Origin: Cafeteria roenbergensis
Lineage: Eukaryota; Sar; Bigyra; Bicosoecida; Cafeteriaceae
NCBI GenBank assembly: GCA_008330645.1
Contig: VLTN01000012.1
Span: 62,001 to 126,000 of the forward strand
Length of the DNA: 64,000 nucleotides
Reading direction: 5' to 3'
Shown here: piece by piece, positions 1 to 64,000 of the stretch
How positions within the stretch are numbered: position 1 is the stretch's first letter
Layout: every line of letters starts with the position of its first letter
Notes under the pieces: model-generated
What the model saw: only the letters and a program-made list of their open reading frames with translations
Told to the model about the DNA's origin: nothing
Database searches by the model: none
Made by a program: the position numbers and the translations under genes

Positions 1-2152
1 CCCAGCCGCTTGCGCGGCACCTGAACGTGCTCGTTGGCTGGGGCTCGCACTCGGGCACTGCAACCTTCCTCGCTGACCAGCTGGCGGACGACATCAGCTC
101 CGCCGGCATGCAGGCCAAGGCCGTGGACCAGCGCGAGATCACGCTCGACACCATCAGCAAGGTGAGGGCGCAACCAGTGCAGTTGCCGCGCTGCCGCTGA
201 CTGCGCGCAGTCGCCTGCAAGTCGGCGCCCGTGCTGGGGAAGCGTCGGCCCGCTTCCCCCAATCACCAGCCAATCAGGCCCGTCGCGCAGGCGCGCTCGA
301 CTGCGCTTTCGATCCGCCCGCCGCCCCCCCCGCCCTGCCTTGCCGGCCGCGCCCGCAGGCCAAGGAGGACGACATCCTCGTGTTCATGAACGCCTGCTTC
401 GGCCAGGGCGAGCCGACCGACAACGCCAAGGCCCTGTACACCGCGCTGCTCGACAAGAGCTCCGAGGACGCGGCGCGCGCGGCCGTGTCGGGCAAGCGCT
501 TCGCGGTGTTCGGCCTCGGGGCCTCGCGCACGCACGGCGACAACTACCAGGTTGTGGGGCGCAACCTCGACGCCCGCCTTGCCGAGCTGGGCGGCCAGCG
601 CCTCGTCGCGCTGGGCGAGGGCGACGACAGCTCCGATGTGGAAGCGGGCTTTGACATGTGGCGCGGCGCCTTCATGGCCGCGCTCAAGGCCGCCCCTGCC
701 GCCAGCGCGAGCAAGGCCGCCGCCGATCCCGCCCCCGCGGCCGGCAGCCCCGCCGAGGCGTCTCCCGCGGCTGCAGCAGCCGCGGCAGCAAGCGCGACAC
801 TGTCGCAGGGCGCGCCCGTGCCCTTTGACTACAACGCCGCCGCCGACGCCATCGGCCACACCAGCCGCGCGCGGGTCACCTCCGTGCGCCGCCTCTCGGC
901 CGTGCCCGGGCCGCGCGCCGTCTACCGCATCGTCATGCAGCCGTCAGCCACGGGCGTCGAGTACGAGGTCGGCGACCACATCTCCATTCTCCCGCGCCCT
1001 ACCCGCCACGCCCAGCGCATCGCCGCCCTCCTCGGCTTCGCCCAGGGCCCCGACGCCGACGCCGTGGCCGCGGCCGCCATCGGCGTCGAGATGACTGCCC
1101 CCATGCCCCCCGGCTCCCTCCGCGCTCTGCGCGGTTTCATCGAGGCCTCCGCGTCCTCCACGACCTCCTTCGTCGCGTCCGCCCTGGACGTGTTCAACGC
1201 CGCCATCGGCCGCCGCCCCAACGTGCTCGAGGCGCTCCACGCCGCCTCCCCGTGGCTCAGCGCCGGCGGGGCCGTGTCTCTCGCCGACGCCGGCGCCTTC
1301 ATCGCGGCGCTCCCCAAGATCCGCCCCCGGCTCTACTCGATCGCATCCTGCCACCGCTCGCTCTCCGACGTCGGGGCGGGGGCGTCCTCCGACCCGGTCG
1401 AGCTCGTGGTGCGCCGCGTGGTCAGGGACGGCACATCCACCGCCGACCCCGCCTCGCAGAAGGCGGCCGGTTACACGTCCAAGGGGGGCGTTTGCTCGAC
1501 CTGGCTCACCGGCACGCAGGACGGCATCCACGCCGAGGGCACGGCCGAGGCAGAGATCGAGGCGGAGGGGCTGGCGGCCGCGGCGGCCGGCGCCGGAGGC
1601 ATCGCCGGCGACGGGGAGGTGGCGGTCGCGGTGCGCGACGCGGCATTTAGGCTGCCGGAAGACCCCCAGGTGCCCATCGTGCTGGTGGCGGGCGGCGTGG
1701 GCCTGGCCCCGATGGTCGGTTTCTGGCGCTACAGGCAGCAGCTCGCGGCGGCAGGCACCAAGCTGGGGCCCGCCGTGCTGGCGCGCTGCTGCGCCGACAC
1801 CAACGACGCCGTGCTGACAGACGAGATCAACGCAGCCGTCGCCGACGGGGCGCTGTCCTCCGTGGTGGACGTCGTTGCGGCGGGAGCCGACGGGCCGCTC
1901 GTCAAGGGCGGCAAGCTGTCACCCCACCCGCTCGTGGGCGAGGCCCTGGCCGGCGAGGGGCTGCGCGACATCGTCGAGCAGGCGCTCTCACCGCAGGGCA
2001 ACGGACACCTGTACGTTTGCGGCGGTGCGGGCGGATTCGGAAACGCAGTCATGCACGGCGTGGAGGTGGTGGTGGGCGCCGCATGGGGCGAGAAGGGTGC
2101 CGTGTCCGGCCTCTTCAAGGAGGGCCGCTGGCACGAGGACCTGGCTGACTAA
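1..2152 (+). CDS. Diflavin NADPH oxidoreductase (P450-reductase-like), 5' end missing
   Basis: An FMN/FAD/NADPH flavoprotein that passes electrons from NADPH through FAD and FMN to an acceptor. Two exons are visible: codons from base 3 to 161, then an intron at 162-358 (donor GTGAGG, acceptor CCCGCAG, phase 0), then 359 to the TAA at 2150-2152. The flavodoxin domain begins in exon 1 (VLVGWGSHSGTAT, phosphate-binding loop) and continues with FGLGASRTHGDNY and GEGDD. After an Ala/Pro linker come the FAD-binding motifs RPRLYSIAS and GVCSTWL, then the NADPH site VAGGVGLAPMVGF, with CGGAG and a C-terminal RWHEDL. Known relatives are P450 reductase, sulfite reductase, methionine synthase reductase, nitric oxide synthase and pyruvate:NADP+ oxidoreductase. 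The missing N terminus would tell whether this is a stand-alone reductase or the tail of a larger fusion, so no symbol is given. Confidence 0.88.
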
Positions 2153-2355
2153 GGCAGCAGAAACACGCACAATCCCCCCCCCCCCCTCCTCTCCGTGCTA
2201 GGCCGAGCCACCCGTGCGTCAAGGTGGTGCCGCAACCAACGAGCTGCGCAAGCAGCGATGGAGTGGATGCCGAAACCGCGCCGCCCAACCTGGTCCGTGC
2301 GCTGGGCGGGCGGGCTGAAGCGGCCGGACACCCCCCTCCCCGTCGCGGGCGCGCG

Positions 2356-2393
<38 letters not shown>

Positions 2394-2843
2394 GTGCGAT
2401 TGAGTGTGTGTGCCTTCGTGTGTGCGTCGGGTGGGGTGCAGTTCTTGCGCGCCTGCCCGGGCCAACAGATGGATACTTGGATCGCATGCGCGCCGCCCGC
2501 AAACATGGCACCCGTACCAGCCGTGGCCGCTCTCGCCGCTTGAGCTGGAATGAGGATGCGCTTGCCACACGTGGTCGGGGTGCACGGCGGCGCGTGTGAG
2601 TGGGGGGCGGCGGAGGGAGCGCGCGAGCGGCCGATCCAGGGTTGCGGTGGCAACTAATTGCATGCGGCTCGATTTTACGACTGGGGAGTCCATTCGGTGC
2701 GCAACAGCGATCACCAGGTACTATCAAATAGTGCATGGCTTGCATCGCGCTGCTGCCGGGTCGGCGCGCAGCTGTGCCTTGGAACTCCATCACTCTGACG
2801 CGTGTTTTTTTAACGCGACAACCTGCTCAAGCCGCACTGGCCA
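2153..2843. other. Intergenic region between converging genes
   Basis: Separates the 3' ends of the diflavin gene (+) and the aminotransferase gene (-). It holds a run of 13 C at 2174-2186 and a TC dinucleotide tract at 2359-2389. Open frames on both strands are short and show no recognisable domain. Confidence 0.6.
2359..2389. repeat. (TC)n microsatellite
   Basis: About 15 uninterrupted TC dinucleotides in non-coding DNA, probably length-variable. Confidence 0.95.
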
Positions 2844-4532
2844 TCACCGATCGCCGGGCGCCGCACCACCAACGGGCAGGAGCCGCTCAAAGTACTCGCG
2901 ACTGAGCTCGGTGTGGCCGGGTCCGAACCGCACGCTCACAAGCCCGTCGCGGCACCCGCCAGTCCACGGCTCGGCCACGTCCAACAGCTTGGCAGCCGCC
3001 GCAGCCTCGGCGGCGTTGGGCGAAGCCAGCGCCTCGGTGAGCACCCCTCTGGGAAGCACGATGCGCGCCACCGCCGTCACGTGCTTGGCGGCCGACATGG
3101 CCACCACCGTCCGACTCTCGGCGGCAGCCTCCAGCAGCGGCACCCTGCCAAGCCCCTCCAGCGCCTCCAAGTCGCCCGCAGGGTCGTGTCCGCCCGACGC
3201 GCCGCCGGCGTGGCCCTCAAGCGCCCCGTCTCTGGCGACAGCCAGCCGCTGCGCCGCCGCGGAGCCAGCCGCCGTGTACGCCCACCTGCCCGCCCGGATG
3301 AGCGAGAGACGCTCACCGGCAGCCGTGACGGCGTCGCCTGCCGCCGCTCCGTCGCCGCGCTGGCTCCACCCCACACGCACGTTGGTCGGGTCGGCGAAGG
3401 CCAGCGAGGCCGTCACGGACGGAAGCAGGCCCCGGCTGATGGGGCACGGCGTCACCCACAGGTCGCACGGGCGGGCAGCATCGCCGTCGCCAGAGGCTGC
3501 GCCCGCCGGCAAGTCGACGCCCCACGCCACCGCAAACGTGGGGCCCTCCAGGGCTTCGAGCGACGCGAGTCGCCCACTCCCGCCGGCAGAGCCGGACGAC
3601 GACGTCGCCACCAGCAGGGCGTCGTCGCAGCCCGCCTCGGCTGCCAGCCTGCTGGCCAGCATGTTCGGCCCGTAGCTCAGCCACTTGGTGGTTGACCGCC
3701 ACCTGGCCGCGTTGCCGATGGACGAGCCCCAGGCAGAGCCGAGGTCTTGCCGGGCGGCCCAGTGCCACGGCGAAGGCACAGCCAGCAGCGTGACTGCAGG
3801 GCGCGCGGCCGGGGGCTCCGTCTCGGGAAACGGGTCCGAGTCGGTGCGAATCACGCTGACCCGCGGCAGGTCGCCGCCCGTGCCGGCTGCGAGAGGGGTC
3901 CCGCGCGAAATGACGATGCGGAGGGCTCCGTCCTGCATTGGCGACCCTTCCGGACCCAGCGGGGCCCTGGCTGCCGAGAGCACCTGCCACCTGAGCCAGG
4001 CGTGAAGTCTGGCGTCGTCGGCACTGACTCCCGCCGTCACGCCGGCGTCCACTGCCGGCGTGGCCGCGCCGCTCGGGCCAGAGGCTCCGTCCGCGGGCAG
4101 GGGCGCGCTCTCCGCCCACCGGTTCGCCGCGGCCTGCAGCGCCTCGCGCGGCAGGTGCGTGAGGTCTATGGATCGCTGCAGCCTGTACAGGTGCTCGTCG
4201 AGACCCGCCATACGGCCCCCCACCACCCCAACAACCTCGAACACGCCCATTCCGCGCAAAACAGCCTCGTCGTGCACGGAGACGGCAGAATCGCTCCCGA
4301 CGTGGCGGCCATCAACGAAGACCTGCGGCGGCCCGCGGCGGCCTGCCACCGAGGCGGGCCGGCCCCACGACGCGGACCCGGTCCACACAAGCGCCCGGCC
4401 CGACCGCGAGCCTGCCAGCCGCGCACTGTTCACTCGCGACGCCGCGCTGCCGAGGGCCTGGAGCGAGCGCTTTGCCGCGGCAGCGCCCTGAGCTGCAATT
4501 GCAGCCGCCGCGCTTCGGGTTGCGGGCGTCAT
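2844..4532 (-). CDS. Class IV PLP-dependent aminotransferase
   Basis: Fold-type IV PLP enzyme (branched-chain or D-amino-acid aminotransferase / aminodeoxychorismate lyase family). The start is taken at the ATG at 4532. It opens an Ala/Arg/Ser-rich leader of about 60 residues that resembles a mitochondrial targeting peptide; the frame stays open further upstream but without recognisable sequence. The family N terminus is clear (QVFVDGRHVGSDSAVSVHDE, GMGVFEVV, LDEHLYRLQRS). The likely Schiff-base lysine is Lys283 in TKWLSYGPNMLA, followed by AGCDDALLV and the cofactor-contacting glutamate in LEGPTFAVAWG. At 562 residues it is nearly twice the usual size, through low-complexity insertions. Which reaction it runs cannot be decided from sequence. 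The unspliced frame ends at TGA 2844-2846. Confidence 0.82.
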   Translation of the reverse strand: MTPATRSAAAAIAAQGAAAAKRSLQALGSAASRVNSARLAGSRSGRALVWTGSASWGRPASVAGRRGPPQVFVDGRHVGSDSAVSVHDEAVLRGMGVFEVVGVVGGRMAGLDEHLYRLQRSIDLTHLPREALQAAANRWAESAPLPADGASGPSGAATPAVDAGVTAGVSADDARLHAWLRWQVLSAARAPLGPEGSPMQDGALRIVISRGTPLAAGTGGDLPRVSVIRTDSDPFPETEPPAARPAVTLLAVPSPWHWAARQDLGSAWGSSIGNAARWRSTTKWLSYGPNMLASRLAAEAGCDDALLVATSSSGSAGGSGRLASLEALEGPTFAVAWGVDLPAGAASGDGDAARPCDLWVTPCPISRGLLPSVTASLAFADPTNVRVGWSQRGDGAAAGDAVTAAGERLSLIRAGRWAYTAAGSAAAQRLAVARDGALEGHAGGASGGHDPAGDLEALEGLGRVPLLEAAAESRTVVAMSAAKHVTAVARIVLPRGVLTEALASPNAAEAAAAAKLLDVAEPWTGGCRDGLVSVRFGPGHTELSREYFERLLPVGGAAPGDR

Positions 4533-4942
4533 CCTGCGCGGAACGCTGGCTTTGCCCCTGCCGCGCGCCTCGAGCGGGCGCCGGTTGTGCCTTTGGCCGC
4601 GCTGGAACAGCCCTGAGCCTCGGGCTTCCGCGCGCAAAGTGTACGAGGGGAGCTGGCGCGCAGCAGAGCCGGAAAACGGGAGCCATCCGGAGTCCGCCCT
4701 CGCCAGCCCGCCCGCGGCCATGCAGGCAGAGCGGCGCGCTGCCGATCGCTTGCGCACGCCATGCTCCCGGTCCTGGCCGTCGCGGAGGCCTCTGGCGGGG
4801 GCGCGACCGCTGTCCCTGGAGCGCAAGCCACTGTTCTCAGTTGCAGTTTGGAATGGTTGACTCGGCGCCTTTGCTCGAGCGGTGTTTGGCGCGCGGTCAA
4901 ATATCCAGCCTGGCTCAGCTTGCAACGGGAAACCGTGACGCG
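4533..4942. other. Spacer between two minus-strand genes
   Basis: About 410 bases between the stop of the upstream gene (4943) and the ATG of the aminotransferase. It must contain the latter's promoter and leader. No TATA-like or repeated element was recognised. Confidence 0.5.
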
Positions 4943-6065
4943 CTATCGCTCGGTCGTTGCCTGGAGGGCCTCGCGCACGCGACCGCGCGCCGCGAGCCGG
5001 ATGCTCATGGACCCTGGTGACATCGCCCGCGCGTGCGTGGCTGCAAAGTCGTCCAGCTTGCGCTGCCGAACCGGGTCGTCGAGCCGCGGGTCCGGCTGCA
5101 CCCGCGGCCTCGCGAGCGCGTCCGGCGCGAATCGCCTGGCCTCATGGGCACGCGTCGGGTTGGGCCGGGAGTCCAGGAACCCCGGAACGAGCCGCGCAGT
5201 CGACGCGGACACCATGCCCAGCGCGCCCAGGCTCTCTGTTCGTTGCGGAATGCGCGATCGCAGCTCGTTGCGTTCCCGCGCCGCGTACGACTCAGCCGGC
5301 CGGGGCAGGTCGACTGCCGGCCTCACGGCCGCCGCGAGCCGTCTCTTGTGCTGGTGGGCAGCCACTGCAAGCGGCGACGCCGCCCACTCCCAGCCCTCCG
5401 CGGCGGCAGCCTCGTGCCGCGTCGCGGTGTTGGCCGCCGCAACTGCCGGCGAGAGACGGCTTCTGCCACTCTTGGCAGCGTGTGCACCCGGCACCGGCAC
5501 CGGCCCTATGCCGCCCGCGCTGCCAATAACGTTGCTCCCGCCCGTCGTGCCGGAGCCAGCTCCAGCGCCGCCGGCCGCCGATGCCGCCGCCGCCGACTCT
5601 CCCATGCTCTCCCCACTAGCGCCAGCGCCAGCGCCAGCGTTGCCAAGCCCGGCCGCTGCTCGCACGGCAAATGGCGAAGCCGCTCTCTGCATCGCGCCCG
5701 AGGCCAGGCCGCTCCGCCGGGAGGCCCGGGCGATGCGCTCTGAAAGGTCCTGCGCGGCGCGGCTCGGAGGCCGATTGCTCGGTGACTCAGACCTGACTCG
5801 TACATGATCAGCGACAGACTCGGTGGCAGAGCCGTCAATCCGCCGGAGCGACGCGAGCGGAGTAGCGAGCACAGACCCGGCGTCCACGCGTGCTCGCCCC
5901 GACGTGTCGCGAAACCGCGGCAGGCCAGCGTCGCTGCCGCCGGCGTCGTCGCTGCCGGCCGACCCACCGCCATCACGAGCGGCGCCCCGCCAGCCCCGGG
6001 AATCGCTGCTCGACCCGGCTCTGCCGCGGTCAGTCCTTGCAAGAGCTGAACCGGCAGAGCCAGTA

Positions 6066-6099
<34 letters not shown>

Positions 6100-8302
6100 C
6101 TGCCGCTGCCGCTGCCGCTGCCACTGCAGGCGCAGCTGGCCGGGCTTGCTTGCTGGGCGAGCTTCCGGGCGCTGCCCGCCCCCGCGGCTGACCCGTGCCT
6201 GCCCTGGGGGGCGTCAGCTGACGGGGGCCTTCGTCGTCCCGATGCGGCGGCGGCCTGAGAGACGTGACGTCTCGCGGCGTGGTCTGGCCTGTCAAGTTCC
6301 CGCGCGGCGTGAATTCGCCATGCGACGTCGAACCGTCGGTGTGGCTCAAACAGGCGTGGGCAGTGACTCCCGCGCGGCGTTGCAACGGGGCCTGGTCACT
6401 CCGCGCTGGGGAGTCACTGCGCGCCTGCCATCGTTGAGTTGCTGGTGTGTGGGTGCCACGACGCAGCTGCCCTTCTGTGATGCCAGCATGACCGGCTGCT
6501 GATGTCCTCGGGATGCGATCCGTGTTGCCTGCGAGGGCTGTCTCGAGAGTGGTCGGTGCTCTGGCGCCTGCGGCGACAGTGCGGGGTCGCTGTTCCATCA
6601 GCGCCTGCCTGCTGGACAGCGTGCCTGCCATCGTAAGGGGCCGTCGCATCTCGTTCGGGAGAAACGCATGCGAAACCGCGTGGAGCCGTGGCGGGACAGA
6701 CAGAGATGACGACGGCGACAGCACACGGGAACCCGAGGCGTGTCGGTCCATCGGCGAATTGTTTGCCCGATCGCGTGCCTGGATTGTTGCGCGTCCAGCT
6801 GACCGGTGCGCATGAAGCGACCACTCTCCGCGAGAGGCCTTGCCGGCAGTCCAACCCGCCGAGTCCGGGCGCCTGCGGTGCTGGCGCTGCTGCGAATAGC
6901 GCCCCGATGGACGATTGACGAACCCAGCAGCGGCAGAGCCTGAATCAGCGCGTCGCTCGCTAGCGTTGCGATCGACCATCGGGGAGCTGGGGCCCAACCG
7001 ACCCTGCACAAACGCAGACGCCACGTCGCGCGCCGCGAGAGCACGGCTCTGTCCCCCAGCGGCCTTGCCGGCCTGCGATGGGCTGGTGACGGGGGGAAGA
7101 TGCTCTGTTGATAGTTGAGCGCCTTGCACGCTGCGGCTTTGCCGAGTGGCTGCAGAGCCGCGAGACACTTCGTCGCGCCGACGTGGCAGGGCGGCAGGCC
7201 CGCGGGTGCGCGAGAGCGGGCCCTCGCCGAGCGACTCCGCACTGTGAGCCCCGGGGTGGTCGCTCGCAAGCGTGGGCCGGGGCACTCGTGGTGTCGGTCG
7301 AACTTGCGCCGCCGAAAAGCCGTGAAACCGCTTGGGTGTTCTGGCTGGCTCCAGGTGGCCCCGGCTGCCTGACAGGACTTCCGGCGAAAAGCTGGTGATG
7401 CCCGGCTGACCGGCAGATGATGCCTCTGAGGACGCCTGGACGGATGCAGGCGAGCACGAGTCGGGGAGCGACGCGCCGCTGGCGCACGCCTCCGTGGCCG
7501 ATGCCGCCGTGACTGTGGCCGGCGCAGCAGCTGACGCTGTTGCAAGGGTTGAACGCGGCGCTGGCGCGGGCGCTGCTGGCAGGGGCATGGCGCCAACGGC
7601 CGTCAGCCGGCGCTCGCTTCCGGAGTGAACCACGACGCCCCGAGCGTGGCCGCCGGGCGCGGCAACATCAAACGCACATCGGTCGCCCATCAAGGGGACG
7701 TCAGCACCCCTGGCGCCGCCTGGGTGTCCGTTCGCCTTCTCTGGGCACTCCACGGGGGACACGGCAGCCGAGGCGGCGGCTGCGAAGGCTGCGGCGCCGC
7801 TGTCCGGAGCAGAGGCTGCGCTCGCTGACGGCGCCGCCGCCGCCGCCGGACTCAGTGGGTGGGTGTGGTTGCCACGCCTGCTCGGCTGGAATCCGCCGGC
7901 GTCGCCCATTGGGCGGCGACCAGACGCGCTGCCTCGGCTGTGCCTGCCGCCGGGCTCTGACGTCACAACGGCAGGCAGAGATGCAGCTCCCAGTCGTGAC
8001 GGGCTCGTGAGGGACGAGTGATGGGGCGCTGATGCCCGGAGTGATGTCGCTCCAGGGGTGAGGGGCCTCTCCGCAGCCGCCTGCCAGACGGAGGGCGGAG
8101 ACAGGTGAGCGGCAATGCGGGCGCGGTTCGCGGCCAGCGCCTCGCCCAGCTCCTCGGCGAGGCGCCTGGCGGCCTGCTCGCCCCCCGGAGGCGGCCGCAT
8201 GCGGCGGACGGGGATGTGCGCGCCGGTCCACAGTCCCATCCTGGTGCGCTCCAGCTCGTCGCGGTGGCGGGCCGCTTGCTGTGCGCGTCGCAACTCGTAC
8301 AT
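4943..8302 (-). CDS. Unrecognised disordered Ser/Ala/Arg-rich protein, 1119 residues
   Basis: One long open frame with an ATG at 8302. I do not recognise a family. The first 80 residues (MYELRRAQQAARHRDELERT, then an ArgArgLeuAlaGluGlu-type stretch) look helical and charged. The last 100 residues (LDDPVRQRKLDDFAATHARA near the C terminus) look ordered. The roughly 900 residues between are low-complexity, with a run of alternating Ala/Thr encoded by the hexamer tract at 6067-6126. The gene carries several copies of the dispersed GGCAGAGCC and GAAACCGC words described in the findings. Its length, codon use and freedom from stops support a real gene; a scaffold or cytoskeletal role would be a guess. 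Confidence 0.6.
6067..6126. repeat. Coding hexamer repeat GTTGCC/GCTGCC
   Basis: Tandem six-base units inside the 4943-8302 gene, encoding alternating Ala and Thr on the minus strand. It belongs to the same repeat class as the GTTGCA tracts elsewhere in the window. Confidence 0.85.
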
Positions 8303-8888
8303 TTGACCGGCGAGCCGGCTTCACCGGCGGCCAGGGTGCTGGCGGCGGGGGCGAGAGCGGAATCGGGCCGAGCCCACTGGAAGAGAGGGGACAGCCGCCG
8401 TGTTTCGGGCGAGGCAGCGCGTCCCCCCAAAGCGCTGGCCCGGCGGCAGGTGCGCGCAAGCTTGCGCTGCCTGACCGGCGAGTTGTGCTGGCTTGTTTGC
8501 GTGTTTGCTGGCTGGCTCTGCCGGGCGATCCCCAGCCGACGACGCGCGGCCGTTCGGGCACGTAGCTGCGGGCATGGCCACCCACGCAGCGGACAGGGCG
8601 AGCCCGGTGTGGCCAATGTGTGCGGAGGGTGGGCCGTGGCCACGGCCTTGGGCCGGCGCAATGCGCGCAGCAGCCAGCGCTAGTTGGGCTCAACTACGAA
8701 CAATATTCTAGTGGAGGAGTGGAACTCACTACCGAACGCAGAGGCTCTACAAGGCGGCTGCGCTGCACGGAGCCAGAGCTCAAGCTGAGTTCGGCCACGG
8801 CCACGGCGGCATTGGTGCCGTTCCCGACTTCCCCCCCACGTCCGCACGCAGCCGGTGCGTCTGGGGTCGCGCCCCTGAATCGCTCCCA
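8303..8888. other. Intergenic spacer
   Basis: About 590 bases between the 3' end of the histidine kinase gene and the start of the next minus-strand gene. No gene or RNA was recognised. Confidence 0.5.
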
Positions 8889-11427
8889 TCACCGGGGAAT
8901 CACGGAGTCGCTCTCCATTGCAGCCTGCACCGCGTCGACGCCCGTCGGTTTCGGGAGCACCCTCACCGCCCCTAGGGACAGCAGCCGTTTCTGCTCCACG
9001 CCACGGGCGTTTCCCGTGATGACCACCACGGGCAGAGCCCGCAGCCGCGCTGCTGCTGCTTCGTCGCCGGCGCCCTGCCACTCTTCAGCCATCCGCGTCC
9101 GCGCCATCAGGACCTCGTACCCGTTGAGGGTCGGCATCTCAACATCCAACGTCATCACGACCGGCCAGTGATCCGCCGGGGCCCCCCGCAGTGACTCCAG
9201 GTGTTGGACAGCGAACGATCCATCGGACAGACTTGTCACCGACAGCCTCCACCGGGTGAGAAGTGAAGTGAGCAAGTGACGATTGACGAACTCGTCGTCG
9301 ACCACCATCGCTGGCCGGCCCATCAATTCGCCGCCCAGCCTCGAACTTCCTGGCTTGGCAGCTCTGCCACGCCGGGGACGACGATCCCTCCTTCGATCCT
9401 GCCGTCGCTTGCGGTCTCGCTCCCGAACAGCAGCGGCAGCAGCAGCAGCAGAAGCAGCCCCGTCGTCAGGGTCGCGGCGGGCACCCGCTGGGGCTGCAAT
9501 CCTGCCCACTCGTCTGCCGGACGGGACACCGGCCCCCGCACCTGCTGCTGCAGTTGCAGTTGCAGTTGCAGTTGCAGATGTGATTTCTCCGTGGCGTTCG
9601 TCGCCCCGCTCCGAGGGCTGGTCACTGGCGCCGTGGTGACGACGCCGCTGGCTGCGGCGAGACTTCTCGTGGGGGGCCGTCACCGACGGGTCGCCACGAC
9701 CATCACCTCTGGGGGCCGGCGCAGCGCTGGCGGTTTCGCCGGCCCTCCGCGCGGGGGCCCCGTCGCGGCGGGTCGCTGGTGGGTTTTGCGTTGCTTCCGG
9801 GTCGCGATGGGCGACCGAGGACTTCGCTCCCGCCGCCGTCACGACGGCGAGGGGGAGCGGAGTCACTCGTCGCGAGGCGCTCTCCTCCTTGGCCTCCGCA
9901 TCTGAGCGACGCTGACCGGAATCGAAGCGTCCGGCACCAGGCCTGGCGGCGGTTTCGCCATCAAGACGGAAGCCATCAGGCCCCCAGGCCATGGTTGCAG
10001 CCGCGCTTGCCTTGATAGCGACCGACTCCAGATCGTGATGACCAACATCGCTCTCCGGGCCTGATGGGTACGTGATGGACCGACGACGGTTTGAGAACCG
10101 CTGCCGACGGACTCCGCTGCTGTCACTGCTGCTGTCACTGTGGTCGGCACCGGTGACCGCCCCCTGAGTCCGATCAGCGCCGGTCAGCCCACGGGCACCC
10201 ATCCCCGCCGCCGCTGCGGCCGAAACCGCCGGGTGACCTGACACTCCGACGCGCCCCCCAGACCTACCCTGCGGTTTCGCTGAGTGTTGTCCCGCTGATG
10301 CGCCGAAACTGGGGTTGGTCGAGCCGGTCGCGAAACCGTTTGAGCCGAGTTGATCGGCTGTAACCGAATGCTCTCGACGCGCGGCCCCAGCGGTTTCGCG
10401 CTGGGCCGGCCTTCGAGCTGTCCAGTCGCTCGCAGTTGCCGTGTCGCTTCGGTTGCTGCTGACTTCCGGAGTACAAACCATCAACTCCAGGTCAGCGCCC
10501 AATCGCTTGGCCGTCACAGCGACTCCGTCCGTAGTGGTGTCGAACGACGGCGCCGACGTCGCGTCCCACTCGTCAGCTGAGTCGGCAGTGACTCTTGCCA
10601 CTCTTCCAGCAGAGCCATGCCGGATCAGTGGCTTGGACTCAGGTTCGGAGTCCGTGCCGCTGAGAGGCGACAGACGCTGAGGCCCCGACGCCGCCACGTG
10701 GCGGCCAGCACCAGCGGTCGGCCTCGAGAGCGGATGCCTGCTCCTGGGGTCTGACCCCACGGACAGCCAGCCATCCGACGATGTCGGTCCACCCATCGAG
10801 CCCAGGCCGCGACTGTCACTTCCGCCTCCACCGCCGGAACCACCGCCGGAACCACTGCCAGAACCGCTGCCGGAACCACCGCCGGAACCACCGCCACGCC
10901 CGTCAGCTCCGGCCCGTGACGCCAGGCCCGGCGCAACGGTCGCCCCTGCCGCCGCTTCGGCCGCCGACCGCCCCGCCCCCAGCGCGGGAGGGGAGAGCTC
11001 TGCCTTCGGCGCCGTCGATGGCGGGTGCGACGGTGAGATGGGCGAGTGAGTCGGCGATGATGGCATCGCGACGGTGGCGAAACCGCGCGAAGGCGCCTCT
11101 GCGGCAGACGGCGACTGCACCGACATTGCATGAAGTCCGCGCGAAACCGCTGTCCCAGGCGAGCCGGTGATGCTTCCGCGACGGAGCCCATCCGCGCTGC
11201 CGCGGGTGTCGTCGGTCGACGTTCCCGTGACCGACTCAGCGGCAGCGGCAGTGGCAGCGGCAGCGGCAGCAGCAGCGGCTGCGACAGCGACAGCTGCGGC
11301 CCCAGCCGCTGCGGCCGCAGCGGCGCCAGTCGAAGCATGGGTAGCTCCGCCGAAACCGCCACCCCTGCCACCGAGCAGCGGCCCCAGGCTCCCGTCTGCA
11401 TGGCTTGTGGGCCCCGGCGTGCCCGCA

Positions 11428-11473
<46 letters not shown>

Positions 11474-14400
11474 AGTTTGCGCTCGAGCTGCGGCAGCACC
11501 GCTGTCGCACGCCGACGCGGACTCTGCCGGCAGAGCCACTTCGCACTTCCAAAGCGTCGCCTCGAAGCTCGACGATGGCCGGAGCGTGGCGAAACCCGAT
11601 CCCATCACTTGCAGCGGTTGCAGTTGCAGTTGCATTCGCACCTGTCGTGGCGGCTGAGCCTCCCCACGCCGGGCCCCCAGCTGCCGGCTCTGACGAAACC
11701 GCCCGCACCTTTCGGGCCAGGCCAGTGTGCCAGCCGGCAGAGCCGTCCACCGAGGCGGCGGGGTTCGATGCCGACGTTGAGTCACCGGTCTGGCTGGGCA
11801 GTGACTCCTCGTCGGACGCGAAACCGCGGCTGCCATGCCGCCGCATCGCGTGCCCCGGCGACTGTGCCTGCAGCGACTGGCTGACTGCCAGCTGATGGAG
11901 GCTGCGCGATGATCCTGCCTTGATTGGCAAGTGACGGGGCCCTCGGGGGGTGGCGTCGCTGGAACGGGGCCCCAGGGCCCCTCGCTCGAAGGCGAGCGGA
12001 GACATCCCCGCCTCTGACACAGGCACAATCAGCCGCCCATCACCCATCACCGCGGCAGAGCCGCTCGTCTGAGCGCTGTCCTTGGTCGATCGCCTGCGTC
12101 TGACGCCAGTCTTGCGAACCCAGACGGGGATTCGAACGAAGAAAACCGTCCCGTGACCGGCTCTGCTTGCGATTCCCACTTCGCCGTGAAGGCTCTGCAC
12201 GACCAACTTCGCAATGGCGAGTCCCATGCCGCCTGCAGCCTGGGACAAGGCTCCGTCACCCGTGCGGAGTTTGCGGAACGGCTCGAACAGCGCGTCAGCT
12301 GACAGCATCTCGCTGCTGATTCCCGAGCCAGTGTCGCTCACTTCCACGCGGAGCACTGCCCTCCGAATACGACGGTGAAACCGCTGGGACGGGCTATGTG
12401 ACTCCGCCGTCCAGGCTGCGGTCTCGCCAGCGCTGGACGGGACACCGCCAGGACGGCCCGAGGAGGGCCGTTTCGAGGTTGCGAAACCGCTCGCTCCGGA
12501 CCTACCGTGACTCCCATGGCTCCTTCCGGATCCTTCCACAGCTCTGCCAGTTGCCCTTCCCGCGCTCCGCGACCGGGCCGAGCCAGCAGCCGCCAGCGCG
12601 GGCGCAGCCGTGTGATCGGTCCGGCTGCCTCCGACGACCGGCCTCCCTCGGCGCCCCGACCGGTCGCTTGCGTCGTCCAGCCACGTGGCGCTGGAGTCCT
12701 GCCGAGCGGTGAAACCGCGGGGCCGAGAGATGCCTGCGTGAGTGGGCGACACCGTGCTCCGGGCCATAGGCGACGCGAAACCGTTGGAGGGGCGGGCATG
12801 CGGGATCGTGAGCGTTGGGCGCTGCGACCCGAACGGCAGTGACTGACTGAAGCCTGGAAGGTGACCGGCTGCTGATGTCCCCGTGACAGGCGCGCGACCC
12901 GTGCGCGCGCTGGCGGCTGCCACGACGCGGTGGCCCTGACTGCCGCCCCGTCCGCCGCCACCGCCCCCACCAGCGCTGCCGACGCTTCCTGACCCAGCAC
13001 ACGCATCAGCACCAGCGCCAGTGCCAGAGCCAGCGCCAGCGCCAGCGCCAGCGCCAGCGCCAGTAACACCAGCACCAGCAGGCGTGTTGTCCCCGCCCGC
13101 GGACAGCTTCCGCGCCATCTGCCGCTGCGTCGCTGCCTCCCGCGCCGACGCGGGCGCCGGTGCCGTGCCGCGGGCTGGCCCCGCGGTTTCGCGATCGTCG
13201 GGCACGGCAGCGTGGGCCCGCGACTGGTGGCGCACTGTGGGGCCCCCGGGCCCCACGGTGATGGTCGTCGGGCTGCAGCGGCGCCGTGGCGACAAGGATG
13301 TGCCCCCTGAGGCGGCCGGCGGCCCAGCCTCTCGCGTTGCGGGTCTGTGGTGTTGTTTCGGCGACCTGACCTGGAACGACGCGCCCGTAAGCGGCTGCGG
13401 CCGATCCGCCGCCACGACCTTGGACGATGACGTCATCCGACGGTGGGACGTCTGCTGACGTAGGCTGCCTCCGGTCGGACGAGCGACCCCAAAGTGGCTG
13501 ATGCCGCGTGCCGTGGAGAGTCCCTCGGCCAATGGAACGTCCGAATGAACGGACGACTCCGCCACGACGGCCTCGCGACTGGGCACTGATGGCCTTGCCG
13601 ACGGCACTGCTGGAGCCGCCCCTGGCGAGCGGCTCTGCCCGCCTGGCTCTGCAATGATGGTCCCCTCACGAGTGACCCCCACGCGGGACACCCCGAAACC
13701 GCAGCACGGCCCCAAGAGCCGCGACGCCGGCGCGCAGCAGGCATCCGAGGAGCAGGCCTTGCCGCAAGCATGGCCGCAGTGCGTCTCGTCGGCGGAACGC
13801 TGAGCCAGCAGGAAGTCCAGTTCGGGCGGCGAAACCGCTGGGGCAGCCATCGATTTGATGGAGCTGCTTGCAAAATCGAGCGACGCTACAACAGTCACGT
13901 CGCCCCCCGCGGTGGAATGTTTGGCCGCGTTGGACACAGCGCTCAGCGCAACGGACAAGACCCGCTCCACGTCGGTAAAGACTTCGTATCGCTCAAGGTC
14001 CAGAGACACCGCGCGAAGTGCCCTCGGCAGCGGAGGCAGTGGCGAAACCGCTGCTGGGAAGACTGACGACGGAGGGGCGTTGTTGTGGCTGTCGATGCGG
14101 CCGGAAGCCACGCCAGTGAAGCGGTTCTGCGGAAGGGCCTGATGGGATGGTGACAGGGTCCGCGACCCGTTCGAGGCGTACACCCGGTGGTGGGGCGATG
14201 CCGACGCCGATGCTGACGGCGACGGCGACGGTCCCAGCGACGAGCGGCCCGCTGCGGAGCGGCTGGCGCGGTGAAGGGTGGTTGACATGGGGTCAGACCC
14301 CAGTGCAGGCAGCTCCAGCGGCACGAGTTCAACCGGGGTCTGGGGGGCCCGGGCGCTGAGACTCAACGGACTTGTGATGCGCGCGCTGCCAGCTTGGGAC

Positions 14401-17400
14401 CGGGACCGGTGGTGACCGGCTCTTGAAGCAGCAGCGACTCCGGGGTCATCGTCGGTGACATCCTTCCGGATCCTTCCAGCCGTGATGCCCTTGAGCTCTG
14501 CCGCTACTGCGCCCTGCGCATCGCTGCGCGAAGCATTGGATGCCTTGACACCGTCGCGCGAGCTCGCAGTTGCAGTTGAAGTTGCGGCCGAGTGGCCGGC
14601 GCGGGGACGCCCCTCAGCCGCCGGCGACGCCAGCACACCCGTACAAAGCGTCTGGGGTCCGGCCTGGCTCTGACGGTCGGCTGATACGGCTCCGCCACCG
14701 ACACCTCTTCCAACGACGGACGAGGGGGACTGCAACGCTGACGCGGGGGAGACGAGCGTAACGGACACGTGGTGGCCACTCTGGCCGCAGCTGCTCGTCG
14801 ACTGGTTGAACCAGGGGTCGATCGCGCCTGTCGCGCTGGCGGCGCCTCGTTTGGCCGCTAGATGCACCGAGAGACTCGACCCAGACATGCTTGAAACCGG
14901 CGGGCCCCCCAGGGGCCTCGGTGGGTGCCGGACATGCAGCTGTCGGGCTCGAATTGACCCGGCCGAGCTGGAGTGCGGCGAATCTATTTGGCCGTCGCGC
15001 CTCCGGTGCACCGGTGAGTCCCAGCCGGCAGTGGTGCCGGCGTCAGTGCGGAACGAGTCGGAATTGCCCCCACCAGCACCAGCGACGCTGCCGCTGACGG
15101 TGCCAGCGGCGCCCCCGTCGGCACCGTCGCGCGGTCCAATGTGATCCCACGGTGCGGCGTTGGCTGGCACCATCGTGACGGGCGACACTCCCGCAGCCCC
15201 CTTTGAAGGATGTGACACGACCGCGAACCCCGGACCGAAGTCAGTGCCCGCCCCTCCTGGCTGACTCGTCTCGGACGGACTGATGTCGCTCGGCTCAAAA
15301 TACTGCCGAACAACGCCATGGGCCGGCGACGTCCCGACAAGACCACCGTCATTGCCGAGCGCCTGCCCTTCAAGAGTGGCATGCAGCGAAACCTTTCCTG
15401 TTTCCATCACCCCCGCCTGCCCAGCCGCCGCCGCAGACCCGGCCGCATATCCGTTGGACCACACGCCCCCCTTCGCCATGCCCTCTCCCGGCCAGGGCTT
15501 GACGCTGGAGACACGATCCCGGCCAACTCCCGAAACTGTGGTTGCGGTTGCGGTTGCAGTTGCAGATTGAGCTTCATATGCGCCTGTTCGCCGCACATCC
15601 CTCGCTGAGAGGCTGTGCATGGCCACCAGGCGGTTGGCCGGCGACGGCGAATCGTCAGGCCGAGCCGTCTGCTGGACTGTGCCGAGCGACGAACCTGCGG
15701 TTTCGCCGGCCGAGCTGACTGCCCGCGCGCCGGCCGCCCACACTGCCGCGTCGCCGGCTGCTGCAGCCGTGGCAGCGGCTGTGGCAGCGGCTGTGGTGGC
15801 GGCTGTGGTTCCCGAGGCGCCGCCCGCCACCGGTGATGCCGGCGCAGCTGCCCGCTTGCCCGTCACTTGCATCCACTGTTCCTCGGAAATTTCCCGCCAT
15901 CCGACCCGGATGGTGAGGCCCCGGGACTCCAGCTCCGCCTCCGCCCCGTCCGCCACCGCCTCCAGCAGGTCTCCGTCAAGGCACGACCACCGGCCGTTCA
16001 GGCGCGAGTCGTCTTCGTCGTCCTCGCCCTCGTCCTCATTCGCCCCGTCGTCTCCGCCGCTGGCCCCAGCAGCGTGTGACTGCCCGCCGCCGCCGCGCCC
16101 ACGCCGCCCCCCCCCGCCGCGCCCGGACCCCTCCTCCTTCTCCTCGTCCTCATCATCCTCGTCGATGCGCAGGTTCCAATGTGCGGAGGTGGCCATGGCA
16201 GAGCTCCAGGCAGCCTGCTCCCAGCGCAGCAGGTCGTCCAGCAGCCGCTGCGTGGCAAGCACACCGGCGCTCAGCATCTCCGTCAGCTGATCGCTGGAGA
16301 GATCCGGCTCGCCGGGTGCGGGCGCGAGGCCGAGGGGGGGCGGGGGCACGTCCGAGCCTTGCGCCCAGGCGGCCGGACCGCCTGGACCGACAGCGGCAGA
16401 GCCGGACGCGGCAGAGCCAGGGGCAGGAGGCAGCGTCACGGACGCGCGAGGTCCGGACACAGTTGCAGTTGCAGTTGCAGTCATGGTTGACGTGGTCAGC
16501 GACGGCGCGGAGTCGCCGCTCTGGCCGCCGCTGCCCGACACCCTCCCTTGGACAGCGCTGCCTCGCTCGCCGCTGCCCGTGGCCTGGCCTGCGCCGGGGC
16601 CCTGCGCCGGCCTCAAGACCAGGCCCTGATGTGCTGATGACTGCTTGGAGACCGACTGGCTGGCGTCCCTGTCGACGTCCAGGACGGAGCTGGAGGTGCT
16701 CAGCGAGTAGTCACGCGCCGCCGACGCCGCCGCTCTGCCGCCGATCCTGCCCGGGGCTGCGGGGCTCGACCTGCCGTTCACTGCCACGAGGTTGCCGGCT
16801 GACGGACCGCTGCCGCCGAACGGCTGGCTGAGCACGGAGGCCATGCGCGGTTTCGCGGCCGCAGAGCTGGGCCCCATGAGCTGGGATGTCGGCTGCGTTG
16901 CGCCAGGGCCGTCGGCGCCTGGTCCTCCTTCGGCGCCGCGCCCTGCCGCAGGGAGCGACGCTGCCTTGAGCAACGCGTCGAACTCGGCGTCCAGCTCCGC
17001 TTCCGAGCCGGGGTCCGCGCCAGCGTGGCCGTGGAGGGCCTCCACGGACCCCCAGGGGCCGCTGGACGCCAGCGTGGTTCCGCCGACGTCCTCCTCCTCG
17101 TCCTGCTCGGCGCCCACGTTCCAGGGGTCGCGGGGCCGGCCCGGGCCGGATCGGACGGGGCTTCCAGCAGCGGAGCCCCCCGGGCTGACTGCGCTGGCGG
17201 TGGTTCTTCCCGGAGAGCCGCGAAGCCTGTCGCCGAGGCTGCCGGGCTCGGGCCGCAGGTCCCGCTCGAGCATGGACAGCGCAAAGTCCGCCACGTGGAG
17301 AGGCCCGCGCGCCTCGTGGCTGACGTAAGCGATGGCGCGGCGCATTGTGGTCTCGGCGCGGTCGGCGAGCGCCTTTCTGCGGCGCCCCAGGTGCGCGTGG

Positions 17401-18782
17401 GTGTCCCAGATGAGCGCGCCGATGACGAAGCAAAGGGCGATTGCCGTGCTGAAGCTGAGCAGTGCCGTGGCCTTGAAGGCCGCGATCACCATGGCGCGGT
17501 GGGAGGGGTTGAGAGGGTCCAGCCCGGTGGGCCACACCGAGCCGGGGGGGGGCAGGGGCTGGTTGCGCTCCACAAAGCCGCCGCTCGCGACCGAGGCCCA
17601 GGCCGGACAGTCGGCCCCCTGGCCCATGCCCGAAGGGCCGTCTGTGGGCAGCACGACCATCACAATCACCGCGGACACGACGAACGCAGCCATTGAGAAG
17701 CGAGCGCCGAAGCTGTTGCCCTTGTTGTATTGGCTGCACGGCCGCAGGCGAGCCGAGCAGCGCTCGACGCAATCGTGGCAACTGCCCGCCGCGGGCCGGC
17801 GCCGGGCAAGCGGCTGCCCAGGCCCGCAGCCGAACACGCGAAGCAGCGCCGCCGATGTGGCCTTGGCAAGCTGCTGCCCCAGCCCGGGCGCCTCCCCGCG
17901 TCGGCCGGTGATGTCCTCGCTGCGGGTGGGCTGCGACTGCTGGGCGTCGGCGGCTCGCTGCGCCAGCCAGAGCCGCTCCAGCGCGCAGCCAAAGAGGACG
18001 AGGATGAAGCCCGCCCACAACGACAGCACGAGCACAAACAGCCCCCTCGCGTTTGGGTGGCTGCTGTTCGTGTGGCCCAAGACAACGGCGAACAGGTGGC
18101 ACAGCAGGGCGCCGCTTGCGCCCGCTGTCGCCAGGATGTCCCGCCGCGAGAACCGCCGTGTGTCGTCCCCGGACCCCGGCTCGTCCGGCAAGGCCGTCCA
18201 CATCAGGAGGCCGTACGTCACCAGCGAGAGGTGGAGCACCGACATCACCGTCATGCTGAAGAACGGCTCTGAGCAGCCGGCGCTGCGGGACATGCGCCCC
18301 AGCGAGGTGCCGGTGAACACTGTGCCGAGCTGCGCGGCGAGCGCCAGTCCAAACCCCAGCAGAATTCCGGCCTGCTTGCGCAGGGACGGCCCCAGCGACC
18401 GCCACGTGGCGGCAAAGTGCCCGAACCCCAGCATCAGCGCCGTGGCCATGCAGGCGGAGCCCAGCCAGGCGGCCTCCGTTTGGTCAGCCACGTCAATGGC
18501 CGCCGCCTCAAGCTGTGTCGCAACAGGGGCAGAGACGTTCCCCTGCCGCCCCGACGCCAGCCACGCGAGCGCCGCCGCCTCCATGGACCCCCTGGTCGCA
18601 AAGTACTTGCGGGCTAGCAGCGGGAAGACATTGGCGGCCCCCGAGGCCACGCCCAGCACCACGAGCGCTGCCAAGCCGAGGCTCCCGCCGCAGCAGCGGC
18701 CGCACCCCCGAGCCGGTTCCCTGGGGCCCCCGCCGTGGAAGCTCGCCACGGCCTTGGGCCAGGACGGGTCCACGAGGGACAT
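8889..18782 (-). CDS. Giant membrane-bound hybrid histidine kinase with C-terminal receiver
   Basis: A two-component sensor of 3297 residues read from one open frame. The open frame extends to a GTG at 18833, but the first ATG is at 18782. Residues ~30-470 contain about eight hydrophobic segments, so it is a multipass membrane protein. The H box is YVSHEARGPLH with phospho-accepting His489. The N box is VSNAAKHS near Asn1618. The G1 box DTGSGI starts near 2150, followed by FEPFRK and the G2 box GGMGLAIAK. The receiver closes the protein: MVVDDE, phospho-accepting Asp3213 in TLDVEMP, then VVITGN and VLPKP. All key catalytic residues are present. Low-complexity insertions separate the boxes: ~1130 residues between H and N, ~530 between N and G1, ~1000 before the receiver. 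It is rich in the dispersed GCGAAACCGC and GGCAGAGCC words. Confidence 0.9.
9551..9577. repeat. GTTGCA hexamer tract in the kinase gene
   Basis: Tandem GTTGCA encoding Thr-Ala dipeptides on the minus strand. Shorter or variant tracts lie in the same gene at 11609-11634, 14565-14586, 15539-15567 and 16461-16480. Confidence 0.9.
11429..11473. repeat. (GCG)n polyalanine tract in the kinase gene
   Basis: About 15 GGC/GCC triplets encoding a polyalanine run. A second alanine-rich region lies at about 11230-11330. Confidence 0.9.
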
Positions 18783-19849
18783 GGGCCCCGACGCAGCGGA
18801 GAGCGGGGCGGAGCTGGGAGCGCTGGGCGACACCTGATCGCGGTGTTGTCAGTCGGGGTTCTGCGATGAGCGCTGCTTTTCCGACGCAGTGGCCTCGGCG
18901 CCCGAATCGCGCGGCCACGGGCGGCTGCAGCTGCGCCCGGCGCGCGCCCTTTCCGCGGGAGACGGGTGCCCTCTCCGCGGGTGTGGCGGGGGGCGCGGGG
19001 CCGCGCTGCGCGCGAGTGCTCGCTGCGGCGGAGCGGCGTGGGGCAGCAACTCGGGGGCGCGGCCCTGCAACGCGCAATGACAAATCGCTCAGTGCAGCGA
19101 CCACCGCCCACTTTCCCGAACGGGGCACGCGACCAAACGCTTTTGCCACGACCGTGTCCTGCAGCGCTGCCGAGCGGAGCGAGGGGCTGGGAGAGGCGGG
19201 GGGAAGCACCGCTGAGGCCGGATGCCGGGCGGCCGTAGTAACATGCTGAGCGTTGGAGCGTGTGCTCCGACAGGTCGGCAACGTCCGGCGCGAGTGCTCC
19301 GGCGCGTGCGCAGCGCGATGCCCGCGCAGGGGCGGGCCCTCGGCACGAGTGGGCGTCCCTCGCCGTTGCGTGGCCTGTCGGCGAGGCCTCGCGGCCTTGT
19401 TCGTCTCAGCGAGGCGCGCAAATTGACAGACCGGCAGTGCGTGCAAGTTCGCGTGCCGCAGCGCTGCAAGTCGGCCGAGGCCCGGAGCGCCTGCTCGCTG
19501 GACCCCCAGCCCTCCCCGCCCGGGCGGCTTGGCCCCCTTGGAGCAGTGGTGCGAAGCAGGCGCTCGCCCCTTCTACCCTGCATTCGCGGCTTGCTAAGGC
19601 GCAACGGTCGCGTCGCACTGCCCCATGTCCATTGCCAGCGGCGTGGTTTCCCCCGTTTGCCGAAAAGCCGGCCCAGCTGCCAGGCGACGAAGCACCCAGC
19701 GAGCACAGGCCGCGCGGCCGACCAGCCCTGCGCAGCCCGGGCCCGCTGGCTTGGCCAGGGCTCGTGGCACATCGGCAGCCCCGCGCGGGCGCGCAGCAGG
19801 CAAGGCTCGCCCAGTTGCTGCCCCTCCATGCTGCACTTCTGCTATCTCT
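18783..19849. other. Upstream region of the kinase gene
   Basis: About 1.07 kb with open frames on both strands but nothing recognisable. If the conserved block at 19850-19884 marks the kinase promoter, this stretch would be leader, possibly with an intron: CAG precedes the GTG at 18833 and looks like an acceptor. That is inference. Confidence 0.4.
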
Positions 19850-19927
19850 CGAGCTGCGGCGGTCGGGGGCTCTGGAAGTACATAATCTTGACCTTACAGC
19901 CAAATACCGTTTTGTAAGGCTTAAATA

Positions 19928-20431
19928 TTAGTGTTGACACAAGCGACTCGGATTCTGCTGCCGCAGCTGTAAGCTTTCGAGCTCTGCTGGGCAGCTCGAA
20001 ATCTGAACGCAGTGCTGCTGGTCCCCCAGGAGCTTTGTCGGGCGAAAGCCGGCTGCAAGTAGCACGTGTGAACGATTTGACGCGATGGGCATGGGTGTGG
20101 CCGACGCGCCCGTGCCGAGGCGTGAGATCGTTGCGGATGCTGTCGAGTCCGCGCAAAGCACCGCATGGACCTCCGCAGCACTAAGGAGCCTTGCATCCAT
20201 GTCGCGGGATGCATCAAGGAGAAGCTCATAGCACGGGTGGTCCGCGTCGCGCCGCGCGGCGACGATAAACTGAAGGAATGAGCAAGCCGAATCACGGCTC
20301 GCGCCTTCCAGCCCGGCGCAAAGGCCATCCTCCACCGGCTCGTGGTCAGGCAGACTTGCCAAGACCCATGCTGCGGTTCGGGCGCGAAAATCGTCACCCC
20401 AAGGCCATGCTAGGGCACGGGGAGCAGCCAT
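19928..20431 (-). CDS. Small ORF, 167 residues, unrecognised
   Basis: ATG at 20431, TAA at 19928. The predicted protein starts MAAPRALAWPWGDDF and has a mixed, soluble-protein-like composition; its first 100 residues read more like a folded domain than the second half. Codon third positions are clearly less GC-biased than in neighbouring genes. It lies wholly inside the inverted-repeat-bounded segment, so it may be cargo of a mobile element, a young gene or a chance frame. No family is recognised and no introns are obvious. Confidence 0.4.
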   Translation of the reverse strand: MAAPRALAWPWGDDFRARTAAWVLASLPDHEPVEDGLCAGLEGASRDSACSFLQFIVAARRDADHPCYELLLDASRDMDARLLSAAEVHAVLCADSTASATISRLGTGASATPMPIASNRSHVLLAAGFRPTKLLGDQQHCVQISSCPAELESLQLRQQNPSRLCQH

Positions 20432-20450
20432 AAGGTGCGCTGGCAGAAAA

Positions 20451-20610
20451 GCTTACAACGCCTGTCTGTAACCCTTACAGTGGCCGAAAAATTGTTAACT
20501 TTTGCTAACAAAAATTTGGACTCTGCCAGGCTTACAGAGGTCTCTGTAAGGGTTACAGATGCTCTGTAAGGCTTACAACCTTACCGTAAGGCTCTGTAAC
20601 CCTTACAGAG
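20451..20610. promoter_or_regulatory. Cluster of CTGTAANNNTTACAG palindromes upstream of ORC2
   Basis: Three 15-base copies: 20466-20480 (spacer CCC), 20544-20558 (GGG) and 20594-20608 (CCC). The last extends to a 19-base perfect-arm palindrome at 20592-20610. A near copy lies at 20564-20578, half sites at 20451-20458 and 20531-20537, and another inverted repeat, TTGTTA...TAACAA, at 20492-20511. It lies 180-340 bases before the ORC2 ATG and just upstream of the small minus-strand ORF. The symmetry suggests binding by a dimeric transcription factor, or subterminal repeats of a mobile element. Confidence 0.6.
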
Positions 20611-20792
20611 CATATGTACTTCCAAGCCCCCGAGAAACAGCCCAGCTCGTTGGCCAATCGCAAGCCGCTCTGCAAGCCTCGGTGGGCGACGGCCGCCGTG
20701 GCGCAACTGCGCGCGACAACAGCACACGAGCGCTCGGCCCGCGGCCAGAGGGGGAATTCCGTCCCCGTCTGTGGCGTACCAGTCGTGCGCCG

Positions 20793-23700
20793 ATGGCAGC
20801 GAGCTCGTCCCGCCGCACAAGCCTCGAAGCGCCGGCCACGCCCGTGCTGGCGAGGCTTTCCGCGCACGCGGGAGCTGGCCGGCGCGCCGCTGACGCCACA
20901 CCATCAAGGGCCGGCATGGGCGCGGTTACGCCACGCAGCTCCGGCGTGCGCTCGCCGGCTGCTCTGGCCTCGGGCGGGTCGGCAGGCCGCCGCGCCCGCA
21001 TCCGCAGCAACAGAGCCGCGAGCCCGGCAGCCTCCTCCTGGGACGTCGCTGCCCAGGCGGTGGCCGCCGCCCTGGCGCGCACCAAGCCCGGGAACCCTCA
21101 CCTTGCCAGGCACGCCCTCCCAGCAGCTCCTGCTGCGGCAGCCAGCCCCCCGCCGAGCAAGCCGGCCGTCTCTGCCAGCCGCGGGCATTTGCCAGCGTCG
21201 CAAACCCCCCCGCGGCCGCCGCCCGCGCGGCTGTCCAGCGCGGCCAAGCGCCCCCGCACGGCCCGCAGGGCGTTTGCACGCGCCTCCCTGGCCCTCAGCT
21301 TTGAGGCCGAGCTCGAGGCAGCGGAGGCCGCGGCGGACGCAGAACTCGCCGCAGACGCTGCTGCTGCTGCCGGCGCTGACAACGCAGACGATGCCGCTGC
21401 CGCCCAGCCAGCACCGGAACCAGCTCTTCAGGCTGCAGCCGCTGACGGCACGACCGGCCAGAGCGAAGCCGCCGGAGTTGCAGTTGCGTCGCCGCCCAGG
21501 TCGGCAGAGCCGTCAGAGCGCCGTCATCGACGAGTGACAGGTCGAGCCCGAAGCAAGGCGTCAGCAAGGCGCCAGCCCTCCACACTGACGTCGGCACCGC
21601 ATGCCCCGGCCCCCAGGCTGGCTGCGAGGGCGCGAGGAGGAGGGCGACGAAGCGACGACAGTGACGACGGCGACGATGATTGCGCTGGCGATAGCGATGG
21701 CGATAGCGATGGCGACGACGGCGGCGACGACGGCGGGAGCGAGAGCGACGGAGATGTCGCCCGGGGGCGGGGCGGCGCGACGAGGCGTGGGTGCGGCGTT
21801 CGTGGGGCCACCGCCAGCAGCGCCCCGGGGGCCCGCTCACGGCCGCGTCGTCGGGCGGCCGTGGCCGGCCGCAGCGTTGCGGCAGTGCTAGCACGGGACG
21901 AGGCGGATGCGGAGTCGAGTGACCCTGATGTCACGTCCGACTCCGGGTCAGACACCGCTCCCAAGAGAGTCACCAGGCGGTCCCGCGCGAGTCGGCAGCG
22001 CGAGCCTTCACAACGCCGCGCCTCCGTCCCACCTCGTGGCAGAGCCACTTCGGCGACGACTCCCTCTGATACCACAGCACCGCCGTCGCGTAATCGACGA
22101 TCGACCAACGCGCCGACCCCCGTGGCCGAGTCTGCGCGCGGAACGGCCGAGTCACAGCCAGCCTCGAGGGGCTCTGCCCGCCGAGGCGCTGGGCGGCGGA
22201 CACGGGGCACGGCGTTCCGCTCGGTGGTTTCCAACCACCGTTCAGACAAGGCAGAGCCAGCCGTGGAGTCGGCGTATTCGTCGGCAGGAGTGCGCATTCG
22301 CTCTGCCGGCAGAGCCGCAGGAGGCGATGACGACGGTTTCATCGCGGCACTTGAGTCAGCGGCTCTGCCGCAGGCCGAGCTGTCGTCGTCAGACGACGGC
22401 AACGACGACGACGACGAGAACGACGACGACGTGGACAGCAGCACTGACAGCGACGTCATCGGGGCGAACGGCGAAACCACGGACGACGACGAAACCGAGG
22501 ACGACGAGGCCGACGTCGATACGGACCGCGGCTGCCGCAGCGGCAGCAACGCCTCGCGTAGCGCCTTGCGGCAGCGCGCCTCGGATGGCGCTGCGCGGAC
22601 CGGACCCGCAGCACGAAGTGGCAGAGCCGGGAAAGCCAGTTCGTCGATCGCCGAAGCGGAACGGACCCTTGCCGGACCCGCCTCGGCGAGACGCCGCAAG
22701 CGAACCCGCGACGAGGCCTTTCCGCTGGGGTCAGCTGACCGTATCAGCGCGGCATCATCTCGCGGTCAGCCAGCCATCATCCTTCCAGCGGCTCCCTCGG
22801 CGACGGCGTCGCACCCGTGGAGACTTCCCGGAACGTTCCTGCAGCTCGGCCGCGCCAACGGCTCTGCCCGCAGCAAGGCCTCGCGCGGCTCGACCGCGCT
22901 GCAGAACCCCGCATTCGCCCAGCTGGCGGCGCAGCCCCTGCCTGACGCAGCTGTCGCACGCTCGACGATCGAGGCCCTCGAACGAAGTGGCTCTGCCGTA
23001 TGCGGCAGCATGCGACGCGACATGGTTCGGGGCCTGTACGCGGAGTTCCCGCGGTTTCGCGCCCTTGCGATGAGCGGCCACGGCATCTGTCTCCACGGCA
23101 TGGGCTCAAAGCGCGCGGTCGCTCAGCGCTTTGTGGCCTGGGCGGCGGGGTCTGACCCCGTCGTGGTGATGAACGGACACCTGCCCTCCGCGTCGGTGCG
23201 GTCGCTCGCGCAGAGCATTTGCGCCGATGTGCTCCGATGCAGAGCTCCGGGCGGCTCTGCCGTCGACGTCGCCGAGTTCGTTGCTAGGGCCTACGGAGCC
23301 AAGTCAAGCTCTGCCAAGGACACGGCAGTGGTGTGGAGAGGAAGTGGGCCGGATCCTGCCTCCCCAGCGGGCCTGACGGAAGGACTCCATCGCTCATCGC
23401 AGGCGGTGCAGCCGTCACGGTCCCCGGCGCAGGCGACGTCGACGGCCGACGCAGCGGCGGCTGCCCGCGGCGCCCCGGCAGCGGCGTCCTCCGGCCCAAC
23501 GGATAGAGGCTCTGCCAAAGCCTCGGACGCGCCCCCGCGTCGGCGGCAGAGCCGCCGGTCGGCAGCGGTGGCAGCCGTGGCTGCGCTCGCCGCGTCGTCC
23601 GACGGAACCTCGGCATCGCGACGGCGCGTCGCTGGGAAAGCCTCGCTCGTTGGCTCTGCCGGCAGAGCCACTGCGGCTCAGAGTGCGACTGCAGCCACGG

Positions 23701-24651
23701 CAGCGGCCCGGGTGCGGCGGGCAGCAGGACTGAGCGACGCGAGCGACGCGATGTCGCTCACTGGAAACGCACACCCGATTGGGGGTCGTCTGTGGGTGTT
23801 GGTCCACAGCGCTGACGCCTCGGCGTTACGTTCCCCGGCGTCAGTCCACGCGCTCTCCATTCTGGCCAACTCCCCGAGACTGATGGTGGTCGTGACGGTG
23901 GACCACATCAACTCCGCGTCACTGTTCGATCAGCGGAGCATGCTGCTGGGGGGGTGGGTCCGGGCAGACGCGACCACGCTTGCGCCCTTCACAACGGAAA
24001 CCAACTTCGCAGCGTCGCTCACGGCAGCAAGCGGGGCGGGAGCGGGAAAGGCGTTGCTCTTCGTGCTGCGGAGTTTGACTCCGCACCACCGCTCCGTGCT
24101 CCGGCTCCTCGCCAGGCGCCTGCAGACGCCGGAGGGCAGAGCGGAGGGGGGCTGCGACTTCGAGGCTCTGCTCGCCGATGCGCTTGACGAAATGGTGGTG
24201 GGCTCTGCCGCATCGCTCCGGACTCACCTGGTAGAGCTGATTGACCACGACTTGGCGGCGTATCGCAAGGGGACGTCGGGCGCCGACGTGCTCTGCATGC
24301 CGGGTCCTGCTTCGCGGGCAGAGCTCCTAGCCAAGGGCGAGGAGGGCATCGAGGAGCTCGCGAATCTGGAAGGATCCGGGAAGTCCTCTGGGAAGGATTC
24401 AGACGTCGGAAGCGGCACAGCGCAGTCACGCTTGGGCGGCGACGTCTCCGGCAGAGCGGCTGGTAGAGCCCGCGGAGGCCGAGGCAGGAGCGGCGGTCGT
24501 GGCGGGAGGCGCGCTTCGCGGCCCGTTGATGATGAGTCCGACTCTGGAAATGACTCAGGCTCGGAGGAGAGCGACTCCGAGGCGGCAACGCCCTCGCGCC
24601 GGGATCGCGCCTCGAACAGAGCCTATAGTGGCGGCGGTGGCGACGGCGGCA

Positions 24652-24683
<32 letters not shown>

Positions 24684-24815
24684 AGGGTCAGTGGAATCGA
24701 CAAAGGCGACGACGGATCGGGCGGCGATGCGCTGGCAATGTTTCGGGGCGACGAGGAGGCTATGGCAGAGCTGGACGACGCGGCGGCAATGCTAGACCTT
24801 GAGGGGCTGCTGTGA
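20793..24815 (+). CDS. ORC2: Origin recognition complex subunit 2
   Basis: ORC2 is part of the six-subunit complex that marks replication origins and loads MCM helicases in the nucleus. The C-terminal third shows the family pattern in order: ICLHGMGSKRAVAQRF (near residue 765), VVVMNGHLPSASVRSL, RLWVLVHSADASALRS, LMVVVTVDHINSASLFD, a TLAPFTTETNF strand, FVLRSLTPHHRSVLRLL, and a winged-helix end with TLRAQL-like SLRTHLVELIDHDLAAYRKG. The ~700-residue N terminus is disordered and Arg/Ser/Ala-rich with acidic Asp/Glu patches, as is common for ORC subunits that contact DNA and chromatin. The frame opens at 20559, but its first 78 codons overlap the palindrome cluster, so the ATG at 20793 is preferred (1340 residues). 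An acidic, poly-Asp tail follows the conserved domain, which is unusual. Confidence 0.92.
23652..23669. repeat. 18-base palindrome GGCTCTGCCGGCAGAGCC in ORC2
   Basis: Two opposed copies of the dispersed GGCAGAGCC word abut to make a perfect palindrome. A close variant lies near 22308-22326. Confidence 0.9.
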
Positions 24816-25198
24816 GGCCTGGCGAGGGTCTGTAGTCGTTGCACCGTCGCAGACACTGCCGCCTCTTGAGCGCGGATGTCCCCGCGCCATTCTTTGTGCC
24901 CCTGAAGCGCGGATGCGAGAGCCGGAAAGTGTGCCGCCCTTGCGGCTGTGAATCCGCAACATGCCCGTGCAAAACAAGCCTCGTTGCGACGCTGCAGGCT
25001 GTGCCTCGCCCTGGCCAAGACTCAAACACTTCTCAATCGGCGCTGGAAGCAGCTCTATGGCCGAAGCGCAAGCCATCACGCACAACAGGCCCGAGCGGCG
25101 CCTGGCACAGCGCGCGCTCGAGGCAACCTGCTCTTGTTTCGTTTGCGAAGCGGGCAGCACTGTCAGTCAAACATCGATGTACACAAGTGCTCAATCGG
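24816..25198. other. Short intergenic region between converging genes
   Basis: About 380 bases between the stops of ORC2 (+) and the coiled-coil gene (-). It must hold both 3' ends; no feature stands out. Confidence 0.5.
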
Positions 25199-28100
25199 TC
25201 ACTGTCGCGCAGAGGCCAAGGGGACCAGAGCGTTGAGGATACGGGCGTCGTCTGCACTGAGGGCGGCCCTGCTGCTGTCTGGCCCGCTGCCCGCGGAGGT
25301 TCTGTCTGCGCCAGACGCGAAGCTGGCCGAGCTGGCACTGGGGGCGGATGCACTGCCTCCCGCAAAGAGAAGGCCGCCTGTTGACTGCACACGCTTCGCC
25401 AGCTCGTTGGCCGCCGCTGCCGACGCGGCACTGCCGCTGGCCACAATGTGGCCTCGAGCGGCGGCCTCGCCGTAGCCCGGGCCTGCCGCAGCCTCGTACT
25501 CGCTGGAGTGGAGCAGGTCGTGGATATGCTCGGCCTCAGGCTGCCGCACTTTCTTCGATTCCTCGCTGAACAGGGCGGCGGGCAGCAGGCGCAGCGCAGG
25601 GCAGTCCGAGTCTGGGTCTGGCTCCTCGTCCCCGCTGGCCTTTGCAGCGCCAGCAGGCCTGGACGCCCGTGCCGTCCCAGAGCGAAGCCTCTTGAGTGCG
25701 GCGGCTCCTTCCTTCACTGCCCGGGCGCGCAAGTAGTCGCGGCGCCCGAGGTCGTACTCGTACCCATCGACATCAAGGGCGTGCCGGGGTTGGAGCATCG
25801 CAAGCCGCAGCGGCGGCGGCTCGGGCAAGCGACCCATGCGCGCCGGGAGCAGTGCCTCAGGGCCCAGCTGCGTGGCATGCAGCAGCGCCCGCACGTCCAT
25901 GTGCTGCTTGACGACTTTTTCCAGGACCCCCGCCTCAATCGCCCGTCCTCTCAGCTTCAGCCCCCGCCGCTCGTCTTTGAGCACGTCGATGCGGCCCTCG
26001 AGTTCATGGATGCGCGAGCGCACAACCTCTGCCGTCGAGAGGTCTGCCTCCAGCCGCTTGTGAAGGCGCTGTAGCCGCGAGGCGACGATCTCGTTCGCGG
26101 CCGTTGACGACAGCGCAACCTGGCGGCCCAGCTGGTTGATCTCCATGTCCAGAAAGCGGGCAACGCCGACCACGTGGTCCCGTTTCGCCCGCGCCGCCTC
26201 CAGCTCCTCGCGCAGCTCCGCCAGCTCCGCCTTGATGGCGAACACGCGGTCCTGTGTCTCCATCAGCTCGCGCTTGGCACGCCGTGCTGCCTCGCCCGTC
26301 CCGCTGCCGTCGAGGCAGGCTGTGGTCAGCGCTGTCTCTTGGCCAGGCCTGTCGGTGAGGAGCTGGTGGCCAGCAGACGATGCCGCCGCCATGGAGCTTT
26401 CAAATTGCAGGCCGACGATGCTGGCCACGCCAAGAAGCGCGTGCTCGACCGAGACGCAACGCTTGATGGCAGCGTCGGCCCGCTTCTTGTGGGCGACGAC
26501 GTCGGACTCATACCGGCTCTCCAAAAGCACGATTCGCTTGCCTAGCGCGCGCTTCACCTCCGACGTCCGAGAGCAGTACTCTGCGGTGTAGCGCGCGGCC
26601 GCGACCGCGAGCCTGAGCCGCAGCAGCATCGAAACCTTGTGGAACAGCTCGGCCTTGAACGCGCTCTGGACGGCCTCTCGCTTTGCCACGTCCAGGCTGA
26701 CCTGCAGGCTGTCCGCCAGCGACTCTGCGCGCTTCTTGGCCTGCACTGCGGCCCGCAGCTTCACTTCGAGCACGTTGATTGCAGCGGCGGCGTGCTCCTC
26801 TACCCGCGAAACCGCTTGCTCGCGCTCCGCCGCGCCGCGGCTCCGCTCCTCTGCAACGGCTCGCTCCAAGTCCTCCTTGAGGTCTTGCTCCATCCGCGCA
26901 AGGGCTGCTTGCTTGGCCTGAGCTGCGGCCTGCAGACGTGCTGCAAAATCAGCGCTGATCTCCGCACGTGCTTGCGCGACGCTGGCGTGAAACTCCGCGG
27001 CCTTGGCGCTGGCCTCTGCCGCATCAGGAGCCAGCGCGCCGCCCGTCGACTGTGGCTGCTGCGCAGCTGCTGCTGAACGGCATTCTGGGCTCTCGGCCTC
27101 TGCCTGTTGGCCCGCGTCGGCCGCCTTGGGGACGGGCTCAGGCCCGGACGGCGATCCGGGATCGAGCTGCGCAGACACTGCCGCCGCCGCTGCCTTGGTA
27201 GCAATCACTGGGAGCGGGCGCACCCGCTCAGTCTCTGCGTCAGGCGTGGGCGCGTCCGACAGCCGGCCCTGGCTTGGTGGCCGTGGCCGCGGCGCAGCCA
27301 GCATCGCGTTGGCCTCGGCCAGCTCGGCTTGCACCTGCGCGTGCTTGGTTTGCCACTGCCACGTCACGTCTTGAATCGTCCGCTCGTGTGCCTCGGCTTG
27401 GGCGATGATCTGCTCGCTGAACCTGGCCTCGAGCTCCGCCTCGCGCGCGCGCCACGCTTCCTCGCGCTTGGCGTCTGCGTCGTCGTCGACTGCCTTGGGC
27501 GACGCGTCAGCCGCTGGCGGGCGGGACGCTCGGCGAAGCTCCTCGTGCAGCCGCTCCAGCTCGTCCTCGTGCTTGCGCGTCAGCGTTTCAACTCGCTCGG
27601 CCATGTCCTGCAAGGCCCTGTCGGCCTCTGTCCGAAGCGCGCTGGCGTCTGCCAGGTGCTGCTCCTGCAGCTCAGCAATCCGAGCTTGGAGCGCGCTGGT
27701 GGAGCGCTCGGCCTGGGCCTCCCGCGCCTCCGCCTCCTGGAGCGCTTGCGAGAGGTCTCGCACGGCTGCCTCTGATTTTCGCCGCTCCTCCAGCACAATC
27801 TGCTCAGCGCGCCTCATCGATGCGTCGCGAACCGCCTTGAGAGTCGCGTTCGTCTCCAGGCGCAGCTTGTCCAGAAGCCGCTGCCGCTCCGATTGACTGC
27901 TCGCCTCCGCCTGGGCCTCCCCCTCTCGCCGACCGGCCTCGTGGGCCTCCTGCACAGCCACTGCCTCGGCGTCGCCCATCTTGATGAGGAGCGCTCGCTC
28001 CGCTTCCGCCACAGCCTCGCCAATCGTCTTCTGGGCTGTGGCCGTGGCCATCAGCGCCTGGGACTGGGCCTGCTCTGCGGCGTCTTCGGCAAGCTCCCGG

Positions 28101-31100
28101 CGGCGTGCCTCGTCGGCGCGCGCCCGCTCCAGCGCTCGCTGGATGTCGTGCGTAAACAGCCCAAGGGCCGACCCGGGAGTCCCCGGTGTCGGCTGCAACC
28201 AGCCAGGACCTGCGCGCTCAAGCATGACGGAGCTCGGACCGACGCTTCCGCTGGTGGGAGTGCCGGCGCGCGGTGTTGATCGTCCGAATCCCGACGCCAG
28301 GGCCGAAGGAATCGCGAATGGACTGCCGCCGCCCTCGTTCGCGCGAGTCCTTCCTGCCATTGGGGTGACCAACAGATCTCCCGGCCTGTCCAGAGAGCCG
28401 CCAAGGTCGTCATGGAGCGCGTGCCCGCCCAGTGTGTCCTCGCTGCTTGTGCGAAAGATGCGTGCCTGGGGACGCCTGCGGAGGCTTGCGACCCCGCTTC
28501 CGCGCGCGCCAGCCCCTCCGGGCCTCAGTGGCAGAGGGTTCCCGTACGGTGCCGAAGTTGGTCGGCCGTCGGTGGGCGCCCTGGTGCTCTGGAACGCGCG
28601 AGCCTCAAGTGGCGGCGCCAGCGTGGAGCGCAGCGAGTGGCGCATGTTCGCTGCCGAGGTGGCTGGGCGCGCCATCGGCGCTGGATCCCCCTGGCGGAGC
28701 AATTGCGGCGGCAAAAGGGCTGCCTTCGAGAACCGAATCTTGCGAATCTCTTGCGAAACTGCTGCAGCTGCTGTCCGCAGCGTGACTCGTCGTTCGGCAG
28801 GGCCGTGCTTGCTCTCAACGGTGGCAGACGACTGGCCTTGCTCCACGCCCTCCGCCTGCTGCAGGGCCTCCGCCAGGGACGCTGCTGTGATGTCCCGCTG
28901 CAGCGAGCGCGCCGCACTGCTGGCCAGCTCCACTGCGCGAGAGGCATGCTTGCGGGCAAGGGACTGAGCTTTGCGCAAGGCTGCGTCGAACGCGGTGCGC
29001 CACTGCTCGTCCCGCTCGGACAGCCGCGCCTCCATGGCCAGGTCGCGGGCTGCCCTGGCTCTGCGGGAGGCCACTTCATTCGAACGCGTCGACGCGACGG
29101 CCCATTGCATCCGAGCCCAGGCGCGTCGAAGGCCTCGCCTGACCCACGACGTGGCGACCTGCCGGAGCAGCAGCGCTCCTGCGCTTGCCCGCGCCTCGCG
29201 AACTTCGTGCAGCAAGCTCTCCCGCCGCTTCGTGAAGTCCGACGCGTCCCATGCCCGCGCAGCCTCGGCGTCGGCTGCTCGGCTCGAAAGACGAGTAATG
29301 GCCTCGGCCTTTTCGGCGTGCACGGTTGCCAGGGCAATCCGGAGGCGGCGAATGTCCGCCTCGTGCTGCGAGGTGGCGGACCGCGTCTCACCCTCCGCAA
29401 CTGCGCCGCGGTGCGACTCGGCCGACAGCTGCGTGGCCATCTCTCGCTCCCTGGCAGCTGCTGCGTGTGCGGCTGCCTCGAGGCCCTGGACCTTGGTCCG
29501 CAGCGACGTCACGAGCCCTTCCGCGCGATGCAGCCGCAGCCGCAGCACGGCCGCCTCGGACCTCGCCTCGTCGGCCGCCGACGCGCTCTCGCGCTCTTGC
29601 GCTCTCGCCCGATCAGCGGTGCGGTTCGCCTCGTCAATGGCAGTCTGGGCACTTTGAAATGCAGCCGCTCTCGCTTGCGACTCGGCCTTGATGGCGCGGG
29701 TTCGCGCGTCGTCGAGCGCTGCTCGATCCCGCCGCAGTCGCGCTTCCGCGTCTGCGAGCATTCTGCTGACGGAGCAAACCTTGGCTTCCAGAGCAGTGTT
29801 TGCTTGTGAAAGCGTCGCAATTGTTGCGGCCGACTTGACGGGGTCCGACGCAGGCAGGTCGCCGGGCGCGGCTGCCTGAGCTGGGCTCGGCACCTCCTCG
29901 GCCTTGGCTGCATCGATGGGAGGGCCCTCTGCGTCCCCAAGCGCACCCAGCGTGCTTGGGCGGATGGGTCCGTCTTCCCAGTCGCTTCCCGAGTCGCTTG
30001 CCCCGCCACCGATGCCCAGGTTGCCTGGCGTGCTTGGCGGATGCTTGGCGGACTCGGCGACCTCGCCAGCGGTCGAAGGCTCAGCCTGCGGCTGGAGGGC
30101 TGACAGCCCACGCTGGCCGTCACCGGCCGCTTGCGTGGCCGGGCTTTCGGCCTTCGTGACGCGCGCTGCAAGAGTGCCACGAAGCCTGTCCTCGGCTTCC
30201 CTGGCCCGCGTCCGCCACAGGTCTCGCTCGCGTTGGAGCAGCTCGACCTGACCCTGCCCTTCGGAGCTCAGCTCCCGCAGAGCCTCAGCGTGCTGCGTCG
30301 ACAAGACGTCCAGCTGCCCGCTGAGGTCGTCCGTCAGCTGCTGTTGTGACTGGAACTGGCGCTGCCAGTAGTTGGCGTGGTTCGCGCTCATCCTGGCGCG
30401 ACGCTGTGCCTGCAGAAGCAGTCTGCGGATGCGCATTTGCTCCGCATCGCTGAGAGTGCGCCTTCCCTGCAGACCGTCGCCGTACGGCCCCGCCAAGGGT
30501 GTCCCGGCGTTTGCTTCCCGGCCGTCGAACGCGCGGTCCATGACCCCGCCTGCTTGGGTCGCCCCGAGCCCGGCGTCACGACCACCACTTGTGACAAGCA
30601 GCCCTCCAGGCGCAGACACCGGTCGCTCGCCGCTCAAGCCGCGAGGCCACTCGCCGGTAGAAGGAGACAAGGGCGCTGCCGTGGGGAGCGGCGTGCCTGA
30701 CCGCAAGCCCGGCTCGCCAGGATACGCCATGGGTGATGAGAGCGCGGGAGGGGGAGAAATCGGCCGCGGCGCACTCCAGGCGCTGCCAGAGTGAAAGTCA
30801 GCGCGCTGCGGCGTGAGCACCGCTTGGCGGCGGGAGGCGGCCAGCTTTGCCCGCATGGCGGTCTCGTCCGATCGGGCCTGTTGGAGCTGCCTCTGGAGGG
30901 CTGCGTTCTCCGCTATTAGCGACTCTTGGCGTCCAAAGGCTGCTGCGAGCGTGGACTGCATCTGGCGCATCGCCTCCCCGGAGCTGCGCAGCCGCTTTTG
31001 CAGCGAGGCGGCGTCAGCAGTGTGCCGCGCCTCGGCGGCGAGCAGCGCTTGGGCGGCGCCCCGCTTCGCCTCGTCCAGCGCCGATATGTCCGCCGACGAG

Positions 31101-31672
31101 GCTTCCCTGTGCCTGGCCGCGTCTTCCGCCAGCATAGCCAGGCTGTCTGAGGCAGAGGAGAGCGTCGACTTGGCGTCCTCCTCGCGCCCTTGCGACTGCG
31201 CCGCAGCAGCACCCAAGGGAGGCCCCGCTGAGCTGTGCGACGATCGGCTGCTGTGCTGATTGGGCTTCTGTCTGGGCTGCTGCTGCGGTTGCGGCTGCTG
31301 CCACAGGCTCGATGCGTCCGTCCCACCTGCTGAGCGAGGCGCGGCTGCCCTGGCCACTGCCGCCTGGCGATCTCCATCGATGCTTTGCATCGCCCTGCGC
31401 AGCAGCGCGAGGTTTAACCCCGCCCCATCGTCCCTGACAGCGTGGCTTGCAGCCCTGCGCGCGTCTGCTAGCACGCTTGCGGCACTCCCGCCCGCGTGCT
31501 GCCTGGGGCCGCCGGACCTGCTAGCAATTCCACGGGCTCGGCTGCCTGCTCCGGTCACGCCGGTCCCACGAGACCGAGCACGCGCCGGCTTTTTGAGGCT
31601 CTCCAGAAGCGGCGTGCCGGAAGCAGCGCGATGGCTGCCCCCCCGAGGGCGGGTGCCGGACCGCGCCGCCAT
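25199..31672 (-). CDS. Long coiled-coil protein, 2157 residues
   Basis: ATG at 31672, one open frame. The N-terminal ~170 residues are basic and disordered with a Gln-rich patch. From about residue 170 to 1900 there are repeated heptad-like stretches rich in Ala, Glu, Arg, Gln and Leu (for example LREELEAARAKRD near the C-terminal end), broken by Ser/Pro linkers around residues 280-400, 500-600 and 1000-1150. A more ordered C-terminal block contains GYEYDLGRRDYLRARAVKEG. The architecture resembles centrosomal, basal-body or Golgi tether proteins, but no specific family is recognised. Unlike most long genes here it is almost free of the dispersed motif words; one GCGAAACCGC is near 26805. Confidence 0.75.
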   Translation of the reverse strand: MAARSGTRPRGGSHRAASGTPLLESLKKPARARSRGTGVTGAGSRARGIASRSGGPRQHAGGSAASVLADARRAASHAVRDDGAGLNLALLRRAMQSIDGDRQAAVARAAAPRSAGGTDASSLWQQPQPQQQPRQKPNQHSSRSSHSSAGPPLGAAAAQSQGREEDAKSTLSSASDSLAMLAEDAARHREASSADISALDEAKRGAAQALLAAEARHTADAASLQKRLRSSGEAMRQMQSTLAAAFGRQESLIAENAALQRQLQQARSDETAMRAKLAASRRQAVLTPQRADFHSGSAWSAPRPISPPPALSSPMAYPGEPGLRSGTPLPTAAPLSPSTGEWPRGLSGERPVSAPGGLLVTSGGRDAGLGATQAGGVMDRAFDGREANAGTPLAGPYGDGLQGRRTLSDAEQMRIRRLLLQAQRRARMSANHANYWQRQFQSQQQLTDDLSGQLDVLSTQHAEALRELSSEGQGQVELLQRERDLWRTRAREAEDRLRGTLAARVTKAESPATQAAGDGQRGLSALQPQAEPSTAGEVAESAKHPPSTPGNLGIGGGASDSGSDWEDGPIRPSTLGALGDAEGPPIDAAKAEEVPSPAQAAAPGDLPASDPVKSAATIATLSQANTALEAKVCSVSRMLADAEARLRRDRAALDDARTRAIKAESQARAAAFQSAQTAIDEANRTADRARAQERESASAADEARSEAAVLRLRLHRAEGLVTSLRTKVQGLEAAAHAAAAREREMATQLSAESHRGAVAEGETRSATSQHEADIRRLRIALATVHAEKAEAITRLSSRAADAEAARAWDASDFTKRRESLLHEVREARASAGALLLRQVATSWVRRGLRRAWARMQWAVASTRSNEVASRRARAARDLAMEARLSERDEQWRTAFDAALRKAQSLARKHASRAVELASSAARSLQRDITAASLAEALQQAEGVEQGQSSATVESKHGPAERRVTLRTAAAAVSQEIRKIRFSKAALLPPQLLRQGDPAPMARPATSAANMRHSLRSTLAPPLEARAFQSTRAPTDGRPTSAPYGNPLPLRPGGAGARGSGVASLRRRPQARIFRTSSEDTLGGHALHDDLGGSLDRPGDLLVTPMAGRTRANEGGGSPFAIPSALASGFGRSTPRAGTPTSGSVGPSSVMLERAGPGWLQPTPGTPGSALGLFTHDIQRALERARADEARRRELAEDAAEQAQSQALMATATAQKTIGEAVAEAERALLIKMGDAEAVAVQEAHEAGRREGEAQAEASSQSERQRLLDKLRLETNATLKAVRDASMRRAEQIVLEERRKSEAAVRDLSQALQEAEAREAQAERSTSALQARIAELQEQHLADASALRTEADRALQDMAERVETLTRKHEDELERLHEELRRASRPPAADASPKAVDDDADAKREEAWRAREAELEARFSEQIIAQAEAHERTIQDVTWQWQTKHAQVQAELAEANAMLAAPRPRPPSQGRLSDAPTPDAETERVRPLPVIATKAAAAAVSAQLDPGSPSGPEPVPKAADAGQQAEAESPECRSAAAAQQPQSTGGALAPDAAEASAKAAEFHASVAQARAEISADFAARLQAAAQAKQAALARMEQDLKEDLERAVAEERSRGAAEREQAVSRVEEHAAAAINVLEVKLRAAVQAKKRAESLADSLQVSLDVAKREAVQSAFKAELFHKVSMLLRLRLAVAAARYTAEYCSRTSEVKRALGKRIVLLESRYESDVVAHKKRADAAIKRCVSVEHALLGVASIVGLQFESSMAAASSAGHQLLTDRPGQETALTTACLDGSGTGEAARRAKRELMETQDRVFAIKAELAELREELEAARAKRDHVVGVARFLDMEINQLGRQVALSSTAANEIVASRLQRLHKRLEADLSTAEVVRSRIHELEGRIDVLKDERRGLKLRGRAIEAGVLEKVVKQHMDVRALLHATQLGPEALLPARMGRLPEPPPLRLAMLQPRHALDVDGYEYDLGRRDYLRARAVKEGAAALKRLRSGTARASRPAGAAKASGDEEPDPDSDCPALRLLPAALFSEESKKVRQPEAEHIHDLLHSSEYEAAAGPGYGEAAARGHIVASGSAASAAAANELAKRVQSTGGLLFAGGSASAPSASSASFASGADRTSAGSGPDSSRAALSADDARILNALVPLASARQ

Positions 31673-32240
31673 GTCGCCTGCCTCGAACCGGCGCGGGTTC
31701 GCTGTTGCCGATCAGCTTTCCAGGCTTGCCCCCGCTGCCCCTCAAGCTTGCCACCAGAGTCAGGCGCGCTGCAGCTCGGCCCGATTCTCCGATATTGCCG
31801 GCCTGAGTGCGTGGTTCGAGAGGGGGGGTGCCGCACCAGTCCTCTGGAGACAGAGACTGCTTGCTCCACTTGCGAACGGTCAGGGGCGACAGTTGCTGCT
31901 GCAGAGCCAGCCAGCATGCTTTGTACAGGCCTCCTGACTACGGGCCGATATCGCGCAGCGGCGTGCAACTAGGGCGCCGCGGCGCGCGACGCTGAGCGCC
32001 GGACACCGCAGCGAGTGTTTCGTTGCTGATGCATGCGGGCTCATTTCTGGCGACGGTCGCTTGTATCCGCATGCGCACCACGAGCCTCGCAACCCCGCTT
32101 GCCACGCCCAGCTGCACGGCAGGGCAATAGCCACCCACGGCACAGTGCAGTACAATGCATCGCGTCACGCCGCACAGCACCGTATCGCGTCACGCCGCAC
32201 AGCACCGCGTCACGCGCCAACCGCGCCAAGACACCATCCG
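31673..32240. other. Intergenic region with a short direct repeat
   Basis: Separates two minus-strand genes. The 20-mer CGCGTCACGCCGCACAGCAC occurs at 32161-32180 and 32186-32205, with its first ten bases again at 32206-32215, just downstream of the USP gene's stop on the minus strand... that is, between the USP 3' end and the coiled-coil promoter. No gene was seen. Confidence 0.55.
32161..32215. repeat. 20-base direct repeat, 2.5 copies
   Basis: CGCGTCACGCCGCACAGCAC twice plus a half copy, with spacings of 25 and 20 bases. Confidence 0.9.
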
Positions 32241-35200
32241 TCACATCACGGCGCAGCGCGGGCCAGCCCCTCGTTGCAACTCCTGCTCCAGGTCCAGCCG
32301 CTCCGCCCCGGGCACGGGCGGGAAAAGCTCGTCCACGTCGGCCTCAGCCGCGTCACGCCGCTCGTAGAAGAAGAGATACGCCCCGGCCGACTGCACCTCT
32401 GACGCCGCGACCTCAGTCACGCGCGCATCGTTGTACAGTCGCCACTTGCCGTCCGACCGCGACCGCACCACCGCAGTGTAGTGGCCCCTGCCCAGCGCGC
32501 CGGTGTGGTTCACCACGCCACAGAGGTCAAACACGGTGTTGTCGCGCGAAACCGTCAGGGGCATGTGCTCGACCGACTGCTCGGTTTCGCCCACCGGAAC
32601 GCCCTTGAAGAGCCGGTGCGCGCCGCCCCAGTCATCGGATGCCGCATCAGCCGCAGCGGCGGCAGCGGCGGCTGATGCGGCGGATGCGGCGGATGCGGCG
32701 GATGCGGCGGATGCGGCGGATGCCGCGGACGCAGCTGCCGAGGGGGCCGCGGCCGAGGCTGCGGCCAGCCTGCCGCCAAGGCGCAGCCACGCCCCGAGGT
32801 CGGGCGCTGGCTGCCGCTCGGGCGGCTCGGGCGCCAGCACGGCCCTGAGGTCGAGTCCGCTGACGGGGAAGGTGACGAGGTTTGCCAGCTTGCGGTTGGA
32901 CACGCCGGTGTGCTGAAACCGCTTCAGCTGGAGGACCAACATCGGCGGGAGCCGCCACACGCTCAGCGACATGCTGAATCGTCGCAGCTTCACGTCCTCG
33001 TCGCCGGCGTGTCGCCGCGAGCAACTCCCGCAGAATCGCTCGCCATCGAGCGACTCCGTCTTGGAAAAGTCGCTCAGGCACCGGCTGAGGGAGAGCGGCC
33101 GATCAAGCTCCAATCGCGCCGACGTCAGCGACTTGTCCTGGATGGGGTGCTCCGCAACCACCGGCCCGTCACCGGCAGCAGAGCCCCAGAGAGCGGGGCT
33201 GACGTCCACCCAAAGCTGCTCCCAGTCGAGCAACACCTCTCCGCCCACCCCGTCAAGCTCCGGCAGAGCCAGCCCGGCCAGCGACTCCGTCCGCGCAACG
33301 GACACCAGCACCGAGCCGGAGGCGGAGACCTCGCGCGTCAGCTGACCCTCGGCAGCCGCAGCCGCGTCGTCGCTCGCCGCCGCCTCCTCGACGCCGGGGG
33401 AAGGGGATACCCCACCCGCGCGCCCCTCGCTGGCCGGGGCGGCAGAGCCGCCGCTCCCCCCCACCGCAGCAGCTGAAGCAGCCTCAGCCTCAGCCTCGGC
33501 CGGGGCGGCGGAAGTCACTGCCGCATCACCAGCAGGTCTCGGGCCCATCGTCAGCGGCCGCACCGGGACCTCGAAACGCCGGAGTGCGTGCCCCGCCGTT
33601 CGCTGCAGCCACGGCCTCACCAGTGTGCCCTCCGGACCGGTCTGGCGCCAGTCAGCCAGCTTTCCACCAGACGTCAGGTTTGACTGGCGCTTGATGGCGA
33701 AGCCCCACATCCGAACAACATCGGCCTCGGTCAACGTCGCGATCTCCGCATCGGGCGAAACCGCAAAGGCAGAGCCCACGTCGCACCACTCCACTTCGCG
33801 ATCGCCCACACCGTCGTGACCGGCTCCAGTCCCCGCCCCAGCGGCAGAGCCATCAGCCATGAGCAGCGTCCGAGCCCGGCTTACCCTGGCAGAGCCACTT
33901 CCCGGCCCAGACTTGGGCAGAGCCGCCTTGACCGCGGCAGCGTCCTCAGCCGACTCTGGCGCCAGTCGGGAGCGGACCGCTGGCAGGGCCGGGCGGCGGG
34001 CCCGGCGACCCCGCGGCAGCCACCGGCCGATCATTCTGCCGACCAGCTCATACAGCTCCCAGCAGCTCAGTGAGTTGGGAAGGATCCGGAGGGAGTAGCT
34101 CTGCCCAAAGGCATCGTACGACGGCAGCGGGGAAGCCGCGGCAGAGCTGGTTCCAGTCGCCGACCGGCGAAGTCGTGGCATGCGCGCGCGGAGAGCGATG
34201 CGGATGGCAGAGCCAACGTCCGGCAGAGCCGATCGACCGGGAGCAAATAGCTCTGCCGGGTCGCTCGGGTCAGACGACTGGAAGACGACTCCGCCAGGAA
34301 GCACTTTGGTGGCCTCGCCGCGGTAGAGCCTGTTCGAGGCGATGACGGGCGGCTGAGCCGATGACCCCGGCAGAGCCGGTGCAGGGCCCGGGGCTGCTGC
34401 CGCTGCTCCAGCCGATTCGCCCATGCCGCCACCCGGCAGAGCCATGGCTGCCTGCAGAGCGTCGTCAGTTGCCATGGCGGTGACACGAACCCCAGCGCCC
34501 ATTCGGAGGGTCTGGTCTGGCATCGCTACCAGCTGGGTGAGGCAGGCGTCGGGCGCGGTTTCGAAGATGCTGAGCTCTGCAGAGTCGCTCACCCGCTTCA
34601 GGGGCGTGTCCAGGGGCAGGGGCAACGGAACCAGCTCTGCCGATGTCGGTCCCGAGCACAACAGCGAGCTCTGCTGGCAGAGCTGCGTTGGTACCAGAGA
34701 CAGGTATCCGGTGGCGTTGTGCCGCGGGGGCAGGGCGTCGCTCTCGGCGCCGTCGCTCGAGGCAGCAGGGCTGGCGCCGACGTCCGATGCAGAGCCGCCA
34801 TCGCGGGACTCCGCTCCAGAGTAGGCGGAGGCGGCAGTCCTGCGGGACGGGCTGCCGGTGGCTGCCGCGTGACCGGCCACCGAGAGGGCCTTGATGGCTG
34901 CGTCGACCAGGTCAGCTGCTGTGCCGTCCGGCTTGACCAGCACTCCGAGGGTCACTGGCCTCGATCCATCAAGACGGTGCACGGTCACTCGGAAGAACCG
35001 TTTCTCCGGCTCTGGGAGCGACAGCGGAAGGATCGTGAACGGCTCAAACCGCGCCGAAACCGCCCCGCATGACTCGCAGGTGAGTCTGGAGCGGAGTTGC
35101 CCGGAGAACAGGCTAGTCAAGACGGACCGCTCCCTCCGCATGTGAGTGACCCACCACTCTTCAGCGACCTCCGCATCAGGACGGCCGTTGCTGTCGGGCA

Positions 35201-38200
35201 TCTCCACGTACGGCTTCACTTTCGCCCGGTTCAGCTCCTCCCCCAGCGTGGACATGACGGTTTCGAGCAGCTCCTGGGCATCGTGCTGGCTGAAACCACG
35301 GAACGACGCGTTCGCGTCGGAGACGACGGCCTTGATGCGTCGCGGAGCGACACTGCGTCGCTCGCTGGCCCAGACGTCCCTCATCAGCGCGGCCACGGCG
35401 GCTGTCATGCGGCCGCCCTGCCCCACGCCCTCCGCCACCGCCACGTCGAGGAGGTGGCGCTCTCTGAGAAAGTACTCCGCCAGCAGCGGCGAGTGAACCA
35501 GGCACTGGAGCGCGCTGGCGAGGTAGCAGGAGTTCCCGAGGTTGCTGAGGCCGACGGCGCCGGCGGAGCGGCGGGTCACGTCGAAGAGCGCGGTCGACGG
35601 CGATGCGTCTGCCGCCGCCGCCGTGGCGGCGGCGGCAGCGGCGGCGGAGTCTCTGGGCGGTGGGCGCTTGAGCCCTGGGGCCCCGGCGCTGATCGGCTGG
35701 GGCCCCGTGAGAGACCCACCGGTGGAACGTTCACCCGGTTGGGATGGCTCTGCCGGCCACCCGGACCGGCTCCACTGGCCGTCGGTGCCCTTGGTGTCCA
35801 GCAGCAACTCCCCCAGGTCCACCAGATCGAGCGACTCCAGCGTCGCTCTGGGGTCGCTCAGCGGCTCCCAGGCACCGCCGTCGCGGGTTGCGAGCTGCGT
35901 CAGGGACGAAGTGGGTCCCGTTGCGTCCGGCTCTGCACGGTACCACAGCCGAGTGGTCTGCGGTTTCGTGCCGATGAAGTGGGAGCATGCCACTTCGCAC
36001 AGCCGCTCCACCGTGGAGTAGCGTGACACGAGGCTGATGACCCCCTGAACGCGACTCAGTTCGCCATCGCGGCCCAGTCGCCGCAGACCCAGCGCCAGCG
36101 GGTACAGGTCCAGCTCTACCGGTCCGTCTTCGGCTGCAGATCCGGATGTCGGTCCACTTCCGGGTGCGGATCCTGCCAGTCTGTCCTTGGCTCTGCCGGG
36201 CATGATGCTGCCAGGTTTGGGCTGCCAGGCGCCGAACAGGCCCCCCATGGCCCAGCCGCGGTTTCCCGACGGCAGAGCCCTCCTGGCAGAGCTGGCAGCG
36301 GCCGATCCGCTTCCTGGTGCGGCAGATGATGGTCTGGAGGCGGAGGGGCCCTGTCCCTGGGGCCCGCGCTGATCCGGCTGACGTCTTGACACCACCAGAC
36401 GCTTCACGGGCGGTTTCACGCCGTACCAGCGCTGGAGGCACTTGTACGCTCTGGCAGGCACGAGCACGACGTCGACGCCGGGGACGATGCCTGGCTTGAG
36501 GATGGTGGTGCTGCCGAGCACAACGGCGGAATTATCCACCGGACCCAGCCCCGAGGCCGACGACGTCGCCCCACCCCCGCCGCCGCCGCCGCCGTCTGCG
36601 GAGCCCTGCCCGGAACCCGTGGTGACAGCTCCAGGGGTGGCGGCGCCACCGGCTGTCGACCCGGTGAAGCGTTCACCCGTGGCCGCACACCACCTCCTCC
36701 ACCACGATACCTCCACAAGACCCCACCAGTCACCGGCTCTGCCAGGGGAATCCTCCCTAAACGGCCGCAAACACGCGCGCAGCTCGGCCGCCTGCCCCGC
36801 CAGCGTGGGCGGCGGCACGCCAAGCTCCACAAAGCACGCGCTTGCCAACGCTCGAAGCGGGTGGCAGAGCCCGAGACGAGACCCGGACGCGGCAAGGTCG
36901 CGAAACCGCGCTCCAACGGACAGGTCCTCGCTGAGCCCTAGCCCGCGCCTCGCGGCGCGAAGGGCCTTGGCGCCTTCCGAGGCGTCCCACTCCGCCTGTA
37001 GGGCCGCTGCGGCGGCAGCGTCCACGGTGCCGCGGGAGGCGTCGAAGACGTTCCGGGAGGCGGTTTCGCGGGACGTCCACGCGGCTCTGATGAGCGAGTT
37101 GAGAGACTCCGCGTCCAGCTCCCACCCCTCCGGGATGAGAAACATCCCAGAATCTTCCAAAGCCCCGGGCCGGGGCGCTCCGGCCTCCGACAGCGGCAGC
37201 GCCGACGACTGCGCAACGCCGCCCGCCGCTGGTGTCGCAGCCGCCGCCGCCGCTGCCGCCTCCGCCGCAGCCTCCGCCGCCGCAGCCGCGACCGCGCCCG
37301 CAGCGGGCAGCCGCCGGTCGAACATGTGCGCGAGCAGGCGAAACCGCGCCACGTCATCGGCCATGTCACTGCACGCAATGGCCATGGCGGAGACGAAGCC
37401 TTCCTCGTCGCTGGCCTGGGCCGCGGCGCCCGACGGAGCGGCAGAGCTCTGGGCAGAGCCGGGCTGACGAGCCGATGCCGACCCGAACCAGCCTGCTACC
37501 GAGGTCGCGCCGGCGGTGAGCGACGCTTGACGCTGCGGGTGCGCCGCTGCGTCGTCAATCGCGGACAGCTCACGCTTAGCGTCATCGACTGAGAGATGCC
37601 GCGTCGCTCGGAGAAGTCCCTCGATGACGTCATCGGACACTCCGAGTCCCAGCAGAGAACGAAGGGCGGCAACGCCAACGCCCTCCGATGCCGTGCCGGG
37701 GTCGGACGCCGCCGCGCGAAACCGCTTCCGCAAGCGCCTGATGCTCTCCTGAGGCAGCAGCGCCCCGTGGCCACCACCGCCAGGCCCCAGATCAGCCGCA
37801 CCTGCACCGACAGCAGCCGACGCCGGACCGGCCAAGGCTGCTATGCAGTCGGCGACGAAGGGCGGAAGCCAGTCGAACCACCCGTCCCCCCTCAACGCAT
37901 AGCCCCTCCCGGCAGAGCCGGTGCGGCGAGGGGCCGTCCTGGACGAGGAGCCGTCGGAGCGCACCGCCGCCCAGCGGACGAATCCTTCCGGATCTGTGGT
38001 CTGGTCGTCGGCAAGCGGCAGCTCGCGCAAGTGTCGCTTGGCGGTTTCGTCCGCAGCTTCCGGGTCGTTTCCCGTGTAGGCGGCGAGAAACCACTGCCTG
38101 AGGGCGGAGGCGGGAATCCTCCCGTCGGCGCCTGCGAAGCCAGGCACGAGAACGGTGGCGGCGTCTTGCGGCGAGCCAAGCAGCATGGCCATGCCAGTCT

Positions 38201-38823
38201 GCGGCGCGCCGGCCACGGCACGGGGAGCAGGCGCAAGAAGGCGGATGGGAGCGCGGGGGGGGTCTGTGCGGGGGCGAGGCTCCGAGTCTCCGTCGCGGAG
38301 AGGCGCCGTGTCGGGGCGTGGCGGCAGCAGCGGCTGACCCCAGCAGCACGCTTGCAACGAGGACGGGCCAGCGGCGCAAGACGTGCAAACAGCAGCTGTG
38401 GCCCGCGACGGCTCACGTTCCATTCGCTAGCTGAAATGGCGCCATTGTCGTCATCGTCCAGCGCGCGGAATAGCAGGCGGAGAATCAGGTCCGGCTGCGC
38501 ACGCGCGCACGGCATAGGGCGGGCAATGACAGCCGTGGGCGACCAAAACTTTCATCGCACGAGGTGCGGCTCGCGCCGTCGAGGGAGTTTGCCGGCTCGG
38601 GAGGGGCAGCGGGCCAGGCTTGGCAAGTGCCCGCGCGGCGCGTCCACGGCCTGGGCGGACCAAAGCGGAGGCCACCTGGTCGGGGCGCGACTCGCCAACC
38701 TTCCAGCGGCACGGGCTCACAGTGAGGGGGCGGACGGCTCGCACGAAGCGCGAAAAGGCCTTCGCAGAGACACCGGAGTCGGCCGCGCCGCTTCCGCAAG
38801 CGCATGCAAAGGCTCGTTCCACC
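32241..38823 (-). CDS. USP32-like ubiquitin-specific protease with EF-hands, DUSP, UBL and CaaX box (5' end unresolved)
   Basis: Cysteine deubiquitinase (peptidase C19). Exons inferred on the minus strand: 38823-38721, 38494-38417 and 38198-32241, with introns 38720-38495 and 38416-38199 (GTGAGC donors, CAG acceptors, phases matching). The two small exons encode an EF-hand pair (DSGVSAKAFSRFVRAV, then DDDDNGAISASEW) that lines up with the N terminus of USP32. The large exon continues the EF-hand region, then a DUSP domain (WWRRW, GVDVVLVPARAYKCLQRWYG), a ubiquitin-like segment (VELDLYPLALGLRRL) and the catalytic domain. Cys box GLSNLGNSCYLASALQC (Cys codon 35526-35528), zinc-finger CxxC pairs CESC and CGSC, LKRF, His box GRGHYTAVV and WRLYNDARV are all present. 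The protein ends Cys-Ala-Val-Met, a CaaX farnesylation motif as in USP32, implying membrane attachment. The first coding exon was not found. Confidence 0.9.
32648..32737. repeat. Nine-base GATGCGGCG repeat in the USP gene
   Basis: Encodes an (Ala-Ser-Ala)n stretch between the LKRF and His-box parts of the protease domain. Confidence 0.85.
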
Positions 38824-40382
38824 CTGCAAGCGCGCGCGGAGGGGCATCCGCGCCAGCATACACGGAGGAGCGAAAACTAAGTTTGGCTGCGCGCTTTCTG
38901 GCCCGACGCGGGAGGGTAAACCACGCAGCCGTCGACCAGCGGGCGGCGTGGAATGCAAGGCGCGCGGAAGGCCGCGCCTTGCTCGCCGAGCCGCCATGGC
39001 CCCACGCCACTGTAGCCCCGAACCGATGCAGCAAACCGCTCGGCCCGACTGTTCCAGACGCATCCGTCCGTTGCGAGGGCGCCGCAAGCAGCCAAGGGAA
39101 CGACTGAGCGGCTGCGCGTCTGGTGGTGCGACCCGAGATCGAGTGCCGACGCGCTCACGCAGGAAGCCGGGAGCCGAGAGCGCGCACAGCGTCCTCGTGC
39201 CTGCGGCCGCACATCGTAGGTCAAACGCGCGCAAATCCGCGGGCCGGGAGGTTGGCAGGGTTGCAGGCAGGCCGCGACGATTTGGGGGCGGGCATCAAAG
39301 GCGCCGAGCGCATTTCCACGCCAGCACTCGCGCGCCCTGCTCACGCAATGTGAACGCTGGTAGTGCCACCCATCGCAGCGCAGCACTTGGGCGGGCTTCT
39401 GCGGAAGCACGCGCAAGGCCGCGTCGCCGCAAGCTCCCGTGGCAGGGGTGTTGGGCCCGCGGCTGCTTCCGACCTTGCTCTCGGAGCATTCTGCTCTGCC
39501 AGAGACTTGCACTGTCGGGAACGCGGGCCGCCAGCGCGAACGCGGGGGATGGGTAGTGGTCCACAGAAACGCGCCTGTCAGTTGGACGTAGGCAAGGGCT
39601 CCTGAGGAGTGCTCACAGCCAGCGCATCCCATTCGACACAACGCGCCGGCCGCGTGAATGCCGCACGGATGCACGTCCGCCCCAACCAGGACCCTCGTTG
39701 CTGTCTGAGCACAAGCACGCAACGAGGAGATGCTGCTCAAGTGCTGGAAGCCATAGCACCACACCGCACGCAAGCGGCTAGCTCCAGCAGGAAGAAGAAG
39801 TAAAAGACAGCTTGCTGTCGTCAGAACGGATTCTGGGCTCGTCGGGGTCGACACCACATGCTTCGCGGCGTCCGGGCGCAACGCAGTCAAGTCGGGGTCG
39901 CCTTTGTATGACGCCCAACACCAACGAGCCACACGGGGACCAATTGAGCCGATCAATTCCAGCAGCTGACCTTGAAACTCTGGGAGGCGTGGCGGAGTGT
40001 AGCTGACTGAGCAGAGGTCGCTTTTCCTACACCCCACGGGCTCCGCCAACTGTGGCACCTCGTGGGTTCCCGGTGGAGCAAGCCGGTGGCGTTCGCTGAG
40101 CAGGTCAGGCGTGGATTGTGAACCTTAACGCACGTCGAGCGATCGCAACCTGAACAGAGCAGTACAATGTTTGCAGCAACTTGTTGAGCTCGTGAAAGGT
40201 ACACGCTGGTGTCACAGAATCGTTCGGCCCTACGTGCATGGATGCGAGCCAAGCTGCATTCGCTACTCGCCTGCCCATCCCTTTGTCTGATTGAGGATGC
40301 CCTGCAAGACTTTGGGCACATGCAAAAATTCGTGATGGACATTGCAAGCGTAGCAGCCTCCGTTGCCTTGCGACCGACGCGC
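38824..40382. other. Region upstream of the USP gene
   Basis: About 1.5 kb between the first recognised USP exon and the 3' end of the ankyrin gene. It should contain the missing first USP exon(s) and promoter. GTGAG donors occur on the minus strand near 39158, 39344 and 39612, but no EF-hand-like coding sequence precedes them that I can recognise. GC content drops towards 39700-40400. Confidence 0.4.
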
Positions 40383-43300
40383 TCACTCGAACATGTCCAC
40401 AGTCACCTCAATCCACGCTTTCAGGCCGCGCCACTGGTCAGCTTCGCTTCGAGATGTCGCGCCAGCGGCGAACGCCCTCAAATGGGCGCACATCGCATCC
40501 GCGGTCTGCCTGGCCTGCTGCCCTTGGGCGGGTCCACCTGTGGACAGAGCGCGCACGAGCCAGGTCACGCCTGCCTGCGGGAGCGAATCGTCGCGGGAAC
40601 ATGTGGGACTTGAGGACGCATCGCGGCGTCGGTGTCTGTGCAGGCATGTCTGATGTGTTGGTTTGGCCGCGAAATCTGACGCAGCTTGACTCACTGCATC
40701 TGGGCAACGAAAGTCGGCACCACGGTCGAGGAGCAGCTGCACCGCGTCCTTACGGCCTCCCAGGACGGCCAGGTGGCACGGCGAATGACCCTTCTGCGAG
40801 TCGAGATGTCAGACCATCGGCGTCAGTCGCTTGCGCGTGCCCGGTTGGCGACACTCCAGCCCCCGCTCGCCTTCGCCTGGCCCGCACGCGACGCGCCCCG
40901 GCCCGCGCTGCCCGACGCCCCATCACAGCCCGATGCGACGCACCGGACATGCCGTCCCGCCCGGACTCCCCCGCCCGCCCGCTCTGCCGCCCGCCCCGCC
41001 GCAGCGCTCAACGCCGGAGCGGACTCGGTGCCTGACTGCGCGCGCGCCGGCCACTCGGGCGGGCGGGTGGCGTCACGCTGCGCTCTCACCTTGTCGGTGA
41101 CCTCGATGTTCGCTGTCTTGTCGAGGAGCAGCTGCAGCACCTCCTTGTGCCCAGCCGCAGCGGCCAGGTGGCACGGCGTGTGGCCATCCTGCGAGTCGAG
41201 ATGTTGGACCATCGGCGTCAGTCGCTTGCGCGTGCCCGGTTGGCGACGCTCCAGCCCCCGCTCGCCTCTGCCCGGCCCGCACGCGACGCGCCCCGGACCG
41301 CGCTGCCCGACGCCCCATCACAGCCCCATGCGACGCACCGGACATGCCGTCCCGCCCGGACTCCCCCGCCCGCCCGCTCTGCCGCCCGCCCCGCCGCAGC
41401 GCTCAACGCCGGAGCGGGCTCGGTGCCTGACTGCGCGCGCGCCGGCCACTCGGGCGGGCGGGTGGCGTCACGTTGCGCTCTCACCTTGTCGGTGACCTCG
41501 ATGCTCGCTGTCTTGTCGAGGAGCAGCTGCAGCACCTCCTTGTGCCCAGCCGCAGCGGCCAGGTGGCAGGGCGTGTGGCCATCCTGCGAGTCGAGATGTC
41601 GGACCATCGGCGTCAGTCGCTTGCGCGTGCCCGGTTGGCGACGCTCCAGCGCACCCTCGCCTCCGCCCGGCCCGCACGCGACGCGCCCCGGACCGCGCTG
41701 CCCGACGCCCCATCACAGCCCCATGCGACGCACCGGACATGCCGTCCCGCCCGGACTCCCCGCCCGCCCGCTCTGCCGCCCGCCCCGCCGCAGCGCTCAA
41801 CGCCGGAGCGGGCTCGGTGCCTGACTGCGCGCGCGCCGGCCACTCGGGCGGGCGGGTGGCGTCACGCTGCGCTCTCACCTTGTCGGTGACCTCGATGTTC
41901 GCTGACTTGTCGAGGAGCAGCTGCAGCACCTCCTTGTGCCCAGCCGCAGCGGCCAGGTGGCACGGCGTGCGGCCATCCTGCGAGTCGAGATGTCAGACCA
42001 TCGGCGTCAGTCGCTTGCGCGTGCCCGGTTGGCGACACTCCAGCCGACGCTCGCCTTCGTCTGGCCCGCACGCGACGCGCCCCGACCCGCGCTGCCCGAC
42101 GCCCCATCACAGCCTCATGCGACGCACCGGACATGCCGTCCCGCCCGGACTCCCCCGCCCGCCCACTCTGCCGCCCGCCCCGCCGCAGCGCTCAACGCCG
42201 GAGCGAGCTCGGTGCCTGACTGCGCGCGCGCCGGCCACTCGGGCGGGCGGGAGTGGGTGCACGTTGCGCTCTCACCTCGTCGGTGACCTCGATGTTCGCT
42301 GACTTGTCGAGGAGCAGCTGCAGCACCTCCTTGTGCCCAGCCGCAGCGGCCAGGTGGCACGGCGTGTGGCCATCCTGCGAGTCGAGATGTCAGACCATCG
42401 GCGTCAGTCGCTTGCGCGTGCCCGGTTGGCGACACTCCAGCCGACGCTCGCCTTCGCCTGGCCCGCACGCGACGCGCCCCGACCCGCGCTGCCCGACGCC
42501 CCATCACAGCCCCATGCGGCGCACCGGACATGCCGTCCCGCCCGGACTCCCCCGCCCGCCCGCTCTGCCGCCCGCCCCGCCGCAGCGCTCAACTCCGGAG
42601 CGGGCTCGGTGCCTGACTGCGCGCGCGCCGGCCACTCGGGCGGGCGGGTGGCGTCACGCTGTGCTCTCACCTTGTCGGTGACCTCGATGTTCGCTGACTT
42701 GTCGAGGAGCAGCTGCAGCACCTCCTTGTGCCCAGCCGCAGCGGCCAGGTGGCACGGCGTGTGGCCATCCTGCGAGTCGAGACGTCGGACCATCGGCGTC
42801 AGTCGCTTGCGCGTGCCCGGTTGGCGACACTCCAGCCGACGCTCGCCTTCGCCTGGCCCGCACGCGACGCGCCCCGACCCGCGCTGCCCGACGCCCCATC
42901 ACAGCCCCATGCGACGCACCGGACATGCCGTCCCGCCCGGACTCCCCCGCCCGCCCACTCTGCCGCCCGCCCCGCCGCAGCGCTCAACGCCGGAGCGAGC
43001 TCGGTGCCTGACTGCGCGCGCGCCGGCCACTCGGGCGGGAGTGGCGTCACGTTGCGCTCTCACCTTGTCGGTGACCTCTATGTTCGCTGACTTGTCGAGG
43101 AGCAGCTGCAGCACCTCCTTGTGCCCAGCCGCAGCGGCCAGGTGGCAGGGCGTGTGGCCATCCTGCGAGTCGAGATGTCAGACCATCGGCGTCAGTCGCT
43201 TGCGCGTGCCCGGTTGGCGACACTCCAGCCCCCGCTCACCTTCGCCTGGCACGCATGCGACGCGCCCCGACCCGCGCTGCCCGACGCCCCATCACAGCCC

Positions 43301-46300
43301 CATGCGACGCACCGGACATGCCGTCCCGCCCGGACTCCCCCGCCCGCCCGCTCTGCCGCCCGCCCCGCCGCAGCGCTCAACGCCGGAGCGGGCTCGGTGC
43401 CTGACTGCGCGCGCGCCGGCCACTCGGGCGGGCGGGTGGCGTCACGTTGCGCTCTCACCTTGTCGGTGACCTCGATGCTCGCTGACTTGTCGAGGAGCAG
43501 CTGCAGCACCTCCTTGTACCCAGCCGCAGCGGCCAGGTGGCACGGCGTGTGGCCATCCTGCGAGTCGAGATGTCGGACCATCGGCGTCAGTCGCTTGCGC
43601 GTGCCCGGTTGGCGACACTCCAGCCCCCGCTCGCCTTCGTCTGGCCCGCACGCGACGCGCCCCGACCCGCGCTGCCCGACGCCCCATCACAGCCCCATGC
43701 GACGCACCGGACATGCCGTCCCGCCCGGACTCCCCCGCCCGCCCGCTCTGCCGCCCGCCCCGCCGCAGCGCTCAACGCCGGAGCGGACTCGGTGCCTGAC
43801 TGCGCGCGCGCCGGCCACTCGGGCGGGCGGGTGGCGTCACGCTGCGCTCTCACCTTGTCGGTGACCTCGATGCTCGCTGTCTTGTCGAGAAGCAGCTGCA
43901 GCACCTCCTTGTGCCCAGCCGCAGCGGCCAGGTGGCACGGCGTGCGGCCATCCTGCGAGTCGAGATGTCGGACCATCGGCGTCAGTCGCTTGCGCGTGCC
44001 CGGTTGGCGACACTCCAGCCGACGCTCGCCTTCGCCTGGCCCGCACGCGACGCGCCCCGACCCGCGCTGCCCGACGCCCCATCACAGCCCCATGCGGCGC
44101 ACCGGACATGCCGTCCCGCCCGGACTCCCCCGCCCGCCCACTCTGCCGCCCGCCCCGCCGCAGCGCTCAACTCCGGAGCGAGCTCGGTGCCTGACTGCGC
44201 GCGCGCCGGCCACTCGGGCGGGCGGGTGGCGTCACGTTGCGCTCTCACCTTGTCGGTGACCTCGATGCTCGCTGACTTGTCGAGGAGCAGCTGCAGCACC
44301 TCCTTGTGCCCAGCCGCAGCGGCCAGGTGGCACGGCGTGCGGCCATCCTGCGAGTCGAGATGTCAGACCATCGGCGTCAGTCGCTTGCGCGTGCCCGGTT
44401 GGCGACACTCCAGCCCCCGCTCGCCTTCGCCTGGCACGCATGCGACGCGCCCCGACCCGCGCTGCCCGACGCCCCATCACAGCCCCATGCGACGCACCGG
44501 ACATGCCGTCCCGCCCGGACTCCCCCGCCCGCCCGCTCTGCCGCCCGCCCCGCCGCAGCGCTCAACGCCGGAGCGGGCTCGGTGCCTGACTGCGCGCGCG
44601 CCGGCCACTCGGGTGGGCGGGTGGCGTCACGTTGCGCTCTCACCTTGTCGGTGACCTCGATGCTCGCTGTCTTGTCGAGGAGCAGCTGCAGCACCTCCTT
44701 GTGCCCAGCCGCAGCGGCCAGGTGGCACGGCGTGCGGCCATCCTGCGAGTCGAGACGTCGGACCATCGGCGTCAGTCGCTTGCGCGTGCCCGGTTGGCGA
44801 CACTCCAGCCCCCGCTCGCCTCTGCCCGGCCCGCACGCGACGCGCCCCGGCCCGCGCTGCCCGACGCCCCATCACAGCCCGATGCGACGCACCGGACATG
44901 CCGTCCCGCCCGGACTCCCCCGCCCGCCCGCTCTGCCGCCCGCCCCGCCGCAGCGCTCAACGCCGGAGCGGACTCGGTGCCTGACTGCGCGCGCGCCGGC
45001 CACTCGGGCGGGCGGGTGGCGTCACGTTGCGCTCTCACCTCGTCGGTGACCTCGATGCTCGCTGTCTTGTCGAGGAGCAGCTGCAGCACCTCCTTGTGCC
45101 CAGCCGCAGCGGCCAGGTGGCACGGCGTGCGGCCATCCTGCGAGTCGAGATGTCGGACCATCGGCGTCAGTCGCTTGCGCGTGCCCGGTTGGCGACACTC
45201 CAGCCGACGCTCGCCTCTGCCCGGCCCGCACGCGACGCGCCCCGACCCGCGCTGCCCGACGCCCCATCACAGCCCCATGCGACGCACCGGACATGCCGTC
45301 CCGCCCGGACTCCCCCGCCCGCCCGCTCTGCCGCCCGCCCCGCCGCAGCGCTCAACGCCGGAGCGGGCTCGGTGCCTGACTGCGCGCGCGCCGGCCACTC
45401 GGGTGGGCGGGTGGCGTCACGTTGCGCTCTCACCTTGTCGGTGACCTCTATGTTCGCTGACTTGTCGAGGAGCAGCTGCAGCACCTCCTTGTGCCCAGCC
45501 GCAGCGGCCAGGTGGCACGGCGTGCGGCCATCCTGCGAGTCGAGATGTCGGACCATCGGCGTCAGTCGCTTGCGCGTGCCCGGTTGGCGACACTCCAGCG
45601 CACGCTCGCCTCTGCCCGGCCCGCACGCGACGCGCCCCGGCCCGCGCTGCCCGACGCCCCATCACAGCCCGATGCGACGCACCGGACATGCCGTCCCGCC
45701 CGGACTCCCCGCCCGCCCGCTCTGCCGCCCGCCCCGCCGCAGCGCTCAACGCCGGAGCGGACTCGGTGCCTGACTGCGCGCGCGCCGGCCACTCGGGCGG
45801 GCGGGTGGCGTCACGTTGCGCTCTCACCTTGTCGGTGACCTCGATGCTCGCTGTCTTGTCGAGAAGCAGCTGCAGCACCTCCTTGTGCCCAGCCGCAGCG
45901 GCCAGGTGGCACGGCGTGCGGCCATCCTGCGAGTCGAGATGTCGGACCATCGGCGTCAGTCGCTTGCGCGTGCCCGGTTGGCGACACTCCAGCCGACGCT
46001 CGCCTTCGCCTGGCCCGCACGCGACGCGCCCCGACCCGCGCTGCCCGACGCCCCATCACAGCCCCATGCGGCGCACCGGACATGCCGTCCCGCCCGGACT
46101 CCCCCGCCCGCCCACTCTGCCGCCCGCCCCGCCGCAGCGCTCAACTCCGGAGCGAGCTCGGTGCCTGACTGCGCGCGCGCCGGCCACTCGGGCGGGCGGG
46201 TGGCGTCACGCTGCGCTCTCACCTTGTCGGTGACCTCGATGCTCGCTGACTTGTCGAGGAGCAGCTGCAGCACCTCCTTGTGCCCAGCCGCAGCGGCCAG

Positions 46301-47200
46301 GTGGCACGGCGTGCGGCCATCCTGCGAGTCGAGACGTCGGACCATCGGCGTCAGTCGCTTGCGCGTGCCCGGTTGGCGACACTCCAGCCCCCGCTCGCCT
46401 TCGCCTGGCCCGCACGCGACGCACCCCGACCCGCGCTGCCCGACGACCCACCACAGCACGATGCGACCACCGCCCGACCGACCCCGTCCGTCTCCCCGCG
46501 CGGTGCGACGCGCTGTCATCAGCCCCGCCGCATCGCGGCAGGCCAGAGTGCAGGTTCAGCCTGACTGCGCGCGCGCCGGCCACTCGGGCGGGCGGGTGGC
46601 GTCACGCTGCGCTCTCACCTCGTCGGTGACCTCGAGGTCGGCTTCACGGTCGATGAGTAGCTGCATCACTTCTTTGTGGCCCTTCATGGCTGCCTCTTGG
46701 CATGCCATGCGGCCAGACTGCGAACCGACAACGCAACCACAGCCATCGGTCACTGGCACGCGCCGCGCGCAACTGTGCCACAAGCGAGCTCTGGACCAGA
46801 CCACAGCTCGTGGCAAGCCGATCCGCCCCATCCCACGTGCAACAGCATCACACACACACTCAGGCGGCTCCCTTGGGCGTGGCCGGGGCGAGCCAAGTCC
46901 CCCGATCCCTCAGCAGCAACCGCTCGCAACCCCGACACTCTGCCCGCCACTCGACCGCGGCCGGCCCCGAACGCTGACCCCCAAGCTGCCCGTGCTAGGG
47001 CGTACTCGATGCAATCCCATTCCTCCCCGATGACAGGATCGACAGACGAGTGGCGCCCGGGCGCGGTGCGGGGGCGCAAGCGTGCCTCTGGCTCTCACGC
47101 TCAGCCGCTCGTTCACGTCTTGGCCTCCATCCAGCGCCTGCGTCACCTTCGCCAGGTCACCAGCAGTGATGGCAGATTCGAAGGCGGTCACTTCCGACAT
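40383..47200 (-). CDS. Ankyrin-repeat protein with one repeat per 99-base exon
   Basis: Exon 1 is 47200-47099 (ATG, 34 codons: MSEVTAFESAITAGDL and onward). Fifteen exons of exactly 33 codons follow, each one ankyrin repeat: 46717-46619 (divergent), then fourteen near-identical ones whose low ends are 46223, 45828, 45434, 45039, 44644, 44249, 43854, 43459, 43064, 42671, 42276, 41879, 41485 and 41090. A further diverged repeat is at 40793-40695, after which the frame stays open to a TGA at 40383-40385 (last part possibly spliced). Each repeat reads DGxTPCHLAAAAGHKEVLQ then LLLDKxAxIEVTD. Every intron is phase 0 with donor GTGAGAGC and acceptor CTCGCAG (TTCGCAG before 46717). Repeats differ only at positions 3 (His/Arg), 13, 25 (Ser/Thr), 27 (Asn/Ser) and 33 (Lys/Glu). 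Ankyrin stacks bind proteins; the partner is unknown. Confidence 0.87.
40794..46618. repeat. Tandem array of ~395-bp exon+intron units
   Basis: The unit is a 99-base ankyrin exon plus a 296-base intron. Exon-to-exon spacings read 395, 394, 397, 395, 393, 395 (five times), 395, 394, 395 and 396 bases. Introns are as similar to one another as the exons, pointing to recent amplification or ongoing gene conversion. The intron at 46322-46618 is chimeric: array-like at both ends and diverged in the middle. Confidence 0.93.
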
Positions 47201-48096
47201 GCTCGTACGCCAAGGGTCGCAGTGTGGTGCCTTTGCGGGCGGGTCTGTGCTACTAGGAGTGACGATCAGCGATCAGCTCTGTTCGCGCGGCAATGTTCCT
47301 CCAGAACGTCGCTCGTGCTGCCAGCCGGGACGCCCACGATGCGTGCGCCCCGCCGACCGGCGTGCTCGAGCATTCGACGTGCGGCACCCTATGCCACCGG
47401 TGGGGGGCGGCCGCTCGGGCGCGCAGGCCGAGGAGCGCGAGCGGCCTGATCGACGGCGAAGCTTCCGCTGCGCGATCGAGCAAGGCAGCGGCAGGGCCAT
47501 GCTGACGCCCGCAGCAACACCACCGCCTCGAGGCGTACAGTGGCCCCGAAACGCTCCTTCCACGGGCTGCCGCCTCGGCTGCGGGCCCCGCTGGCCTGGG
47601 AGGGGGGCGTTGGACGATTTCCCGCGGCAGAGCCGGTATCATCCTGGTGCCGGCAAGCATTGCTCGAGCCCTGCTCAGGGTCCCGGCCGGCTCGTTCGGA
47701 GATGGCGAGCAGCAGTCGCAGGCACGACGAGGCAGCATCATCACCAGCCGCACAGATTCGTGACACGAGCGAACCACCTTCCCCTCCCCAGTGGCTATAA
47801 TCGCAGTGAGTGTGTTTGCTGACCGAAGACTTGTGTGGCCTCTGCATGACATGGGCGCAGGCCGAAGCAGGGAGGAGGGCGGGGTGCTATCTAACTTGCG
47901 GGGCGCGAGGTGCAGCCAAACTGCTGCGTCGTGGCCGAATCCCGGGTCCGCAATCAAGCCTGGCGTGCGACTAGCAAACACAACGGGCCTGCGGGTGAAT
48001 CAACAATTGCTCGCCTGGCGGCGGGCGCCGAAGAGCAGGCATGCCCGGCCGTCCGGCGCGTCATTTGTTGTCATCGCCCAGCGAGCGCCCTTTGTC
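47201..48096. other. Intergenic region between two minus-strand genes
   Basis: About 900 bases upstream of the ankyrin gene. A TATAAT-like patch is at about 47802-47810, too far from the ankyrin ATG to assign. One GGCAGAGCC word lies near 47628. No gene was recognised. Confidence 0.5.
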
Positions 48097-49752
48097 TCAG
48101 TTGGTCTCGCGACGGAAGAGGAATTCGCCGTTCTTGACCGAGAGCGAGGCGGCAATCTCCTCCGCCTTGATGTCCACGCTGCGCAGGCCGCCAATGGCCT
48201 CCAGCGCGGTCTTGAGGCTGGGCGGGAAGTCGTCGTCGTCCTCCTCCAGGGCCTCGCGGATCTTGCGAATGAGCTTGAACACCTTGACGGTCTTGCGAAT
48301 CTCTTGGCGGGCGTCCTCGTCCAGGCCCATGGCAGCGGGGCGGACCAGCGTCGAGAAGGCGAGCTTTGATGCGCCGAAGAGGGCGCTGGGCAGGGAGGAG
48401 AGGTTCGCCGCCATGTCGACCAGGGGGCGCGGGGCCACCGCCTCCAGGCGCACCGTGGCCTTGATCTCGTCCAGAGGCACGCACTCGTTGAGCACGTCGG
48501 CGAAGGAGTGGGCGATGTCCACGCCCAGCACCACGTTGGCGCCGCCGACGACGTCGGCCAGCGGCACGGGCACGGCGTCGGAGAGGCTGAGGATGCCGTC
48601 GAGCGGGATAACGATGGATGCCAGGCGGCCCCCCTTGGGGTCGTCGGCCATGGTGACGGTGAGGGGCGAATCCGACCGCTCGAGCATCTCGGAGATCTCG
48701 GCGACGGCAGCCGCCACCGCCGCCTCGTCGGCGCCCTCTCGCAGCATGAAGGTGACCACGGCGGCCGTGGAGGACTCCGCGATGGCCGCGGGGAGCGTGG
48801 AGAGGTCGCTCGAGAGGGACAGCGTGAGGGAGCAGCTGGCGTCCGCGGAGGTCACGGCCTCGTTGAGAGACACCTCGATGGTTGCGCTGGTGGTCTCTTC
48901 CGCGCCGCCGTCGGCGGCGCTTGAGATCGCCTGCGCCACGGCCTTGCGGGCCGCGGTGGCGTAGTACTGCGCCACCAGCCCGGCGCGGACCGCCCGCGCG
49001 CCAACGTCGGTGTGCGACTCGATAGCGTCGGATCCGAGGAATGCCGCCAGCTCGTCGATGTCGATGCTGCCGCTGCCGTCCTTGTCCGCCGAGTCGAAGA
49101 GCTCCTTGGCCTTGTCGGTCGACATGGCGACGCCCAGGCGGGCGAGGAGCATGTTGAACTCCTTGGGCGAAACCAGGTTGCTGCGTAGGCGAGGCGAGGC
49201 GAGGCGAGGCGGGCACGGCGGGGCAGGAACAACCGAGGTTGCAGGGGCAGGCGCGCCGAGGCGCCGCCGCAGGCGCGTGGCGTTGCGAGCGCGGAGCGGG
49301 GGTGCAGCATATGCACGTCGTGCGCGGCGGCATTGTTCTACTTGCACGACCTGCGCGCGGGCTGCCTGGCTGCTCCAGCGCCGCAGGCATTCGCCGCGCG
49401 CTGCCGGAGAGCCGGCTGGCCGGATCGTTGCGCCCGCGGCGGGCTGAGCCAGCGCGCTGCGCGCTGCGCGCGGGACTCACTCGCCGTTCACGTCGATGGA
49501 GTTGAACAGGGCGCGCACCTGCTCCTCGGTGATGCTGCGGCGGAGGCGAAGCATGGCTCGAGTCACACAGGGAGCTGGAGTTTTCGCGGACAAGGTCCGC
49601 GCCACAAGCAGCGGTTGAGCCGCAACCAAAGATCGGTCGGACGCTGCGCGCAAGCGCCGAGTCCGGCTCGCTCGAGCGCCCGCGGCCGGAGCCGCCAGCT
49701 CCAGGCACGCTCACGACTTGGCCTTGGTGGCTGTGGAGGCGGCGGAGGCCAT
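48097..49752 (-). CDS. EF-hand protein with large unrecognised C-terminal domain
   Basis: Three inferred exons: 49752-49715, 49534-49481 and 49180-48097; introns 49714-49535 and 49480-49181 have GTGAG donors and compatible phases (2 and 2). The spliced N terminus reads MASAASTATKAKSITEEQV. The second intron falls inside the first EF-hand loop and splicing restores a canonical 12-residue loop, DVNGDNLVSPKE. A second loop DKDGSGSIDIDE follows about 30 residues on, so this is a calmodulin-like calcium-binding pair. About 310 further residues are rich in Ala, Val and Ser (LADVVGGANVVLGVDIAHSF, then EEDDDDFPP near the end) and match no family I know. An alternative start at ATG 49554 would bypass exon 1. 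None of the dispersed motif words were noticed in it. Confidence 0.78.
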
Positions 49753-50313
49753 GGCGGGTGCGAGGGGCTGCGCGAGGGTCGCGAGTCGAGGGGGGCGAGT
49801 GCGTGCCACGAAAACCCGCGGAAAAAATTCCGCCTCGCTCCGGCCAGCCGCCGGCCAGGCCAGCTCTGCAGCCTCGGATGAAATTTGCGCTTGCCCTATT
49901 CCAGGCCGACGCCACCAAGGGCAGCACAGCGCCGGAGTGCCGCTCCCTGCACACGCGCCCTTCGCGCCGTCCAAGCGAGCGGGCTGCGCTGAACCGTCGG
50001 CGGGCGGCTGCGGGAGTCACGCCATTTGTCATGCTTGTTCGCAATGGCTTGTTTGCCTGTCCTCGGCGCAGCAGCTGCTCGTTTGGGTGATCGAGGTGCC
50101 GCAAATATGCCAAAATTTGGGACCGGGGGGGTGGCGCAGGACCACGCCGGGGCGCGCGCGGGGCCGGGCAGTCACGCACGCTGGCGGCACGGCGACCACG
50201 AGCTGGCCACTGGAACAGAGCCGCCCCCTTTGTCGCAAGTTTGCCGCGCTGACATTCACGACTTGCGACGGCATCGGCCGGGGCAGGCTGTGCGCCGTCC
50301 CGAGCACCACCCC
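49753..50313. other. Intergenic spacer upstream of the EF-hand gene
   Basis: About 560 bases between the EF-hand gene start and the stop of the SH3/IQ gene, both on the minus strand. The patch GGAAAAAATTCC at 49819-49830 is AT-rich and palindromic, and lies about 70 bases upstream of the inferred ATG at 49752. Confidence 0.45.
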
Positions 50314-53300
50314 TCACGCGTCCCTCCGCTGGGGTCGATCGGCGAAACGAATCGCCGCGTCCGTCCGCTTGACCGCGTCCTCGTAAGGCCACCTCATCGC
50401 TCCGTGCAGCTGCGACGACAGCACCGCCATTCGCGCCAGCGACCGCGCCTCTGCCGGAGTCGCGCCAGGAACGGCAGAGCCGGATCCGTCCGGGTACGAC
50501 AGAGCAGAGATCGCCACTTCAGCGGCTGGCCGGGCGCCGGCGGCCGACGCGCCGCCAGCCCTGCCGGGAGCGCCGCGCTGGGATTCGTGAAGTGACGGCG
50601 GCCGACGCGGCTCTGCCGAACCCTGCCACCCGCGACCACCCAGCGCAGGCGAAACCGCTGCGGGGCGGTGCTGGCTCGCCCAGCTGGAAGCGCCACCGCC
50701 TCTGCCTCTGCTGCCGCTGATGCTGCTGCTCGGAGCAGACGGGGCGCGCCTGCGGGGTGTCGACGGCGCCGGCGAGGCTGGCAGAGCCGAGTGCTGTCTG
50801 GCAGAGTCACGGGATGATCGGACGGGCCCGGGACTTCCAAACGCAGCCATGGCCGGCGAAACCGCCGCCATGCGAGGGCGCGAAACCGCGCTGGAAGGCG
50901 TGGGGGAGAAATCAGAAGAGCCGCGGCCCCCAGCGGTTGAGCGACGCGGCGTCGCTTGGCTGCCAACGTCCAAGGGCGACGGCACTCCGAACCGCTCGGC
51001 AGGCAGACCGGCGAGCTGCAGCTGGCGCCATCGCGCTTGGTCGATCGCAGCGCTGGCGTCAGCTGCTGCAGCGGCCGAAACCGCCCTAGCAATGGCCCCC
51101 ATCACTGGGCGACGGCTTGCCGGGCGACCGGTTGACTGGGCAGAGCTCTGCGGGGCAGGGCTTCTCATGAAGTGACTCGTGCTCGGGGACGTGAAACCGC
51201 CCGATCCGAAGTCCTCCTCGGAGGCCAGCGCTCGGACCTGGTGAAGTGGATTGGCAGAGCCAAGTTCAGAATCCTTCCATTCAGAGCGGCTCTGCAGCGG
51301 TGAAAACGCGGGCGTGCCGGACAGCTCCGTGGCTCTGCCAGACGACGCGGCGCCGGCCCTGCCTACGCGCGCGTTGGACAGCGCCTGCCTGGCAAGCTCG
51401 CGAGCGGCCGTGGCGGCGGGGCCGCCGTGAATGATGCGGCGCGATCGGCGGTCGGCGGCGCGGCGCTGCCGCTCCAAGGGAGTGCGGGTGGCCTTGAGCA
51501 CCACCGCCATGATGTCCCCGTGATGGGCCGCTGACTCGGAAGTGATGTCGGAGTCGTGCGATGACGTGTCGCTCCCCGCGTCCCAAGAGTCGCCGGCGTC
51601 GGCGCTGCGAGCGCCGAGAGCATGGTACTGGCCGCCCACCCCCTCGCCGCTCCCCCCCGCACCGCCGCCGCCAGCGCTGCTGTGGCCGCCGCCCGTTGCA
51701 CCCTCCCCGTCGGCTCTGCCAGTGTCGAGGCCGCGCCGCCGCCGCTGCTGCGGCGTGACGAACGCCGCCTCCCGGCCGGGAGACCCCACCCTGCCGATCC
51801 TTCCACCGCTGGCTCTGCCATCGCCCCAGCCAGACCGGCCAAGCTCCTTGGCCGCAGGCGAAACCGCTGCAGGGCTGGACGTCGGGACGCCGAGTGACCG
51901 CGCCAGCGACAGCGTCTGCTCGTCGAGATACATCGACCCCGCCACCGGCTCCTGGAAGGATTCGGGCACTCCGGCGATCGACGAACTGAGGCGACCGTTC
52001 TTCCTGGCAGAGCCGCCCGTGAGAGACGGTTGCCCCCCATCGGCGTCGCGCTCCCGGCGGCGTCGCTCACTCGCGATGGTGTCGCTCACTAGCTGCAGCT
52101 CTGCCGGCGTCAGAGCCCGAAGGGAGCGACGGGAGCCCTGCGCCTGATGGGGTGTTGATGGGGCGGCAGCTGGCTTGGGCGCGTCGCTCTGCGCGTCGCT
52201 CTGCGCGTCGCTCTGTGCGTCGCTCTGCGCGTCGCTCTGAGCGTCCCCTAGCTCTGCCGATGGTGGTACCGGGGGGCTGACTGGCGCTGATCGCGACGGT
52301 TTCACCGGCTGAGTCTCCGGGCGACTGGCCTGTGATTGGGTTGGCGAGAGCTGCTCCGACGTGACGCGCGAAACCGCCGCCCAAGCGTTGGGCGAAGTCG
52401 TCTGCTGCTTTGGATCCGGCTCTGCCGGCTGACGTCCATCACCGGAAGGAGCGATGCTCTGGCCGGTCGGGCTGTCGATCGACCAACGGCCCCTAGAGGC
52501 GGACGGCGAGGGTTGAGGGGGGACCTGTGCGGGGCCCTGCGCGAGGTCACTTGCGGTGGCGGGCTCGTCGCTGTCGTTGGCATCGCCACCCGCAACCGCC
52601 GGCGCCGCTTCGGCAGAGGCGCCCGCTTCGGGCGGGCTGGGCACGTCAACGGCGGGCGAAGGACCGACATCGCAATGTCGGTCGTTGGCGGGCTCCGTGG
52701 CGAAGCCCGGCTCAAGGTGGTCTGAAGACTCGCTGGCGATGTCGTCACGACAGGGAGCTGCCTGCGACACGATGGACGCGAAACCGTCGCCCAACCCAAA
52801 CCTGTGTCGAGCCTGCGCCGCGATATCGGGCTCTGCCACTTCCGCATGCAGCTCTGCCGACGTCGCCGCCGCGGCCAGTACCTCCAGCGAAAGCTTTGGC
52901 ACTGCGCTTGATGCTGCCGGGGTTGGGGCGGCGGCGGGGTGGTGGCCGGCGGGGCGGCTGGCGGGGTCGCCTGAAAACTCGTGCCTGCCCGCGTCAGCGT
53001 CGTCACTTCCAGCGGTTTCGTTGCCCGTGACGTTGTCCTCCAAAGGCCTCGGAGATGTTGGTCCGCCAGGCGAGCGACTCCGTGAGCGACTCCGCGGCGA
53101 GAGCGGCAGGGTCACTGTGGGCCGCTGCGGCGGCGGGGTGACGACGACCCCGTCAATGGCTCTGCCGCTGTCGCTGACGTCTGGGGAGCGCAGCCTGGCA
53201 GGAGCGACGGCTCTGCCGCGGGATGGGCGGTCGGCAGAGCCGCCTGACGCGGCCAGCGCAACCAGGCTGTCCATCTCACTCGCAGTGACTGTCCCTGATG

Positions 53301-55478
53301 CAGTTGCAGTTGCAGTTGCAGTTGTGATGCGTCTGACGGCGGCAGTTGCTGCCGCTGCCCTGGCGCACGCCGTTCGCGCTGCGAGTGCCGCCTGGACGGC
53401 GACGGCTCTGCCGCGGGCTCTGCCGAGTACTCGAGCCACCAGCCGCGAAACCGCTGCGGAAAGTGTCTGAAGTCGGAGGCGTTCGTCCCGAGCCTTGACA
53501 CGCCCCAGATGGCCCCGAGATACGCGCGTGATGGCTGCAGCTGCCGCGTGCTCTGCCGACCGCCGTTGCGCCGCCAGGGCCCCAGCGCGAGTGGCGGCCT
53601 CAGCCAACGCACGCCGCTCCGCTGCGCGAAACCGCTGGCGCTCTGCCCATTGGCTCCCTGCCCTCGCGATGGCTGTGGCAGCGTCAGCCTCCCGCGCCTG
53701 CCGCTCAGCGGGTGACTCGGTGCTGACTGGCTCCTGACCGGCCCCATCATCAGCTGGAGTTTTCCCGGCAGAGCCGTCGGAGTCAGACGCGTATCCGGCA
53801 GCCACCTCATCCGCCGGTCGCACGCTGATCAGCTCGCCATCAGCTGACAGCTCCACGACATGCGTGGGAGTCACCAGCATCATCGCGCCATCGTCGCGAA
53901 ACAGCGCCGTGCAGCGGCCCGACCCGGCGACGGACGGGGCTGGAAGGGTTGCGGAACCCCCGTCGCTGTCGACGTCGCTCGCTGAATCCTTCCAGTCGGC
54001 AGAGCCGGGGGCAGCACGGGGTCTCGCCGAGGGGGCAGACTCGGCTCTGCCGGGGTGTCTCTTCGCCGACGTCGACGTCGATGTCGGCGATGGCTTGGCC
54101 GAGGTGTGATCCGGCCCGAGCGACGACGGCTCCGAGGCGGCGGCAGCTCCGGTGGCTTCCGCGCTGGCGGCGCGGTCTCGGGGTGGCTGCTGCTTCGACA
54201 CTGGCCCGCTGGTCGCGTCGACGTCGTGACTGGCATCTGACTCGGGCATGTCGGCGCCACGACGGTCCCGAGACACGGGCTGTGACACGCTTTGGATGGT
54301 CCGCTGAACTCGCTGTGACGGGAAGGGTGACCGGATCGTGATGCCGTCAACGTCGTCGTCGTCGTCGTCGTCAAACGAATCAGTTGACCTGTCGCTGGAG
54401 TCCGAGTCTTCCTCGGCTCTGGCGTCCGACCCTTGCAGCGTCGCTCCTCGCGATCGACCAGCCGACTTCGCTCTGGCTCTGCTCCTGGCTTCCCGGAACG
54501 CCGTCCACGCCGGGATATCAAAACACCGCAGCGGAACGAAACCTGCCCGGTACGACGGGGTGTCAGCTGGGTCGTCATCGGCAAGGCCGGAAGACGACGC
54601 GCCTGGCTCCGACGGCGACCCTGCGCCAGAGCGATGGATGCCTCTGCCGCTGCTGCCGGCTGGCCCGCCGCCGCCGCTGCTGCTGCTGCTGCCGCTGCTG
54701 CTGTTGCTGCTGCTGCCGCCGCCGGCGGCCTCTGACCCGTCCGCGGCACCAGCGCTCGCGGCATGACTCGTGCCGGTTGCGCCGTTGACTGGGGCGCTGG
54801 CGGGGGCGCTGGCGGGGTCGCGCTTTGCGAGGACGCTGGCCCAGGCGCCGCTGTCGGGCACTCCTGCGATGAGCGCCGGACGGGAGGGGAGGGGACCAGA
54901 GATTGAGGGAAGACGGGGGCCTGATGTGGCGGTGACTTTGCGCCCAGAACAGTGGCGGCGGTAGGGGGGGTGGGGGAAGGCAGGGGGCCGGCCTCCGCAA
55001 TCGCTGGCAGGTTCGAGCGGCGCGGCAGCAGCAGCGGCCGCGGCTCTTGTAGCAGCTGCCACGGGAATCAACGGGCGGCGCGATTGCGCGCCACGCCTTG
55101 CGCGGGAAAGGCATGGGCGCCGGCAGCGCAGCGGTGCTGGGGCAGCAGCGACACCCCCCCCACCGCCGGCTCGATGCCGACAAAAACACGACAGGCGTGC
55201 CCGGAGCCGCGCGCAGGCGGCCCAGCGGCAGCCCAGACAGACCCACCACCCGGGTCGACAGCATGACGGGCCGCTCGCACACGCATCGGGTTCGCTTCTG
55301 GCCACACGGAGGGCTTGCTGCGCGCGGGAGGGGGGCGCGCACGCCGGCTGCGGGCGTGGATTCCAGTCGTCTCACCGACTCTGGTGACCGCGTCGCCCGG
55401 CTCAACGCTGATCTGGCCCCGCAGGGTGGCCCGGAAGGCGGACGTGACGGGGAACCATTGCTCCTCCACCCCCGCCAT
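50314..55478 (-). CDS. SH3- and IQ-motif protein, ~1550 residues
   Basis: Two exons: 55478-55376 (ATG, 34 codons + 1) and 54863-50314; the 512-base intron has donor GTGAGA and acceptor TCATCGCAG after a long pyrimidine tract. Splicing joins FRATLRGQISVEPGDAVTRV to GVPDSGAWASVLAKRD, which together look like an SH3 domain (ALYDF-like strand, GD, then GWW-like GAW). The closing strand, RAGFVPLRCFDI, comes only after about 85 Ser/Gly/Ala residues, so the domain carries a low-complexity insertion. Further on is an IQ-like calmodulin-binding helix (AAITRVSRGHLGRVKARD) with Ala/Arg-rich continuation, five tandem Gln-Ser-Asp-Ala units (52181-52240), Ser/Pro-rich disorder and a short ordered C terminus. 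It looks like a scaffold at membrane or cytoskeleton, by inference. It is rich in the dispersed DNA words. Confidence 0.75.
52181..52240. repeat. 12-base CGTCGCTCTGCG repeat, five copies
   Basis: Encodes tandem Asp-Ala-Gln-Ser units in the SH3/IQ protein. Confidence 0.9.
53301..53323. repeat. GTTGCA hexamer tract in the SH3/IQ gene
   Basis: Same tandem hexamer as in the histidine kinase and 58326-62486 genes, again encoding Thr-Ala dipeptides on the minus strand. Confidence 0.9.
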
Positions 55479-55891
55479 CCTTGCAGGTGCTCCCGGCGCT
55501 GCCCCACGGCAAGCGCATCGGCGCGTCGCCAAGTTGCCGCATGTCCGCTGATCGCGGCTCTGCCGGCCGCGGCCTCGGCAATGCGCCCTGCCGCCCGTGC
55601 TGGGGCCGGTCGGGGTGGTTGACGCGGACCCGAGCCGCCCCATTCGCGTGCACGGCATATGCATCCTCCACGGGCAGACTGTTTGGGCGCGCGCGGGCAG
55701 TCGGCTTGGCCTCCGGGAGCGGCGTTGAGCGACCGCGCGTCGAGCTTTCGCTGGCTGAGCTGAATTATTTGCTCAACGCCGCAATATATGAGCAAAACCA
55801 GTGCAAGCGGCCTTTTCGGCGAGCCCGCGCACCCAAGGAGGGGCAGGCCGGCCTGTTCAGTCAAGCCAGGCCCTTTGCTCAATTTTTGCGC
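55479..55891. promoter_or_regulatory. Divergent promoter of the SH3/IQ gene and the ketoacyl synthase
   Basis: 413 bases between two outward-facing ATGs. An AT-rich patch carries the inverted repeat TTTGCTCA (55768-55775) / TGAGCAAA (55789-55796) around a TATA-like CAATATATG. A third TTTGCTCA is at 55874-55881, ten bases before the ketoacyl synthase ATG. The repeated octamer is a candidate regulator site. Confidence 0.6.
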
Positions 55892-58112
55892 ATGTCCGCT
55901 GGCTTCGGGAGGGCGCTGCCGGCAGCCCGGCGCGTGGTCGTCACAGGCGTGGGGAGCGTGACGCCGTGGGGGCTCGGCAGCCTCTCGCCGTGGAAGCGCG
56001 CACGAACGGCGCCCGGCAGCAGCATTACCGTGAGAATCGTATGCACGCGAGTCGTGCCCATGGGCTCTTGCGCTGGCGCAGCTGCTGGCGCTAGCGCTGG
56101 TTCGGCCGGCGCTGGTGCTGCCACTGCTGGCTTTTGCGACGCTGTTGCCGGTTCCGGTTCCGGTTCCGGTTCCGGTGCTGCTGCTGCAGGGGCAGGGAGT
56201 GATACGCCTTTTCCCTGCCCGGCCTCGCCCGCCCCGTCGTCAAGCGCCGCGCGTGACAACAACGGCCCTGACGCTGCCGCCACCGCGCCGCCGTCGCAGT
56301 CTCTCGACGACGACTCAGCGTTCGACGCCGTTTCGGCCAGAGTGGCGGCGCGCGTGCCAACTCCCGACAACCCTCGCGCTATGGACAGCTCTGCAGTCCA
56401 CTTCGAGGACTTGGCTCTGCCGGAGGGGTCGTCCGCGGCCTCCCGAGGACTCTTTGACGAGTCTGAGTGGGTGTCGCGTGCCGACGTCCGCGCTATGGGA
56501 GGGATTCACTTCATCACGTGGGGAGTGGCCTCGGCAGAGCTGGCTCTTCGCAGCGCCGGACTGATGGACCTGCGATCGGCGTCTGACTCCGATCAGCGCA
56601 CCGTCGCCCAACGGATCAACGACAAGGACGCTGAGCCCGGCGCGTCTCTCATGTTGGCAGAGCAGGATGGCGGTTACGCGCCGTGGCGCTTCGGCGTGTC
56701 GCTCGGCACAGGCATCGGGTGCCTCGAAGAGATCGGCAGAGCCTACTCCATGGTAGAGCAGGGGCGGCAGAGCCGAGTATCGCCCTTCTTCGTGCCAAGG
56801 ATCCTTCCGAATATGGCGGCCGGTCACGTCGGCATCAGGTTTGGCCTCAGGGGCCCGGCGCTCGCGCCCACGACGGCATGTGCCGCAGGCAGCCACGCGA
56901 TTGGCGAGGCCTTTCGGTGAGAGAGAGAGAGAGTGATGGCGTTTTGATGGTGTTGTGATGGCATGGTGATGTCACTGTGATGAAGCGGCGACTGTGGCCG
57001 GGTTCAGGTCTGGGTTGCAGTGACGGCTTCGGGCAGGCCCCTGCCTCCGGGAAGCCGTGTGCCTCGTGGGGGCGGCCACAGCGGGAGGGGTGAGGGGTCA
57101 AGGGGGAGGGGGCGGAGAGGGGTCACCAGGGAGGCGGGGGGGGAAGTGGGGGGGGGAGTGGGAGGGGGAGGGGGGGGGGATCGCACGGCGGAGCGCACGA
57201 TGGGGCGCTGTCGCGGCCACAGCCCCGATAGCCCGCCGCCAATCACGGCCGTGTCACCCCCGCCGCAGTCTCATCCAGGCCGGCGACGCGGACGCCATGG
57301 TGGCAGGCGCCACCGAGTCAGCGGTCCATCAGCTGTCAGTCACCGCCTTTGGCAGAGCCAGGGCTCTGTCGAGGCAGACTGACCCGCAGCGCGCGTCGCG
57401 TCCGTTCGACAGGGACCGTGATGGCTTCGTGATGGGGGAAGGATCGGTGATGTTGGTCCTTGAGGAGATGGAGTCCGCTGTGCGGCGCGGGGCCCCAATC
57501 CTGGCAGAGCTCGCCGGTTTCGGCATGTCCTGTGACGCCAGCCACATCACAGCGCCGCCTGAGACTGGCTCGGGCGCCTGGCTGGCGATGCGTTCGTCAA
57601 TCGTCGACGCGGGGCTCTGCCCGGACGACGTCGACGCTGTCATCGCGCACGCAACATCGACCCCGCTCGGCGACAGCGCCGAAACCGCGGCAATATCGGC
57701 TCTGCTCGCCGGCAGAGCCCCCGAAGGCACTGGCGGGTGCCCCGCCCTTCCCAGACACGGCACCGATGAAACCGCCGGCAGAGCTGATCGATCCGGCAGA
57801 GCCGCTCCAGCGCTCATCGCCTCCGCCAAGGGAGCCGTTGGACACATGCTCGGAGCTGCAGGAGCCGCCAACGCAGCAACTGCAATCGACAGCATCGTGG
57901 CCCAGGCAGAGCCGCGAAACCGCAACGCGGACGACCCCAGTGTGGAGCTTGACCAGGACGTTGCCGCGCTGAGCGGCGGCAGACCTGCCGGTGACATGGG
58001 CGTGATTGTCTCCAACGCGTTTGGCTTCGGCGGCACGAACGCCGCGCTGGTCTTCGCGCGGCCCGGGCTGCTGGACGAACGCCGCCCGCCGGCGGGGGGC
58101 ACGGTGCAGTGA
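55892..58112 (+). CDS. OXSM: Mitochondrial-type 3-oxoacyl-[ACP] synthase II (KAS)
   Basis: Condensing enzyme that elongates acyl-ACP with malonyl-ACP in type II fatty-acid synthesis; the closest pattern is mitochondrial OXSM. Exons 55892-56916 and 57269-58112; the intron 56917-57268 has donor GTGAGAG, acceptor CGCCGCAG, phase 2, and rejoins GEAF-R-LIQAGDAD exactly as the family requires. N terminus RRVVVTGVGSVTPWG, then VSPFFVPRILPNMAAGHVG and nucleophile Cys in TTACAAGSHAIG. Exon 2 has FDRDRDGFVMGEG, the first His in AHATSTPLGD, Lys and second His in SAKGAVGHMLGAAGA, and NAFGFGGTNA. All catalytic residues are present. It is 622 residues, about 150-200 more than usual, through a Gly/Ala/Ser insertion after the first strand (with a GGTTCC repeat at 56147-56175) and another near 57710-57810. 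No clear targeting peptide is seen in the first 12 residues. Confidence 0.92.
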
Positions 58113-58325
58113 TGGGTGGGTTCCTTGAGCGCGGTGATTGTCTGGTGACGTGGTTAAGATTGACGTGTGGGGGGCGGAGTGAAGGGAAGGGAAGGGAAGG
58201 GAAGTCGCGTGCCTGCTCTTTGCCGTGCGAGCCGTTGCGGTCGCCTGGCAGGTGCAACGGACTTTTGAAGCCAGTCGTTCGCATATCAGCGGCACGGCGT
58301 GACCCGTCGCCGCAGGGAGAGTCAC
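58113..58325. other. Convergent 3' spacer with (GAAGG)n
   Basis: Between converging genes; holds a GAAGG tandem repeat at 58181-58204. Confidence 0.7.
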
Positions 58326-58890
58326 TCACGAAACCGCTGCAGCGCGCACGGCGTGGAGCGCAGCCTCGGCGCACGGCAGCCCGGCGGATTGTTCCGCCGA
58401 AAGTCTCGGTGACACGACAGCGTGAATGCCTGCTGAGGGGCACAGAATCACGCAGCCGCCCGGCGGAACGATTGCCCGAAAGGCCCCCGGATCATCGTGC
58501 GACATGGTCCACAGGAGTGAAGAGCCGGGGTCACTGAGCGGAGCGGCGTGGACGCCGGGGACAGCCTTGCCGGGCCCACCGCGCGCACGGAGTTGAACCC
58601 GCACTGACGGGGAGGCGATGCCGCCCTGACTGTTTGATGATGGGGCTAGCTCTACCGTTTCCACCGTCACGATGGCGCTGCGGCGTGGCCCTCGGAACGT
58701 CGATCGATCGGCGGTGGCTACAGCGGCGCAGCCGCACCGGCTCCCGATGAGAAGGCTCCTGTCGTGCGCGAGTCGTGCGCGGGTCACGTGCCCTTGGGTG
58801 GACGTCGGCCCGGAGCCGTTGACGCAGCCGTTGCCAGCGGCAGCGACAGCAGCGTCAGCTGACGTGACCAGCGTGGTGTCGCCCACCGAA

Positions 58891-58934
<44 letters not shown>

Positions 58935-60472
58935 CCCATCGGCCACTGCGGGCTCCAAGGCGACGTCAACCGCCCCAGTTCCAGTCCCTGCCTTTGCAGT
59001 TGCAGTTGCAGTTGAAGTTGCAGCTGTGGGAATGGCTTTGGAGTCAGTGGTGCGCCGAGGTCCCTCGCTGTCGGTGCTGAGCATCAGGGCCCAAGACGCT
59101 GGGTCACTGGAAGAGTGGCAGCCAGACGGAAGTGAAGCCTCGCAGAGCTTCAGGACGGCTGGCGAAACCGCTGTGCTCGGAACCACGCTCAGCTTCGAGT
59201 CAGGGCAGATGGACCAAGCCCCCACGACGGACGCGTCGTCTCTCACAGCCAGCAACGCCCACTGACCACCGCAAGCGTCCAAGTCACTCGAGCCAGCTGA
59301 CACGTCATCCGGGCTGGCAGAGCAAAGCGGAGCAAGCCTTCCCTGGCAGAGCCACCCACTATGAAGTGGAACGTCCGTCAAAACGTCATGCAGAGCCACT
59401 TCGTCCAAGACGAACACAGCGCCGAGACGGCTCTGCATTGCGACTGCAGGCTCTGCCGAGTCAATGGTCGCCGCCGGCCTGGCAGAGCCGGCGAAGAGTG
59501 AGAGAGCAGAGCCAACGCGAAGTGAGGCTTGCAGAAGCGCGGTGCTGGCAGCAGGAGACATCTCCGGCGAGTCACGGCCCTGTCGCCGGCGAATCAGGGG
59601 GACAACATCGCCGGGCAGACCGACGTCGCGCGACGGATCGGCTGCGGCTGCGGCGTCGACGCCTCCTCGTGACACGATCGTGATGGCCTCCTGCCCTGCA
59701 GTGACCCCGGAAACGCCACCAGCACCAGCACCGGCGGCGCTGGAAGCACCAGCACCATTGCCAGCAGCAGGAGCAGCTGCCGCCGCAGACGACGGCCCGT
59801 CCTCGCTGCGAGCTCCGCCTCCGCCTCCGCCTCCGGAGGGATTGGCAGAGCCACTTCCGTCTTCGCTGGCGTCGTCTCTCTGCCGCTTGCGAGCTCTGCC
59901 AGTCAGCTGGTCAATCGCTGTCCAAACGCCTCTCTGCAGAGCTGATCCGTCCGAAGTGACCAACACGTCCGAGATGGTGGTCATCGCAGCGTTGCTCTGC
60001 CGAATGACCGAAGTGCTGTCAATGGCTCTACCGGCAATGCGCTCACCGGTAAAGCCCGTGGCGATGAGTGACGAAACCGCGTCAGCTGAAGCGAAGATTG
60101 CCGCAGCGCCCGGGGGGCCGATCACGAGCGAGTCATCGACAAGAGCCCGCACGGCGGCAGCTGCGGCCGCGGCGACAGGTCCGAGAGCGTTTGGGGAGGA
60201 TAGCAGGAGCGACGCGCACACCCTGGCTCTGCCGGCTCTGCCGGATGCACCTGCAGAGGACTCGGTGGAAATTTCCACCGGAAGGCATGCACACGCCCGC
60301 TTGAGCGACGCGAACGCCGCGGCCGCTGACGCCGCTGCTGCTGTGACTGGTGACGCGCTGGGAGCGGAGAGTGATCCTAGCAGCCACAGCAGGGCAGGCA
60401 GCCTCGGGCAGGCGGCGGCGATGGCTCGCAGCCAAGACGAGCCAGCGACGTCGCTGCCGGCGCCGTCATCGC

Positions 60473-60527
<55 letters not shown>

Positions 60528-62486
60528 GTTGCCATTGCTACCGCAGTCAGCGCCGCCGCTGCCGCCGCTGCCGCAGTCGGCGCCGGCCACGGCGGCTGCC
60601 TCCGCCCCGGCCGCAACCACTGCCATAGCCGCCGCCTCCGCCCCGGCGTCCGGCAGCCATGCCACGCGCAGACGCACGGATGATGGGTTGCTGACTGGCG
60701 GAAGAGCGCCGTGCAGAGCCGCGCATGCAGCGTCGACGTCCCCCGTGGAGAGGTGCTCTGCAGCCTTCAGGGCAGAGCCAACCGTCACACCGCCCGGAGA
60801 CGTGGGCTCTGCCTGCCACAGGTAGAGCCCCCAGCGTCGCTCCTCAATCCAGGTAGAGTTGCTCTCCGCAGCGGCAGCGGCGTCGCTCAGCACAACCACA
60901 ACTGGGCACGGGGGGGGTGCCGCCACGGGTCCCACTTCCAGCGGTTTCGCGGCAGCAGGCAGAGCCCACTCCAGGCCGGCATCCCGCACAGCGGCAGTGA
61001 CCAAAGCCGGTCCGGAGACAGCGACCACTCTGGCGTCCGGGAACGTTTCTGCCAGCGAGCTCTGCCACAGAGCAACGCTGCTTTCGGGGCACACGACGAT
61101 ATGGCGCCGCGACTGAGCTTGACTGGCGTCTGATGGCGGTGTCCCGCCGACCCTGGCGGCGGCGTCGGACGCAGCGAGCATCGCAGAAACCGCCAGAGGA
61201 ACCGCCGGCCCCACCGGCCACGAAACCGCTGTAGCGGGAGTGCCGTCGCTCCAGCAACGCCACAGGGCGTCGCTCACTGAGTGGATGCGGTGGGCGTGAA
61301 CAGCGGTGGCCGGGGACAGGGTGGCGCCAGCAGCTGATGCTGCGGTGACCGCCTCTGCCGCCTCGTCGGCGGAACGAACCACCGCACAGGTCAGTCCCGC
61401 CGCAACCGTCAGCATCCGGCTCTGCCACACACCGAGCGGTAGAGCTTCAGACGACGGCAGGATCGACGACGGTGATGGTCCAGCGGAGGAGTGTCGCGCC
61501 GCGATGCCCTCAACCATTAGTCTCGCGCCAGTCACTGCTGCATCGGCAACTTCGTCCGGCAGAGCCGCCACGGCGTCCGCCGCGGCGGGCAGCCACTGGG
61601 AGAGCGCCGCCTTGGTCGATTGCGCGTTGGGTCGCTGGGCAGCTGACCCCTCTGACCCGGCTGACGCCGCTGACCCGGCGGCTGCTGCTGCAGGTGTTGA
61701 CGGGGATAGCGACGCCAGTGACTCTGCCGCCATTGCCAGCGACGTCCGGGCGGTTTCGCGTGATGGCGAAGGTTCCGGGCCATCGAATGGCGCGAAACCG
61801 AGGGGGCGAGTCGATGTCGGTCCAATTGCTGAGCCGATCCTTCCGGTAGAGCTGGGAGCGGTGGCCCGGTGCTTGCGCCGGGAGGCGTCACCGACCGCGG
61901 CCGCTGCCGCCACTGCCTGCCACAGGGCCACCAAGCCGCCTCTGGCGCGAGGACCAGCGGCTTGGCCAGCGAGGGCGGCAGTAGCGGCGGCTGCGGGGAC
62001 GGCGGACACGATTGGGCGGGGCTGCGGCGGTCCCGACGCTTGGCCGGGCAGGCGCGCAGAGGTGGGAGGGCTCGAACTTGAGCTAGATTCGGCCTCCAAC
62101 TCTGCGCCATCGATGAGACGGCAAGCCGGGCCAGCGCCGCGGCCAGGGCGCCTCAGGAGCTTTGCAGCTCGCTGGAGTGCTGATTGCGGGTCGGATGGCC
62201 TCTCGGGGGCGCGCTCTGTGGCGTCAGCGAGCGCTGGGACACCGTCAGCGAGCGCGGCGCCTTGGCCCGCAGCCTGCGCGCAAGCCGCCACGATGGCGCG
62301 CTGGGGCGGGACGCAGCTCTCGCGGTTCCGCTCCAGAACGGTCACGCCTGGCCGGCGGTGGCCGAGGAGGGCCCGCGCGCGCTCCAGGGCGGACTGCGCG
62401 GGCGGGTGGGCGTCCGGGTCGTCTCGGTGGGCGGCGATTGCGGCTTGCAAGGCCGATCGCGAGAACCCAAACGCGGCCACGGACAT
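58326..62486 (-). CDS. Unrecognised low-complexity protein, 1386 residues, faint SNF2-like pattern
   Basis: The open frame extends to a TTG at 62570; the first ATG is at 62486 (MSVAAFGFSRSALQAAIAAH). The N-terminal 400 residues are Ala/Ser-rich. The middle has ordered segments: RRHIVVCPESSVALWQ followed by AETFPDARVVAVSG, then VVVVLSD and ERRWGLYLW. Their order and spacing weakly recall motifs Ia and II of SNF2-type ATPases, but no GKT or DEAH box is present. Later, FTGERIAGRAIDSTSV and SDVLVTSDGSALQRG vaguely recall the helicase C lobe. This is too weak to name a function. Serine runs are encoded by (GAC)n at 58891-58933 and (CTG)n at 60475-60522. The dispersed words are frequent. Confidence 0.6.
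58891..58933. repeat. (GAC)14 polyserine tract
   Basis: Perfect trinucleotide run encoding serine (TCG) on the minus strand. Confidence 0.95.
58994..59023. repeat. GTTGCA hexamer tract
   Basis: Another coding GTTGCA tract, with one variant unit (GTTGAA), in the 58326-62486 gene. Confidence 0.88.
60475..60522. repeat. (CTG)16 polyserine tract
   Basis: Sixteen perfect CTG triplets, read as AGC (serine) on the minus strand. Confidence 0.95.
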
Positions 62487-63271
62487 GGCGGCAGCTTGCG
62501 GCAGTGCACGGGAGGTCCTAGAGCTGAGGAGCGCGGGAGAACCAGCGGAGCGGCGCCCTTGCCCAGTCAAGCGCGAGTGCTTTGGCTGCGGGGTTCGGCC
62601 GAAGATGACTTAATTCAGAGTCAACAGTGCGCGGAGCAACTCCGGCCGTAGTTGAACCTCACTCGGCCTGGATTTTGTGTCTGGACGCTCCCACCTGCCT
62701 CGCGGGTGGCGGCGCTCAGGCAAAGCAGCGTCCCCAGGGCGGACGGCGGCTCGGTGCCGGCGTCAGCTTTGGCGATCGGAATGGCTGCGTGGCGCTTTGC
62801 CGGGACAGCGAGGCTGCTGTGCGGCTGCTGCAGCAATGGCGGCGCTCGAAACGAGCAAGACCTCGACGCTGGTTAGGGGGGGGGAGGGGAACCTCCATGC
62901 CATGGCACGCTGCCGTTGGATGCGGGGGGAGGGCGGAAGTTGCAACCACAGCAGCGCCGCTTTGGCGCCCGCATGCCTGCCCTGCCGTTCCAGAGCAATG
63001 CGCCTGTCTTTGCTTGCTTGTGATCGTCAATACCGATTCAAGCCAGCCAGCCCGAGTCACAACTCCATGAGACAGCCAGAGGGTTGGGAGATGAGGCGGC
63101 TATTGCAAGCGACAGGTCCTCTCTCAGACCCTTGGCGGGGACAATGACCGCGAGACTTGCTTGCAACAATGGGCTTCGGAGAAGCGCGGCTGCCGTGAGT
63201 GCCGTGCTTCGCCTCGCGCAATCACAACGCTGAAGAACGAGCTTGCAACATGACACGAAGTTCCCTCGCCA

Positions 63272-63303
<32 letters not shown>

Positions 63304-63455
63304 CCACACGGAGCCATGCACGCGCGCGTGCGGGCAAACCGACAACGCGCCTGTTTGGGCGCTCAATCGTCCTCCCTGTGTGGGGCCCCTCGCAATCTCG
63401 CCCGCTTGCCGCCTGGCCCTGAGGCGCAGCTACCGCCCACCACGCTGCCACAGCC
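62487..63455. other. Intergenic region with (AC)n
   Basis: About 970 bases between the CDT1 stop and the next minus-strand gene. Contains an AC dinucleotide tract at 63274-63298 and a G run near 62877-62887. No gene was recognised. Confidence 0.5.
63274..63298. repeat. (AC)n microsatellite
   Basis: About 12 AC dinucleotides in non-coding DNA. Confidence 0.95.
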
Positions 63456-64000
63456 CTAGAGCCGCACCGAGTCCGCCAGCCTGCGCCTCGCCGCCGCCGC
63501 ATCCCCCGCAGGGCGGCGCTTGAACAGCGCGCCCGCGGTCAGCTGACGAAGTGTGCAGAACTCAGGGGCCCGCTCAGCGATGGCGCTGATCCCCGCAACG
63601 ACGTCCTCCCGGCTCATGTTCAGTCGGTGGTTCTCAGCCACCTTGCTCGCCAGCTCGGCAACGTACATGGTGGACCGCCGGTGAGCCAGCAACACCCCCA
63701 CCACAGCGTCGAACAGCTGAGGCAGAGCAACTCGGCGTCTCTCATTTTCTTCTGCCCGCCTCACCTCCGGCAGAGCCCGCTGCTCCGCCGCTCGCTGCTT
63801 CCGGATCACGCGAGCCACCAGCGCAGGGCTGAGCCCTGCTAGGCCCGGAGGCAAGTCTGCCGCCGTCACGCCCAGCTCCACCAGCTCCGGCGCGAGAAGG
63901 AGCCGCTGCAGAGCCGGTGAAACCGCGGGGGCCGACGGGGTGTCGCTGCACGTCGCTGCACCGGCAGCTGCGGCGACAGCGGCGTCCGCAGAGCTGGGTC
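63456..64000 (-). CDS. CDT1: DNA replication licensing factor CDT1, C-terminal part
   Basis: CDT1 brings MCM2-7 to ORC/CDC6-bound origins. Only the last ~180 codons lie in the window; the frame runs open off the edge at 64000 and ends at TAG 63456-63458. The basic helix GLSPALVARVIRKQRAAEQR followed by LPQLFDAVVGVLLAHRR, then ELASKVAENHRLNMSREDV and ERAPEFCTL, match the C-terminal winged-helix (MCM-binding) domain of CDT1 in order and spacing, including the preceding linker helix seen in animal CDT1. Upstream residues are Ala/Ser/Pro-rich. Two dispersed words occur (GGCAGAGCC near 63769, a GAAACCGC near 63919). Confidence 0.85.
   Translation of the reverse strand, partial: PSSADAAVAAAAGAATCSDTPSAPAVSPALQRLLLAPELVELGVTAADLPPGLAGLSPALVARVIRKQRAAEQRALPEVRRAEENERRRVALPQLFDAVVGVLLAHRRSTMYVAELASKVAENHRLNMSREDVVAGISAIAERAPEFCTLRQLTAGALFKRRPAGDAAAARRRLADSVRL

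Follow-up and report, generated by a model that had tools for sequence, protein, structure and literature searches.

Word-rich and word-poor genes of the window

The 64-kb stretch of DNA that we analyzed (the window) carries open reading frames (ORFs) that differ sharply in their content of a set of short DNA words. We refer to an ORF as word-rich, or hot, when it holds at least 5 words per kb; among 97 ORFs sampled, 17 carry 5-15 words/kb and 80 carry 3.6 or fewer. The word-rich ORFs of the window are one without Pfam hit (4946-8320, minus strand; 5.0 words/kb), a hybrid histidine kinase with HATPase_c and Response_reg domains (8892-18848, minus; 5.4 words/kb), ORC2 (20550-24812, plus; 8.9 words/kb, mainly GGCAGAGC), of which a single genome copy was found, a ubiquitin-specific protease with UCH and DUSP domains (32244-38426, minus; 8.1 words/kb), an ORF that the initial annotation named SH3/IQ (50317-55371, minus; 11.5 words/kb), the first (55448-56917, plus; 6.8 words/kb) and second part (57024-58109, plus; 14.7 words/kb) of the same beta-ketoacyl synthase (KAS), a further ORF without Pfam hit (58329-62609, minus; 8.2 words/kb), and the 3' part of CDT1 (63459-64000, minus), which extends to position 129448 of the window's contig, C12. 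Word-poor controls are a diflavin reductase (77-2149, plus), with two words, and an ORF labeled coiled-coil in that annotation (25202-31711, minus), with one word vs. 3.1 expected. A Pfam search returned no match for the EF-hand and SH3/IQ labels. Long ORFs contain 50-83 words each; the main words stand about 12-fold above a synonymous-codon null in 15 hot ORFs and at the null in 8 word-poor ORFs.

A lexicon of DNA words

The initial annotation had singled out one decamer, GCGAAACCGC, said to recur in coding DNA in both orientations and every reading frame, and hence to act at the level of DNA. The window holds 33 exact copies, whereas 100 dinucleotide shuffles yield 0.40 on average and at most 3, and an order-3 Markov model predicts 0.79. 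Two lie in the first ORF (5909-5918 and 6670-6679, plus strand) and 13 in the kinase (9730-9739, 9949-9958, 10271-10280, 10390-10399, 13183-13192, 15697-15706 and 16847-16856 on the minus strand; 11077-11086, 11141-11150, 11818-11827, 12481-12490, 13829-13838 and 14042-14051 on the plus strand). ORC2 has one (23051-23060, minus), as does the second KAS part (57914-57923, plus); the protease has 33755-33764, 36900-36909, 37338-37347 and 37716-37725 (plus) and 37060-37069 (minus). The SH3/IQ ORF follows with 50649-50658, 50856-50865, 50880-50889, 51858-51867, 52368-52377, 53445-53454 and 53626-53635 (all plus), and the ORF at 58329-62609 with 59162-59171 (plus), 60941-60950 and 61750-61759 (minus). 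Thus, 32 of the 33 copies reside in word-rich ORFs; the sole copy in a word-poor ORF is in the coiled-coil ORF (26806-26815, plus), and none lies in the diflavin, tandem-repeat ("ankyrin") or EF-hand region of the window.

For the decamer, these data uphold the gene list of the initial annotation as well as its six exact examples (6670, 13829, 14042 and 52368 on the plus strand; 13183 and 23051 on the minus strand). All six readings occur in 17 word-rich ORFs, with 5/14/6 sense and 20/12/10 antisense copies across the three frames. Nor do codon- or dipeptide-preserving shuffles match the counts: 15 word-rich ORFs hold 61 copies, vs. 1.9 after synonymous shuffling (n = 200, largest 6) and 8.8 after dipeptide-class shuffling (n = 200, largest 18). 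Shuffles, ORF densities, Pfam segments, the occupancy of compatible positions and frames agree that the recurrence is a gene-specific property of the DNA, not of the protein, and is spread through coding sequence. What did not stand is the view of the decamer as the whole phenomenon, as it is one member of a larger set in which other words are equally strong or stronger.

We followed eight word types: GCGAAACCGC (the type of word A), YGGCAGAGCYR (the type of word B), GATCCTTCC, GTCGCTCA and GTCTCTCA, TCAGCTGA, CGATCGACC, and an RTCA array with an 11-bp period. Across the host genome (36.3 Mb), GCGAAACCGC occurs 2,499 times and the same word read backwards, our control, 249 times; the corresponding figures are 8,983 vs. 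500 for YGGCAGAGCYR, 925 vs. 44 for GATCCTTCC and 182 vs. 0 for the four-unit form of the RTCA array. Four word types are in excess on both strands across the genome. Genome-wide, GCGAAACCGC has a density of 69 per Mb and YGGCAGAGCYR one of 247 per Mb; the window exceeds the genome mean for the decamer about 7.5-fold, and 74 kb of hot ORFs hold 108 copies of word A and 255 of word B. Within the window, GAAACCGC was counted 59 times vs. 2.6, and GGCAGAGC recurs about 1-2 times per kb inside the tandem repeat. The words have a rigid core and graded flanks; GCGAAACCGC, GGCAGAGC and most others are non-palindromic, and TCAGCTGA is a palindrome. Word B shows 119 sense and 137 antisense copies in ORFs. 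Densities in 1-kb bins mostly correlate positively (rho 0.45 for A and B; range over pairs -0.01 to 0.45), and the words of 12 ORFs of the window's contig recur in five ORFs of three other contigs (C5, C20 and C30). GGCAGAGCC has 86 places in all; in the ORC2 ORF, for example, it stands back to back with GGCTCTGCC (23652-23669).

The RTCA element is phased. Same-strand spacings of 11, 22 and 33 bp occur 112, 53 and 30 times vs. a median of 10, and no other distance between 4 and 70 bp rises above the median plus four times its root. Such spacing is expected if the contacts sit on one face of the helix. A four-unit RTCA-N7 array with this period lies inside the ORC2 ORF (22743-22779, plus; C12:84743-84779), and arrays are also seen in the apparent KAS intron. 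The pairs lean toward the sense strand, and do so even in the only frame that admits the antisense form (17 vs. 24-39 per sense frame). Opposite-strand RTCA pairs have preferred distances as well.

Placement and near-matches of the words

Conserved protein domains are not spared. Thirteen Pfam-matched segments contain 41 words in 4,428 bp, and the remaining 32,013 bp of these ORFs contain 244, an equal density, and nine words fall within 57273-57707 of the KAS ORF, which aligns without gaps to the mitochondrial KAS 9n50_A. Consequently, protein tolerance does not set the density. Words are sparser outside ORFs than inside: the 21 inter-ORF gaps of the word-rich stretch (9.2 kb) hold no copy of word A and six of word B. 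Outside long ORFs (20.9 kb), RTCA pairs (15 vs. 1.4) and GGCAGAGC (22 vs. 4.0) are above expectation. In eight hot ORFs the density is 1.0 words/kb upstream of the upstream stop, 0.5 words/kb in the first 250 bp past it, and 9-10 words/kb beyond 1.25 kb inside.

Word-rich genes are clustered in certain stretches of the genome, with word-poor genes interspersed among them. Of the three-unit RTCA arrays, 100 of 475 were listed, 13 of them on nine contigs together (C1-C4 and C6-C10) and 20 on C12:67-153k; 100 of the 182 four-unit arrays were listed as well, and these are found across C30:29-371k, C38:38-271k and C51:26-141k. Among the matches listed, arrays are dense also on C5:714-846k and C20:458-491k and keep to a portion of the chromosomes, as is characteristic of macrodomain and pairing-center words. 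Words A and B occur elsewhere in the genome too, at lower density.

One-mismatch forms, the expected decay products, are few for the commonest words. Word A has 106 vs. 113 expected, next to 109 perfect copies; its mismatches accumulate at position 0 (35 vs. 6.8) and are scarce throughout the core (71 vs. 106 at positions 1-7). A modest excess exists for word B (308 vs. 265 expected, sd 12.7; 256 perfect), located at positions 0-2 (84 vs. 33, 40 vs. 25 and 27 vs. 15) and not seen at the 3' end, and for word C, ATCCTTCC (61 vs. 39.5 expected, sd 5.9), where it is distributed across inner positions. In hot ORFs the two commonest words fill up to 48% of the positions that the protein leaves open to them, and word-compatible peptides are 1.3-1.9 times as frequent in hot proteins as in shuffled ones.

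Possible readers or writers of the words

Bacteria are known to carry densely iterated short DNA words, with roles in DNA uptake or chromosome organization or, in the case of HIP1, which lies largely within coding DNA, an unsolved purpose. Here a bicosoecid flagellate combines several words, at very unequal levels from gene to gene and across conserved enzymes. The data suggest an agent that reads the words, or writes them, at the level of DNA. Tentatively, and judging from sequence, we favor the interpretation that they are recognition sites of sequence-specific DNA-binding proteins, which would mark a chromosomal compartment at its gene bodies. A set of such proteins would each recognize a double-stranded word of the lexicon, and selection would have shaped the coding sequence of a subset of genes, through synonymous and partly amino-acid choice, to about 5-15 sites/kb. 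The bound proteins would most likely confer a distinct nucleoprotein or chromatin state on these gene bodies, a compartment mark that may serve chromosome organization, pairing, or the control of replication or recombination, much as MatP and SlmA sites mark macrodomains in bacteria. We would then be dealing, to put it with due reserve, with a eukaryotic multi-word DNA code over exons that fills the gene bodies of the compartment and bends proteins to hold more words. If true, genes would possess a second layer of information that is neither protein-encoding nor promoter-like. The data mean that a DNA-acting agent dictates codon and partly amino-acid choice in hot genes, by which codon-usage and selection analyses would be distorted.

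Several findings sit uneasily with this interpretation. The one-mismatch excess of words B and C, the RTCA sense bias and the opposite-strand RTCA distances speak against it, and occupancy of up to 48% amounts to a saturation that resembles a writing process more than ordinary binding-site selection. Interspersed word-poor genes and the lack of an evident function common to the hot genes count against it as well, as does the inter-ORF scarcity, because a domain mark should be accommodated most easily by short intergenic DNA.

Known systems resemble this picture in part. The bacterial macrodomain sites matS/MatP and SlmA are likewise scattered sequence-specific words in part of a chromosome, and the SlmA sites of Escherichia coli are mainly coding, where SlmA apparently does not regulate genes; they number, however, 23 and 50 in E. 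coli (PMC3116907), whereas here there are thousands, of several types, and certain gene bodies hold 5-15 of them per kb. The Caenorhabditis elegans pairing centers offer a eukaryotic case in which regional short motifs recruit sequence-specific proteins, the ZIM/HIM-8 zinc fingers, yet each is one cis-acting region near one chromosome end, and each protein attends to one or two chromosomes (PMC3820632); the word-rich stretches vary in size and their words are mostly within coding sequence.

The main rival to DNA-binding proteins is a HIP1-like writing process, by which repair, gene conversion or mutation would perfect near-matches in certain genes, preserve them in that form and leave functionless words; we consider it rather doubtful. 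The initial annotation had named HIP1 of cyanobacteria and bacterial uptake words as the nearest analogies. Like HIP, the words are short, GC-rich and very dense: 1000-2000 HIP copies per Mb (Elhai, 2015; PMC4390886) are comparable to word A in hot ORFs, though the genome-wide densities of GCGAAACCGC and YGGCAGAGCYR lie below that range. HIP1 deviations concentrate at the first and last positions of the word (Elhai, 2015; PMC4390886); those of word A are concentrated at its end, with core near-matches depleted, whereas word B has its excess at positions 0-2 and word C at inner positions. The filling of compatible positions and the enrichment of compatible peptides fit as well. The analogy fails on palindromy, on even genome spread, as the words vary gene by gene in this eukaryote, and on methyltransferases of two families. 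HIP words are palindromic, and a search of the host genome for the DNA-methyltransferase families PF01555 and PF00145 at E 0.001 returned no match (controls matched in 11/14 and 10/14, respectively). As most words are non-palindromic and these two DNA-methyltransferase families were not found, membership in the HIP1 class is not supported. Moreover, several unrelated words would have to be written simultaneously, and a tolerance-limited drive predicts the opposite of equal density in conserved and other coding DNA with less between ORFs. With four sequenced strains, the HIP1 question of selection vs. biased writing is directly testable here. The comparison with the uptake sequences of Haemophilus and Neisseria, also non-palindromic 9-10-mers without orientation bias and partly in ORFs, fits poorly: their mismatched forms are reported to be overrepresented and they to prefer non-coding or unconstrained coding DNA (PMC1939737), whereas mismatched forms are here not in excess (A) or modestly so (B, C), and domain and inter-ORF densities reveal no such preference.

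We regard it as unlikely that the words are exonic transcription-factor sites controlling their host genes. Motif-like words do co-occur gene by gene, among them half-site arrays and the inverted repeat RTCA-N2-TGAY, but their number in long ORFs and their sparsity upstream of the upstream stop of hot ORFs and in the 250 bp past it argue against intragenic cis-regulation. Somewhat more improbable still are recombination words, whose bound factors would promote or suppress meiotic double-strand breaks, the suppressing ones spreading by biased conversion. In fission yeast, five unrelated 7-10-bp motifs activate recombination from within the coding region of ade6 via chromatin remodeling (PMC6827382), and several words, one of them RTCA/TGAY-based, share common coding bodies here; those motifs were tested singly, however, dense iteration over whole genes is not described in the part of that report drawn on here, break-promoting words should erode, and a sexual cycle is not known for the species (PMC6972860).

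A role at the RNA level, with mRNAs of hot genes pairing with themselves or each other or forming mini-hairpins, appears very improbable. Both orientations coexist within the same ORFs, RTCA pairs are biased to the sense strand, and hairpin drawings are possible for the two main words, GCG-AAAC-CGC and GGC-AGA-GCC; yet paired double changes in the putative stems are no more frequent than single changes predict, for which reason we rejected a DNA or RNA hairpin element, RTCA arrays lack self-complementarity, and words occur outside long ORFs, with RTCA arrays in the apparent KAS intron. A dispersed transposable element was likewise rejected, as word flanks are unrelated and the nine KAS words interrupt no alignment. 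An ordinary cause, be it biased codons or dipeptides, repeats, contaminating DNA or an assembly artefact, can practically be set aside: the window is rich in simple repeats and GC-rich low-complexity proteins, but the words exceed both shuffles, their flanks are unrelated, nine of them lie in the gap-free KAS stretch, and ORC2 was found once, on a contig continuous with word-poor DNA.

Excess of the words in coding sequence

The window holds 33 copies of the decamer GCGAAACCGC, where shuffles lead one to expect 0.40 and an order-3 Markov model 0.79; the examples given in the initial annotation are all correctly placed. Genome-wide (36,303,456 bases, 167 contigs) the decamer has 2,499 places, against 249 for a reversed-word control. 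The lexicon also includes word A (CGAAACCG), word B (GGCAGAGC), word C (ATCCTTCC) and pairs or longer arrays of an RTCA half-site at an 11-bp period (RTCA-N7-RTCA). For GGCAGAGCC the window has 86 copies against an expected 4.9, and genome-wide there are 8,983 of YGGCAGAGCYR (control, 500) and 925 of GATCCTTCC (control, 44); additional words, partly related to one another, are GTCGCTCA, GTCTCTCA, TCAGCTGA and CGATCGACC. CGACGTC and CCACTTC are raised both in 12 word-rich ORFs of the window's contig, VLTN01000012.1 (C12, of which the window covers 62001-126000; 83 versus 34 and 33 versus 8), and in five on contigs C5, C20 and C30 (40 versus 16 and 7 versus 3), and the lexicon is therefore probably larger than the words listed here. 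B also stands back to back as GCTCTGCCGGCAGAGC more frequently than at other offsets, with eight counts (four places) where the mean per offset is 0.48 (for example, window 23652-23669), and short hexamer arrays, (TGCAGT)n or (TTGCAG)n, within word-rich ORFs (window 9549-9577, 53299-53324 and 58994-59023) add to the dispersed word AACTGCAA.

The analysis covered about 0.35 Mb of sequence from one genome, with ORFs standing in for annotated exons. Gene-level differences were assessed in 97 ORFs of 350 codons or more, none overlapping another, from ten stretches. Word density runs from 5.0 to 14.7 per kb in seventeen of them and from 0 to 3.6 in the remaining 80, the threshold of 5 per kb for word-rich, or hot, ORFs having been chosen once this distribution was known. 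Word density is uncorrelated with GC3 (rho 0.08, p 0.45) and rises weakly with the length of the ORF (rho 0.30, p 0.003). The proposed division of the window into genes rich and poor in the decamer was right, as 32 of its 33 window copies lie within word-rich ORFs.

Expected values vary with the null chosen. Under 200 protein-preserving synonymous shuffles of 15 hot ORFs (71.5 kb), A is found 101 times versus 7.7 and B 253 times versus 21.8 (dipeptide-class shuffle means, 26.6 and 57.9), ratios that are partly circular as these ORFs were hand-picked on the density of A and B. Words C, D, E, F and G and the RTCA pairs played no part in that choice; C is found 35 times versus 2.2 and 4.5, RTCA pairs 85 times versus 7.3 and 18.3 under the two respective nulls, and the lesser words are 5- to 8-fold over the synonymous shuffles. 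The decamer excess survives both codon- and dipeptide-preserving shuffles (61 versus 1.9 and versus 8.8), and every observed word count exceeds the largest shuffle. Eleven of the 15 ORFs lie on C12, three are the respective longest ORFs of stretches L029, L030 and L038, and one, from L031, falls under the later threshold with 3.4 words per kb; three of the 17 hot ORFs are absent from this test (4946-8320; C5:740001, 1-1290; and the one on C30). Eight word-poor ORFs (36.3 kb), hand-picked from the 24 under 5 per kb in C12:62-206k, are at the null (A 1 versus 1.2, B 8 versus 5.4, RTCA pairs 2 versus 0.9).

Words of 12 hot C12 ORFs recur with similar excess in five hot ORFs of C5, C20 and C30 (CGAAACCG 24 versus 1.3, GCTCTGCC 59 versus 5.1). 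Only the remaining words are independent evidence in these stretches, since each had been chosen through one kind of word: those of C5 through GATCCTTCC, C20 and C30 through RTCA arrays, and C1:1186k through the decamer. Even so chosen, they proved rich in further words; C20:473-480k holds 30 B and 7 C in 7 kb, and C30:207-211k holds 51 words in 4 kb, with 8 A and 13 B. ORFs outside hot stretches (155 kb) are intermediate in their excess over a Markov model (A 25 versus 4.1, B 85 versus 26.8, RTCA pairs 12 versus 4.7), and the trait, bimodal near the window, is consequently graded genome-wide. The MCM, CCT and USP families were considered as a possible functional class of hot genes; 1 and 5 words were counted in two stretches with MCM, 2 and 0 in two with CCT.

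Outside long ORFs the words are thinned and still present. In the word-rich stretch, 21 gaps between ORFs of at least 200 codons (9.2 kb) hold no A and six B, that is 0.65 per kb, whereas hot ORFs have 1.8-9.2 A and B per kb. The hot stretches include 20.9 kb not covered by ORFs of 350 codons or more, some of it possibly short exons; here a single A is present where 0.4 is expected, and B, C and RTCA pairs number 22 (4.0 expected), 3 (0.2) and 15 (1.4), respectively. For GGCAGAGC, the contrast between the inside and the outside of long ORFs is one of copies per kb, with a Markov excess outside (5.5-fold) little less than that in hot ORFs (7.2-fold). In eight hot ORFs, density is 0.5 per kb in the first 250 bp past the upstream stop and 9-10 per kb beyond 1.25 kb.

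Proposed protein binding and its rivals

The best explanation, which we put forward tentatively, is that the gene bodies of a genomic compartment hold selected protein-binding words: they would be putative sites of sequence-specific DNA-binding proteins, and selection for binding would keep up site density along these genes. This reading draws on the rigid cores with graded flanks, the half-site arrays on one helix face, the inverted repeat of the RTCA half-site, the near lack of orientation preference in the main words and the co-occurrence of several words. RTCA-N7-RTCA surfaced in a spaced-pair search with 63 occurrences in the first hot-ORF set, while other spacings from 0 to 19 gave 2-14 each, except for spacing 18, equal to two periods, with 29. 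Same-strand RTCA distances peak at 11, 22 and 33 bp and nowhere else between 4 and 70; opposite-strand offsets (C12:62-166k and the C5 and C20 stretches) are raised at 6, the inverted repeat, at -4, a CRE-like form, and at 26, -39 and 42, which may reflect codon phase. Genome-wide, three-unit arrays number 475 versus 21, and the 35-place four-unit pattern 182 versus 0. An 11-bp minisatellite, GTGATGGCGTT (4.5 copies, window 56933-56982), lies in an apparent intron of the ketoacyl synthase (KAS) gene, and its period and its half-site, RTCA on the minus strand, match those of the exon arrays.

The decamer had been said to occur in both orientations and every reading frame, and all six readings are indeed occupied (sense 5/14/6, antisense 20/12/10). 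For B the two strands are about equal (119 sense, 137 antisense), whereas the frames are not (53/18/48 and 31/101/5). RTCA pairs number 94 in sense (31/24/39) and 17 in antisense, all 17 in the sole frame without an in-frame TGA, a limit that follows from stop-free ORFs having been taken and has no evidential value; per permitted frame, an approximately twofold sense excess is left over.

The strongest rival, though in our estimate an unlikely one, is a process that writes the words into DNA in the manner of HIP1, the highly iterated palindrome of cyanobacteria. It is favored by the depletion of A near-matches and by the level of occupancy. One-mismatch forms of A number 106 versus 113 expected (35 versus 6.8 at position 0, 71 versus 106 at the other positions) beside 109 perfect words; those of B 308 versus 265 (sd 12.7; 84 versus 32.6, 40 versus 24.8 and 27 versus 15.1 at positions 0-2) beside 256; and those of C 61 versus 39.5 beside 38. 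As neutral decay should give one-mismatch forms about as numerous as perfect words, decay is slight or absent in A and B, which are thus maintained, re-made or young; C shows some decay. Among places in the 17 hot ORFs that synonymous choice would permit to hold a word, 109 of 227 are occupied by CGAAACCG, 256 of 561 by GGCAGAGC, 38 of 104 by ATCCTTCC and 40 of 252 by GTCGCTCA; after shuffling amino-acid order, compatible places number 122, 346, 61 and 201, respectively. In the 72 ORFs with fewer than 2 words per kb, the number of compatible places matches that after shuffling (ratio 0.96-1.03), and the four words occupy 10%, 9%, 1% and 4% of them. Hence, the proteins of hot ORFs have also been altered by word pressure.

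A HIP1-like process is made less likely by the coding bias of the words and by their equal density in conserved domains. Moreover, a genome search for two families of DNA methyltransferases, PF01555 and PF00145, gave no match, which leaves HIP-like methylation unsupported. The modest excess of B one-mismatch forms and the void RTCA frame argument led us to place slightly less weight on the binding reading and more on this rival.

Thirteen Pfam-matched segments (4,428 bp) carry 41 words, or 9.3 per kb, and the remainder of the same ORFs (32,013 bp) carries 244, or 7.6 per kb. This equality suggests that site density is maintained rather than that words settle where they are tolerated, as the protein-binding explanation would have it, and on this ground relaxed protein constraint was rejected. 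Insertion of words as units was rejected for KAS, where window 57273-57707 contains nine words, including two RTCA pairs that overlap, and its residues align gap-free to the mitochondrial KAS 9n50_A; against 1w0i_A there is one gap of two residues. The RecA-like domain of ORC2 is split by an in-frame, word-bearing and disordered-looking insert of about 150 residues (window 23313-23780), and a like interruption is present in the UCH domain of the window's USP. Nucleosome-like phasing was rejected on pair distances that are about flat (spacing CV 1.07), and a hairpin reading (GCG-AAAC-CGC, GGC-AGA-GCC) was dropped, stem covariation being absent.

Genomic distribution

Along C12, word density goes up at about 65 kb and down at about 165 kb. 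Among the first 100 of the 475 three-unit RTCA matches listed, 20 lie in C12:67-153k and 13 on C1-C4 and C6-C10, with groups at C5:714-846k and C20:458-491k; the first 100 of the 182 four-unit matches listed are spread across C30:29-371k, C38:38-271k and C51:26-141k. This distribution fits a chromosomal compartment with interspersed word-poor genes. A single centromere-like domain per chromosome, at which the three-unit arrays hinted, is unsupported, given that the four-unit arrays of C30 and C38 extend across hundreds of kb, and a duplicate or foreign gene set was rejected on the single ORC2 found in the genome. Past C30:72k lie 375 of the 475 three-unit arrays, while C1-C26 account for half the genome's bases; word-rich DNA is thus preferentially on shorter contigs.

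Bacterial macrodomain words or HIP1 probably offer a working analogy. Full-text searches of the open-licence part of the PMC literature on the words themselves, Cafeteria genomes, HIP1, pairing centres, motif overrepresentation, recombination motifs and macrodomains gave, among the papers listed, none that describes these words or a eukaryotic equivalent within coding DNA. Papers matching the words did so mostly through GGCAGAGCC or its complement, and the decamer is absent from the 20 of 532 listed. We rate the phenomenon, being multi-word, gene-specific, exon-embedded and eukaryotic, as categorically new.

The window also holds a tandem array at 40725-46635, made of 15 repeats of a 395-bp unit that are 95% identical, with a period not divisible by 3. 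Read on the minus strand, each unit appears to give an ankyrin-like stretch, DGHTPCHLAAAAGHKEVLQLLLD, with a GTGAG after it; with one candidate intron of 182 bp it would leave a 213-bp exon, and the array looks like a series of whole exon-intron units.
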